A DNA stretch of 64,000 nt from Agaricus subrufescens. Taxonomy: Eukaryota; Basidiomycota; Agaricomycetes; Agaricales; Agaricaceae. A program made the translations under genes and the position numbers. Where the stretch lies: positions 558,001-622,000 of the forward strand of contig CM057065.1 in assembly GCA_029945375.1 (NCBI GenBank). Direction: 5' to 3'. The notes under the pieces were generated by a model. It did no database searches, was not told where the DNA came from, and was given only the letters and a program-made list of their open reading frames with translations. This document shows positions 1 through 64,000 of this stretch, piece by piece. The first letter of the stretch is position 1; every line of letters begins with the position of its first letter.

Positions 1-1266
1 GACCAAATGATCCCCGCTTACTCTTCCCTACCCTTGCCTACCAACTCACTTACTGCAATGACGCCTATCAAGACTATATCAAGCGCTTGATGGCTCGGAA
101 CCCACGAATCCTCGAGAAATCCATTTCCACCCAGTTCAAATATCTGATCGCGGAGCCCTTTATTCGTCATGATATTGGAAAGGGGAACAATAAACCTTTC
201 GTTTTTGTGTTAGACGGATTGAATATGTGTGGAACCTGCAAATACGGACCAGATTTTCAATCCCGATCATCCGCCGACGACAAACAGCGGGAAATAATCC
301 AACTCGTCGGAAATTTCGTATCTGAAAACCCGTCCACACCTATCCTATGGGTTCTTGCCAGTCGACCTGAAGCTCATCTGACCGCCGCATTTACAGACGT
401 TCCTCACAAAGAGATAAACATACCCATGGACTCACCCGAGGCCCACGAAGACGTCAAAAAGTATCTGCTTGGCGAGTTTTGCGACATCCAAAAACGGTAT
501 CCTAATCACATCTCATCGACGGACTGGCCTGCGGCCGAGGATTTCGTCCGTGTCGAAACTGCGGCGTCCGGATTCTTTGCGTACGCCTCCACGATCACCA
601 GATTTATCAAAGATACCCAAATAGCCAACCCTATCAATCAACTTCAGCTCGTTATCTTATCTATCTCTCAGAACAAAGGAGCCCTCTGTGGCGAACAGAA
701 CCCCTTTTCCTCTCTTGACGACATATATATCACCATTCTTCAACAAATTCGCGAACCTACCCTACGTCACGCTCAGCAACTCATCGCGTTATACCTCATT
801 CTCTCGGATTCTTATCGCTCGCCATCTCTACTGGTGGCGTGTAACGTTTTGGGCTTAAAGCAACACGATGCGTATGGTTGTCTTGAAAAACTTCCTGCCG
901 TCCTAGACGTTCCATCAGCACCTGAAGCTATCACGAAGCCTTTGAGAATACTCCATACTTCATTTACGGACTTCCTCCTAAACCGCGCGTCCTTCTGCGC
1001 CGGCCTATCAGTTGACCTAGAAAAAGCGAAAAAACAAATACATCAATGTTGTATTAGTATCATCCAGACCGTCAATAAGCCTGGTAAGCGTCGGTTAAAT
1101 AGTGGTGTGTGTTTGTCGTAATGCCCTCGTGACAGATAGAGAGATCGGGGAACTTGGAGATATTTCCCTGAGTTGGTGTCCTGGGGACCTACCTGCTGGC
1201 AACGTGGTAGATATTCGTCGTCAAGTATACGAGTATGCCGCGGAGGCCTTTCTTTGCGCCTTTTAG
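1..1266 (+). CDS. NACHT/STAND P-loop NTPase, 3' part (5' end outside window)
   Basis: The frame is open from base 3, so the gene starts before the window. The first visible residues (PNDPRLLFPTLAYQL) match the segment that follows the Walker A loop in fungal NACHT proteins. A Walker B-like FVFVLDGLNMC lies near 215-247, followed by the usual WVLASRPEAHL sensor (about 350-380) and a winged-helix-like tail with the family motif ILHTSFTDFL. I place an intron at 1084-1135 (GTAAGC...GACAG). Exon 2 then reads IGELGDISLSW, which aligns with GDKISLSW in the NACHT copies at 34-59 kb. The exon-2 frame stops at 1266. Shifting frame near 1240-1250 gives a further plausible stretch (LLEGRDWTNEIFCQWIDF) up to about 1338, so a frameshift or a sequence error is likely at the 3' end. 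It is a distant member of the family, not a recent copy of the cluster. The role is inferred to be NTP-driven signalling. Confidence 0.7.
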
Positions 1267-1554
1267 AAGGCAGGGACTGGACGAATGAAATCTTTTGTCA
1301 ATGGATCGATTTTCTCGATATCTCTTGCCTTGTGTAGGCCCTCTCTAGGTATAGATTGAGCATAATTTTTTGGGTGGTTTGAATTTGGTAGAATTGAGAG
1401 AAGAGTTTGAACAGGGAAAAGGAGAATGGCACGGAGAAGGATCCGTCCTCGGGCGGGTGTCCGGAGTCCCTAGAGTGTGCTTACCAAAAATGGTAGCTAC
1501 AGTCAATAAGTGCATACAAATAACTCACCTCACGCTGTTTTCGATCAGGCGGTG

Positions 1555-2557
1555 ATGTTCACCAACCTACTACAACCTCCCTCTATCTCATTATTTTCGT
1601 CTACCAGCTCTGAGCCACTACAACTCTGGACTGTCAAAACAGATGACACGTACAAACACGACTCTTGTGTCCGCTTTCTGCCCGACACTACCTCTCAATC
1701 ACCATACTCCAAAAGTGCTTCCTTGATTCCACCACCTCCGCTCGTAGAACTCGGAGGCGCCGAGCGAGGATCAGAACAGGAATCAGAAAATCTAGGCTAC
1801 AATTTAGAGCAAACTGTACTCCAAATCCAATCCCCAAAGTTACCAACCACTTTCATTCAATGCCCGCCACTTCGGAGTCGTTCGCCATTGGGCTTAAAAC
1901 ACTCCTGGATGCATTTACAAGTTCGAAATATGGGCAGGGATTGGTCTTTTGAAGTCGGACTAGTCGACAATTCCGGGCGAACAGGAGTGGTTCGAATGTC
2001 AACATTCCAGGTATATATCAGGGTTCCAACTAATCCCCGATCTTGATGCTCCACTTGAACATGCCTTCATACTTTGATTTTATTTTTATTTCCGCCTTGT
2101 TGGAATGAAACACAAAGTTAATCACCATTTTTTTTCTTGACAGAAACAACCGAGACTCAAGCTCAGTCGGGGCGCCGAAAATACTTTACCTTTGCTCCAT
2201 TTACCACTATCATTTCCCTCTCGATCATCTCGGCCTCTTACAGCTTGGACGACCATCGACCTCTACCTCCCGACTTTCATCCCCTATTTCTCTCACACCA
2301 ATCTCCTAGCGAGGGAAGAAGCAGGTGGTAATCACGAACTCAATCAAAATCAAAGTCAAGACAACGAAAACCGTTCGGGAGCACAGTGGGATGGCAGTCC
2401 AAGCCTCCCCCGTGCGAGTACACTCCCATCCGGTTCATACTCACATATTTCGTATATCCGTGTATACGCCACTTGCCGTTTGAGGAGGATCTGGTTCGAC
2501 GAAAATGGTCCCGATCAAAATGTACCATGGGAATTCGAGCTCTACTCTTCGGACTAG
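1555..2557 (+). CDS. CFA20 (DUF667, Bug22/CFAP20-type) domain protein
   Basis: Two exons, 1555-2010 and 2144-2557, join in frame to give about 289 residues. The intron runs from GTATAT to TTGACAG. The start was chosen because MFTNLLQ...EPLQLW matches the conserved start of CFAP20/Bug22 proteins (MF.N..Q...KPLQIW). Further matches are TTFIQCPP, LGLKHSWMHLQVRN, FEVGLVD, STFQ|KQPRLK across the splice, and the C-terminal IRVYATCRLRRIWF. Two low-complexity insertions, after the first strand (about residues 30-80) and before the last block (about 205-245), make it longer than the 190-residue animal and algal proteins. CFAP20 is an axonemal and centriolar protein, and more recently a transcription-linked one, in ciliated cells. 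This organism class has no cilia, so the role is unknown; a nuclear function is inference. The family call is firm. Confidence 0.85.
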
Positions 2558-4559
2558 TGTACTGTTACGATACTTGTGAGCGGTTGAAAATGACATATAA
2601 TTCACTTGTTAACGCCCCCCCACGATATTGATTCGGACGTCAGCAGACACTTGAGTTGATCAATACACGAATGATCATCTCTGTTTAGCTACCCCGCTAC
2701 TCCATCAAGCAAACTGATGCCCTCCGGGGAAGAATAAAACCGAATACCTTGTGTGATCATAACGAGTGCATATATATATATCTATCTATATCACACATCA
2801 AAATCAGGTTCTAGAGGTCCAACGGCCCAGAGAACCATCCGACAGGTGATCACGCACTATAATAAAGAAACCGGGTAGTTTCTGAGGTACAGAATAGCGT
2901 TGATATCTTCCACACTAATGATGTCAGACTATCACTTGACTCCAAAAACTCGAGGTAAGAGTATCAGCAGTTGGTGAACAAAAAGTATATATTTTTGATA
3001 TGCCAAAAATTCACCGGTTCATGATCGACCAAGCACATCAAAACTCCAAACTCGTAAACCCCACAGCAAATCGTTAATCTTCGATGGAAAAAAACCGTAT
3101 TTGTTGAACAAAGTTCAAACACACAGCGCCCACCCAAAATCACAAAATCAGCGCTCTCCTATATCAAAAAAAAACGTCTTAACATCCAGAACTAGTCTAG
3201 ACGACCCACAAACCCGGGGTCCTCGCACACCTTTCCTTCTTCTTTTCTCATCTCTCTCTCTCTCTCAGCAGCAAAAAGGCTCATGATCGCCAACCCGTGG
3301 TCGGAGGATCACAAAAAAAACCAACTGATATACCGTGACTGGCACAACACTGACAATGATTGACATAAAGATGTTCACGGGGCTGTTCTCATCCGTGCGA
3401 AAAAAAGACAATACCCTCCTACTGAACCCACACATACCGCTCATGAAAAAACCTCTTCCTCTCTCCGACCCCAACGAATCACAAATCCAGCGCTCACGGA
3501 ATCTTCTGTACCCATTCAAATTCTACCAAAGAAAAGAGAACGTTCTCTCTCTCCCCGATCAAGAAAACAGTAAAACCAATACACACAGCTTGGCGCCCAC
3601 CTAATTTAAAAACATATCAAACATCCCTCATGATCGTCCCCCCCAAAAATAAAACTGCTCCCTCCCCTGCTGTTCAATCTAACACGAACAGCACCCAGTT
3701 GAGGAGAGCGGAACTAAAGTGGCCCAAAAAGAAGCATCCCTTATCCCAAAACCCAAAGAATCTCTCAATCACCGAGGGGTTTTCCTCCTAAAAACACACA
3801 CACACACACCACTGCCCACATGCCACCCATGATACAAACATAATTTTACGACACTCAGAAGTCTTGGCCTCCACTAGCTTGCCCACGAATACGCCGAGGT
3901 AACCGCAAACCCTGTAATCTGGCAACTCAGCCGTAATCTATCCATCACAGATAGGAAAGTTGGCGATGTCTTCCCCGTTAGGTATTATCAATCTTGCCAC
4001 GATACGCCCATGATCCCGTAAGTCACGTACGATGCCATGCGGAGAAAGCATCAAATCTTGTCTCAATGTTGAATATGCCGATCGCCTTCATTATCGTAAA
4101 TGACACTTATTTGCTCCACCAAGTAGTAAAAATTCTTATTTACTTGCTAATACACTACAAAGAATTCTTGCATGAGGCAAAAAGTATGAGAATCGTAGTA
4201 CGCCTTGCCTTGGTGACACTATCCCTCCCAGACTATCCAACCCTCGGTAAAACATGTACAATACAATTTATATAGGCGGTGTAGCGAAAAACTGATTGCG
4301 CGACGCCAAAAATGGTGGTATCCGATTGGTTTTACTTGAACCCGTTTCTTTTTGTTTATAGAATTGATGAAAGATGAATGCAATGAGAAAGCGAAAAATG
4401 AAGTTGTCCCAATAAACATAACCCGAGGATGTAGCTGAGAACGAGGGGTATCCAAGACATAGCCTGTGCATTATCTAACAGGCCAAACAGACAAAGAGAG
4501 AGATGGTGAATGCGGCGAGGTTGTAAGGAGCGTAATTTTCTGTGCTAGGGAAAGAAGGT
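2558..4559. other. Intergenic, 2 kb, no gene seen
   Basis: There is no frame with family resemblance or coherent splice structure. The stretch holds short simple repeats: a TA-rich run near 2768-2790, a CT run near 3247-3270 and an AC run near 3795-3808. Short ORFs here have biased low-complexity translations and are not called. It separates the + strand CFA20 gene from the 3' end of the minus-strand membrane protein gene. Confidence 0.5.
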
Positions 4560-6231
4560 CTAGTATGGGGGTCGCTTGAAGTCGTCCGCGATGCGTTGAG
4601 CCTCAGCATCGAATTGTTCCCCCTTGACTTCCTGACCGCCTGCATCGTACATTAAATATGGTGACTTGTCTGAGTCGACGGGGCTCTCTTGATATGTCTC
4701 CATCTATATGGTGCTTAGTTTGCATGTATGGGAATATATCGTATGACTGAGTAATACCTGGACATGAACTCCCTCTGACCTAGTAGCAACTTTAGGGCGT
4801 ATGGATTTGAATGCCAACGTAGAGTTTTGCGTGTTGCCCGACCTATAAACCGGTCAATAAAAAAAATATAAAGGACTAGAACGTATGACTTACGTGAAGA
4901 CTTGGGGGCCTTGAGAAGAGAATTCATTCAAACGTCTTACCACTCTGCAAGCCACGATCTAAATATGGTTCAGCTATCACACGTCTATCTTCATAGCTTT
5001 GGCTTACCGAAGAAGCGATAGCAGCGGGGACATTGGCAATTATGGACATAACAGGGTTCAAGTTCAAGAGCATGAAAATCTGGAGATACCAATGAGTAGG
5101 ATTCACCGGCCTCGAAGGATATGACTCACTGTTGCGAGGAGGTTGGCCAAGAAGCTGTTCACAGTTGGATCAGAAAGGCTACGGCATTCAGATGGAAGAG
5201 ATATTTACGCAATGAGGAAGTAGATGAGACCATCATGGAAGATGAGTTTAACCAGTTGAGAGCGGCCAGTGCGGGGTGAGAGGAGTTTGAACGCCGTCAG
5301 GCACAGGACGGTAAAGTCGAACACCATCGAGTAAATGAAACTGATGGCGAGAATCCTGTTGTTTGTGCCTGAGATAACGCAGCCAACACCCGGGACCCAT
5401 TGAGCGGTGAGCAAGATACCTGCGGGGAATAAGTATATATGCGAAGAAAAAAGAAAAGGGAGATGCATACCGTGCAAAAGTAGGGACCAGTGACCGAGAA
5501 TAACACAAACGAGGAAGCCGACGAGATACTTGTTCTGGCTCCAAACCGCCATTCTGAAAATTAATGAACAACAGATCATGGATAGCATAATAAGACTACT
5601 TACGTCCTCAATGAAAGGTTGATGCTTGCCAGTCCAATTGCGGCATTCCCGAGGCACTGAACCGCGAGCGTAAACGCCACAAAGCCAGAGCGCCATACAG
5701 CAAATTACACACCTGGTTGAAAGTGTAGAGAGCCTGGCAATCTACTTCGCTAATGCAGAGTGTTGGTACGCATCCGCGGCATGGAAAACGCGCATATATT
5801 CACCTTGTCACATTCAAAGCCACAGCACTAGACCGATATCAGCGGCATGAAAGGCGAAGTGCGATGGCGACTCACATCCCAATGAGGGCAACAAGCAAAA
5901 CGTAACGATTGAGGAAGTAGAAGATCTGATAGGAATTTAACTATGTGATGTCGGGACTCGAGTGCAGACTCACCATTGGCCAGCGGAATTTTTTCTTGCC
6001 CGAGATGAATTGCCAGTCAAACTCGAGTGAGGTGAACCATTCCCAGCTGCGCAAAGGTCAGAGAGGGCGACGGAGGCCGGAGGGGGTACGAACATATAGA
6101 GTCCGAGTAGGGTGTGCATGAACCTGCCAAAGGCAACTGTCGCGGGGATCAGGACGGGTAGGCGGCGGGGAGGGCGGGGGGGACGTACCACCGTCCTTTG
6201 CGACTTCTTCTTGAGACTGCCAGTTGACCAT
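4560..6231 (-). CDS. Seven-helix membrane protein, Agaricomycete-specific family (paralogue 1)
   Basis: A multi-exon gene rebuilt from about a dozen exons. It starts MVNWQSQEEVAKDG at 6231, continues VAFGRFMHTLLGLYIWEW, FISGKKKFRWPM, IFYFLNRYVLLVALIG, EVDCQALYTFNQ, NAAIGLASINLSLRTMAVWSQNKYL, GHWSLLLHG, AQWVPGVGCVI, FIYSMVFDFTVL, LIFHDGLIYFLIA, FLANLLAT, IFMLLNLNPVMSI, then VACRVVRRLNEFSSQ, and ends DDFKRPPY with TAG at 4560-4562. All introns are short GT-AG. About seven hydrophobic segments are visible, with a short N-terminus and a longer polar C-terminal tail. I recognise this as an abundant membrane family of mushroom-forming fungi without an assigned function. It is not the DUF6533 family. 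A paralogue in the same orientation lies at 10355-11924. The intron after TFNQ (56 nt) is absent in that paralogue. A role in sensing or transport would be speculation. Confidence 0.8.
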
Positions 6232-9200
6232 GGTGGAGGGAGGGAGAGGAGGGCTGGGGAAGCACGGGGATAGGGCGAGGGAGAAGGGACTTATATCAGA
6301 ACCGGGCAGAAGGCGACGTAACTTCTCTTTCGGGCTAGAGGCTTGGTGCTTCCTCGCCCGCCACGCCAGCCATCACCCTATTCCGTCCCCGCGTCCCATC
6401 GCACCAGATCTTCGCTCGACATGCCTGCCGCCCTGCACCACTCCGGGTCACCTTGTCCCCAGCGTGTTTATTCTCGGATTGGCAACTCGCCCTTTCCCAC
6501 ACATAATCGACATATGCCCTTTTCGTTCAGAATACAAAGTGTGACCCTTCCTGTATGTCTGTATTCAGTACAGAAACTGTTTTCCCGGTCTTCTACACCT
6601 CCATGGATACAATCAGGTGGCCTTCCATGCGTATAAACGCTGGGGCCCACTGCCCTGAGCGGTATCTACAAGGACATTAGTCTTTCGCTCCTTACATTAT
6701 TCCATTCTGAATGTCCTCAGATCCTGTCACGTCCTCTTCTAGACTAGGTTTTTTTTTCTGCCGCCTAAACGTCAACGAAAAAATGTCAACTCTGATGTCT
6801 GCGCCTCCTGATTGGCCGCTATTAATATGTTCGGCGAGGCCGTGACCATGCTGATTTCGAACATCTCAGCACTTTCCCGGGCGCCGTGCTTGTCTAATGT
6901 TCCAAGATGCTCGGCAAACATACCCTATCACTCCATCTTTGGACATTTCATCTCATATTCCACAAATACACCCTCCCCCTTGTGGTGACCCCTCCACCTA
7001 TCTTTATCCATCTCATCAGGTTCCCTGATCATGAAGAGACCTGCACCGACTTCTTTTCCCTCTTCCCAAAAGCAAAGCCGTTCTCTCCATCACCGCGCTC
7101 TCAAAATCAACTTACGTGCAAGCGTACGTTCAGCGGCTATTGTCTCTCGGCCCGACTTAGTCAAGAAACGTTATTCCTGCAGCCACTGACGTCCAATCTT
7201 CTGATGTCTCCAGAGATTCGATTGCGGCTTGGTTACCACGTACGTGTAGTGGAACCAGAGTGGAATACTCCCTCCACCTGGTTTTTCGAAAATTTACACC
7301 ACCCCCGGCCGCTCGGCGATTTGTCTGCGGCTTTCTCCGGCCCACATGTTGCTCACATGTTGCTGCCAAGGGTGGAGTGAACGTGTCCCTAAGGCTTCTT
7401 CGCAGCGTTCCTTGTACTTTGAACTAAATGACTTCCGAAACATGACGACGTCACAATCAACTTCCTTCAACATATGGTAGGGATCATACTTCCATCCGTT
7501 GCCTGTCAACCTTACTTCTACTCCAAGACAAAAAAACAAGGCAAGAAGCTAGATATTCACTCTTCTTCAATTGTAGGATAAACGTTCTTTCCAAGTCTAA
7601 GATGCCTATTCTCTGATAGGAAACCGGTTGAACCGAATACCTTGCCAGCCTACGGTTCCACTCGTAAAAATAACACGGGTCTACGAACCATATAAGCCAT
7701 CCACCATTCACTCTTATCTCACTAGTGCGCGGTTTATTCAAATTCCCCGAAAAAGACAAAAATCATTAAGACGTTTCTAAAATACTTCTGGCGACTGACG
7801 TTTCATATCGAAATCCCCCAGAAAAACATTAGTTCCATTAATATGAGTTAAATGAACTCCCAAATGAAGTACCTAAATTACCCTGTCCGCTCATTTCGCA
7901 TATAGACCCTAAAAGACAAGCTCAACGCCGATCCGTTTCGACACTATTCTCCCTGACGAGAGGAGGGGACCACCACGAAAACTCCCGAACAAACTAAGAA
8001 ATTTAATGGCACAAAGTCTTTGAACTAAAATAACACCGTACAACCACGTGAACATACTAACACTTCTTAAACTCTCAGCACTTGGCCCAAAAACAACCTA
8101 AGGGGACTGGGCAAAATTTCTTTGACAGGTCTTCGCCTTACCAATTTACATGGGCGCCTGTCCCAAATGAAAAGTGAACCCTGTTCATTTAAACTATAAC
8201 CCAACTGAACTAAACTTCCTATGGCCCTTCCCTCTCACATACAGCGACTCTTCGTAACAGAATTTCCACGTTCATCTCAAAAACACTAGATCCGAAAAGA
8301 TGAGTGAGCCTAGAAGAGGCTAAATTTATGAATATTGGATACTATATTTGAGCATCTCTTTCCCAGCTATAGCAAGAATAGTCGTTGCATGGCTATAGAC
8401 CAACGACATTGTTCGTTTGAATTTTTATTTTTTTTATTTTATTTTGTTTGACTCACTGTGACAACTTTGTTCACATCGGGCGAAAACTTTGCTCAATTCA
8501 CTCACGTGCATAAGACGGGGATCACAAGACGCTCCTCAACGAACCCTGGAATTCTGTAACCCTACCGTAAAGATATACACACCAGATCCAAAACACAGTT
8601 TTCGTGCCTGCATTACTGAACGTACATGAAACTCACCTCTATCACAGCCTCAGATGTTTATATTCCCTTTGTACTTTCACTAACAAATCCTCACATTGAA
8701 TACCTCTCTCTGCTTTGTCTTCAACCTCTTCGCAGTGATTGTCTCAAGCGGTCGCCATCACAACCGTATGATCACAGCTTCACGGACTTTGTGAATTACC
8801 TAAGGAGATAATGTGAGTACATTGACGGGGTAAATCCGAACCTGATCAGATTAACGAGGAAACTTGCGGATCTAATACATTAACAAACCGGGATGAGCGG
8901 TCCGATGCAAAACACCCCAGATTCCGTCACTAAATGAATCTATCTTATAGCAGGAAAAACCAGGCAAGGAACATATCTACTACCAGCACACATAATTGGC
9001 TAGCTTAACGGCACTGGGGCAGGGGAAGAACGCATTTTAGCGGAAGTTCTTCCTGAGATGTCAAAGTTCTGGACTGGAAGACCGAACAATTTTTGAAGTC
9101 CGACATTACCCCCGGAAGTTCTTCATCTCCGCATTTGCGATCAAAAAAAAAAAAAAGCAAAGAATATTCCTCAAGAATTCCAGAGATATGTATGTATATA

Positions 9201-10354
9201 TACATATACCGATGATAGCCACTCAGGACTTATGATCTAGCGTCTTAGAAACCAGTACTGTATCAAACCTTTCTTTAACTTTCTTTATGAGAATTTTCAG
9301 CCTCCAATTATTCCTTTTCCAGACATTACAACGGGATAAAAAAAAACAGGGCTTTTCCATACCACTCCTGCCACAGGACTAGTTCAAAAAGATTCCTGTC
9401 GTAAGCCCAAGTATCACAGCTATCAACCCTTCACTCGTAAAACGATGCCCAGACATGATAATACAATCCACACCCCGAAAATATACAGGGAAAAAAGATG
9501 CATACCATTATCCTCCCTCAAACGCCGAGCTCCCGACGACCCGCACCAAAAGATGAGATGATCATATCCAGACTAAACACATATGTATCTGTACTTCATA
9601 ATCTCAGGGAAACATTCTTCCTTTTTTTTTTCACCTCCTGTCATTTCTTGACAGACAACTCGCGGCGCCTTTTCTCCATCATAATTCATGAATCCCCATC
9701 CCCGGCAGAAAACACACTCCGCCTAACCTGAAATTCCACCACGCGGCATGTTAAACTTGAGGCTTTTTTTTTTCGCTTCTCTTCAACTTCTCTGCGCTTC
9801 GAATTTCGGCTTCCCATCTGCGAATAAGAAAAAAAATTTTTTCTGGGGCTTGATTTTCGGCACCTTTTCTCTGTTGTATATAATTAGACTTTCGTTGGCC
9901 GGCTAAGCTGTTAAAGAAAGTTGAATCTAACAACGGTTCTTTTTCGATCCTCGGATTTCATCTGAGTATTATACCAAGTCGAGTTGGTATTGGTCTATAA
10001 TTCTGTTAAAGTCTTCTTTCATGTAAGGGGACATTACGGCCCAATGATCGGAGAGAGCGGAGTATACTTCAGCCACGAAAATCGGTATCCAGGCTGTTGA
10101 CTTCCTCACATACTTTCAATCACTCGAGCGAGAACCTCAGTCAAGGTGGTGTATAGTATAGATGTTATTTCTATCTATATATCTGGAATACGTCCATCAA
10201 CTTTAAGATTGATACAAGATCATCCACAAAAAATAAAAAGAATGGCAAGGACAGGTAAACTACCAGCCTGAGTAAGTCAGAACAAACGGGAACAAGCGAT
10301 AGTGAACAGATCTCCACGTCATACACATATAGTCCAGGACCCTTACTGTAAATA
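6232..10354. other. Intergenic, 4.1 kb between the two membrane-protein paralogues
   Basis: No gene could be supported on either strand. There are A/T runs (for example near 8420-8450, 9140-9160, 9620-9640 and 9765-9845) and several ORFs of 60-157 codons. None shows family resemblance, a consistent splice pattern or exon chaining. The longest (6907-7380, + strand) has low-complexity composition and a stop-rich neighbourhood. Since the flanking genes are paralogues, this stretch probably grew after their duplication. Confidence 0.4.
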
Positions 10355-11924
10355 TCAGAACTCCTTCCCTTTTTCCATATCAAGTTCGATGTCAGTGTCA
10401 CTACCATCTCGTTTATGAGCCACGGGAGCAAAGTATCCCGAATTGGGAGATTCCTCCCCCCGAGTGAAGGTTTCCATCTAAAGTCCCAGGTATGAGCAGG
10501 AAAGCTCGGATCCCCAGTGAGAGATTTTACTTACCTGTACGTGAACACCTGCTTGGTGTTGTGAATCTGCCTTCACTGGTGGTTTTGTAAGAGGCGTTTT
10601 GATAGCCATGGGGCCCGTGTTAGATCCTGAGCTGAGATGAGAAGTGGGGCATGTCAATAAGAGGGATGTGATTCTTTAAATTATCTCTTACTGGACTTCA
10701 GAGGAGGTCTGAGAGAAGTTTGTGAGTCGCCGAACCGCGCGTGTTGCGGCAATCTAAGTAAATCTTAACTTCTGTCTATCACGAATTCCACTTCGAGTGA
10801 CTTACAGTACAACCCACACCTGCCGGGACGTTGAAGATAATGCTCATAATCGAATTCAAGTTCAACAGCATGAAAATCGTGGCAAGTAAATTGGCCACAA
10901 ATCTAAAAAGGAAGATCAGCCACCGAGTTGTGCAAGCCGAAAACAAGGGACAAGTCACGCACGCAATCATGAAATATATCAAACCGTCCCGAAAGACGAC
11001 TTCAGCCAGTTTGCTCTTGCCCACAATATTTCTCCCAGATATACGATTAACGAGTTTGTAGGTGGTTAATGAAAGAATGAGAAGGTCGAAGCACATGGAG
11101 TAAATGAAAATGGCGACGAAAATCGTATTGCTAGTTTGACTTGGGGTGCAGCCTGATTCCGGAACCCAAGTAGCCTTTAGTTGGACACCTTAGGGGTCAT
11201 GAGATTTCAGCAGGCGATCTGGATGGCAAGTGACGATATACTGACCCTGGAAGATAACTGACCAATGGCCAAGGATGACGACAACCAAGCCCCCGACCAG
11301 GTATTTGTTCCAACTCCAGACAGCCATCCTATGAATAATCCGTAAGCGCAAACAGTCAATGCCTACACCGAGACATGCTCACGTTCGGATAGAGAGGTTT
11401 ATACTTGCCAGTCCAATACTAGCATTCCCAGCTATCTGACTGAACGTGTAAATAGCTTGGCAGTCGATTTCTCTGCGTATACACGTCATTGGTTGGTACT
11501 CTTAAGTTAAAAACGGAAATATGGTACGTGGTAGAATCCAGTGACACCGCCCTTCGAACAAGTCAGTCTGTGGCGTTTTGGTGTTTTTGAATGATGAACA
11601 CATACATTAGGATCATCACAACCAGGAATAGATAACGATTCAGAAAATAGAAAATCTTTTGATAAGGGTTGAGTCGCGTGAAGCTTTGGTTCCGAGGCTA
11701 AACTCGTTGTACGCACCATTGGCCAGCGGAATTTTTTCCTTCCACATATGAAGTCCCACTCGAAATTCAGGGAAATGAGCCATTCGTACCTAGAAAAACA
11801 TGTCAGAAATTCAAACAATCAGTAACAGTGACGCATACAGGTAAAGTCCCAGAAGCGAATGCATCAACTTGGAAAATGCATCGCCCTCTCGCGCAAGTTC
11901 TGCTAGGGAATTCCAGTCGGGCAT
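10355..11924 (-). CDS. Seven-helix membrane protein, Agaricomycete-specific family (paralogue 2)
   Basis: Rebuilt from the minus strand: MPDWNSLAELAREGDAF starts at 11924, followed by MHSLLGLYLYEWLISLNFEW, GRKKFRWPM, IFYFLNRYLFLVVMI, EIDCQAIYTFSQIAGNASIG, SIRTMAVWSWNKYLVGG, GHWSVIFQG, KATWVPESGC, FIYSMCFDLLILSLTTYKLV, LAEVVFRDGLIYFMIA, FVANLLATIFMLLNLN, a TRAVRRLTNFSQ segment and a polar tail ending LDMEKGKEF with TGA at 10355-10357. It aligns block for block with the gene at 4560-6231. The TFSQ-IAGNA junction is continuous here where the paralogue has an intron, so one intron was gained or lost after duplication. About seven transmembrane helices are expected from the hydrophobic blocks. Function unknown. 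Confidence 0.8.
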
Positions 11925-14500
11925 TGTTGGTAACGAAGCGTGGTTCAGGCGTGAAGTATAGGGGGATGGGGGGTCAGGTAAGAAAAAGGGACAAAGTGCT
12001 TTTTAAAGTCATTCATGTAGGCTGAACGTCCAAATTCGACCCACCCCACCTTTTCAAATATAGCTAGTGGGGGGGGCTTTGATGTCATTAGGCGATGCAT
12101 TCCCATGCTTCAATGGTGGCACATCACATACATGCATCACTCTAATGATGCGACCAGTTTGAGATGAGCCCCGGAATTCGGGTATAATTACCTTCGAAAT
12201 TCTCAAGCTATCGAAAAAGTCTATCAACCCTGGTACCAGGGATGACGCACGCAGCTCGAGTATTTTCGTGAAGCATAGAACGTGATTCCCCTCGGACGCG
12301 GGATCCAGTGATATTGACTGCGAATCCCCCACCTGTAAAAACTTTGTCGCCAGGTTCCGGTTGATATGAATCTCGATAACCGATTCAGGATCGGACCTAT
12401 GCGCGTGCTTGAGAAAATTTAGTATACAGTGGGTTCGGTGGTGGGGTAATAACGGGTTTAGTTTCTCTCAGGTGATTGGTTGAATGTTTCGCGAGTTTTT
12501 TCTTGCTCCCGTCAGTCGCCTTCATTAGTTTACGGTGCGCCTCATATAGTACCTGGATTGGTCGGAATGACATGCCAAGCCCACGAACTTAGCCCGTATT
12601 GTCTATCGATTTCTGTTATCGGGGTTCCTTTGTCAACGTGGGATTCGATATGATGGATACCTTCCAGGGGTAATGACTTTCGCCCTCAACGGTGGCTTCA
12701 CTCAAAAATGCACCCCTTTTTGCCGAGCCAAGTAGCGGACGCGTCTCCAAGGCCTCTTGCGCGTCGAGTAAAGTGCGTTTCCAAGGTCCCTGTAGAAGCC
12801 CGCTTTCAAGGTTTCGAACCATGCGAAGTCGAAGAGATTAAGGCCACTAATATAAAGCTTAGCGCCATCATTAATCAATAATGTAGACTTGGTTAGATGT
12901 TGGGTATGATCATTGAATTCAGTCGATAGCCCCGGTGATTTGTGAGGTGTAACTATAAGGGTTAATCTTTAGGTCTCGATGCAAGATGTCAGTCCTCTGT
13001 ACCCCGCCGCGGAGGGAAGAAAGAAAACCTGATGGCTCCTGTGTGCAAGGAGTTAAAACGGGGACTTTTGGAAGATGTTCTCGTGCGTTAATTTTCCGAC
13101 TTCGCCTCTGAAATTAAGTGCCTGTAAGGTATTAACGGGTATTACCGAGCATCGAAAGTGAAGCTTCATAGATATGTTTGCGAATGTGTCCTCAACTCTC
13201 TCAGAGACAGGGTCGAGGGTGCGATATGGATTCGCCATTAGGCTTAGCGTTTAAAGCTGGCCTCGCGGGCTTTTACAAACTTGATCGGCCTGTGGCTGAG
13301 TTCGGATCTCCGGGATGGGAACATGTATGCCCATCGAGGACTTCGGTGTGCTTGCTGCAAAGCACTGCCAAAGCCAAGACTGTCCTCGGCCATCGCCAAC
13401 CTCCTAGCTGTCAGGTATATGGCCAATTGCGCTGTCGTGGGCCGGAAGAACGAGTCCGTAAGTGGGTAATTGCTGTTTGCAATTGAATTTTCAAGGAACC
13501 GTGCCTGCGACGGTTTTTCGTATGTAAATCGTTGTCCTGCACTCTTTTCAGTTGATATACGAACAATTCGAAGATGTCCCGGAATCACCTTCCTCCTTGC
13601 AAGAATCAGTAAATGATTACGCGACTGCCAACTTGGCTGTACCGGCAGAGCTACAGACTCTGAGCATTTTTTGTTTTCATGCTCGTTAGAGGGCTACCGT
13701 GTGTGTCTGTCCCAGATTCCCGGTTGCATTTGTGGGCGGCATATCGGTGGTAGGTCTTGAGCACTCGAACCCTTCGTAGTATTGAGGTATGGTAGTTCGA
13801 AGACTATCAGGGTACAATCTGAGGGCCTAGTTATATGGGCATCTATAAGGAGTACGTACCCGCCTATTGAATACAACATTATTTGTATACTGGCCGATAT
13901 TCGATTACCGTGTATGACACGGTCATGCACGTTATGGAAAAATTCTAGATTTCGAGGTAGTGAAATGATGTTACGGATATGTATTAGACGAACTCACCAG
14001 CACTTGCCTGTGCATAGGACGAATTGAACGAGATGGGCCGATTCAGAAGCCTAATCGACCTCCCACGATCAACCGTAGATAGGGCAGGATACAATTTCAC
14101 CATTAAAATGAGAACGTCAACATTAGGACGTGACGCGAGGGACAATAGGGTGTGTGCATTCTTAGAACCAAGTTAAAGCTGCCGTCACTGCGCGTATTAC
14201 CATCGGGTGTCACAGTGACCATATATTTTAATTTATGTACCAATACAATTAAATTAACTTTTCGAGGATATCTACTTGATTCCATACCGAATCCTGCTCC
14301 CTGAGTTCTCTCTACTTAAAGAAAGTGAAATCGTCTCGCTCTGTTTGTATAATAAGTTCGACCAGAGGAAAAAAAAACGCACCGGTTTACAGCGATGGTC
14401 TGCGGTCCCTTCAACCACGCCAATGCGCATCTTGCTGTACAAACCCGACCCCGAAAACAAACAGGAACAACCGCAGCCGTAAACGAGTTTGGTGACGTCG
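11925..14500. other. Intergenic, no gene seen
   Basis: Overlapping short ORFs on both strands near 13.05-13.6 kb and 13.7-14.0 kb do not chain into a gene and match no family I know. No tRNA-like fold or rRNA segment was noticed. The region leads into the tandem repeat that starts at about 14.5 kb. Confidence 0.4.
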
Positions 14501-14504
14501 CCAG

Positions 14505-15870
14505 CCTACACCCGAGCAGTTGCGTATCGTGTTGAAACCTTGAGGCAGACAAAGAATCACACCTGCATACCGAATAAAGTACCATAAGTATACGATCCGG
14601 AAGCAAAGGGACGCTGAAAACATACAAAGTCTACACAGACACCGGCCACAGCAGTCCGCGGCTCCCTCTAGCCCAGCCGCTGCACATCTTGGCGTCAATG
14701 TCGAAGCTTGAGGCACACAAAATCCCTGCATACCAAACAAAGCACCATCAGCATACGACTCCGAGGCCGAATGGAGGATGAAAGACGTACGAGATATACA
14801 CTCAGATTAGCCGCAGCAGTCCGCGGCTCTCTCTAACCCAGCTGCTGCATATCTTGGCGACACAGTCTTGACTTTTGAGGCACTCAAAATCACACCTGAT
14901 CATTCAACGAGTCAAGACAATGTCAAGGGAAAAATGAGTAACGACGTACAAGTTTCACGCTCACGCGAGCTGCAGCAGTCTGCGACCGGAATGGATACGA
15001 AGCCCATACTGATCCTTGTGGAATGTTTCGGTGATCCAGCTGCTGCCTAAGCGAGGAATAGGATGATTGAAAAGAACTCAATCATCGTGGGTCCGTCGAT
15101 ACGGGACCCATCTCGCTGAGAATTCGAAATTTTAGAATGACCTTACCAGATTGAACGCATAGCTGGTGATGGATGATCGATGAAGTCCCGAGCCGCTGTG
15201 TATCTTGTGGCACACCGTCGAAACCTTAAGGCACACAAAATCCCTGCATACCAAACAAAGCACCGTGAGTATACGATCCCGAAGCCAAAGAGAGACTGAA
15301 AACATACAAAGTATACACTTGAATCGGCTGCAGCGGTCCGCGGCTACCTCTAACCCAGCCGCTGCACATCTTGCCGTCATTGTCGAGCCTTGAGGCACAC
15401 AAAATCCCTGCGTACTGAAGAGAGGCGGCGTTAGTATACAATCTCAAAATCAAGGGAGGCGGGAGGACGGACAAACTATACACTCAAGTTAACCGCAGCA
15501 ATCCATAGCTCTTTCTAGCCCAGCCGCTGCATATCTTGCCGTCAGAATCTTGGCTCTTGAGGCACTCAAAATCACACCTGAGCATTCAACGAGTCAAGGC
15601 GATGTCGAAGGAAGAATAGACCATCACGTACAAATTTTATGCTCACACGAGCTGCAGCAGTCTGCGACCAGAATGGATGAAAACCGATACTGACCCTTGT
15701 AGTGGGTTTCGGTGGTCGAGCTGCTGCCTGAGCGAGGAATAGGATGATCGAAAGAGAACTCGATCATCGCGTGGGGCTCGCCTCGCTGAGAACTTACAAT
15801 TTTACTGAGACCTACCAGAGTGAACCTATCACTAGTAATAGACGAAGAAAAGCCTCTGCGGAGTATTCGA
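14505..15870. repeat. Higher-order tandem repeat: two units of about 682 bp, each three ~163-bp repeats plus a spacer block
   Basis: A short marker (variants of CAGCCGCTGCATATCTTG followed by CTTGAGGCAC) recurs near 14510, 14673, 14836, 15190, 15355 and 15518. The first three are about 163 bp apart, as are the last three, and the two trios are about 682 bp apart. A second block (GAGCTGCAGCAGTCTGCGACC... up to the GAGCGAGGAATAGGATGAT stretch) appears once per unit, near 14955-15085 and 15640-15760. Copies are clearly diverged. On the minus strand every ~163-bp repeat contains GT...TGCAG and GT...TTTTCAG pairs that look like intron boundaries, so this may be a gene made of repeated exons or its remains. 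No continuous protein could be assembled. Confidence 0.75.
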
Positions 15871-17247
15871 ATCGTATCTTGAAGCACACAATCTTTTCTT
15901 GAGGCACACCTATGGTTCACGTCAACAATAGCTTGTTATACATCTCAAGGAAAGGACTCACTGTTGAGAATAATGATAACATCGTCACCTAAAAAATTCT
16001 AGTCGTCAGTATGCAAGCTGCACGGATCTCGTGCAGCTCAAATTAGTTGTTCGGGTTAGCTAACGTGACCTAATGGGAACTCGGTCAGTCACCGAAGACA
16101 GTAAGAAAGGTTGGCATACCATTGCGGCGCGTCAGCCCCGCTATGGTGCTCTCACGCGTTAGCGATGAGCGGCACCAGATAAATCCCTCGGCGGCATCGG
16201 TGGCTCATAAAGTTCAAGCAAAATAAATGAGGATAGACAAACCATCGCCGCCGCTTGCAGGTTGTGGCCGAGGCCGGGGTATATTAGCAACTAGTAGTAA
16301 GGTGTCAATGACAATGATAGCAACGAATAGGAAAAACATACGCATTGGTCGATGTTGGGGGGTTGGGCCACCGACTGCGAGACGCCCAGGTTATCAGCAT
16401 CAGTGAGCAAGCTAGTAAGGCGAGAACGATCAGCTAGCCGTTGACGATGAGGTCGAGCATAGAGAGACGAACGACAGAGCTGGGATCTCTTGCCTGACCA
16501 CCGAGGTCGAACATCGATCACGTCGATCGCATGCAGCCTCTCGTATTAAGCGAGGGGGGCATTTGAAGTGAGAGCTCGAGAAAAAGTTGTGAAGATAGGT
16601 TGTCCAGGAGGGAGGGGTTTTTATACCTTTTCATTGTGTGGCGTTATGTTTACTGTGTGGCGTCGTGATGTTCACCTGTGTGGCGCAGTTGTGTCCACTT
16701 GTGTAGCGTGGTTACGCTCGTCGCAGCCGCCTCTCGGCAGAGTGGAGTAGAAAACAAAAATAGAACAAAAAGTTGCAGTGGACGGCTGCAATTGGTTCGC
16801 CAAGCGAAGATAGCTTCCGGAGAGCGTCTCAATCCGGTCCTAAGACGTCTTTTCGATGAGAAATCAGAAGAGTCGGCTAAAAGAAATGTGGCCTACTCGG
16901 ATCAATGGAAGGAACGTGGAATTTGGGAGTGATGCCACCCACTCGGCCTCCAGGGGTGCCTCCGGCAATCAGCCTACGTGGATCGTCCGCATATAAGAAT
17001 TTCCTGTGTCCCGATATCAGTCTAACCTTCAGAGAATGGGTAGGACAATGAATATCGGCCCCTCGAGTTGCTGTGTATCGCTTTTCCAAACCGCCCAGTT
17101 GAGAGCGTTCAGTCATGTAACAAGGGAGGCACAAGTGATCATGAGGAGTGCCCAGGGAGTGCCCGTGCCATCTTAGGTCGCACATGACCTTGACTCAAGG
17201 GTAACATCGTGTGAGGCTTCAGGGTAATGACTGCCCTGACCAGGCGG
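15871..17247. other. Intergenic, no gene seen; short TGTGTGGCGT-type repeats
   Basis: Near 16630-16715 a degenerate TGTGTGGCGT unit recurs about four times with spacers of 15-25 bases. A minus-strand open stretch at 16291-16521 has no ATG in frame and could not be tied to a gene. Nothing else was supported. Confidence 0.4.
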
Positions 17248-18031
17248 TTAATCAGATTTCCCCTGCAAACTGCCGGGTACACAACTAAGTCGAGTCGCAG
17301 TCCGTATAGCAATAACGAGAACCCAGATAAAACATAGAAGAATGATACTGGCGGTCCATAATTGTACCCAATCAACATCCTGGACATGTCCGAGGGGCAC
17401 GCGAACGGTATTGATGTGGTCGGATGAAGAGTAGTTCAGATGGAGGATAGTGAACGTTTTTGATTTAAGACTAGCTTCATGGAGTTGCATTTCTGAGAGG
17501 TATGGTGGTGGTGTATGAGAATATCGAGGACGCTCTAGAAAGCAACACCATTGGATAAAGAAACAATGGAAGCTGATAGATGTACTCACCCTTTTTGCAA
17601 GTAATGAATGCTTCTGGGAACGGGAGAACAATGTCATGGTAGGCCCCAATAAGAGGTTTCGATAAGTGACTAGGAGAGGGGATGCCATAGCGGGCATGAA
17701 GCGGAACGTTCACGTCAAGTGGTAGATCGAAGGGATTATCGAGCCAGGCCCGTGAAGGCTTGACGTGTAAAAGAATAGACACGTTCAGTCCCTCCACTGC
17801 GTGGACTGGTTTCTCTAGGTCTGCATGTCCCCACTGGAAAAACGTGTATTCCTCTCGCCGCTGGACAAGCTCATAGGGGTCAATGAAGACCGAAGAAGGT
17901 AGTTGGTAGTAGATATGGAGGGAACATGTGTCCTTTGTTAATTCTGCGTCTGAAGGCAAAAGGTTGAAAGAAATCCTAGAGACAGGATGAAAAGACTTGG
18001 GATTGTCAATGTGACTGGAGAAGGTCGACAT
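17248..18031 (-). CDS. PBN1: PIG-X / PBN1 subunit of GPI mannosyltransferase I
   Basis: Two exons, 17590-18031 and 17248-17492, give 228 residues; the junction restores CKK|EMQLHEAS. PIG-X (Pbn1 in yeast) is the small ER-membrane partner of the PIG-M/Gpi14 mannosyltransferase, which adds the first mannose to GPI anchors using dolichol-phosphate mannose. Seen in the sequence: the luminal β-rich region with HIYYQLPSSVFIDPYEL (about residues 38-55), the family hallmark PLHARYG (about 117-123) and YHDIVLPFPEAFITC (about 137-151), and one hydrophobic helix near the C-terminus (LWTASIILLCFIWVLVIAI, about 193-211). This single C-terminal helix fits the family topology. The first ATG in frame was used as start. 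A signal sequence is not obvious, so an upstream exon is possible. The GPI-anchored GH16 enzyme encoded at 22.9 kb would be a client of this pathway. Confidence 0.85.
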
Positions 18032-18507
18032 GCGTTGATCCTTGTTACGGGCGACGCGTAACGAACAGTGGCACAGCCACCAGGTGATGTGATCTGGTAT
18101 GATGCTCTAAAGGACTCGGACATTCGAGTTGGTACTGTCAACACCATTGCCGTGCCACAAATTCATCATCATCATTGTTTCTTCAAGAAGATGTTGCAGT
18201 GCTGAGACATGCTGTCCACTGGCTGCCCACGCAAATGACTAACAGTATCTCGTCGGATTCCCGATTCAACGTTCCCAATTTTCGCCGAGAATTTCTTCTT
18301 TTCTACATATTATGTGTCAATATCATGTCTAGGTCGAAACTGTTACGAATAATATGTTCTGAGACCTCTGAGCCACTTAATACAAGGAGCACGAGAACGC
18401 TAAAATGTAAATACAAATGCTCTTATCAATATGCCTGCCGGCACTCGTACTACTAATTGAAGTAGGTAGACGCTCCATAACAGAGCGAGATATCATTTTC
18501 AGGATAG
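18032..18507. other. Intergenic between the PIG-X gene and the GTPase gene
   Basis: About 475 bases between the 5' end of the minus-strand PIG-X gene and the 3' end of the minus-strand GTPase. No coding feature was supported. It should hold the PIG-X promoter and the GTPase 3' end. Confidence 0.4.
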
Positions 18508-19255
18508 CTAAACGATTTGGCGCAAAATTGACAACGCTGCCGTATCCTTTTTTGGGCCAGATGATTCGTATCTCATCATCTGTGATCCTTTCTGATGCAT
18601 TTCGCTCCAATACCCATCCCTCAAAACTTGCTCAAGGGGTTCTCCGTTACTACAACGCCCCCAGTGAGTGCTGACAAAAACTGTCTTCTCTGCATTTCCC
18701 CGAGTGTGCCTCCATAAATCCGGGAAATGAATGAATAAGGTGGAGCTCCGTCGAGTGTTGGTTTTGTGTGTATTCATCATGTCTGAGATGTTGTGCGTAT
18801 AAATTAGACCGTCTAGGTGAAGATTCCTTTTCGCCTTAATGTTAGTTCATAGTACAGAATAGTCAGCAGATGGTGCACGAACCTTTCACTTAACCAATCT
18901 CGGAGGTTCCTCAGAATAGTAAATTCAAGTCCAGAAATATTGGGATCGACACCTGGCGTGTCTATGAGCGTAACTCTGGATATCGGGAATGATGGGTCAC
19001 GAAGGGTTGTTCGGACCTCGTTAAAAGTGTTTTGCCCTTGTTCTTGGGTGAGGGTGTGGCAGATTCTAGATTGGTCCTCCGGGCTTCCAGTAATATCGTA
19101 TATAAACTGTACGAAGTTGCGCAATCAGCCACTTCGACGGACCCCGAGAACACGATCATTAGATGGCTCACCTGGCTTTTACCAGAACCATTACACCCTA
19201 TAATGCTATGCTTGACATTCGGAATAATACTTGATAAGATAGAGGGGTTTGGCAT
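18508..19255 (-). CDS. Small AIG1-like fungal GTPase (P-loop G-domain protein)
   Basis: Three exons, 19172-19255, 18883-19106 and 18508-18826, total 627 bases and encode 208 residues. The first exon carries the G1 loop GCNGSGKS; the second FIYDITG and the G3 motif DTPGV (RVTLIDTPGVDPN); the third the family block LDGLIYTHNISD and a VFVSTHWGR segment followed by Q...GSQMMRY. This order is typical of the fungal AIG1/septin-related G-domain proteins that are common in Agaricomycetes. The canonical G4 motif NKxD is not present; THWGR lies at that place, as in other members of this fungal group. The protein ends soon after the G domain, so it has no visible effector domain. Function unknown. The choice of acceptor for exon 3 (GCGAAAAG) was forced by frame. 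Confidence 0.75.
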
Positions 19256-20564
19256 ACGCAATTACTGGACCAAAGTCCTGCTGATCTCGTCCTTTCTCCG
19301 ACGGCCGTGCTTGCTCAGGTTTACGGCCAAATACCCTTCTTCAGAACGATTTGAGGCACTACGACTCCACACTTAGCCAAGATCCCATTACCAACGGTTG
19401 ACTCGCCTGCATGTCTTTGGTCGATGTGACGACGAAGCAGAGATTGTGGGATAGAATTGGGGTGGTCAACCCAAATACCGCCTGTTAAGCTCGTTTATAT
19501 ATGCTGTGCTCATTATCATTTCAAAGCCATGAACGTGTGGAAAAACGTGAAACCTCGTGTCATCGAGGTGTCAACGTGGAAAAGCGATTCACTAGTCAAT
19601 ACATAATCAAGAGCATCAGAAGGCGGTGCGTTGATAGAGGGTTGAATCCGTGGAAAGTGTGGTTGAAGTAAACTATATACTAACCTTAGGCACTGAACTA
19701 GTATCTATTGGATGGGGGGCATGCATGCGTCATCGGAACTCTGTGGGCTGTGTGTTTGGCGGTGAGTAGCAGCCTCAGGTGTGAGGCTGTGCTGATAAAG
19801 CTGACACGATGCACTTATTATTAGGCTAACACCCTCGTAATCAGGGCCAGCCGTTTCTTCTTGTGATGCTGCTTGCAAGTCGCAAAACTTCGATCATTCA
19901 TGTAATGTGACCTAAGAACGAGATGTAGTTAGTGAACAGTCAACTTCAATTAAATTAAGCACTTTTCAAACCGGAACCGCAAACTTTCAGCAGTTTATGG
20001 CCTCTCTCTGCTGGGTTCATGGATGGAGGCCAACGGAGTAGCGAGAAGGTTTGCCTCAACAAAAGGTATAGAAATACATAAGCCAACTCAATTGTGTGTT
20101 GGAAGAGAGCAGATTGAGAACATCCACTTTAAAGTAAGTACCTCGGCTCACCAAAGGTCCAACAAGTTCATGAGGCTTCCGGCAGGCCTGAAGCATTAAG
20201 AAACGGGAGCCTCTAATATACCCTCGGTCACAGATTCATCCAGAGGTAATGAGAGAAGGTCTGACGATATTGGGCAGGTCAGTTTGGAAGAATGACCTTG
20301 GATGCAACCTCTGGCGTATCGACCAAACCTCGGACCGTCCACCGGTGACGATTGATGGATGACCAAGCTCACATGTGACCAACTTGGCTTATCACGTGGA
20401 CAGATTATTTCGCGTCCAGTGTGAAAAATCCGGAATGAATTGGGACATGTCGTCACTTTCGACTTGGTCAACGACCACACCTTTCTTGCTTCCTCTTCTT
20501 GCTTCGAGGTAATATTCCCTGATTTTCTTGCTACTGAATTTCTTCGGCGACCCACTGAACATCC
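19256..20564. other. Intergenic, 1.3 kb, no gene seen
   Basis: It lies between the divergently oriented GTPase (minus) and RRM protein (plus) genes and should hold both promoters. A minus-strand ORF of 133 codons at 20196-20597 overlaps the start of the RRM gene. It has no recognisable domain and is treated as chance. Confidence 0.4.
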
Positions 20565-22308
20565 ATGTCGGCGGGCTCGGGCGGTCTGCCTGAGCACGCA
20601 TTACCCGCATTTCATCGGAATACAAATACTGTCAGAGTTGATAATGTGTCGAAAACGAGTAAGTCAGCATGTATGCGCTCTAGTTATGCTGCTCATGATT
20701 CTTTCGATTTGAAAGATGCTAGTGAAGTGATAGCCCTTTTCAATGCTTTGGTCGGTGCGTACAAGAGGGTCTGCTACTAGATCAGAGCTGCATATACCCT
20801 ACAGGACAAATTCGTAACTTCCATGAGATCAAAGACACCCTCGGCACTCATTTGGAAATAACATTCTTTAACCGCGACGCAGCGACGTGCGCTCCTGACG
20901 TTTCTTCATATATCCCTTCCTGATCTTCCCCATAGCAAAGCTCTTTGTATGACTGGCTATAACATAGGCGGCGCATTTCTGTAGGTTTTATTCATTCAGG
21001 ATGTTAAATGTATGCTCCTTCGAGCAGCATATACTCTATTTCACTTTCCTCCTCTTTCTTACCATCAAGTATAGTGCTGTAACTCCTATCACGCCGCACT
21101 TTCCCAATACCCGCTCTCGACCATCTTCAAACGACGAACGGAGAAATTTATACGTTCTGGGTTTGCCTTTTGCTCTAACAAAGTACGTTTACTCTTCGTA
21201 CAAACCAGTTGATTTTCAAATTAGAGAAGGAACGAATTTGCGGCATTATTTTCTCGATATGGGACTGTTTCTCATTGCGTTATTTTGGCCACTGTTGATA
21301 ATTCATCGCGCCGTCGCGGATTCATCGTAATGTCTTCGCATGAGGAGGCTAAATTGGCAATGTCGGAATTAACTCGGACACAGGTGAAGTGCGTGACTCT
21401 TCCTCTTTGTCCGCAAAAGCAACAAGCTTAATTTTTCCAAGAGGGCATACTATTGATGTGTCGTGGGCAGTCGTACAACGCTCTCAAGGTCTGTTCGATA
21501 CATTGAACGTACTTTTTCAGATACTGATTGTCTTTCGAGGCTTCCTGGATGGTGGCGACCGTGCAATGCTACTTGAATCGCGCAACACCCCAATCCCGAA
21601 GGATGAAAATAACATTTGCCCCCCAAAAGATACTCAGAATACTGCTCCCGGATCCACGCACCTGGACCTTGGATCTTACACCACTAGTGTGGAACCTACG
21701 CCTACCCTGCTCGTCTCGAAATTGCCATCGATCTTATTTTCGCAGCCTCAAGACCTTGAACCATTGTTCTACCCATATGGCCCACTCAAAAAGCTCCAAG
21801 TGATTGGGGCTGGCCTTAACGGTACACTTTCCGTCTTGGCGCAATATCTTTCGTCTTCGGCTGCTCAAGAAGCAAAAGAGGCTCTCCACGGTCAACATTA
21901 CGTTAATTGCCAAGTCGAAGTCCAGTTCCTGCGGCCGGCGACCTCTCCACTCGATTTGCTTCAATCCCCACGAGTCACTACTCCTCTGGAACAGAACAAC
22001 ATACTTCCGAACTTTGCTCAAGTTAACGATCCTGTGTCATTCAACCCCTACGATTCCTCCTCTGGTCCTTTTGAAAAACGAACTTTTCAGAGCGTTCATG
22101 CGACACCCGGTTTTAGCCCATTCAACGACAGATCTGGATCGAACTTTGGCCCTGCTAGCACTAGGTGAGCGCTACCGAGGTATACCTTCATCGGTGTTTG
22201 ATGTGTGGGTATAGATGGAGTTCAGGTGCCCCTGCCGGTCACCATTCGGCCAATCAACTCCGCGTCAAAGATTTCTTCCCCAATCAATTTCAAAATCTTC
22301 TTGCTTGA
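20565..22308 (+). CDS. Three-RRM RNA-binding protein
   Basis: Nine exons (20565-20658, 20716-20754, 20805-20886, 20936-20980, 21075-21182, 21230-21388, 21442-21488, 21540-22164, 22215-22308) sum to 1293 bases, or 430 residues, with every junction in frame. RRM1 begins NTNTVRVDNV and has the RNP1-like LEITFFNRDAATKAL (about residues 11-80). RRM2 has RNLYVLGLPF (RNP2) and RRGFIVMSSHEEAKLAM (RNP1), about residues 105-200. RRM3 has TLLVSKLPSILF and GTLSVLAQYLSSSAAQEA (about 250-330). The tail is Pro/Ser-rich and ends QLRVKDFFPNQFQNLLA. The architecture resembles fungal Mei2/Scw1-like RNA-binding proteins that act in post-transcriptional control, but the RNA target cannot be told. The micro-exon of 39 bases and the use of the AGAGAAG acceptor for exon 6 were deduced from RRM alignment. 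Confidence 0.85.
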
Positions 22309-22920
22309 AATTGTAGGTTTGGTCCGTTCCTCGTGCTTGATTCTGGTACTGTTTGCTTCCCGCGCTACCTCTTTTTACCACTACTTCCCGACCTTCGGCG
22401 ATCCCTGGTCCATATAATATCATTCATCCTTGTATAAGTATACATTAATGAGACATCAATAAACGAGCTTTTACTTAGTAACTAATAGGATAACAGTCCG
22501 TCCTCCTTATATAGATTGTCGGACAAGCCTTTGGCTTTTGGTTCTCTGTTTCTGTTTCTTGGTCATGAACTATCTGTGAACTATCGCGTTCCAGTCGCTC
22601 TTTTGAAACCTCCGGCAAACGATCCACTTTGAACTCCCACACGGCAACAGAGACGCCATCATATTTCGGCTCGGAGACTCATGTACTCGCCGTTCGGTCA
22701 GTGTCCGGTCAATCAACACCGTGTCATGATCAGGCTTCCAGTTTGCGGTGCCCATCACATGAACCTTCCCACCATACAAGACGTTTGTTTGTTCGTCGGA
22801 ACAACAATCATTTGTCTCGTTTGTCTACTTGCCATCACCCCACATTCCCTTTGGTTTCTCCAAACAATACTCTCCTTGTACCCTTACACTCCTTTGCGGA
22901 AGGCTTGAAGCTACTAAAAA
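22309..22920. other. Intergenic between RRM protein and GH16 genes
   Basis: No gene was supported. Short ORFs crossing this stretch (for example 22629-23051) are in other frames than the GH16 gene and overlap its signal-peptide exon. It should hold the GH16 promoter. Confidence 0.4.
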
Positions 22921-24625
22921 ATGCACCGACACACAGGCGTTTTGATAATTCCTGTTCTCCTTATTACCTGGCTGGCCGGAACAGCAACCGCAGCCTCAGG
23001 AACCACCTGGTAGGGACTTTTTTCGCTGCGGTTGCAGGTGCCAAGGACTAACGAGAGCCTCTAGTAACGCCACTACACCTTGTCCTGATTCTGCCCCTTG
23101 TTGCAGTACGTTCAAGCCCTGTGGTCTCCCCATCTATTATAAGACCTGAACATGATTTATAGGCGAATTTGGATTTTGTGGAGACGACACTGTAAGCCTT
23201 TTCTTCGAAAGGCTAATCTTTTACGACACGTGGAGCTGATTGAGCGGTGGGCTTGATTGACGATCAGTTCTGTTTGGGTGGCTGTAACCCTTTTGCCTCC
23301 CACTCCGTTGACTCGTGCCGTCCTAACCCAATCTGCGAGGATACTACCGTAAGCATCTTTGTTGCCTACGATGGGCCTCATTTGACAAGGTGTAGTACAC
23401 TTTTGCGGATAACTCGCGAATCCTTTCCAATGCGGACTATTTCGAAGGAAATGCTTCCGAGTACGGTGAGTGCTTTCATTGTATGTTATTTAGAAGTAAT
23501 CTGATGTTTGCTTTGCGATGGCGTCCTATAGACTGGCTTGTTGATAAGGGGAATATCATGAACACGAATTCGAGTGGAGGGGAGCTTGTTCTGACACTTA
23601 CCCAAGATAACGGAGGAACCAGACTTTCTTCTACGAGATATGTTTATTATGGCACCATAAGTGCTAAGAGTACGTCAATATCGTTTCCTACTGCTCTCGA
23701 CGTTTTCTGAGCTGATCAATCTGTAGTGAAGACCGGAAAATGGGGAGGTGTCGTCACAGCGTTTATCACTATGAGTGATATCAAAGACGAGATTGATTGG
23801 GAGTTCCCTGGTGCTAAAACTACTGAAGGACAAACGAACTATTTCTGGCAGGGGGTCATTCGTATGTGTTCTTTACCTCTCCTGAGAGAATCAAAAGCAA
23901 ATAGGGTCTTCTCCCCAGCGGATAAAACTAATGGAAAAACGACTACTCAACCTCTTTCGGATACATTCAGCAACTATCATGAATACACTGTGAGTATCTT
24001 TTATCGCCATTCGATGTTGTAATGACTTATTCACTTGGCATATGAAGATCGACTGGCAACAAGATCAGTTGAGCTTTTTAATTGATGGAAAGGTTCAAAA
24101 CACCGTCAAGAAGTCCGACACGATCGATTCGAAAGGTGTCGCTCATTACCCAAGTACCCCGTCCCGCATTCAGCTCTCGTAAGTGATTGGTTTTTATCAT
24201 TCTACAATGGTTGCTAAAATTCATATCCTCAGCCTTTGGCCTGCTGGTATTGATGGTGTAGCACCTGGAACTGTTGAATGGGCTGGAGGTATGATTGACT
24301 GGGATAGTCCTGATTATAAGGCTGCCGGTATGTCATCACATCAATATATTTCAATTGCTTTCTTTACTTACCATAAACAATGCGTTCAGGTCATTTCTAT
24401 GCTACTGTTCAATCTATTCAAGTCAAATGTGCCAACGTCAAAAAACCTACCGCCAATGATACCTCATATGTGTATTCCAATTCTTCTGACCACTCTTCAC
24501 CTGCGATTTCTCTCAGTAATCATTCGACCTTGTTAAATTCCGCTCCTGTCGATGGTGTTACTGGTATGCATGGAATGTTTGTTGGATTGATTGCTTTGTT
24601 CCTTGCTTTCGTACATTTGTTTTGA
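22921..24625 (+). CDS. GH16 Crh/Utr2-type chitin-glucan transglycosidase, GPI-anchored
   Basis: Eleven exons, from ATG at 22921 to TGA at 24625, give about 380 residues with consistent phases. Crh enzymes act outside the plasma membrane and transfer chitin chains onto β-glucan, crosslinking the wall. Visible in order: a signal peptide (HTGVLIIPVLLITWLAG, cut near ATAAS); a Cys-rich segment CPDSAPCCSEFGFCG...FCLGGCNP...DSCRPNPIC (about residues 42-88), like the chitin-binding-type region of Crh proteins; the GH16 catalytic signature DEIDWEFPG (about 175), in which the two glutamates act as nucleophile and acid/base; then HEYTIDWQQDQLSFLIDG and a WPAGIDG block. A Ser-rich stalk leads to a C-terminal hydrophobic tail (GMFVGLIALFLAFVHLF) typical of a GPI signal. 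This links the gene to the PIG-X gene at 17.2 kb. The signal-peptide exon is short and easily missed. Confidence 0.9.
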
Positions 24626-24893
24626 TTGTTCGGAATAATGTGGTTTACCGTCGCTTTGTCTATAGTCCTCTATACCCGACGTACTGTAGATGTTTAATCG
24701 ATTCGTCGATCGTGACATGTTTTTACAGGTATAATAGTACAAGCATTGAATATTTCCATAGTAACAATGACATATGGCTGTAATCTCACTAATCTGATGT
24801 GTAGAAAGCGGGGAGCTGAAGGCCGATGGCCGAGGCCAATGATTGAGCTCGGATCATAAGTCGTTGTCAACAACTGTAAACAAAGGTACCATC

Positions 24894-26189
24894 ATGTACT
24901 TCGACCTCAATATTCCCTTACCGCAACCACCGGCTCACCCGAGCAGCAAAAAGGGGAAAGGAAAGCAAGATGATGCATTTAGTTCTGCTCAGCTAGAAGC
25001 CATAGAGGCGCACATTGACCTTCTTGTTCATTGTACGCGCAGCCTTTACATTCTTTATCAAAAATATCTGACTTCTGTTAGTAGGATACACCGTTCTAGG
25101 GTTTGCACATACGGTGAATAAACGCGTTGAAAAGACGCATGTCAATATCTTGGACAGTCTCCTCCCACGGCTTCGAAAGCGCGATGGGATATTGTATCTC
25201 AAAAGACTGAATATCATCCTGGATGAAGATAGCGAAAAAGGTTTCGGTTTGGTATGTTTTTTCGCCAATAATTTATAGTTCATGAATCAAGTATTGACGT
25301 TTTTGTAGGTCAATGCCAGCATACCTATGTTCGATACATATGACATTATCGCCCTCATCCCAACGACTCAAGCTACTTTCTCTCTCGCGTGTTTGACACA
25401 TAGTCAACCGTCGCCACTTACGGCTCATGTCATCGCTCTACCCCTCACCCTTCCTCGTCTTTCTTTCCATATGAAACATACCCTTGTTAGAACGGCTATC
25501 AAAAACGGATCGGTGTTCGAGATAAATTATGTTGGTGCTTTAGGGGGACAGCATGATGCGGTAATGATGGAAGCTGGGGTAGGTGAAACTGGAGCATCGG
25601 CAAAGAGGAATTGGTGGGCTGCGGCACGCGAGGTTGTGAGAGTGACGAAGGGGAAGAGTTTGTTATTGAGTGGAGGTGCTGCTTCGGCTGGTGATCTTCG
25701 TGCTCCGAGAGACGTTGGTAATTTGTATGTGGTTTATTCTTCTGCGTGTTAGGTTCTTGTTTTACACTGACTTATAGGGTGACGATGCTTGGATTACCGC
25801 AGGATGCTGCGCACGCTATGTCAACTACGAATGCTAAATCTCTTGTTTTACGTGCTCGTGAGTATTTCATTGCCTCAGTCCATGTGTACCTGCTGAGAAA
25901 ATTGCCAGAAACACGAAGAACGTATCGGGCTGTCTTTTCCGAACCTCGGCTCGTGATTTCTGGATCGTCTAATCAAACGCCTGATACTCCCTCAATCGCA
26001 AACAAAACCACTTCGGTGACAAGTGTAGCTGACCTGGCGCCTCCAGCGGCCCCACCATCTAGGAAACGTGCTTTGGAAGATTCGATTACCGATGATATTC
26101 GAGCTTCTGATCTCGCCGATAAACAAGGTGCATCGAAGAAAAAGAAGCAGAAAAAAGATCGACATCGGAAGGCAGACGCTGTATCTTAG
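24894..26189 (+). CDS. RPP1: RNase P/MRP protein subunit RPP1 (Rpp30 family)
   Basis: Five exons (24894-25032, 25082-25251, 25309-25724, 25778-25857, 25909-26189) total 1086 bases, or 361 residues, all in frame. Rpp1/Rpp30 is a core protein of the nuclear RNase P and RNase MRP ribonucleoproteins, which process tRNA 5' leaders and pre-rRNA. It forms a TIM-barrel-like (PHP-related) fold. Seen here: MYFDLNIPLP at the start, LGYTVLGFAHTV, THVNILDSLLPRL, YLKRLNIILDEDSEKGFGL, the YDIIALIPTTQATFSLAC block, HTLVRTAIKNGSVFEINY, RNWWAAAREVVRVTKGKSLLLSGGA and LRAPRDVGNL, all hallmarks of the family. The C-terminal exon is disordered and ends in a Lys-rich stretch (KKKKQKKDRHRK) that looks like a nuclear or nucleolar signal. 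ATG 24894 was preferred over the upstream in-frame start at 24843 because family members start at MYFDLN. Confidence 0.9.
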
Positions 26190-26239
26190 TCTTTCAGAAA
26201 ACGAAATCATTGGAACTTCATGTTCTATTTGAGCAACGG

Positions 26240-27439
26240 TTACATCGCTAACATAAACTGAGAATCTACGATCCCCCGACATGCAGTCCACCTGGTACGA
26301 AAAGGATTGAGTTTGGTATCATCGTGATAATCAGACGTACTGTTGACGTGGAGGACCTGCCCAGTCATCATGTTCGAATCGCTAGAAGCGAGGAAGACAT
26401 ATGCCGGTCCCAATTCGGCTGGTTGGGCAGCGCGGCCGTGCAGTGGGGTACCAACACCCCATCCTTCCATATTCTCAGGTGTTCTGGAAGCTGGTTGTAA
26501 CGGTGTAACAACTGGGCCCGGTGCCACCGCATTGACACGGATTCCTTTAGAGACAAGGTGGCACGATAGGGAACGTGTGAATGCTACGCCCGCGCCCTTG
26601 GTTGCGCTATAATCGACTGCAGCCATGTTAGAATGCAGAACATTAGAGTGTTAGCTGTGCTCACTGAGCGAGGGTGCGCCCGCATAGGCGACCACCGACG
26701 TAGTGTTTATGATGCTGGACCCTCTCTTCAAATGGGGCAGAGCGAACTTGGTGACAGCAAACATCTGGATAATGTTCGACTTGAAACTGCTCTCGACAGA
26801 GCCTAAATCGATGTCCTCGAAGTTGTCACACATTCTGTCTAAGGTTCAGCTAATACGCAGACAAAGAGTATGATACAGAACTTACAATTGTTTAGATGCA
26901 TTATTGACCAGAATATCCAGCTTGTGGAACTTTTGTAAATGATTCTCGACGAGGCCCTTGCAATGATTGTTGTCCCTGAGGTCACAGGCGACACAATTAA
27001 CTTTGGCGCCGAAGCTCCCTATCTCCTTTGTTGCTGCTACTGCATCATCTCGCTCCTCAGGGAGGTGGGAGATCGTGATTCCTGCGCAGCCTTCTCGAGC
27101 GAACATGATAGCGGCGGCCCGTCCTATGCCGCTATCTCCACCGGTGATGAGCGCCGCCTTACCTTGGAGCCTTCAACTCTGGTAAGCCCATGGCATAACC
27201 TTGTTGCGGTTACTTACTTTCCGCTGCCTTGATATTCTTTGAGACTAGGCTTGCCCTCGTCATCCCAGACTTCCAATTTTGAGTGGTCTACTCCGGCTGT
27301 TGGCGAATGGATTACTATAAGTCAATCGATCACGATCATCGTACTCACGTCTCATTTGCTTCTCTAACCCAGGCAAATGCTGTGTTTGCTTTTCTGGAAA
27401 GGCGTTCGGGTACGCAGTAACGACGTCTGATGTGCTCAT
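26240..27439 (-). CDS. Short-chain dehydrogenase/reductase (SDR)
   Basis: Five exons (27349-27439, 27218-27296, 26886-27170, 26665-26834, 26240-26616) sum to 1002 bases and encode 333 residues. It has the NAD(P)-binding TGGDSGIGRA loop after a short N-terminal extension (about residue 65), DxxD-like CDLRD, an NNAS motif in place of NNAG (about 147), the INTTSVV catalytic-Ser strand, and the YSATK catalytic Tyr/Lys pair followed by RVNAVAPGPV. The extension (QHLPGLEKQM...PSLKEYQGSGKLQGKAALITGG) is that of the YghA/glucose-ribitol dehydrogenase-like SDR group. The substrate is unknown; a carbonyl or polyol reductase is the likely class. The last 25 residues are not conserved in character and could include a missed small intron. 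The 5' end faces the RAD51-like gene across 352 bp. Confidence 0.85.
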
Positions 27440-27791
27440 GGTTACTTGTTCGTGGATAGCCTAGAGTTCCTTTAGTATTTAAAGATAATGTCCTTGGAGC
27501 GAATAAGTGTTGGCCCATCGCAGCGTTGGATGCATACGCCAAATGTTGGTATGAAGTTTCGTCGACATGACGCAGAAATCAAGGTCAGCCATGAATAGCT
27601 TCACGTCACCGTGGTGGTACCCCAAAGAAGCATGCGTCAGCGCTTCGCTCATTCTTTGCGTACTAAGTCGGTGCTGCTCCCTGCAACTACCGGGTCACGT
27701 GCGGGTTCTGATTGTGGTGGTACACGTCTGCGGCCCTCTGTAGTTGTGTACCACCACAGTTGCACGACCCACGATGTCATCGCGGCCCATC
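27440..27791. promoter_or_regulatory. Divergent promoter with a 13-bp perfect inverted repeat
   Basis: The 352 bp between the start codons of the SDR gene (minus) and the RAD51-like gene (plus). It contains TGTGGTGGTACAC at 27713-27725 and its exact inverse at 27746-27758, with a 20-base spacer. The core GTGGTGGTAC occurs once more at 27611-27620, so there are two direct copies and one inverted copy. This looks like a binding site for a dimeric regulator shared by both genes. The factor is unknown. Confidence 0.5.
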
Positions 27792-29053
27792 ATGTCTTTA
27801 AGGATCCGGAAGGCTATAAAGGATGCTCTGGCATTGAATGGTTACGATACTGTTCAGGATGTCGTCTCTGCACCCCGAACATCCCTCGCCCACGGTTAAT
27901 CCGCTTTCCCTCCCTCCCGAAATGCGATAACTTGACGAATGGCTGATGCTTGTCGTAGAACTGAGTATGAGCGTCGCTGAGGTTGAGGACCTTATCCAGC
28001 AGATCCAAAGCCCTCCTACACAGAACACAACTATGCCTTTGACGCAGAATGCGGCTGTCATCATGAAGACAACGCGAACCTTTTCTACCCGATGGGAACC
28101 CCTTAACAAGCTTTTGGACGGCGGTCTAGTGCAAGGTCATATCCTCGAACTGTCCGGACCTCCTGGATCTCCCAAGGAGAATATTGCCATTGACATCGTG
28201 TCATCCTTTCTCGAATCCGGCGAGGAGGTCATTTTTGTCGGTAGCCCTTGATTTCGCGGTCGGTTAGGGAACGTGTACGCTCAGACTCTTGTGCTCTAGA
28301 TTGTCAGAATATGACTTCGCTCGAGAAGCTTCGTGGAAAAACTTCGGGTTGGTGTTCATGAAGATTATCCTCTCTGGCGATTGTTGATGACGGCGTCGAT
28401 TAGGAGTCCCCCTGACCAGGTCCTATGGGCTACATTATTTAAGGATCTTGACTCCTGGCGAGCTCATGGTCTTTCTGCACTCCTTGAACGTACTACTGGA
28501 CTCGAAGCCGAGGGTCGCGTTATTAGTGCTCAACTCGTTTTCATTTCCTTTCACAACATTCCCTCAACCGTACGCCAAGTCGGGTATCCTTGAACAGATC
28601 AAGCAAATTCTCATCATGGTAACCGCTGTCAGAAACTTGACAGTCCGTCGTTATACCTTGTTTCATTATTAATACATCTTAATAAGCAACTACTTAGGTG
28701 TTAACGACATGTCAACTAGCTACTAGGATGCTCAAGGATGACGGGTCTATTGGGACCTTTGAAGAAGGAGGAAAGGTTGTGATGGTACCTCGACCAGGTA
28801 AGAACTATTCGCCTTATCGTTTATCATTGTAGTTGATCATGAACCTTACAGGTAGTTCTTATCTCCCATCGGGCAGATCTCATCGAGTCATACTTTCGTA
28901 TGACGGTCCAGCCACAGGGTATTTATGCAATTAATCATTCCTCATCACCGCCGACTCAGATCTGACGGATTGTTTATCAGTGTCATGTATTTGTTATCGT
29001 CTTTCCAAACGGGCAACGCCGAACGCGTACGATACGAGCCTTACGTGCTTTAG
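27792..29053 (+). CDS. RAD51-paralogue-like recombination protein (RAD51C-type)
   Basis: Exon 1 (27792-27894) encodes MSLRIRKAIKDALALNGYDTVQDVV, a helix-hairpin-helix-like N-terminal block. Exon 2 (27959-28240) has the RecA-core entrance TRWEPLNKLLDGGLVQGHILELSGPPGSPKE with Walker A. Later exons give VDCQNMTS (from 28300), HYLRILTPGELMVFLHSL...ALLVLNSFSFPF (from 28420; Walker B-like), IKQILIM...LTVLTTCQLATRM, GSSYLPSGRSHRVIL and a final exon ending ERVRYEPYVL with TAG at 29051-29053. The order and spacing match eukaryotic Rad51 paralogues, which help load Rad51 on single-stranded DNA. The Walker A loop reads GPPGSPKE instead of GPPGSGKT, so ATP binding may be altered. The splice between 28300 and 28420 is not resolved; GGTTG|GTGTTC to GACCAG|GTCC keeps the frame. 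Confidence 0.75.
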
Positions 29054-29193
29054 TAGGTTCGAGGCCCACCAAATTCATAAGTGACCGGTCACAAGCTCAA
29101 TTCAAATATCAGACATATACAAATCAACGGTAACTAGCATAACGATAATCGACTGGCATATTCCATCAGAAACAGCTATCGGGCATTGGATAT

Positions 29194-29484
29194 TCAGCAG
29201 CTGCAGGATCCCTTGCTAGCGCAAGTGCAGTCCTTGCCAGAACCGCCGCAGGAGCACTTGAAAGAACACGATCAGGATTGAATCGAAAGAACGACGGGTC
29301 GAAGTAGAACTCACGGCCTCACCGTGGGCCTTGTTAGTGCAGCTCTGGCAGCTGCATTGGCCCTTGGGGCAAGCACAGGAGCTTTGAGGTCCGCAGGAGC
29401 TAATCGAAAAGCAGTGAGCAACGATACAATCGCCATCGATTGTTGGGAAGCCTACGAGCAGTCGTTTGCGCAGGTGCAGGCCAT
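29194..29484 (-). CDS. Metallothionein, 58 residues, three exons
   Basis: Exons 29456-29484 (29 bases), 29315-29399 and 29194-29256 join to 177 bases, with both introns GT-AG and the frame intact. The protein has 15 Cys in 58 residues, arranged as CTC at the start, then CAC, CSC, a spacer TNKAHGEA, and CSC, CTC, CSC at the end. So there are two Cys-rich halves with C-x-C pairs and no aromatic residues, as expected of a fungal metallothionein. Such proteins bind Cu(I) or Zn/Cd through thiolate clusters in the cytosol and are usually induced by metal. The single His sits in the linker. The exons are too short to appear as ORFs, so the gene is easily missed. No metal-response element was identified with confidence upstream. 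The call rests on composition and spacing rather than on close identity. Confidence 0.85.
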
Positions 29485-31654
29485 TGTCAATGAGTAAGAT
29501 TTGAGCGTAGGTGTGAATGGAGTAGGAGTGTAAGTCTTGGTGCTGATAATCGGGACGAGAGGAGGCTCTTAAATACGGTCGCAAATGGCAGCTTCAATTA
29601 TCTAAGCGGCAAGCAACAAAACACCAAGCATCGCCGATATCAGCCCCTCATACGATAACATAAGCAGTAAGCTATGGTGTTGGGTGATGACGAGTTGGAT
29701 ATAGATGCACTCGATACGGTAATACGGCCGCCGAGGATGGGCAGAGATTTTTGGAACTTCGAAATGAGAATGACTCCTTGGCTGTTCTTGGTTTCCCCTG
29801 AGGTAGACCCTTGGGGATGGAGAAGCCATGCTGGCAGAGCTAAGTTTGTGTGGTTGCATCGTGACTATCGATCCTCGTGATTTTGCTTTAGCCGCTTCGC
29901 CACGAGGTCCTCGATTTATCAACCGAAATTACCGCCATTGGCCGCCGATAAAATTTCAGAGTTATCTGGCTCCGTGGTTCTTTTAATTTATCCTACACTT
30001 TAGAGGGCGGACGAATAACTTTCGCTGGAGACTGCTCGTCTGTTTGGGATACTTTATGGTTTATGGGTACAGCCGGCGTAGCTATCTGCCAAACCATGCC
30101 TCTGGGCTGCCGAAAGGTTCTACATGACAAATTGACTTTTCAACATATGGGCACATCGTGATCACAAATTGAACAGCCCAATTACGTATATCTATCAATC
30201 GAAAGTGGAATCGTTTCGGTTCATGCCGACGGCTTGAGGTCAAATCTCAGAAGATGTGCTATTTGTATACATGACTCGTACACGCTGTGCGAATACTCCG
30301 ACGGGTTCGCAACCTGCGGAAAGCTGGTACTAGATGTACTTTTCCTATTAAAAATTACGCTGGCTTACACTAAGCTTTGAACTATGCGTTTCTATCTCAA
30401 AAATTTTGATCACAAGTTGAGGGATGATCTACTTTCGTCGATAAGATTACAAACTGTGACGCGCTAAGAACTCAAATATCTGGACTTCCCCGAGGTAAAA
30501 TGACAATTAGACAGGGGACAAGTTGTTCTCTTTGAGGTTTCTTCCGTTCATTTGCCGGGCTACAAATATCTTATGTCTCCTCGCTCATTACAGTGTTCCT
30601 CGGCGATGTGCCATTTTTCGCTTTAGTATCATTCTATCTATCTCTTGCAAGAATAACTTGCTCATTGTTCTTTTCAGATTCTGGCTGGTTCTCTGTGCTA
30701 TCTGTTTCAAACAAAAAAAAGATTTTGTTCTAACGCAATGCGGTTAACAGCTCCATCTAATCGCAGTAACAATGGGAATGATAATCATGTTAATGGTAAT
30801 ACATCTCTGGAAAGGTTCGAAGATGACAACTGTGACGAATAAATAAACTATAAATACCAGATATACACCAGATCATTGGAGAAAGGAGGTGGGTAAAAGA
30901 ATAGGAAGCCAAGTAGAAGACAAGCGTTGTGAAATCTTTCAAATTCCTATATCTAGGCCTTTCAGGGCTGCAGTGGATAATGCTCAGAACGATTCAACGC
31001 GAAGTGGGAAAGCTGTTACCTCCACTAAGGATCGAATTGCATATACATAGAGTCAGTTTTGGGTGATCGCGATTTCCCAGGACAATACTCAGGCACAGCT
31101 ATTTTTAAACAAGGTATATTTTTGGGTTGCCGAACTCTTAAGCCTCAGGCAAAGCACGCATCGCCTCACTTCCTTGACTGAGCCCCCTTGCGCAGCTAGT
31201 CCTGCTCGGAAGTTGCCACTGGGCGGCGATCGGGGCAGTTCGCGTTGATTATCTTTGAACTGTCAGCTGGCACAGGTTTACATTGGTAGAATTGTTCCCA
31301 AGAGCTCCCTAGCGCGTCACGAATATTTTGCCCCAAGTTAAGTTTTTCATATAGGATGGCTCAAGAAAGAGAATAAGTTTCCTAATCGTGTCCCGGTCAT
31401 GGCTTTGTGTCATTGACGACTCGGAGCAGAACGAAGTGAACTGTCAAGGTTGTGGAGAAACATTGGAGAAACGTTCTTCAAAGTATATTTTCAGTGAGCA
31501 GTAGCAGAAATCCAAAATGAAGATGCGTCAGGGGCTGAGACACGCTGAGGGAGGTCAAAATTAAGCTGTCATGGTTTTTCATCGAGGCTTCACGGTATAC
31601 GCCACCCGTTTGGTCATCGGCGCCGTAAAACACCACCAGGTCGACTCGATATCA
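29485..31654. other. Intergenic, 2.2 kb, no gene seen
   Basis: It should contain the metallothionein promoter (TTTAAG near 29570 on the + strand read in reverse). ORFs at 29602-29922 and 30523-30747 have no recognisable content. The stretch marks the change from the gene-dense housekeeping block to the NACHT cluster. Confidence 0.4.
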
Positions 31655-32560
31655 TTACTTCAACAAAGGAGTACACCCACTCCTCAGAGGATGTTCATGA
31701 GAGCGAGGTTGATTCAATAACGAAGGGCCGACAAGTTCCCCATACAGTACCACCATACTCCTCACGCTCCTCTCGCGAGAGTCTACAACAAAACCAATAG
31801 GCCCACTTCGATTCACCATCTTCTGTCTCACTCCAACAAAATGAACTTCTAAATAGCAGTGTCCAGCTGACGGCAATAAAATTGGAACAACATAATTCAA
31901 GTTTCGTGTCTTCAATGCCTCGAGTTGTTGGAGCCGATTAGAGCAGAAGGTTCACGTCAATGTCCCTGTGGACGCAGGAACATCAGCTCTTTTACAAAAC
32001 AATCAGTCATTCTTGATTCTTCCCTCTTTCGCATCTGTTTACCCATCCATATTATACAACAACGTTCATTCTATGGGTTGTTTCAGACACAAGTTACACT
32101 CGATCCTCTACAAGGCAAATACTATAGGTGAGAAAGTTCGTTAATGTTGAGCTGTATCTTCGCAGGGTTATATGTAAAAGCGGTAACCGCCTTGAGGGGA
32201 AATTATCTGAGTACGCCGTGTATCATGCATTGATGGCGTCTACACTTATCCTTAGATTTAGGTTCAGCCTCACAAACGGCGAAGAGATAGATCTGATGAA
32301 GAACTGACGAGCACCTAAGCCACGTAACTGATTCAGCGGAAAACCCAAAAAAAGGGGTTAAAGCGGTGAGGACATGGATGCAGAAATCACTCTGCTATGG
32401 AATTAGTCTATTCCGGTTACATTCCGTCAATGGCCCGTTGATAATACTCATTCGGATTCCACCAGTGTTTCAGTCAATCCCTCCGTCAAAGGGCCAGCTA
32501 CGCAGGGTCGTCTCTAGTGGTATGACCATTTATGAGGGCGCCACCACTGCATAGTGGTCA
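31655..32560 (-). pseudogene. Decayed NACHT-family 3' end (fragment H)
   Basis: The segment near 31750-31910 translates to NLNYVVPILLPSAGHCYLEVHFVG, the same module as AVPIMFTSS..CxxEVGFVD in the cluster genes. After a frameshift it continues DGESKWAYWF. Near 32160-32260 and 32310-32480 the nucleotide sequence still aligns with the small D-S-R exon and with the 3' end of the main exon of copy A (for example AGCCACGTAACTGATTCAG against AGTCACGTAACTCTCTCAG). No open frame remains. This is a dead copy on the same strand as copy A. Confidence 0.65.
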
Positions 32561-33066
32561 CCTCTAGGATCAATGCACGATGAGCATGCAGCTCTTGAAC
32601 TTCGTGCGGAATTTCATCCCTTTCCTAGTGCATTTAGTTCAGTGATATGGTTTTTGATGCCTAGCTGTAGATGTCGACAGAGCCAGGTTAGTCGTTAAGC
32701 CACTACTAGTAATCATGTAATCATATGAAGAGCTCCAAGCCGACGACAGCCCCCGAGCCTTCCAGTCTCTTTCACCCAATGTAACGCAATTGGCAATTTT
32801 AGGGCACCGGCTATTACCGAGATTTACAAGAGGATGAAATAAACCTTCGCTGACAGAAGTGCTTAGTTGGGAGTGCGGTGATTAGTGGTGGTCCGCGCTC
32901 GTGCCACAAGCGCAGACTCAGCTGAGGATTTCTCGGAGGTGATGGGTAACAAGCGGCAAGCATGACTATACATGTACAAATACGAGTTCATTGGCCGAGA
33001 AAATTCTCCGTCCAGTTGAGTACTCGCTCCTCAAAGTTCAGCAAGAAAATTCAATTTTAATGTAGA

Positions 33067-33410
33067 TCAAAGGATCATGTAACCATACAACCATCTCAAA
33101 CCTTCTACTCTCCTCGAACGGGATTGCGCATCAAAACCCGGGCCGGTATGTCCACTCCGAGATACCATCCTGTGGATCAGCAAACCGAACCTCCACGCAA
33201 CAGTCCCAGCCAAGATGAACAAAATCAGGACTCTGGGCTTGAGTTTTCCAACTTTCCAACTGTTGTTCAGTACGTTGGAGACAATGACAGCTTCTGTCAT
33301 AAAACGCGGTTCTCTCCATTTCTGATTCTTTCCTTCTTCCCACTCGCCTTCTCTTCCATGCTGCATAACACCTATTCAATAGATGGTAGCAAATGACGTT
33401 CTGCTAATTG
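33067..33410 (-). pseudogene. Orphan C-terminal exon of the NACHT family (fragment G)
   Basis: The frame reads RTAFYDRSCHCLQRTEQQLE, then SPDFVHLGWDCCVEVRFADPQDGISEWTY, then stops after RPGF. This is the CxxC/EWTYW module alone (CHC replaces CxxC). No NACHT exon lies upstream before copy A's own 3' end. It is probably a remnant of a copy whose body was lost. Confidence 0.65.
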
Positions 33411-33652
33411 GCCGAAGCGCAGGCATCGAGGGACGTGGAGCACAAATGGGGCTTTCAGAATCGTGGTAGAGAGGCAAACGGAAAGAACAGTAGTCGAGCA
33501 CCGACATAAGGAACCCTGAGCAAGTGATCAAGCACAACGTGTGTGTTGATACGTGGCACAAAGGACGTTTTTCATCAAATCGGCGTTAAGGTATCTATCT
33601 GCTAGGGAACTAATTGACGGGTATATCATATAGCACTATTGTAGTTCAAACT

Positions 33653-36420
33653 TCATTCGGTGAGTCGACACCAAAACCAATATCTCCACTCCGACATACC
33701 ATCCTTCTCGTCAACAAACCGAACCTCTACACAACAACTCCCAGTAGAAGTAAACAAAATTGGAACAGCGCGATCCGGAGTCCGGATCTTCAAGCCCCCG
33801 AGTTGGTCTGCAAGTCGACTATAGCAGCAAGCACAGTCATCCACACTGAAAGAAGTGACCCAGTTACAGTCCTTTCCCTCTTCTCCTTCGCCTATGCGTT
33901 GATGCTGCGCAATACTGTTTCAGTGCATGCGCTCAGGAAGAGACAATTCGCTTACAGTGCAGGTTATATCCCAAGGATCTGGTAGATTCGTAACAGCCGT
34001 AGCGGGACGATAAAAATGCAGCTTCGCATTTGAGAATATCGAGGAAACGTCAATTGCCCTGAGAGGTATTTTTTCGATTATACCACGCATCGTGAATTCC
34101 TGATACCGAGATTCATCCTTATATATAATATCAGCCACACAAACTCGAAGAAGAAACGAATCTCATGGAGAACTCACAAACACCAAGTCACGTAACTCTC
34201 TCAGTGGAAAATAGCCATAATAGGTGCGGAACTGAGCGGTCAAGAGATGAATGCAGAAGACATTCTGAAAGTTGGGATCTCCGCGTTGTATCCCATAAAC
34301 AACCTCCCCGATAGCCAGTTTGTACAGATTCAGTTTCGTTCTGTGTGAATTCCAACTAACATCCTTATCATCCAGCCAAGTGAACGAAATCTTGTCTCCC
34401 GAACCCGGCGGGCTACGCGCGAGGACACCACCATATGCCTCTAAATCTATTCCTCCAAGGTTTATGCCACCGGGAGCCTCCTTTAAAACTCTGAGCGCAC
34501 ACTGAGTTTTCAGCTGCTGGGCTTCATAGACAATATCAGGGGAGAATCCGGATCGGGAGAAATCGGATATATAGTCCATGAAGGATTTATGGAAAGGCTT
34601 CAATGGCTCCAAATGGGCTTTATCGCGTCTAGGAACACGCAAAACAGAACACAGATAATCAACAGCGGCATAAGCATCATCGCGTGATATGTTCAACCAA
34701 TTGCATAGAACGATAAAGTCTCCACTAGGTCCGGACCAAATGCGCCGTGGCAATGCCGAATCCCAACTTGATGACAACGCCAACAATAGTTTTCGAGTAT
34801 TTGCTGCAATTTTGGGTGGAGTTTTGGACAAGATCCTAGCGTACAAGGCGTCGAGAAGAGCCATTGGCTGATCCTTGCGAGGGATTCCAGTCAGATCATG
34901 GCTTTCAACAACGTCCAAAACATCGGAGAGTTGGGAGGCAGGGCATCCAATTCTCGGGTCGTCGACATATCGAATGGCTGTATGTGCAAATTCAAATAGA
35001 CCGCCTGAAGCGTGAGCGAGTTTCCATAAATCGTGTTCGGCAGGCCAACGTGAATCAAGTGTATATGACGCCTTGCTGATTTCTCCTAGCGCATCGCGAA
35101 GATAACGCTCAACATTGGCTTGAGCGTCATCAAAGTCTACCAAAATTTCTTCCTTTTCATACACTGGGATGACTTCGGGCCTGGAGAAGAAAGCCGTGAG
35201 ATGTGGTTCAGGCCGGCTGGCAATGAGCCATACGATGGGCGAAGAAGGGTACAAGAGGCAGAATTCAGAGATAAGGCAAAGGAGCTCAATCTGGGTGCGT
35301 GGGCTGCTGCATTCGTCAAGACCATTAATGATGATTGAGACACGGCCAATAGACTTCAGTTGAGAGTGATGAGCGAAGGGCTCAACGATGAACTTTTGGA
35401 ACTGGATCGGCATTGGGGACTGGAGGAGTGACGGGTCATCATCGATAGCGCCCTGGATGATCTGGCGGTATGGCTCAGATTTGACAGCAAGCTGGTAGGT
35501 AAGTGTCATGATAGCTTTAGTTCCATCATTACGCCCGTTGACAGAAAAGAAGATTGATGCGTTGGAGGTCCCGGGGAGTTTGGGAGACTCGATGACGTTT
35601 TGCATGATGGCTGACTTTCCAACTCCATCCACACCAACTATCCAGCGCATTCTCACACTGGAACCGCCACACCGGGAGACAAACTCAATGCATCGTCTCA
35701 ACACGGCCAAGCGTGTTCCGGGATGACATCGTGGAGGGGAGTCTCGAGCTGGAGAGTCGAATGCTGCTCCAGGTATTGTTCCCTTTGCCAATTCACGCAT
35801 GACTAATAGAGATGACAATAAGCACAGGAAATGAAACGGGGACAGAACTTACACTGGTTTGGGTAGAGGGTGACGTACATGACTAGTGGAATGATGTAGT
35901 CAGCATAAGCGAATAGTACGCGAAGGGCACACTCCTCACCGCTACCCACACCCACATCGAGGAAGTTGCTATCAACCGAAAAACCATGGAATATGTCTCG
36001 ATTCTTGTGCTCCTGCGGTGGTAGATACTCATCAGAACATCGAAGTCACAGTTGAAAATAAAATAAGCGAGAGAGGCTCACACTCTGTGATTCGAGAATA
36101 GGTGATTGTTTTGGAGGCACTGTGAGAGCGGGGATAGTGGAGCCCATGGTACGAGGAAGACACGGAGGATAAGGAGGCTTCGGGGTAACTGGATCTTCGG
36201 ACTTGAGCACCAATGGAGTGGTTGAAGGCGGGGGAGAAGTGCCTCCAAACTCGTCCTTATCATGACTAGCATAGCCAGAGAACTGACGAGAAGGGTCCAG
36301 GTATGAGGGGTGAGCGACGTCTATATCATTTCGAGGGTCTGCAGGAGTCGACTTCAGTAAAGGTGAAAGTAGAGGATGGACACGTAGAAGTCGATGATGG
36401 TGGAATGAAGAGCCAGGCAT
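33653..36420 (-). CDS. NACHT/STAND protein, cluster copy A (intact)
   Basis: The start MPGSSFHHHRLLRV is at 36420. A Pro/Ser-rich first exon to about 36082 and small exons near 35950-36015 and 35850-35880 lead to the main exon 34178-35802 (541 codons). It ends with exons 33956-34117 and 33653-33904. The main exon has the Agaricomycete NACHT entrance SPPRCHPGTR, Walker A GVDGVGKS, an SVNGRNDGTKAI block, Walker B SIIINGLDEC, sensor VWLIASRPEPHL, and a winged-helix-like half with FHKSFMDYI. The last exons encode DESRYQEFTMRGIIEKIP and the C-terminal module DDCACC...AVPILFTSTGSCCVEVRFVDEKDGMSEWRYWFW. No WD40, ankyrin or TPR repeats follow, so the protein is short for a STAND receptor. NACHT proteins switch between ADP- and ATP-bound states to trigger signalling. 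Fungal relatives act in allorecognition and defence. That role is inference here. Confidence 0.85.
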
Positions 36421-36508
36421 TAAGGAGTACCATGAGATGAGAGAGCTAAGGACGAACCGTGGCTATGACGTGCTCACGGTCAGACGCTGGGGAACAGCCT
36501 TTGAAAGG

Positions 36509-36516
36509 TATTTATA
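36509..36516 (-). promoter_or_regulatory. TATA box of copy A
   Basis: TATAAATA on the minus strand, about 90 bases upstream of the copy A start at 36420. Confidence 0.5.
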
Positions 36517-36931
36517 GAAATGGGCCCTTCGTCTCCACGCACGTGGCACCAGCACCTGTGGCGGCAAGTTGAAATTAACAGCCTCGGTCTTTCTGCTGTG
36601 ACAGCAGTCCACCGCTATCTACTATTCCCAGAATCGTTTGGACATGAGTTTTATATTCGACACATCAAACCAGACCCGATGCTTGAGGGCGACAGTTTTC
36701 TTCCTAGCACTCTGCAGTCACTATTGGTCCTCGGCACTTCCATTCAAACATCATCGGACACTCCCGTTTCTTATCAAGCACGTATCATGATTTTGCGGTA
36801 TCGAATACATCAATGTTCCTACAATGCACGACGTTCACGTCTTGCGAATTGGAAGAGCACCTGTTGAGACTGGATTAAGTATCGGGATCTGAGCGGAAGC
36901 GTGGGCAAAGTAGGGACACTAGTGCGTATGC

Positions 36932-36960
36932 TATAAATAGGTGGCATCTGCACGTTGTAG
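36932..36960 (+). promoter_or_regulatory. Core promoter of copy B (TATA plus conserved block)
   Basis: TATAAATAG followed by GGCATCTGCACGTTG, about 75 bases upstream of the ATG at 37011. The same arrangement stands in front of copy E (55178-55212, minus strand), while the surrounding sequence differs, so this block seems to be kept. Confidence 0.55.
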
Positions 36961-37010
36961 TCGCATGATGGCTGAAATGAACTTTGCTCTTGCCTGCGAC
37001 CTGCCCGAGT

Positions 37011-39906
37011 ATGCCTGACTTCAGCTTCCGCCTTTCTCGCCTCCTACGTCCTCACCGCTCCTCACGCTCGGATTCATCCTCAGCAAAAGCTGGCAATGAC
37101 CCTCATTCCCCCCATCCTACTCTGTCCTCCCGTCCTTCATCTAGGCAAGGCGCTCTAGAGCAGGGCAAATATATCGACACAGGTACGCCTTGATCCATCA
37201 TTCCTAGAGACCTAGCGTGTCTCAATAACTCATCAGACCACCTTGATGTGGGCGTGACACGGGGAGATTCCACTCGTCAACCGTCACCAGCATCGCCTCC
37301 AATCACATCAATCGTGACGGCCAAATCTATCTCCCCAGATCCCGCTGGTCGTACTGCTGTTTCAGTCTCACCTGGGTCTAATACGACGGAGTCAACACAA
37401 GCCCTGCATCCATTGGATTCACTTGCGACGTCCTTGCAGCAATCTTCGGTTTTTCAACGACAACAAGTCAGTCCCTCTTAAACTTTCACCTGGAAAAATG
37501 ATGCTGAACCATTCGAAGCTACTTTCATCCAAAGATTTTGCGTCATCGCCATCACGGGATCAGGGCCAAGGGGTATTTAAAAACGCAAGTAATTTCTCTG
37601 TTGTAGGGTCAAATTTGATTGAAAATAGCAGTAAGACGTATTGACTTTGCTTGAGTGATTCCCGATATGAACTTACAACCTTGTTAGTCACAAATAACAT
37701 CAACGTCTCGAACCAATGTAAGCAACATACCTAGTTTGTGACCACTGTTGATCGCTACTCTGCTAGTCATGAAAGACCTCCTGAAGGAAACAATTCCCGG
37801 CGCGGCGGCTGATTCCTCGGCTCGCGATCCACCCCCGAGATGTCATCCCGGGACTCGTTTGGAAATCCTTGAACGATGCCTGCATTTCATTGCCCACTGC
37901 GAGGGAAGCAAAAAGACGCGCTGGGTCGTCGGCGCTGCAGGAGTGGGAAAGTCTGCCATCATGCAAAGCGTCACCGAGTCTCCCAAGCTTTCAGTAGATC
38001 ATCGCGCGTCGGTCTTCCTTTCTATCAATGGGCGCGACGAGGGAACAAAGGCCATCATTACACTTTCTTATCAGTTTGCCGCCAAATCGCAGTCATATCG
38101 TCGGGTCATTGAGGATGAGATCAACCGTGACCCATCCCTCCTTCAGTCGTCGATGGCTGTCCAATTCGAGAGATTCATTGTTCAACCATTCATTTACAAC
38201 TCTGATACAAGGTCTACTGGTCGTGTGCTGATTATTGTTGACGGCCTCGACGAGTGCAAGGACATACGTACGCAGGTCGAGCTCCTCCGCCTTATCTCTG
38301 GTTTCTGTATCTCATATCCATCATCACCTATCGTATGGCTCATTGCCAGCCGCCCTGAGCCACACATCGTTTCTCTCTTCGCTGAACCCGACGTTGTACC
38401 AGCATATGAGAAGGAGGAGATTGCGGTAGACTCTAATGAAGGTCGAGCAGATGTTGAACGATGCCTTCGCCACGAGCTGACTAAGATTGGAAGGGCGTCC
38501 TCACTTGACGCACAATGGCCCGATGAACGGCATTTGTGGAAGTTGGCGGATGCTGCAGGCGGGCTATTTGCTTATGCGCAGACTGTCGTCAGATACATTG
38601 GCGACTTGAATGTCTGCGACCCTGCCTCACAGCTCATTGACGTCTTGAATGTCATTGATGAGCTCCCATTGTCCGAGCTGTCCCGAGACGAGCATCCGAT
38701 GGCTCTACTCGATGCACTATATGCCCGAATCTTATCCAATGTTCCGCCGAGAATCATGATCAATGCTCGAAAACTTTTATTGGCGCTAGCATCGGGTTGG
38801 GATCTGACCATGGGCCCGGGGGGGGGGGCATTGTTCTATGCAACTGGTTAGGAATGACTGCGAATGAAGCTTATACTGCTCTCAATCGCCTCCGTGCGGT
38901 TTTGGATTTTCCCGAACGTCATGAAGCACATCAGCGAGCACCCGAACCTTTCCACAAATCTTTCATCGACTATATACACAGGTCCGAATTTTCCAGTGAT
39001 ATCACGCTTGAAGCTCGACAAATCATGGTTGACTGTGCATTGAGAGTATTGAAGGAGGCCCCCAATGGCTATGACTTTGACACGCCCGATGACTCTTTTT
39101 ATTACGGTGTACTGGCTCCCTGTAGTGGCGCTGGAGATCAGCTTTCGTTTTCGTGGCCGGCTCAGGACGGGATTTACTGGAATGATGCACAAACACGACA
39201 GAGTATGTATCACCTAACAATTGGACAAGTCGTGCAAGGCATAGAACGCGCGGATCCAGTGTTCCAGACTAAACCCTACATCGAGCTCTTGACTACTCGG
39301 TTTAACTTTCACAATTCACGCTTTCCCTTCAATAAATTGTGCGATGTGATGTTTGTGAGTGTCGCATGATATTTTCACTCCATATTTGTCACTGAAATGA
39401 TACATCAGGATACATCTCGACGCGATGAATTCTTACAGCACGGCATACTGAAGCAAATACCCGCCAACAAAATCCCCATTTCCAATCATTATAGCTTATT
39501 TACTAGTAAGATACGCTTCCACCGTCCCGTTACAGCAACGGTTCTACCTGATGTATGGGAATCATCCTGTGAGGTGAGTGAAACGTTAGCATTTCCAAAC
39601 ACCCATTGATTTTGTACTCTACAGCACAAACGGGTCAGCCAGTGCAAACAAGAAGAGGAGCGGAATTGGACAACTACCTTTCAAAGGACGAAGTGTGCTT
39701 TCTGCTCTGATAGGCTTAGACACCAACTGAAAAGTTTCGTTGCCCATTCTCCGGATTACGCTGTTCCGATTATGTTCACATCGTCAGATATCTGTTGGAT
39801 CGAAGTTGGATTCGTCGATCCGGGGGACGGTGTGTCAGAGTGGACATACTGGTTGCCGCTTCGCCTTAACCGGTCACAACGCAAGAAGCTCGGGAGTACA
39901 ATATAA
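37011..39906 (+). pseudogene. NACHT/STAND gene, cluster copy B (frameshift at an 11-G run)
   Basis: It starts MPDFSFRLSRLLRPHRSSRS at 37011. Exon 1 ends at GACACAG|GTACG and exon 2 starts at DHLDVGVTRG. After the intron at GTCAGTCC comes the motif exon VFKNASNFSVVGSNLIENSS, the micro-exon TNNINVSNQ (about 37684-37712) and the main exon from 37766 (MKDLLKETIPGAA). Walker A is GAAGVGKS, Walker B LIIVDGLDEC, sensor WLIASRPEPH. At 38818-38828 a run of 11 G breaks the frame: the first frame reads WDLTMGPGGGALFY and then stops, the second resumes at IVLCNWLGMTANEAY. About ten bases present in copy D are missing here. The 3' exons (39409 onward, and the final exon to TAA at 39904-39906 with CAFC...EWTYW) are intact. 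Either this is a pseudogene, or the G run is a sequencing or assembly error. Confidence 0.8.
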
Positions 39907-40852
39907 TGTATTATGCACTGCTGAATTGATTCCATTGAGAATGATAAGGTCGATGTTGTCTTGTCGTTTAGAAGACTGCTGACGCAATCCAATCAAGTTA
40001 TGTCTGATAATGCTGCTGTTATGTCTCTCTTCGGGATCATTCACCTTTATCTGATAAGTCGCTTGAAGTATGTTAAGAAACTTGCCTCTCACCGCGCATG
40101 TTGAAGCCCACTTCAGGATCTGAAAAGCGGCAAGATGCGTGATAGATTTCATTATATCAACTCACCCGGGATTCAACTCACAACGACTCTTCCGCTTTCC
40201 GGCCCAAAGCGGGGGCATGTTCCGTCAAGCCGATGAGCGCTCTGATGGGGACTTGATCGTCGCTGGGCCTGGAATTATTGACTGTGGTACCAGTGAGAAG
40301 TATTCTGTTCCTGACTGCAAGTTGACTTTATAACGTTCATGACAAGTCAACATTGTAGACGTAGTCGCTACCCCTTTCTGCGCTTAGTCATAGCGCTCTC
40401 AGTATATTCATACTTGACAACTTCACAACACGCATTGTACTACCTATTCCCAACAGTGAGTCCTCTCAATAGATCTCTCTATCGCAGACGACTCGAAGGT
40501 AGTCATACGAGAGTCTGATATGCGAGGCATGACAAGAGTGCTGTAATGGTCAAATGCCAGATAGATCTTTCCGCTGACCCTTCACCATATCATTATAACC
40601 TCCCCATCCAAGTCTCGAGTAGCGTAAGCAGCACGAACTTTCAGTATGGTCCTCCCTCTGCTCTTCTAATGGATATAATTCTTCGCGCTGTCATACAGCG
40701 AATCCTGCAGGTTCCAGACGCCCATGAAGCACAAAGAACTCGGGGTTTAGCATGCAGCGGGGCATTCGAGGTACTGTTATTCCAATATTTAACACTAATA
40801 TAATAAGCACTCCAAGCCTCGCACCCTCACTGAGCCTCTCACCAGTCATACA
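39907..40852. other. Intergenic between the convergent 3' ends of copies B and C
   Basis: The first 430 bases (to about 40335) are nearly identical to the sequence behind copy D (50311-50740). Similarity continues, weaker, to about 40560. It contains the site CTCTCTATCGCAGACG near 40485, which corresponds to the LTR insertion site behind copy D and is empty here. No gene was seen. Confidence 0.6.
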
Positions 40853-43748
40853 TCACACAATGCTCCCATACTTTTGACGGACTTCCAACGGGACTGTGCA
40901 CCAAAACCAATAAGTCCATTCCGACACCCCATCCTCCAGATCAACAAATTGAACCTCTACACAACACTCCCTAGTCGACGTAAACAAGATAAAGCTAGTA
41001 TGACCAAGAGAACGAGCTTTCAAACTTTTAAATTGGCGTCGGAGTTGTGCAGAGCATGGAGCACAATCTTCTCCATGAAACCAGGTTATCCAGTCTTGAT
41101 CTGCTCCTTCTTCCCGCTCCTTCCCGTTCATGCTGTACAACTAAATTTCAATCAGCGGCTTTGAAGTGTGAGTATAGTACTTACTTGGCAAGTTGAAATC
41201 CACGGATCGGGTGAGTGTGCCTCTGCCACGGCAGGACGACGGAAATGCAACTTGACATCTGTAAAGGAACGTGGGTTATTCATGACCCCAAGAGATGTTT
41301 GTCTGAGTATTCCCCGGTTTAAGAATTCAGGGCGGCGAGAGGCATCCTGGGTGGGATGAACGTGGAAGAACAGATTCCGGAAGACTCACAAACACTAAAT
41401 CGCAGTACTCATAATGAGGAAAAGCAGACCAATATTGCTCAAACCGGGCTTTCAAAAGGCGAATGCAAAATTCGCTTTGGAAGGTCGGATCTTCACGTTC
41501 AACCCCGTCTACAAACACTCCAATTGCTAACTGGTAGATCATCAACCTCGTACGGTGGTCATTCCAGCCAGCTGCTTCCTCAATCCGCCAAGTCAGCGAA
41601 ATCTTGTCTCCAGTACCGGGGCCGCGCAACAAGACGCCATGCAGAAAAATATAATCCACGCCACCGAAATTGATTCCATCAGGAGCCTCATTCAAAATTC
41701 TGAATGCACATTGCGTTGCGAGTTGCCGAGCTTCATCTTGCATATCGGAGAAAAAATTGGATCGGGTAGAGTCAGATATAAAGTCGATGAATGATTTATT
41801 TCAGGGCTCGAGCGCTTCATTGTAAGCTTGGTCGCGCCGAGGGATATCGAACACAGAATGAAGATGATTGAGAGCGGCGTAAGCTTCATCAGGTGTTATA
41901 CCTAACCAGTTGTATAAGTCAACAAAGCTTGGACTAATGACATACATCAGAGCCCGATCCCAACGCGACGCCAATGCCAACAGAAGTTATCGTGTAATGA
42001 CCATGATTTTTGGAGAAACTTTCGAGAGAATTCGTGCATACAAGGCATCAAGTAGAGCCATCGGATGCTCCTCCGGTGAGAGGTGGCTCATGGGATGCTC
42101 GTCAATAACATGCAGAACATCAGAGAGCTGCGAGACCGGGCTTCCGACCGTCGAGTCACCAATATATCTGACGACAGTCTGTGCATATGCACATAGCCCG
42201 CCGGCTGCTTTCGCGATACTCCAAATGTGTCGTTCCTCAGGCCAGAGCGGATCGAGTGACCCTGACGCGTCTTTAATCTCCATCAATTGGTCACGAAGGA
42301 ACCGTTCAACGTCGGCACGAGCTTCGTCAGAATTTACAGGAATCTCCTCCTTCTCATACACGGGGATGACGTTGCGTTTAGAGAAGAAGGAAGTGATGTG
42401 TGATTCGGGGCGGCTGGCAATGAGCCAGACTAAGGGTGAGGAAGGATGCTTGATGCAGAGATCGGATATGAGATGCAGGAGGTCCTGTTGCGTGCGTGGA
42501 TTGGCGCATTCATCAAGGCCATCAATGACGACCAGGACACGACCGGCAGAGTTCAATTGTGGGTAGCATATAAAGGGTTCGACAATTAACTTGTTGAACT
42601 GCTTTGTCATGGGTGATTGAAGAAGTGACGGATCACGAACGATCTCCGGCTCAATGATTTGACGATAGGTGTTAGATTTGGCCGCAAACTGATAGGAAAG
42701 TGTAGTCACAGCTTTTGTTCCATCATGACGCCCATTGATAGAAAAGAAAACCGATGCATGGTAGTTCACCGCCAGTTTGGAAGACTCTGTAACATTTTGC
42801 ATGACAGCTGACTTTCCCACTCCAGCTGCACCGACCACTCAACGTATCTTTTTCACGCCATGACAGTTGTGAATGAAGGCTATGCATCGTCCAAGAACAG
42901 CCAAGCGGGTCCCAGGATGGCATCGCGGAGGGGGGTCACGAGCAGAAGAATCGGATGCTGCGCCAGGAATAGTCTCCTTGAGAAGCTTCTCCATAACTGC
43001 CAGGAATGAGGATCAGTCGAGGCGATGAAAGAATGATTTTGATTGCTTACATTGACTTGAGGTCGTGCTTAGGTTGGTGTTCGTAATAGCGACTAGCAGT
43101 AATGCTGTCAGTAGTGGCAAACAAATAATGCAGTGGTATATCCCTTACTGTTGCCCTGGTTGCTATAGACAAAGTTTCCCATGGCAGAAACATTATGGGC
43201 TTGATTAAACATTCCTTGGTTCTGAACCTGCCGCTGTGAAAGATTGGACCTAGAGTTTCTGCTTTTTCAATTGCGATTGAGATACACAAGGAAGCTCACG
43301 TTTACAGGTTCAGGATTCAACGGCTGTCGGGGCATTGTAAGTTTACATGTTGCACGCCGCGGTTCGATATTATTTTGGGCTTGAATAATGGTAGCAGAGC
43401 TGGAAGAAGACGAAAAGTGTGTAGGCTGATCGACATCAGGAGTTACTGATGTGGTGTCTGTGAAGGTTGGCTACTAGAGGGGTTTGCAACCTTATCCATA
43501 GACAGGCAGCCCGCAGGATTCTCAGGTACAACTGGATGCTCGGAATCTGATTGAAAAGGAGTGGCAGTGGCCGCATACACCGCCTGCTCTAACAATGAGC
43601 ATGGGTGCAGTGCAGGAGAAGTGGTAGTGCCGGGTGAGCGGAGAACGACTGCATCATTTGGAGAGCGTGATAAAGATGGCTGGGGTGAACATGAGCGCGA
43701 TCGGCGAAAACGCAAGAGTTGAGAAAGTCGGAGCGAAAATCCTGGCAT
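40853..43748 (-). pseudogene. NACHT/STAND gene, cluster copy C (three in-frame stops)
   Basis: It starts MPGFSLRLSQLLRFRRSRS at 43748, followed by a Ser/Pro-rich exon, the motif exon GMFNQAHNVSAMGNFVYSNQGN near 43190-43250, a micro-exon TNTNLSTTSSQ, and the main exon to about 41390. Then come DASRRPEFLNRGILRQ near 41180-41345 and the final exon ending at 40853 with DCAPC...EWTYWFW. Relative to its relatives the main exon has a stop in place of Trp just before VVGAAGVGKS (about 42840), a stop in place of the first Lys of RKLLLAL (about 41985) and a stop in EPFHKSF (about 41805). The parts between are well preserved (Walker A GAAGVGKS, Walker B LVVIDGLDEC), so inactivation is recent. One of the changes is a G-to-A type and the others are not, so repeat-induced point mutation is not needed to explain them. 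Confidence 0.8.
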
Positions 43749-44084
43749 TGGATGGGTGAGGGTGGAAGGCAGACCCACCCAGCATGTTAGCTATAATTGA
43801 CACAGTAGACGCTCAGACGAAGGCACCGTTACTCGCTCTTTTGAGAATAGCCGGTCATGATGTGAGGAGCAAATACAAGGGAGGTACTTGCTTGTCATTG
43901 GCCATTATGTCACCCATCATCGTGTGACCTCCCCTCTGACTCTCCTCCTCCTGGGGCCTAGACTGAGCCCTTTTTTTTTTGCACCAAAGGGCAGACACAT
44001 AACTGGTTTTGTCTCTCCCTTATCTCTCTGCTATATCAGAGAAGCCCCCACCTTAAAAACTGGTAGGGCTACAGCAAATACGAG
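43749..44084. other. Upstream of copy C; possible left border of the USP-PHD segment
   Basis: It holds the presumed promoter of copy C and an 11-T run near 43970. No clear TATA box of the type seen at copies A, B and E was found. Somewhere in this stretch NACHT-cluster sequence should change to the segment that carries the USP-PHD gene. I could not find a terminal inverted repeat. Confidence 0.3.
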
Positions 44085-44480
44085 GGGCCCGCGCGCGGAC
44101 TAGTCTTGCACGCGGGCTGCACGCGGGCTGCACGCGGACGGACGCGGGCAGGACGCGGGCTCACTGATGTGACCTGTTACAGGACCATGAGAAAACATCA
44201 ATGTAGCGGTACCGAGACGCTACGTACACATCATAGGTATGCATGCTAAGTCAAGTCCAAGTGCTCGAGGTCTCTTCCCAGTCATTGTAGAGGGTCGAGA
44301 ATAGTCTGAAATTACGACGCGGACAAGCGAGGATAGCCCGCGGATACACGCGGGATGGGCGCGGACTGCCGAGGGCTTTTCCATTTAGATGCGGACACTC
44401 GAGGAACAGACGCGGACATGCTAGACATTCGCGCGGGGCAGCCGCGGGCGTGCGAGGGGACCCACTCAAATACCACTGTA
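44085..44480. repeat. GC-rich array of short CGCGGGC/CGCGGAC repeats
   Basis: Around 15 copies of the core CGCGG occur in variants GCACGCGGGCT, GGACGCGGGC, ACACGCGGGA, GACGCGGACA and their inverse GCCCGCGGAT, in two clusters (44085-44160 and 44315-44480). The rest of the window has nothing comparable. Clusters of short GC-rich repeats near an element end are common in fungal and plant DNA transposons, where they bind the transposase. That is inference here. Confidence 0.6.
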
Positions 44481-44581
44481 ACGGCGACGCGGGGCAGGTT
44501 CAGAGACAAGACTGTATACAAGCATCACTTGCAATCAAATATGGGTGGCTAAGGTGGCGCAATGTATGATACTGAGTTAAC

Positions 44582-44624
44582 TGTATAGTGCTGTATAGTT
44601 GTATACTACTGTATACTATACCCT
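44582..44624. repeat. AT-rich imperfect palindrome downstream of the USP-PHD gene
   Basis: Repeats of GTATAGT and its inverse ACTATAC, arranged as TGTATAGTGCTGTATAGT then GTATACTACTGTATACTATAC, can fold into a hairpin. It lies about 30 bases past the stop codon of the minus-strand gene and may take part in 3'-end formation. Confidence 0.4.
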
Positions 44625-44655
44625 CAAATGACTATTGCTGCGTCCTTGTCCGATA

Positions 44656-47600
44656 CTACGAAGCCAGCGACCTCTTGCGTTTACGACTCCCCTTAATCAC
44701 AACTAACCCATCCTCGGTAGAGCTCACATGTTTATCCTCATTAAAGTCGACTTGTGGCACCGTGATCTCGTCCTTAACTTTGACTGGTTGAGCTTTGACG
44801 CCTTCCTGTGTTGTCTCCTCCTTCACAGTCACCGCTTGGTCAGCTATCTCGTCCTTAACTTTGACTGGATGTGCAGTGAGCTCTGTGTTTTCCGGTGTAA
44901 TCATCGCCTTGACTTTGACGCCTTCCTGTATTATCTCCTCCTTCACAGTCACCGCTTGGTCAGCTTCATTATCACGAATATAGTCCCAACCTATCTACAG
45001 GTTAAGGGGTCATGTCAGTTACCGGCTAACAGTAACTGCAAGTTCACCTACCAGGTCCATGAGCGTATCTGGTTTATGGTCTCTGACAATCCAACTAGAA
45101 GGTACCAAAGGGTATGGATTCCACCCGCCTTGGTGATCACCGACATTCAAACCCCACATCCCATCGCCTGCCATCCCAGCATTGTTCGAGTATTCAAACA
45201 TTAATCGCTCCAATGTCCGGATACAATTCCGGTTGATATCTTCTCGGTTGACACGGCCGGAGCTTGTTTGAATCCGCCATGCCTCATCTATCCAGCTAAC
45301 ACCATCACTCCTCGCCCAACATCCTCTCTCCAGCTTATAAGCTATCCAGAGCGTGCAAGCGTGGCACATGGCGGGGCCTGTCTGCCACTGGTTACGCTGC
45401 GCATTCACTAAATGCAGGTGTAACCAATTAGTTATGCCAGCTTGTTCTCGCAGCGGGATGGCACCCCGAGCCGCATCCTTTACTATGTGGTGGAAACTAT
45501 TCACTCGAATGCCCCGCGTCCTGGTTAATACCGGGATATCTGTACCATCCATCACGTCCGGCGGATCCACCAGAAGTTGTAGTGTTGTTATATGTGGATG
45601 TAAGGCTTCATCTATAGCTGCTGTGTAATCCATGTAGTCGACTTCAGTTAGATAATCAAGTGTGTCCTCTTCTAGTTGCGAGGCGAGTACCCAACGTCCT
45701 AGCTACTAGAGATGAATGACGAAGCATGTATAGCCAGGAAACACTCACCCGAATATTACGACGCGACATAGTCTGGCCCCAAAGGGCATCACAAATATGT
45801 GATTCGGGCTCTGAAGTGATATCATCACGATACCGTAAAGGACCTCCAGTAAAGAAATCGCAACCACGCCACCACTGCACGTTCCAGCAGCGGCTATTGA
45901 CGTCATATCCTAGCAACCGCACAGGGTAATGGTAATCACCTAAGCGGCAAAGAGCCCCCACCCCCGGACGCAAACGCTCATGTAGAGGGCGTGACACAAG
46001 CCACACATTACTTAACATCCTGGTGAAATTGTGAGCGTGGCCTATACAGATTGGTGTGGACTATCAGGATACCTACCGACGGTGAGTCACCTCCATCATT
46101 GGTGCCGGGAGTTCAGGACCAAAGCACCTGTAACATCTCCAGTTGCGGGAAGTCGGGTGTCCATTCGGTTGACAAGCACGATGGCTCAACTGTTTACAAC
46201 CAGAGCACTGTAGTAAGTCACCTTCCGGAGGGGCTATTGCCAAAATCTCCTGAGGGTCACCAGCCACGCCGCAACGACATCGCAACCGAGGCTCGCCCGT
46301 AGTTCCGGAATCTACAAGCTCTGCGTCCTCCATTGACTCCGTCTCTGCCATAGCGTCCACATTGCGTATGAGTTGAAGTATTTCAGCGCGTTTGAGGTCC
46401 TTCTCGCTGGGCTCTGGCTCTGGCTCTTGGGGTAAAGGGCTCGGGAAAGGCGGCGGGCGAGGTTTGCGAGGTTTGCGTGGTTTGCGGAGTTTTTTAGGAA
46501 GAGAAGTAGAGCCACTCTTGGATTTTTTCGGGCCACGCTGAGCTTTTCCCTTTCGTTTTTTCGAACGCACTTTCGGTTGATTGCGAGACTTTTCAGGAGG
46601 AGTCCAATCACCTGGGTTTGAAGGAAGGTCATCTTCGTCATTGGGGGTCTCAACACGAGCATATAGTTCTTCCATTGAGGGCGCTTTAGAGGGTTTAGTT
46701 GCTGTATTGTCCGGAGAGAAGGTGCCCATCTTCGCCGATGTTGGATCAAGGGTCACAGTTGTTACTTTTGACTCCGCATCAGCAACTGGGGTCATATCTC
46801 GCTCTGCATTGGGATAAGTCATCTCCTCTGATTCTGGGGTGGGGGCTGGTGCATGTGCGTCGGCAATTAACTTGACTTCTTGACCGAGCAAAGCATATTC
46901 GTTGAAGAGCGTGCGATTTTTTGGGACTTGGATCCAATACCGACATTTGGATGGGAGTAGAATCAACTTGCCACCATAGGACAATGGTGAATGATTGGAC
47001 GGGCTCTGCTGTTGAACTGAAACATTGAAGTGCTTCAAAAGACTGGCCAATCGGGTATTGTAGAATGCTTGTTGTGCGGATCTTCCACCTCTCAGGTAAT
47101 AAACAGCATGGTGAACACCCTGCTGCGCGGGAAGTTGTAAAGGATAACCGGCGACATCTTTACTGAACTTGCCATCAGGCATCCGCTGCGCGCGTCCACC
47201 GGGCTTCATGTCGTCATACTCGTAGACTGATTTTTCGTCGCTGTTGTAGAAGCGTGCTGTAAAATGATTGCCCGTATTGTTTCCAGTGACCAGGCTCACA
47301 CCGACAAGATCATACACCACATCTTGAGCTTTATTGAGCGCGGCTGGAGGTGGGTTCAGCTTCGCAGGGATATACCACTCGCAGGGATCGGTAAGATTGT
47401 CTTGAACAAATTCCACCACAAAAATGACGGGGAGAGAAACAATATAGCGTCGGTAATCTGTGCGTCTGCCAACGCATAATAACCCTGCACTCTCGGTCTT
47501 TCTCCAACAGTCAAGTCCATCTGTTGCTCGAAGGTTAACGAATTCTTTAAACCATTTGCCTAAGCGTCCTTCGCATTCCTTGTGGTCATCCTCTGTGAGC

Positions 47601-48296
47601 TGTATTGTGAATAAAGGGTGAAGAGAAGGCGAGAGTTCTATATGTGGCCCATCGGTACTCTTCCCTCCGCTGCACTTATGGATGTCGCAATATAGTGGCA
47701 GGAAATATGGAACAATAGCCCCATCGTCACCCAAAGTCTTTGCTGCGCGCATTCGACGAAATAGTGAGGACAACCAAGCCTGGTAATTGTGTCAACGCTT
47801 ATTCCAAGACACCAGATAAATTCAAACTCACAAATACCATGTCTGGTGAGACGAGGTCTTGAATGATTTTCTCCCGCAACAGAGTTTTCCGAACAAGATC
47901 CCGCTGAGCAGTCAGAGGCGTGCTCAACGTAGACTCTTGTTTAGTGCTCTTTTTTAGACTGTGAATCTGTTGTATAGCATCGAATATGGGGCCCATCTGC
48001 TCATCATGTATCACACTGGTTGCAACGTCTTCGAAGTCTTCCCAACCCCGATCGAGAGCTTGATTTAGTAGGGTCAAGCTGACATCAAGCCAGCAAGAAT
48101 TCTTTTGCCATGGGAAGTAGATAGAACCAAAAGTTTCATTGAGGGTAACCCTCGCTTCTTTGGCCTGTTTTGTGATAGGCTTCTTTCCCACCAACTTGGC
48201 CATTGTGTCCGGAGCACGGCCATCATTGACATAGGGCTTGCCACGATTAGCTAATGGATCGCGATGTGGATGAGTACGTCCATGTTCAAGGGCCAT
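44656..48296 (-). CDS. USP-like cysteine protease and PHD-finger protein, 1140 residues
   Basis: Five exons (47838-48296, 46077-47779, 45749-46019, 45052-45702, 44656-44994) total 3423 bases in one frame. Exon 1 holds a ubiquitin-specific-protease-like Cys box (SIYFPWQKNSCWLDVSLTLL, about residues 60-80, Cys in NSCWLD). Exon 2 supplies an interrupted catalytic core with a possible His box GNHFTARFYN and YEYDDMK (about 340-370), then an acidic and Pro-rich linker, a basic AT-hook-like RKPRKPRKPRP, and a PHD finger CRCG...LLQCSGCKQLSHRAC...WRCYRC (about 680-715). Exons 3-4 encode a Trp-rich region (YPVRLLGYD...CWNVQWWRGC) of unknown fold. The tail has repeated VKEE and VKDE (ψ-K-x-E, SUMO-site-like). 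Together these suggest a chromatin reader with deubiquitinase-like activity. I do not know the exact family. Similar genes are often repeated in Agaricomycete genomes, which suggests a link to a mobile element. It lies between broken NACHT copies C and D. Confidence 0.7.
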
Positions 48297-48407
48297 TCGC
48301 CTTCCACGTGATTCCGATCCATAATGACTTTTCTGGCCCTCTACGAAACGTGGTCAGTGGTCAGCTCCATGTTCCCAGCTCCTGATTTAGCACGTACTTC
48401 GAGCAGC

Positions 48408-50310
48408 CACGGTCTTCCTTTCTATCAATGGGCGCGACGAGGGAACAAAGACCATCATTACACTTTCTTATCAGTTTGCCGCCAAATCACAGTCATATCG
48501 TTGGGTTATTGAGGATGAGATCAATCGTGACCCATCCCTCCTTCAGTCATCGATGGCTGTCCAATTTGAAAGGTTCATTGTACAACCATTCATTTACAAC
48601 TCGGATACAAGCTCTACTGGTCGTGTGCTGATCATTGTTGACGGCCTTGACGAGTGCAAGGACATACGTACCCAGGTCGAGCTCCTCCGTCTTATCTCTG
48701 GTTTCTGCACATCTTATCCATCGTCACCCATCGCATGGCTCATTGCCAGCCGTCCTGAACCACATATCATCTCTTTCTTCGCTAGACCCGAAGTTTCACC
48801 AACTTACGAGAAGGAGGAAATTGCTGTTGACTCTAACGAAGCACGTGCAGATGTGGAACGATTCCTTCGCTATGAGTTGGCTGAGATTGGGAGAGCATCA
48901 AATTCACTCGATCCGTGTTGGCCCGATGAACAGCAGTTGTGGAAGCTAGCGAACGCTGCCGGCGGGCTATTCGCTTATGCGCAGACTGTTGTCAGATACA
49001 TTAGTGACTCAAATGTTTGCGACCCAGCCTCACAGCTCGTCGACGTCTTGAATGTCATTGATGAACTTCCATTGTCCCACCTGTCCCAAGAAGATCATCC
49101 GATGGCTTTACTCGATGCACTATATGCCCGAGTCTTATCAAACGTTCCACCGAGGATCATGTTCAATGCTCGAAAACTCTTATTAGCGGTATCATCAGGT
49201 TGGGATCCGACCACGGGGGGGTGGTACAATCTCATTGTTCTATGCAACTGGTTAGGAATGACTGCGAATGAAGCTTATACTGCTCTCAATCGCCTCCGTG
49301 CGGTTTTGGATTTTCCCGAACGTCATGAAGCACATCAGCGAGCACCCGAACCTTTCCACAAATCTTTCATCGACTATCTACACAGGTCCGAATTTTCCAG
49401 TGATATCACGCTCGAAGCTCAACAAATCATGGTTGACTGTGCATTGAGAGTATTGAAGGAGGCCCCCAATGGCTATGACTTTGACACGCCCGATGACTCT
49501 TTTTATTACGGTGTACTGGCTCCCTGTAGTGGCGCTGGAGATCAGCTTTCGTTTTCGTGGCCGGCTCAGGACGGGATTGACTGGGATGATGCACAAACAC
49601 GACAGATCATGTATCACCTAGCAATTGGACAAGTCGTGCAAGGCATAGAACGCGCGGATCCAGTGTTCCAGACTAAACCCTACATCGAGCTCTTGACTAC
49701 TCGGTTTAACTTTCACAATCCACGCTTTCCCTTCAATAAATTGTGCGATGTGATGTTTGTGAGTGTCGCATGATATTTTCACTCCATATTTGTCACTGAA
49801 ATGATACATCAGGATACATCTCGACGCGATGAATTCTTACAGCACGGCATACTGAAGCAAATACCCGCCAACAAAATCCCCATTTCCAATCATTATAGCT
49901 TATTTACTAGTAAGATACGCTTCCACCGTCCCGTTACAGCAACGGTTCTACCTGATGTATGGGAATCATCTTGTAAGGTGAGTGAAACGTTAGCATTTCC
50001 AAACACCCATTGATTTTGTACTCTACAGCACAAACGGGACAGCCAGTGCAAACAAGAAGAGGAGCGGAATTGGACAACTACCTTTCAAAGGGCGAAGTGT
50101 ACTTTCTGCTCTGATAGGCTTAGACACCAACTGAAAAGTTTCGTTGCCCATTCTCCGGATTACGCTGTTCCGATTATGTTCACATCGTCAGATATCTGTT
50201 GGATCGAAGTTGGATTCGTCGATCCGGAGGACGGTGTGTCAGAGTGGACATATTGGTTGCCACTTCGCCTGTATTGGTCGGAACGTAAGAAGCTTGGCAG
50301 TACAATATAA
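48408..50310 (+). pseudogene. NACHT/STAND gene, cluster copy D (5' half missing)
   Basis: Homology to copy B starts abruptly at about 48408 with VFLSINGRDEGTK. The N-terminal exons, the PPPRCHPGTR entrance and Walker A are absent. Upstream in frame there is a TAG within 10 codons. Downstream the frame is open through Walker B LIIVDGLDEC, sensor WLIASRPEPH, WDPTTGGWYNLIVLCNW (where copy B is broken), and ends FVSVA at 49773 next to the splice donor. The 3' exons (from 49813, and the last exon to TAA at 50308-50310 with CTFC...EWTYW) are intact. The break abuts the segment carrying the USP-PHD gene. Without a P-loop the product could not bind ATP, so it is at best a regulatory fragment. Confidence 0.8.
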
Positions 50311-50745
50311 TGTATTATGCACTGCTGAATTGATTCCATTGAGAATGATAAGGTCGATGTTGTCTGGTCGTTTAGAGGACTTCTGACGCAATCCAATCAA
50401 GTTATGTCTGATAATGCTGATTTTATATCTCTCTTCCGAGTCATCCACCTTTATCTAATAAGTCACTTGAAGTATGTTATGAAACTTGCCTCTGACCATG
50501 CATGTTGAAGCCCACTTCAGGATCTGAAAAGCGGCAAGATGTGTGATAGATTCCGTTATATCAACTCACCCAAGATTCGGTTCACAACGACTCTTCCGCT
50601 TTCCGGCACCAAAGCGGGGGCATGTTACTTCAAACTGACAAGCGCTCTGATGGGGAACTTGATTGTCTGTGGGCTCAGAGCTGTTGGCTGTAGTTCCAGT
50701 GAGAAGTATTCCGTTCCTGACTGCAAGTTGACTTTATGACGTTCA
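49234..50745 (+). repeat. Recent duplicate of 38829-40335 (copy B 3' half)
   Basis: From the IVLCNWLGM codons to behind the stop, copies B and D differ at only a few scattered positions in the coding part. The 5' part (about 38350-38810 against 48760-49200) differs far more and in D looks more like copy F. The change lies at the G run of copy B. Confidence 0.75.
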
Positions 50746-50899
50746 TGACAAGTTACACTTGAAGCCAACACTGTAGACCTATTCCCTACCCCTTTCTGTG
50801 CTTAGCTATTGCGCTCTCACCATATTCATTCTCGACAACTTCACAACACGCATCAGACTACCTATTCCTAACAGTCAGTCCTTTTAATAGATCTCTCTG

Positions 50900-51131
50900 T
50901 GTAAGCTCGTGGCTTCACTCACGATGCAAACGGGCGATACGTAGGCACGACGTATATTCACGAAAGGATAAGGTTTAAGAGTACTCGTACACAGATGCAA
51001 TAGAGAGAGAGAGTATGGAAAAGGTATATGGTAAAAAGGTAACCCGTAATCGCTGTAAGAGACGTTTTATATATGGCGGGGGATTAGTGATCGGTGACGT
51101 CAGTACTGTCAGTGGTAAGTCCTTGCTTACA
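50900..51131. mobile_element. Solo LTR, 232 bp, with 5-bp target-site duplication
   Basis: It starts TGTAAGC and ends GCTTACA (TG...CA with 7-bp terminal inversion). It is flanked by CTCTG on both sides (50895-50899 and 51132-51136). The homologous place behind copy B (near 40485) has uninterrupted CTCTAT with no insert, which is the pre-insertion state. It contains a TATA-like TTTTATATATGG near 51066-51077 and an AGAGAG run. It differs from the LTR sequence of the copia element at 59.3 kb, so it belongs to another family. Confidence 0.85.
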
Positions 51132-51136
51132 CTCTG

Positions 51137-52227
51137 TCGCAGGCGGCTCGAAGATAGACATACAGGAGTCTAATATGCAAGGTCTTAGGTCTGACAAGGA
51201 TGTCGTGATCGTCAAATGCCGGAATAACATGTGACACTCGAATGGTCTTTCATCAACTTGACCTATGCCTAAATTCCTTTTACGCCTTCTTAAGGGTCTG
51301 AAAAACCTCACCATTCATGACGGTCTGAATCCCCAAAGCCACCCCAAGCAGACATCCAAGATGTTGCGGTCGCCTCTCCCTTTTCCGGGCCATATTTTGG
51401 CAAGCTAGAGCAGGACCTGCTCGCTGCAACAAGCACTGTGCATCCTCTATCTCTGATATGAATAAAAATGTCCACTGGGATGCTTCACGACAACAGAGTG
51501 TTGAATAATTTAAGCCAACTCCCGCAAGCTTCTTACTCAGCCAGAGAGCGATGAACGTTCTCGAAGCCAACATTCCGCTGCTGCGGAACACTGAGAATTC
51601 TATTCCCTATAGCCAGTCGACTTCCCATGCATTTCTGTTCATGAAAACTCTATTCAATCGCAGCAGTCCCCACCATCGCAAAATCGGTCACCACGTCTCC
51701 TCATAGTTTTACACCATCCGTTAGATCCTCGACCTCCGGGGAAATGAAGAAGCTGAAAAACACAAAGCGACCCCTCCCCCAACGAATACTCACTACAAGC
51801 GAAATATTATGGCTCAGGCACGCTCAATCATGCTCAGAACTTTGCCGCAGGGGGGAACTTTATTGATATTCTGGTGCCAGTGATGTAGGAAATGGTGAGT
51901 AGTATTTCTAGGTGATCGGCATATATTGAATATATCTAGTCACTTTAACGACTCGGAGTACTGTGAATACTTTGAGGACATGTAATAAACACTGCTTTTT
52001 CACTACCACTATTGATCACCATATTCTGCAGTCGTGGAGAAACTTATCTCAGGGAGTCAGTTCAATGTAGATGATCCGAATGCAAGGCACGATAGTAGTA
52101 TTATCAGCTGTATAGTGAATCAGTTTCACTGGCAGCCCTCCACAATCATGCAACATAAGCGGTTTCGAGATTGTGAGACGTGATTATCATCATTTTTGAC
52201 GAAAACAACTTGCTAGTACATGAGATA
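51137..52227. other. Intergenic between solo LTR and copy E
   Basis: It continues the copy B/D downstream flank to about 51240. Near 52055-52150 it matches the flank behind copy F (TTCAATGTAGATGATCCGAATG against TTCAAGGTGGACGATCCAAATG near 56573), so E and F were duplicated with their 3' flanks. A 103-codon minus-strand ORF at 51280-51591 has no recognisable domain. Confidence 0.5.
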
Positions 52228-55141
52228 TTATATGGCACTGCCTAGTTCCTTGCGTCTGTCGGCGCTAAGGTAAAGCCACAACCAGTATGTCCACTCGGAC
52301 GTACCATCCTCCGGGTCAACAAATCCAACTTCAATGGAACAATAATACGCTGAAGTGAACATGATTGGAACAGCGTGATTCGGAAACTCAGTAATGCGAC
52401 GTTCCAACTGGCGTTTAAGCCTGTCAAAGCAGAAAGTGCATTCATCGTGTTTAAAGGCAGTCACCCAATCCCGTTCCTTTCCTTCAGTGTATTGGCCTTC
52501 TCGCAGATGCTATACGCACAAATTCAATAGGCGCCTTTAGACAAAAATGCGTCACTCACTGTGCAAGACAATTCCCATGGATCAGGTAGAAGAGTTTTTG
52601 TATCGGGACGACGGAACCGCATTTTAATAATACAATCGACGTCAATTTTGGAAATATTGATTGCCTTGGTGGGTATTTGCTTGAGGATACTGCATTCCAT
52701 TAATTCTTCGCGCCGAGATCTATCCTGGTGTATGATTTCAGTCGCAGAAGTGCAGAACAGGTGTATCATGGGCCACTTACAAAAACCAAGTCGCACAATT
52801 CATTGAAAGGGAACTCTGTATTTTGAATATCAAACCGAGTGGTCAAGAGCTCGATGCAGGGCACAGTCTGGAACACCGGATCCCCACGTTTTATCCCCTG
52901 TACAACTTCTCCAATGGCTAACTGGTACATGCTCTGTCGCGTTCTTACATCGTTCCAGTCAGTTCCACCCCGAGCGAGCCACGACAATGAAATCTTGTCG
53001 CCGGCATCACTATGGCGACCAAGTATGCCATAATAATAAGACATATCGGACGTATCACAGTCAAAGCCATTAGGAGCCTCCTTCAATACTCTGAATGTAT
53101 ATTGGAGCATCATTTGACGAGCTTCAAGCCTGATATCGGTGGAGAATCCAGACCTGTGTAGGTGGTCGAAGAAAGATTTGTGGAAAGGTTCGGGTGCTCT
53201 CTTATGTGCTTCGTGGCGCTCAGGGAAATCCAATACAGCGCGGAGGCGATTGAGAGCTGTGTAAACCTCGTCGGCGGTCATCGCCAACCAATTGCACAGG
53301 ACAATGAGATTCTTTCCCCTTCCTGCAGCCAAATCCCACCCTGATGTCAGTGCCAATAAGAGTTTTCGAGCGTTGACCATGATTTTGGGTGGGATATTAG
53401 ATAGAATGCGGGCATACAGTGCATCAAGAAGTGCCATTGGATGCTTTTCTCGGGACAGATCAGATATTGGAAGCTCATCGATAACATTCAAGACGTCAGA
53501 GAGTTGTGAGGCCGGGTCTCCAACATTTGAGTCGCCAATGTATCTAACGACGGTCTGAGCATAGGCGAATAGCCCACCCGCAGCATTCGTCAATTTCCAC
53601 AAATGGGTTTCATCAGGCCAACGTGGATCAAGTGAGTTAGATGCTTTCCCGATATCAGCCAGCTCGTGGCGAAGGAATTTTTCTACGTCTGCACGAGCCT
53701 CATCGGAATCTACAGCAATCTCCTCCTTCTCATATGCTGGCATGACCTCAGGCCTAGCTAAGAATGCGATGATGTGTGGCTCAGGGCGGCTAGCAATGAG
53801 CCATATGACGGGCGACGATGGATATGAGATGCAGAAACTTGAGATAAGACGGAGGAGCTCGACCTGGGTACGTGTTTCCTTGCACTCGTCGAGCCCGTCA
53901 ACAATGATCAGGATGCGATCGGCAGAGTGTAGGTGCGTATTGTGAATGAATGTTTGAATGATGAATCTCTCGAATTGAACAGCCATCGATGACTGAAGGA
54001 GGGATGGGTCACGGTTGATCTCATCCTCGATGACCTGGCGATATGACTGCGATTTGGCGGCAAATTGGTAGGAGAGCGTGATGATAGTTTTTGTCCCCTC
54101 ATTGCGCCCGTTGATAGAGAGGAAGACTGACGCGTGATAAGTCACAGAAAGCTTGGGAGACTCGGTGACGCTCTGCATGATAGCAGACTTTCCTACTCCG
54201 GCAGCCCCGACGACCCAGCGCATCTTTTGGACGCCCTCGCAGTGTGCAATAAATTCCAGGCATCGTTCGAGAATTGCTAAGCGGGTTCCAGGATGACATC
54301 TCGGGGGTGGATCGCGAGCCGAGGAATCAGATGCAGCTCCAAGGATCGTTTCCTTCAGCAAATCTTTCATGACTAACAGATCGACCGTCAATAGTGGTAA
54401 AGAAACGGGTAAACTGCCTACAGTTGTTTGGATTATTGAAATTGTTAAAGTTATTCATTAATGAGACTAGTAAAAAATAGTGGTCAAAACGGGCATATGA
54501 GTGTGCGGAGAGTAAGCGTTACCATTACTGCTCTCAAAGAAGCTCGGCCCTGTCATAGTAAAGTTATGCGCATTGCTGAAGATTTCCGGGCTTTGATGCT
54601 GTGGTAGCTGAAGATCCTTGCCCGGTGGTGCCTTTAGATGTTTCAACAAAAGCATTCGCGGCTTATATATCAATAAGGGACTCACCCTTTGTCGTTCAAA
54701 CACTGAAGATTGTTGTGAAGGTATCGCAAGTGCGAGTGACCGTAATGGATGTTGGCTCGAGTCTGAAGAAGTGGAAAGATGCGGGGAATGTGTATGTGGC
54801 CGGGAAATAGAATTTTGGGTGCTGAGTGAAGGTGTTGGGTTCAAATTAATAGCATTCGTCGGTGTGGCTGGTCGCGAAACGTGAGAGGGTTGACAAACAC
54901 CGACGCGGTCAGTTGTTAAGCTACCAGGAGTGGTTGAATGAGAAGTAGCAGTGGCGATGCCCTTTGCCTGCGGTGGGGTACTGTTTGTGGATGAAGGAGG
55001 AGATGACTCCAAAGCGGGGGTCGTGCCACGATTTGAGGAATCAGAGGCGACATCGTTACAAGGATTTGATGAGGATGAACGCGAGTGTGATGAGCGGCCA
55101 GGACGTAGGAATCGAGGAAGGTGAAAGCCAAAGCCAGGCAT
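52228..55141 (-). CDS. NACHT/STAND protein, cluster copy E (intact)
   Basis: It starts MPGFGFHLPRFLRPGRSSHS at 55141. A long Ser/Pro/Thr-rich exon follows, then, after an intron at GTGAGTCCC, the motif exon SPEIFSNAHNFTMTGPSFFESSN, an Asn-rich micro-exon NNFNNFNNPNN (about 54423-54466) and the main exon 52781-54372 (530 codons). Then come 52560-52724 (DRSRREELMECSILKQIP) and 52228-52509 (DECTFCFDRL...AVPIMFTSAYYCSIEVGFVDPEDGTSEWTYWLW). In the main exon Walker A GAAGVGKS is at about residues 55-62, Walker B LIIVDGLDEC near 155-165, sensor WLIASRPEPH near 190, and a winged-helix-like second half contains FHKSFFDHL. All frames are open and the core promoter is conserved with copy B, so this is the best candidate for a working gene. 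It is a STAND ATPase without the usual repeat sensor domain. Allorecognition or defence is inferred from the family. Confidence 0.87.
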
Positions 55142-55177
55142 CGGGCTGGTCGAGGGCGGAGGCAAAGCGCACTCGAC

Positions 55178-55212
55178 CTGCCCATCAACGTGCAGATGCT
55201 AGCTATTTATGG
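55178..55212 (-). promoter_or_regulatory. Core promoter of copy E (TATA plus conserved block)
   Basis: On the minus strand CCATAAATAG is followed by GCATCTGCACGTTG, about 65 bases before the start codon at 55141. It matches the block in front of copy B. Confidence 0.55.
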
Positions 55213-55239
55213 CGCACTGCCTTCTGTTCCGCCAAATGC

Positions 55240-56290
55240 CGAAACATCACCCAAATCCTAGCTTGAAAGGTGCTTCCACCGGATGGTTTTTACCATTTCG
55301 AGTTCCGGGAACAGTGAATTTCGAGGAGTCGCAAAGAGATCTCAGGCATAGAGAAAGTTCAAAATGAACAGAAAAAAAAAAACATTCGCACAGTGTGACA
55401 CATGTCATTCCGGCATTTGGCGGTTACAGCATGCTTTGCACATTCGATGCAAGATTCACCTATATTACTGCAAGAACCCTCAAACCCTGGCCATGGATGT
55501 GGGTGATCAGAACGTAGAATACGACACAGATGCGGTCAGGAAAAACGCTGACGCAGAAGAAAAGTCATCTCAGCCTTTTTGTGTATGCTTTGAAGGCTGT
55601 GTATGACATTTTGTCAGGCAATGACTGGAAAGTAACGATACGCCATAAGCATCTGACGCTATCTCGAGATAACATATGGCAGTGTTCATACACGCATTGC
55701 AGCTTAACTGCTGGCTAATACATTCGAGTCAAACTGGGCAACAGTTGACGCCTGAAAAAAGGATGGGTCAGGTAAAACCTCATCTGCTCAATTACCGGAC
55801 ACCAATATACCCCTGATGTGGCAGCAAGTTGATGCGTCTTGTTAATAGAAAAGAGGATCGACGCTTGGTAGGCCACTAGGATTAGGTGATTCCACAACGT
55901 TCTGCAATTTTGAACCCAGCAGGTGCTTGCACCGGATGGCTTTGGCGATTTTGCATGCTGTGAGCAGTGACTCCGTAGTCCTCCCTTGAAGGTGTACAAA
56001 GAATCTAGGCACAGGAGAGTAAATAAAAGAACATCCAAATGGTCGTACATACAGACCATTCCGGCATTAATTGACCATCAGAGTTACACACTTGCCATAC
56101 TTTGCACCTTAGACGCTCTTCTGCATCACAGGAGACTCTGAAAAACTGACTATCAACATGGATGACGAGAAGTTGGAAGGCAACATAGACACAGTCAGAA
56201 AAATGTCAAAAGAGAAGAAAGATTATCATATCGATTTCATGGACAGATGTTTGGCGACGTTCAGCAAGGTAGTCGATATGCGAAAACACC
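55240..56290. repeat. Diverged direct duplication (about 55255-55620 and 55910-56290)
   Basis: Shared markers in the same order are GGTGCTTCCACCGGATGG / GGTGCTTGCACCGGATGG, CATTCCGGCATT in both, GCTTTGCACATTCGATGC / ACTTTGCACCTTAGACGC, and GCCATGGATG...ACACAGATGCGGTCAGGAAAAA / AACATGGATG...ACACAGTCAGAAAAAT. No gene was recognised in either copy. The unit may be an old non-autonomous element or an upstream flank of NACHT copies. Confidence 0.55.
55740..55930 (-). pseudogene. Short decayed NACHT fragment (fragment I)
   Basis: The minus strand reads YQASILFSINKTHQ, which matches HASVFLSINGRNEGTK just after the Walker A region. The DNA also aligns with the VIESPKL / ASIFFSVNG part of copy A (GATTCCACAACGTTCTGCAA against GACTCGATGACGTTTTGCAT). 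Only about 150-190 bases are recognisable. Confidence 0.55.
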
Positions 56291-56728
56291 AGTATATAGC
56301 ACCAACCATCTAACATTCCCGTTTTCGATTACTGCTGTCCGAGAGCAAGTCTATGCGTCATTCTAACATACACGAAGGAGTTCCAGGCTATAACACCGAT
56401 AGGAGGGTCGCGTGGTGTAGAATCAAACATTCCTCTAGCTATTGTCTTCTCTAGAAATCTCTCAATGGCTGGATGAAAAGTCGCTCACATAGTATATATA
56501 TGAGTAGAGATGTATTGTAAGCTGAGGCAACGACGCGAGGTAAATGGCGCATTCATGTGTCGGGACTTCATTCAAGGTGGACGATCCAAATGAGACGCGA
56601 TAGCGAAACAATCGGACGGATTTTGAGCCGCCTACATCGAATGCCCTCTACAAAACCACACAACATAAACAGCGTCAAAGTCTGACCTTACAAGTATCAA
56701 TGAGATCCATTCAGTAGCGCATTATACA

Positions 56729-59281
56729 TTAAATAGTACTCCCAAGTTTCATACGTTCATCCTGGTCCAGAAGAAGCCACAGCCAATATGTCCATTCCGA
56801 GACACCATCCTCTGGATCAACAAATCCAACTTCGACGTAACAGTCTTTCGATGAAGTGAACATGATGGGAACAGTATGATCTGGAAAGCGAGTAATCAAA
56901 CTTTCCAAATGGCGTGTGAACCTATCAGAGCAGAAAGTGCATCCACGCCATTCAAAAGCGGTCTCCCAGCTCTGTTCCCTTCCTTGGCTATATTGGCCTT
57001 CGCGTTCATGCTGTATAATACACGTTTTAAATGGGGATCAGGAAATGCAAACAACTCACTGACCTTACAAGATGATTCCCATGCATCTGGTAAAACCGTT
57101 GTCATAATGGGACGACGCAAACACATCCTGATATGGGGATCGCTATCAATGTTGGGAGCGCTGATTGCCTTGACAGGTATTTGTTTGATTATGCCGTGCG
57201 TCACATATTCATGGCATCTAGAATTATCCTGGTGTATCATTTCTGTCACAGAGGTATAGAGCAAACATATTATGAGATACCCACAAACACCAAGTTGCCG
57301 ATCTTATTGAAGGGAAAGTTGCGATTGTGGACGATAAACTGAGTGATCAAGAGCTCGATATAAGGTTTGGTCTGGAACACCGGATCTCCACGTTCTATGC
57401 CTTGCACAACTTGCCCAATTGCTAGCTGATACATGCTGTGGCGTGTTCTTGCATCATTCCAGTCAATTCCATCCTTGGCTGGCCACGAAAACGAAATTTG
57501 GTCTCCAGTGCGACTTCGGCGAACCAGTATGCCGTAACGGTAAGACAAATCGGACGTATCGCAGTCATTGCCATTGGGAGCCTCCTTCAGTACTCTCAAC
57601 GCACATTCAATCATGATTTGTCGAGCTTCAAGCTTGGTATTGCTAGAGAACCTGGACCTGTGTATATAGTCGAAGAAAGATTTGTGGAAAGGTTTGGGAG
57701 TACGCCTATGTGCTTCATGACGCTCGGGAAAATCCAAACCAGCGCGGAGGCGATTGAGAGCAGTATAAGCTTCATTCGCGGTCATCCCTAACCAGTTGCA
57801 CAGGACGATCAAGTTGTTTCCATTGCCCGATGCAAAATCCCACTCTGACGCTGATGCCAATAAGATTTTTCTAGCATTTATCATGATCCTGGGCGGAACA
57901 TTGGATAAGATTCGAGCATATAATGCATCAAGTAAGGCCATCGGATGGTCTTCTCGTGGCAGCTCGGACAATGGAAGCTCATCAATGACATTCAAGACGT
58001 CAATGAGCTGTGAGGCAGGGTCGCAAACATTGGAGTCGCCGATATATCTGACGACAGCCTGGGCATAAGCAAATAGCCCGCCGGCAGCATTCGCCAGTTT
58101 CCACAACTGCTGTTCATCAGGCCAACATGAATCGAGTGAATTTGATGCTCTCCCGATCTCAGCCAGCTCGTGGCGAAGAAATCGTTCCACATCAGCGCGA
58201 GCCTCGTTAGAGTCAACAGCAATCTCCTCCTTCTCATATGCTGGCGTGACCTCGGATTTGGCAAAGAAGGATAGGATGTGTGGTTCAGGGCGGCTGGCAA
58301 TGAGCCATACAATTGGTGACGAGGGATGCAAGATGCAGAAACTAGAGATAAGACGGAGGAGCTCGACTTGGGTACGTGTTTCCTTGCATTCGTCAAGGCC
58401 ATCAATAATGATGAGCACGCGACCAGCAGAGTTTACGTCAGGGTTGTGAATAAATGGCTGAATGATGAATTTCTCGAATTGGACAGTCATTGATGATTGA
58501 AGAAGGGATGGATCACGAGTGATCTCATCCTCGATAATCCAACGATATGACTGTGATTTAGCGGCAAATTGGTAGGAAAGTGTGATGATTTTTTTTGCCC
58601 CATCGTTCCGTCCATTGATAGAAAGGAACACCGACGCGTAATAATTCACTGAGAGCTTGGGAGACTCGATGACGCTCTGCATAATGGCAGACTTTCCTAC
58701 ACCTGCAGCCCCGACGACCCAGCACATCTTTTGGACTCCCTCGCAGTGGGCAATGAAATACAGGCATCGTTCGAGAATTTCCAAACGAGTTCCGGGGTGA
58801 CATCTTGGAGGTGGATCACGAGCAGAGGAGTCAGATGCTGCTCCAAGTATCGTCTCTTTCAGAAGTTTCTCCATGACTACCCGAGTTAGGATTAATAGCG
58901 TTCACAAAATGAGGTACGTAACGTACAGCGGTTTGGATTGTTAAAATTGTTGAAGTAATTCGCAAATGCAACTAAAAGAGATATCATTCAAATCAACATA
59001 CGACCGCATGAAGATTATAGTTCTTACTGCTCCCTTGATTGCCCTCAATAAAGCTTGGGCCTGCCATAGCAAAATTGTGTGCGTTGTTGAGTATTTCTGG
59101 ACTCCGGTGGTGCAATGGCAGAAGTTCCTTGCTAGGAAGTGCCTTTGAACGTCTCAACATAATCATTCATAGGTTCAAGGTTGATAAGGGGCCCACCGTT
59201 TGTTGTTCAAGCGAAGATTGTTGTGAAGGGTTCGTGGATGAACATAATAGACGCTGGGATCGCGTTGAGTCTGAAGGATTA
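56729..59281 (-). pseudogene. NACHT/STAND gene, cluster copy F (first exon cut off at a copia LTR)
   Basis: The main exon (about 57285-58857) is fully open: PPPRCHPGTR, Walker A GAAGVGKS, Walker B LIIIDGLDEC, WLIASRPEPH, NLIVLCNWLGM, FHKSFFDYI. 3' exons are DNSRCHEYVTHGIIKQIP (about 57065-57228) and the last exon to TAA at 56729-56731, with CTFC...AVPIMFTSS-like DCYVEVGFVDPEDGVSEWTYWLW. Upstream, the micro-exon NYFNNFNNPNR (about 58928-58965) and the motif exon SPEILNNAHNFAMAGPSFIEGNQGS (59035-59130) are present, but the conserved MPxF start is gone. Homology to copy E ends near 59281, where LTR-associated sequence begins. The body could still be expressed from an internal ATG such as MEKLLKETI at about 58874, or from the LTR, but the native N-terminus is lost. 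Confidence 0.75.
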
Positions 59282-59643
59282 GTGAGATGTAAAGAAGAAC
59301 AGTAAACTCAGTGTCAACGAAGTGAAGGTTGACCACTATATATATTCACCTAAAGAAGAACAGTAAACTAGTTACAGGTCAGGACAAGTTAAGATATCGT
59401 AAAGAAGTTAGAGCTCACCTCAGTGTCAACGAAGTGAAGGTTGACCACTGAGGTGCAAAAATCCGGTGGCTGGAAATATAAGTACTCGGCAGAGCACGGC
59501 ATATAGAAACTGTACAGAAGTGAAGGTAGAACTGTATAGTAGCGTTAGGAGTAAAATTGAGAGACACGAATGAAGAAACGAAATTCGGACGAAAATAGGA
59601 TAAGAATTAAAAATAGAATAAAAGTGCAGCGAAGCACCTTTCA
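59282..59643 (-). mobile_element. 3' LTR region of the Ty1/copia element
   Basis: On the minus strand the element's coding frame is followed by a purine tract (GAAGCAGGGGGAG, 59647-59659) and then TGAAAGGTGC, the likely LTR start at 59643. The far end is not certain: TGTCAACGAAG occurs at both about 59310 and 59423, and a TAAAGAAGAACAGTAAACT unit is also doubled (59289 and 59352). The 5' LTR lies beyond the window, so length and target duplication cannot be checked. Confidence 0.65.
59416..59455. repeat. Strong hairpin in the copia LTR region
   Basis: CACCTCAGTG at the left and CACTGAGGTG at the right are perfect inverses, and TCAAC/GTTGA extend the stem around the loop GAAGTGAAG. The inner part alone recurs at 59307-59336. 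Confidence 0.7.
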
Positions 59644-59664
59644 ATACTCCCCCTGCTTCGGTAT

Positions 59665-62600
59665 TCACCCTTTTATACCTATACCCTCGCAACATCTCAA
59701 CACAGCTTCCCTTGCCAAAGGCTTTGTCAATATATCCGCCAAGTTCTCGGACGATGGCACGTAGATGAAAGTCACTAATCCCAACTTCGCCTTTTCCTTG
59801 ATAAAATGGTGCTTTATGTCGATATGCTTTGTTCTTCGATGGTGTTTATCGTTCTGAGTATTGGAAATTGCCCCCATATTATCTCCAAAAATGTTCACTG
59901 ATGTTTCTTGTGGAAGTCCAACTTCATCGAGAAATTTGTTAAGCCAAATGGCCTGCTGAGTCGCACGAGTAAAAGCCATATACTCTGCTTCAACAGTCGA
60001 CAATGCCACAGTTTCTTGTCGTTTGCTTGCCCAAGACACCGGTCCCCCACTCATAAAGAAAATATGTCCCTCGGTTGAGCGCCGTCCATCGATATCTCCC
60101 GCGTAATCAGCATCAACATATCCGAAAGGCCGAAGATTGGATTGGTGATAGTAAGTGATTCCATAATCGAGGGTTCCCTTGATGTATGCAAGTGTGTGCT
60201 TCAACGCCTCCCAGTGGGCGCGTCCTGGGTTGTGTGCGAAACGAGAGAGAAGGTTGACGGAATATGATAAGTCGGGACGGGTTGCGACTTGGAGCCACAT
60301 TAGCGAACCGAGTGCCTCACGGTAAGGGACTCCCTTCATCTCTTGGATTTCTTCATCCGATTGCGGTGAGTCCTTTGATGACAGTGTGATTCCAGCAGGT
60401 AGTGGGGTACTGCGAGGCTTCGCTTCACCCATACCAAAGCGGTCTAGGATCCGTTCAGAATAGGCGCGTTGGGACAGTTTGACGCTTCCGTCGTCCTTCC
60501 GTTCAATTTTCATCCCCAGTATGTATCTTGCCGTTCCCAAGTCCTTTATCTCATAGCAACTCTTCAACTCTTCTTTAGCCTTCACTTCCCCACCTTCCGT
60601 TGTTGACGCTCCCAAGATATCGTCCGTCCACGTGGATGTTAGAGTAAATTCGTTGCCGACTAGTTTTGATCTGACCTGTGAGTCCGCCTTCGATGTGTAG
60701 TATCCATGTTTGTTGTACGCGCGTTCAAGAGTGATTGCCCAGTCGTGGGCGCCCTGCATAGTGCCGTAGAGAGTTTTGAGGAGTAGCCAAACCTGGTCGT
60801 CTCCCCCTTCCTCAAAACCGGGTGGCTGTTCCATGTAGATCTCGAACTCGTTCTCGCTGTTAAGAAACGCCGACACGAAATCAACTTGCCACAGGCGAAG
60901 ACCCCGAGTTGCCGCAATAGCGCATACCATCCTAACGGATTCCAACCGGGCCACCGAAGCGTACGTCTCATCATAATCCTCCCCCAGGATCTGGGTGAAC
61001 CCTTTCGCCACCAAACGAGCCTTCCTGTCAACAATATTCCCAGCGTCATCATATTTGTTCGCGTAGACCCACTTCGACTTGACGACGTTTTTCCCCAGCG
61101 GCCGTTGTACCAGGCGGAACACGTTTTTCTCCTTCATCACCCCCAACTCCTTCAACATCGGTTGCATCCACAAGTCAGGGTGTCTCATAGCCTGCTTAAA
61201 CGTCGTCGGTATAGAAAAGTCATCCGCCTCAGCAATAGAGGCCATGCTCGCCGTCGGACGGTTCAGATATTCCAAACTCTCCCTCATTCTAGCTGACAGC
61301 CTCGTATCCCTCTTCGGCTTTCTCAAGGCAATCGGCTCGTCTCCCCCAGGTATAATGGCATTCGAAACCTCATCTTCGCTATCGGGAGGAGGTGGCGCAG
61401 GACCAGAGGACGCGGCATCGAGAGGGTTAGTAGCGCTTGAGGTAGCGTCGGGTGTTGGTGGTGTCAATGGGGAATTGGTAGCAGGTGGGTGTAGTTGGGC
61501 GATTGGTTTCGGGCGGGGCGCAATAGCATTGGGCCGGGGCGTCAAGTCGTCAGACTGGAAGCGAACGATGGGGTCTGTAGTGAAATGGGGCAGGGACTCC
61601 TCGAATATGACGTCCCTAGATTTAAATACAGAGCCATTTGAGCGATCCAACAGCTTGTATCCAGACCGATCGTAGTATCCTATCAGCGTGAGTTTAGACG
61701 ACCGCGGTGCGAGCTTCGAGGGGCTGACTTCATGGGGAATGTGGGCATAGGCAGTAGAACCGAATGGGCGGAGATGTGATACGTCTTGGCGATGACGAAA
61801 CCATGCCTCGGCAGGCACGATGGTTGGTTTTCGGCTGTTAGGTATGAAGTTCCTAGTGTATACCGCCGTCTGGACAGCGTCTGCCCAGAACTTCTGCGGC
61901 AGTCCTGAGTCTGCGAGCATCGTTCTCGCGCTATCGAGTAGGGTACGCATAGACCGCTCTGCCTTCCCATTCTGTTGGTGAGCGTAGGGAGTTGTGAAGT
62001 CAAGAACAATGCCGTGGCATTTTACGTATTCGTCCCACGCCGAGTTCAACCACTCTTTCCCCATGTCCAAACGAACACGCTTCAGCCGCTTTCCCGTTTG
62101 ACGTTCCGCCAGGCTATGGAAATCCATGAACACCTTGATTGTCGCATCTGCAGACTTAGAGCTCAAGAAATATACGGCGCGGTAGGAAGTGGCGCCATCG
62201 ACGATGAGCATGAAGTATTTCGCACCACCCGCCGATTGAGTCGACGCCGGTCCCCAAATATCTATGTATACGCGCTCCAGGACCTCAGCTTCGCCGGCAG
62301 TAGAGTCAGAGTAAGGGTGACTTGTGTGAGTGCCGTATATACAGTCTTCGCAAAGTGCTCTCATGTCCATAGGTCCGCTGACGTCCAAACCATCGACTAG
62401 GCCGCCTTTAATCATCCCCTTCAACGCCTCAACACCAGTGTGACCCAGCCTACGATGCCATACGTCGAATGCCACTGCTTTACGCTTCGACTGGAAGGTG
62501 TTAACCTCAGTACGTCCATGCAAAGATTTCGGCACGACATATAATCCATTCCTCTTAACCGCTGTTAGGACAGTAACTCCGCTTGACTGTTTGACTTTAG

Positions 62601-64000
62601 CCATGTCCCCCTCAAAATTTACGCTCAAGCCTTTACTGACCAGCTTCGATACGGATACTAAATTGGAACGGAGATGAGGTGTGTGAAGAGCATCGGTCAT
62701 CAAGATCTTCGAGGGTATTCCATCAACCAATGTTGAAAATGCGGCAGTCCCAGACCCCTCTATGGAGAACGTCGAATCCTTTCCTGCCGAGTTTCCGATG
62801 CGAGGTGGAGAGATCGCGTTGTATTCAGAGAAGCTCTCCCTCGCAATGAAACAATGGTCACTGGCACCCGAATCAAGTAACGTAGACGCCGTGTTGTCAT
62901 CAGTATCGACATTGAAACAATGAGGTATAGACGGGGTAAGATGTTTAGGAATGTCCTCCAATACGTCGCCCATATTCACAGTCCCAAATACCAGGTCGGG
63001 TTTAGACGGCCTGGCGACGCATAGGGCAGAATTAGATTGTGGCAACGTGTGGAGGATTGAAGGTACCTCAGTGATGTCGGTGTTTGTCGAAACTTCTGTG
63101 AGTAGGGCAAAAACTTGTTCAGTGTTTTCGCTGACGGCGTTAGCGGATGTCTGTTGAGCATTGGTATTCGTGTTGCTCTGGTTGTTATTTTGGGATCTCC
63201 TGTTGGCGTTCCGCCTCCCAAATCCAGGAGGGAACTGCCCGGCCTTTCCCCCTCCAGGCCAGTAACAATTCTCAATGGTGTGTCCGCGCCTATTACAATT
63301 GGGATTGCTGCACACGCGAGTTTGATTGCTGTTCCCAGTATTATGGTTGCTCTCGACCCGAAGTGCCGCCGTTGCAGTTTGCGGATTGACGACACGATCT
63401 CGGCTGACTCTGGCCCAGTGGGTCATCAGCTGATTTATGGCATCACGAGACGTGCGGGTAGTGTACAAGGTGGCGACAATGGAATCCCATGAGCGGGGAA
63501 GAGAGTTGATGATGATCATGCGGAATGAGGAATCGTCTATTTTGGCCCCAAGAGCGGTAGCATTCGACCACTTGGTCCTAAGTTTGGATATAAATTCAAC
63601 GAAGTCTTGTCCGTCTAAGTAAGTCATGTTCCGAAGGTCCTGTTCTGCGTTGGCTAAAGCGACTTCTGACGCGATTTGGTATCCATCCATGTAGGACTTC
63701 CAAGCGTCGGCTGCAGTACCTAGGATGTTGATACCGAGACCAAGGGGGTCGCTGGTGTTATAAATCAACAATCCCATCGCCCAAGCGTTACGAACTTTCC
63801 ATTCGGCCGGAGTAGGTGATACAGACTCCCAAGGCGTCTCAGGGGTCTGAGTGGTAATTGTAGTTGTGGTCGCCGGGGCAGTGGGGGCCGCGGGGGCAGT
63901 AGGGGCCGCGGGGATAGGGGCGACAGGGGCAGTAGCGGCGACAGGGGTAGTCTGTTGTGGAGAAGGGTTGGGTATAGAGCCATCCAAGTATCCCGATACG
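59665..64000 (-). CDS. Ty1/copia gag-pol polyprotein (5' end outside window)
   Basis: One open frame of at least 1440 codons runs off the right edge; the frame is open before the first listed residue (GYLDGSIPNP). In order: a Gag (UBN2-type) domain with WKSYMDGYQIASEV, a zinc knuckle CSNPNCNRRGHTIENC (here CX4CX4HX4C), the protease triad DSGAS, the integrase with an HRRLGHTGVEAL...C..C zinc domain and the D-D-E core (DIWGPAS, RLDMGKEW, NGKAERS), reverse transcriptase (WVYANKYD, WQVDFVSAFLNSENEFEIYMEQPPGF, and TDD in place of the usual YVDD), and RNase H (YVDADYAGD, SWASKRQETVALSTVEAEYMA, TKHIDIKHHFIKE). Integrase before reverse transcriptase marks Ty1/copia (Pseudoviridae-type order). The frame has no stops, so the element is young, although the altered RT box may matter. 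It lies just upstream of copy F, whose first exon it replaces. Confidence 0.92.
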   Translation of the reverse strand, partial: VSGYLDGSIPNPSPQQTTPVAATAPVAPIPAAPTAPAAPTAPATTTTITTQTPETPWESVSPTPAEWKVRNAWAMGLLIYNTSDPLGLGINILGTAADAWKSYMDGYQIASEVALANAEQDLRNMTYLDGQDFVEFISKLRTKWSNATALGAKIDDSSFRMIIINSLPRSWDSIVATLYTTRTSRDAINQLMTHWARVSRDRVVNPQTATAALRVESNHNTGNSNQTRVCSNPNCNRRGHTIENCYWPGGGKAGQFPPGFGRRNANRRSQNNNQSNTNTNAQQTSANAVSENTEQVFALLTEVSTNTDITEVPSILHTLPQSNSALCVARPSKPDLVFGTVNMGDVLEDIPKHLTPSIPHCFNVDTDDNTASTLLDSGASDHCFIARESFSEYNAISPPRIGNSAGKDSTFSIEGSGTAAFSTLVDGIPSKILMTDALHTPHLRSNLVSVSKLVSKGLSVNFEGDMAKVKQSSGVTVLTAVKRNGLYVVPKSLHGRTEVNTFQSKRKAVAFDVWHRRLGHTGVEALKGMIKGGLVDGLDVSGPMDMRALCEDCIYGTHTSHPYSDSTAGEAEVLERVYIDIWGPASTQSAGGAKYFMLIVDGATSYRAVYFLSSKSADATIKVFMDFHSLAERQTGKRLKRVRLDMGKEWLNSAWDEYVKCHGIVLDFTTPYAHQQNGKAERSMRTLLDSARTMLADSGLPQKFWADAVQTAVYTRNFIPNSRKPTIVPAEAWFRHRQDVSHLRPFGSTAYAHIPHEVSPSKLAPRSSKLTLIGYYDRSGYKLLDRSNGSVFKSRDVIFEESLPHFTTDPIVRFQSDDLTPRPNAIAPRPKPIAQLHPPATNSPLTPPTPDATSSATNPLDAASSGPAPPPPDSEDEVSNAIIPGGDEPIALRKPKRDTRLSARMRESLEYLNRPTASMASIAEADDFSIPTTFKQAMRHPDLWMQPMLKELGVMKEKNVFRLVQRPLGKNVVKSKWVYANKYDDAGNIVDRKARLVAKGFTQILGEDYDETYASVARLESVRMVCAIAATRGLRLWQVDFVSAFLNSENEFEIYMEQPPGFEEGGDDQVWLLLKTLYGTMQGAHDWAITLERAYNKHGYYTSKADSQVRSKLVGNEFTLTSTWTDDILGASTTEGGEVKAKEELKSCYEIKDLGTARYILGMKIERKDDGSVKLSQRAYSERILDRFGMGEAKPRSTPLPAGITLSSKDSPQSDEEIQEMKGVPYREALGSLMWLQVATRPDLSYSVNLLSRFAHNPGRAHWEALKHTLAYIKGTLDYGITYYHQSNLRPFGYVDADYAGDIDGRRSTEGHIFFMSGGPVSWASKRQETVALSTVEAEYMAFTRATQQAIWLNKFLDEVGLPQETSVNIFGDNMGAISNTQNDKHHRRTKHIDIKHHFIKEKAKLGLVTFIYVPSSENLADILTKPLAREAVLRCCEGIGIKG

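Follow-up and report, generated by a model that had tools for sequence, protein, structure and literature searches.

Duplication, recombination and mobile-element insertion in a section of a large NACHT-type NLR super-cluster of the mushroom Agaricus subrufescens

How does a group of closely related NACHT (STAND/NLR) genes come to contain open, broken and relic copies side by side, and what might such a group be for? The question is raised by the region of 31.7–59.3 kb in the window, the 64,000-nucleotide stretch of Agaricus subrufescens contig CM057065.1 (C9) analyzed here; C6, C24, C11, C14, C7, C2, and C1 denote other contigs of the same assembly. The region contains six related genes (A–F) and at least two relics. 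Self-BLASTN recovered A–F on both strands, in agreement with a preliminary description, with 66–91% DNA identity between copies and E-values down to 0. The cluster does not end at 31,655 and 59,281, the limits proposed there, as a protein search of the genome found that family members continue along the contig. At least 20 of them extend over about 776 kb of C9, which is a lower bound because D, E, and F were among the matches listed and A, B, and C were absent. The window thus covers a minor part of a super-cluster, very large and lineage-specific, of one NLR (NACHT/STAND) family in an Agaricaceae mushroom. We estimate a probability of roughly 85% that this super-cluster, with the architecture, the turnover and the NLR mechanism proposed below, is the best explanation of the locus as a whole.

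The PF05729 profile gave at least 88 NACHT matches in the genome (88 of 712 candidates scored), again a lower bound, and none of the window copies was among the matches listed. A DNA search with positions 20,000–32,000 of the window gave seven weaker matches, among those listed, on C14, C7, C2, and C1; it missed a C6 copy of 99.84% identity and is therefore unusable as evidence of absence. Outside the limits of the preliminary description, part of a distant NLR of ~30% identity lies at 3–1,121 (plus strand). A PIG-X/PBN1 gene (17,477–18,106, minus strand) serves as a left landmark common to C9, C6, and C24.

The preliminary description counted nine segments, among them three relics (G, H, and I) without coordinates. 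The six copies and relics G and H hold, whereas the ninth segment is weak. Relic G (31,743–32,499, minus strand), a decayed NLR 3' end with the end of the main exon and the C-terminal exons, gave 74 tblastn matches from 43 of 108 family-protein queries (best E 7e-13), and its best rows of 36.6–39.7 bits exceeded the maximum of 28.9 bits in 20 shuffles. Relic H (33,086–33,363, minus strand), consisting of decayed C-terminal exons, gave 55 tblastn matches from 34 of the 108 queries, the best scoring 59.7 bits where 20 shuffles gave 26.2 at most. In the stretch of 51.2–52.2 kb considered for relic I, the best row (51,330–51,530) reached 27.7 bits against 25.0 in shuffles. A placement at 51,769–51,864 was rejected, its 25.8 bits against 25.0 being about equal to chance. 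The other candidate for relic I, possible but weak and corresponding to the start of the main exon, lies at 56,401–56,481 on the minus strand (tblastn, 31.6 bits against 26.2 shuffled, E 0.002).

Five window copies (A, C, D, E, and F) were scanned against Pfam; NPHP3_N was above the cut-off in all five and NACHT only in C, E, and F. Walker motifs were surveyed in 32 sequences, and Walker A was missing from two D fragments. The NACHT/NPHP3_N domain with Walker A and B motifs identifies the products, at the sequence level, as predicted STAND NLRs of the NACHT class. The closest-scoring named homologue, from Agaricus bisporus, showed 63% identity over 98% of the main exon, and partial homologues reached at most 69%. 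An intact product would begin with a short basic motif in a disordered Pro/Ser-rich N-terminus, followed by an amyloid-like motif, a NACHT ATPase that includes a winged-helix region, then a helical linker and, at the C-terminus, a small β-rich domain, and the A. bisporus relatives share the architecture of the window proteins. The Pro/Ser-rich exon 1 was read by eye in A, B (C24), C, E, and F. The amyloid-like motif of E, NAHNFTMTGPSF, lies ~190 residues in, after the disordered stretch, and is kept only loosely in A.

AlphaFold modeling of one full-length relative from A. bisporus gave a disordered stretch at residues 1–197 (pLDDT <50) and a β-rich C-terminus. When the whole model was used as a Foldseek query, the best 50 of 1,216 fold matches were mostly ORC/AAA+ and NLR proteins. 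In the PDB its core matched ORC/Cdc6, CED-4, NRC2-4, and Sr35 with E-values no higher than 1e-4, although TM-scores were low (query TM 0.16–0.28). The core is accordingly modeled as an AAA+/winged-helix fold like that of CED-4 and the plant resistosomes. A sequence search against solved structures gave nothing at E 0.01. The C-terminal domain received no Pfam family name, and a Pfam scan of three full-length relatives found no WD40, ANK, or TPR repeats. Since an annotation of the C-terminal domain existed for just 52% of fungal NLRs (PMC4986451, available text), the absence of repeats is not read as excluding a STAND NLR. HeLo (PF14479) and PF17111 had no genome match at E 0.1 in a six-frame search without intron handling, in which introns may hide them.

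Splice models confirmed that A and E are open throughout, with GT-AG introns and an uninterrupted reading frame in all modeled exons. Gene A (33,653–36,420, minus strand) is a complete NLR model of 824 aa in six exons. Its Walker B reads NGLDE, not DGLDE, and the C24 version has the same Asn for the first Asp; the open frame therefore leaves the ATPase competence of A unproven. Gene E (52,228–55,141, minus strand), also complete, has exons at 55,141–54,523, 54,466–54,422, 54,372–52,781, 52,724–52,560, and 52,509–52,228. An optional, in-frame intron of 54 nt lies at 54,685–54,632, and the product is 900 aa when it is kept.

The other four copies are broken, each in its own manner, and the kinds of damage agree with the preliminary description except for a detail in F. 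Gene F was described as open with its first exon missing. Its downstream part (56,729–59,289, minus strand) is indeed open in the window, but exon 1 is split at 59,289/59,290 rather than lost, and the remainder resumes from C9:622,558, just past the window end. The interruption is a Ty1/copia element of 5,268 bp (minus strand), which occupies 59,290–64,000 of the window and ends at C9:622,557 (position 64,557). One copy of the 5-bp target-site duplication (TSD) AGATG is at 59,285–59,289 and the second follows the element from C9:622,558. The Pfam order is gag_2, gag_pre-integrs, rve, and RVT_2, with rve below the cut-off, and the LTRs are identical (357/357) on C6. The LTRs, the 5-bp duplication and the gag-integrase-RT order together assign the element to Ty1/copia. 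On C24 the copia site in F is empty.

Gene D (48,410–50,310, plus strand) retains only the 3' part and begins abruptly at 48,410. The place of its 5' part is occupied, as judged from C24, by a mobile segment of 4,344 bp (44,066–48,409, minus strand), which is 99.93% identical to C11:422,916-427,259 and carries an ORF of 572 aa with weak PHD/UCH resemblance, plus smaller ones. Gene C (40,853–43,748, minus strand) has three stops, all in frame in the main exon, and an additional frame break in the last exon. Gene B (37,011–39,906, plus strand) is out of frame owing to a frameshift at a G-run inside the main exon. Windowed comparison with the C24 B and with D showed that its identity to C24 B is 99.5–100% between 36,900 and about 38,700, and that its identity to D is 97.5–99.5% over 38,900–39,700 and 94–82% further on. 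The switch near 38,780–38,850, at the G-run, coincides with the frameshift. Gene B is therefore an apparent chimaera, with a putative B-type 5' part and D-type 3' part. Both B versions (C9 and C24) match D at 93–98% over about 38,010–38,300; because of the frameshift we provisionally take the C9 copy, rather than C24 B, to be the recombinant version, which is unproven.

The assembly contains two further versions of the locus. The C6 copy matches the window from 27,112 onward at 99.84%, and the 76-kb contig C24 matches at 94–99%. C24 shares with C9 the position of PIG-X, left of the NLRs, and the gene order A to F after it. Both F (882 aa) and B (860 aa) have open frames on this contig, which additionally carries a gene X and another copy of B type, B''. 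The C24 D' retains its 5' part, but a LINE-like insertion, marked by a 16-bp TSD, interrupts it; B'' is interrupted by a retroelement that has a reverse transcriptase and shows a weak match of integrase type. In the parts of C24 examined, open frames were found in A', B', X, E', F', and G' (main exon only for G'). The comparison of the window with C24 directly supports the repeated duplication and birth-and-death put forward in the preliminary description, and supports duplication, recombination, and transposon insertion as the processes. The variation that it looked for among strains is seen here between locus versions of a single assembly.

The gene content of C9/C6 differs from that of C24, and the versions may represent either the two nuclei of a dikaryon or paralogous segments. 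The counts of MCM and DEAD-box genes argue against a simply diploid assembly, as 14 MCM matches fell at six loci with none doubled, and at least 40 DEAD-box matches (35 of 127 candidates scored) included one equal-scoring pair. Since the assembly looks essentially haploid, C24 and C6 may be recent segmental duplications on other chromosomes of one haploid genome, rather than alleles or different nuclei. C9 and C6 are both multi-megabase and 99.72–99.84% alike where compared, with NLR spacing matched over about 258 kb. NLRs left of this block are unpaired in spacing, in the tree the 512-kb copy of C9 falls together with the 723-kb copy of C6, and the C9 DEAD genes among the matches listed have no C6 partner. 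However, C24 is short and unplaced, and its PIG-X and A–F order at 94–99% with structural differences resembles a leftover haplotig, and mis-joins in complex repeats could also place one block on two contigs. Paralogous blocks are thus a tenable reading, at somewhat below an even chance.

Selection on the main exon was examined in paralog pairs and in 30-codon windows. Among 15 paralog pairs, dN/dS was 0.14–0.26 in 12 and 0.32–0.50 in three, and pN/pS was 0.10–0.44 in 17 windows over 15 copies. Diversifying selection was sought in both and none was found; the main exon is under purifying selection, and the ratio suggested in the preliminary description as a check on the locus came out on that side. 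Between C9 and C24, omega was 0.08 for A and 0.18 for F, and E differed by one synonymous change only. The values for B (0.48), C (0.65), and D (0.81) were higher, but the divergent 3' half of B raises its value, and B has an open frame on C24; this contrast is therefore no clean test of open against broken genes.

These ratios bear on another reading, in which the cluster is for the most part a graveyard of decaying genes that transposon-driven duplication sustains and that retains little function. Four of the six window copies are broken, relics persist, and four different mobile insertions into NLR copies were found across the versions compared, as expected of such a graveyard. Nevertheless, A, E, and F are constrained, their dN/dS lying clearly below 1 in comparisons of versions as well as of paralogs, and the open frames of C24 speak against general decay, which makes this reading improbable. 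We favor instead a family that turns over through duplication, through ectopic recombination or conversion among its copies, and through mobile-element insertion, so that the locus versions carry differing sets of open genes.

In animals, plants, and bacteria, NLRs act as receptors in defence. By analogy with other NLRs, the C-terminal part would bind a cellular or non-self cue, upon which the NACHT domain would bind nucleotide and oligomerize. The N-terminal motifs, once clustered, could nucleate an effector response, regulated cell death for example, that would serve defence or non-self recognition. A role of the family in defence, with bacteria, viruses, or mobile elements as targets, in place of recognition between fungal individuals has about an even chance. 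The role of NLRs elsewhere favors it, and the tree indicates that the family predates the split from A. bisporus; turnover alone fits either role. Of the 30 genome copies in the tree, 25 form one clade (support 1.0) with four metagenome proteins and no A. bisporus members, in keeping with a lineage-specific expansion. An allorecognition role is possible, but the main exon does not show the diversifying selection expected of such a receptor. A stronger proposal, that the super-cluster is a somatic-incompatibility complex in which each nuclear version has its own working NLR set, is unlikely. In that proposal duplication would make receptors, mobile elements and in-gene recombination would silence them, and the remaining intact set would tell cells apart. 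For basidiomycete somatic incompatibility, the available text of PMC8229728 names no such receptor gene.

For the turnover that we favor, several loss events are readable with their cause, and F and B have an open form in the same assembly. F, B, X, B'', and D are named candidates for population genotyping, and which genes control mushroom non-self recognition becomes testable at one locus. Our literature search, which left most subscription journals outside its coverage, found no title or abstract describing the locus.

Among known systems, the HET-E and HET-D type comprises fungal NACHT-WD40/ANK/TPR NLRs. The present family has a similar NACHT core, but no repeat domain in the three full-length relatives scanned, and its C-terminus is a small β-rich domain without a Pfam name. 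HET-S/NWD2 of Podospora is an amyloid-signalling NLR system. The amyloid-like motif ahead of NACHT suggests a similar way of working (system discussed in PMC9815663), whereas here no WD40 repeats or HeLo partner were found and the motif of E is far from the N-terminus. According to the available text of PMC9815663, NLR05 and NLR_PRDR are combined in 10 A. bisporus sequences, which are probably the relatives compared here. Their part order is alike, with a start motif such as MPxFSFxxPRFLRxxRS, a Pro/Ser-rich disordered stretch, a GMFxxAxNFxVxGxxF-like motif, NACHT, and a C-terminal domain, and the GMFxxAxNFxVxGxxF-like stretch is conserved in the consensus of an alignment of 30 A. bisporus proteins; the likeness concerns part order and consensus. 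The proline-rich disordered N-terminus described above agrees with the NLR_PRDR type. Birth-and-death of fungal NLRs was inferred from gene counts and trees (Dyrka 2014, PMC4986451), and strain-specific gain and loss was also inferred earlier (PMC4986451; van der Nest 2014 as cited there), as far as the available text states. Those families resemble the present one in birth-and-death and in gain and loss; here, the events are seen at base level, as insertions with a TSD or an empty site and as an identity change within a gene. The general pattern is thus known for fungi, and the base-level detail at this locus is new.

All six related NLR copies (A–F) of the cluster were retrieved by self-BLASTN of the window (C9:558,001–622,000), which belongs to an assembly of 44.65 Mb in 44 contigs. 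In agreement with the preliminary description, A is open in six exons (824 aa), E is open in five exons, or six if an in-frame 54-nt intron is counted, and C has three stops (reference codons 51, 335, and 395); the last exon of C also has a frame break. Among the proposed relics, G and H scored above shuffled controls, whereas the ninth segment was weak. The first position of Walker B in A (window 35,300–35,350) is Asn in both the window and C24 versions, although A is otherwise open and constrained. The remaining 30 of 32 sequences compared have Asp there, and this column is invariant among 30 A. bisporus proteins. Homology of the window's genes indicates the Agaricaceae; the best-scoring named protein for the NLR main exon, which contains NACHT, was from Agaricus bisporus (63% identity over 98%; partial ones reached 69%). 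A search of the genome with E gave at least 68 matches at E <= 1e-10, of which at least 51 by our own count were main-exon matches: at least 20 on C9 (459,064–1,234,719), which is the contig of the window, 15 on C6, 8 on C2, 6 on C24, and 1 each on C11 and C5. These figures are lower bounds, as scoring covered 51 of 1,428 candidates and the matches listed do not include A, B, or C of the window. Elsewhere in the window, positions 3–1121 hold a portion of a distant NLR that shares about 30% identity with E, followed by a CFA20-domain ORF (1510–2046). Direct repeats at 14,531–15,825 are imperfect (about 80% identity) and are spaced near 680 and 520 bp.

Further versions of the locus were found on C6 and C24. 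C6 is 99.84% identical to window 27,112–64,000 (45 mismatches, one 15-bp gap) and 99.72% identical to 7,110–17,111. Protein-match spacing agrees beyond these two stretches. Both large contigs thus seem to carry a common block of roughly 336 kb (C9:565,110–901,543 and C6:844,001–1,180,470), through segmental duplication, haplotype mis-join, or mis-assembly. Judging by NLR scores, the block is also partly present on C2. The assembly is essentially haploid as judged on MCM and DEAD genes, and it is possible that the versions are haplotigs, mis-joins, or true inter-chromosome duplications. Since only related versions of one locus are needed, the conclusions on turnover hold whichever origin applies, if the assembly is correct at the junctions.

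The 76-kb C24 carries the NLR copies in the same order as the window, with identities of 98.0% (A+B), 94.2% (C), 98.2% (D), and 99.0% (E–F). The B-to-C interval is about 13.9 kb on C24 versus 0.9 kb on C9, and contains a second B-type gene (B'') and an F-like copy (X) with open exons, the last intron having been judged by eye. B'' is interrupted by a retroelement that we read as DIRS/Ngaro: it has split direct repeats, matches of reverse-transcriptase and RNase-H type, and an integrase-type match that is weak and falls short of its cut-off. In C24, C is also broken, partly otherwise (one stop in common with window C, plus a frame change), and D is interrupted by an insertion flanked by a target duplication of 16 bp. 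We classify this insertion as a 5'-truncated LINE by its poly-T/A end and the appearance of its 397-aa frame rather than by a database match.

F had been described as open but without its first exon. The loss was not borne out: exon 1 is split by a Ty1/copia element (target duplication AGATG) that ends on C9 at 622,557, and the F head comes directly after it. On C6 the element is 5,268 bp with a single 1,486-aa frame and identical LTRs (357/357), which indicates from sequence that the insertion is recent; the 257 bases of the second LTR compared on C9 are identical to the C6 element. C24 has an empty site at this position and a complete F model of 882 aa.

As originally noted, window D lacks a 5' part, which C24 retains. 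In its place lies a mobile segment of 4,344 bp (window 44066–48409), which fills exactly the span from the end of the C region to the start of D, where about 1.23 kb of C24 including the D 5' part is absent. The segment is 99.93% identical to one on C11 and encodes a 572-aa ORF with weak PHD and UCH matches. At least 26 genomic matches were obtained for its main protein, among them copies on C6, C9, and C11 with a score of 100%. Its outer 200 bases showed no terminal inverted repeats, and a target duplication was not seen.

The frameshift noted in B lies at a G-run in both the window and C6 versions, the run being longer on C6. From 36,900 to about 38,700, window B is 99.5–100% identical to the open C24 B. 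At 38,900–39,700 it is 97.5–99.5% identical to D and 78–87% to C24 B; beyond 39,700 the identity to D drops to 94–82%. The identity changes at the G-run where the frame is lost. Our reading is that window B probably arose through ectopic recombination, or conversion, of B with a D-like copy. Because the frame is lost at the join, window B rather than C24 B is taken as the recombinant. Both are 93–98% identical to D over about 38,010–38,300.

Main-exon dN/dS (NG86) between the window and C24 was 0.08 for A, 0.18 for F, 0.48 for B, 0.65 for C, and 0.81 for D, and across 526 codons E differed by a single synonymous change, with the amino-acid sequence identical. Twelve of the 15 paralog pairs gave 0.14–0.26; the other three (C24 B with a C9 copy at 662 kb, and two C9–C6 pairs) gave 0.32–0.50. 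In 30-codon windows among 15 copies, pN/pS was 0.10–0.29 in 14 of 17 and 0.34–0.44, also below 1, in three (codons 391–480). In a FastTree phylogeny of 80 sequences, from which two D fragments were excluded, 25 of the 30 copies of the genome, including B, E, F, X, and G, formed a single clade (support 1.0) with four metagenome proteins. C and A/H24 (H24 being a C24-side copy) branch separately within the family, and their placement has weak support.

On C9, C6, and C24 alike, the NLRs have a PIG-X gene (window 17,477–18,106) to their left. Four further diverged copies, some with stops, occur near other NLRs (C9:523,964, C9:462,898, C6:795,364, and C6:729,500). Because PIG-X recurs near NLRs on these contigs, the two were probably duplicated jointly as units. 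PIG-X is a housekeeping-type gene, apparently taken along in NLR duplications. Over 71–76% of the query, the window copy shares 64% identity with the homologue in A. bisporus, 51% with that in Macrolepiota, and 41% with that in Leucocoprinus. The A. bisporus homologue and the NLR homologues P0025, P0031, P0033, P0034, and P0045 are each given a contig of 1,953,713 bases, and this shared contig size suggests that the linkage is old.

The AlphaFold model of the A. bisporus relative P0031 (30 sequences; mean pLDDT 71.5, pTM 0.64) shows disorder over residues 1–197, then a NACHT/winged-helix core and, at about 742–862, a C-terminus rich in beta structure. In the PDB it matched ORC/Cdc6, CED-4, and plant NLRs best, but the TM-scores were low. 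Oligomerisation of NACHT followed by N-terminal clustering would give the signal, a route to which we assign somewhat less than an even chance. Profile searches of the genome in six frames, introns not being modelled, with HeLo (PF14479) and PF17111 found no effector partner for the N-terminal motif. By position and look, this motif resembles the NLR05-type motifs, described in PMC9815663 as a basidiomycotal HRAM variety or homologue. That paper found NLR05 combined with NLR_PRDR in 10 A. bisporus sequences; we take NLR_PRDR to mean a disordered region rich in proline.

Somatic incompatibility in basidiomycetes is termed poorly understood in PMC8229728, and the locus is a reasonable candidate for it, no more than that. 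Birth-and-death of fungal NLRs and their strain polymorphism are already argued in PMC4986451; added here are a record of individual events and the comparison of locus versions.
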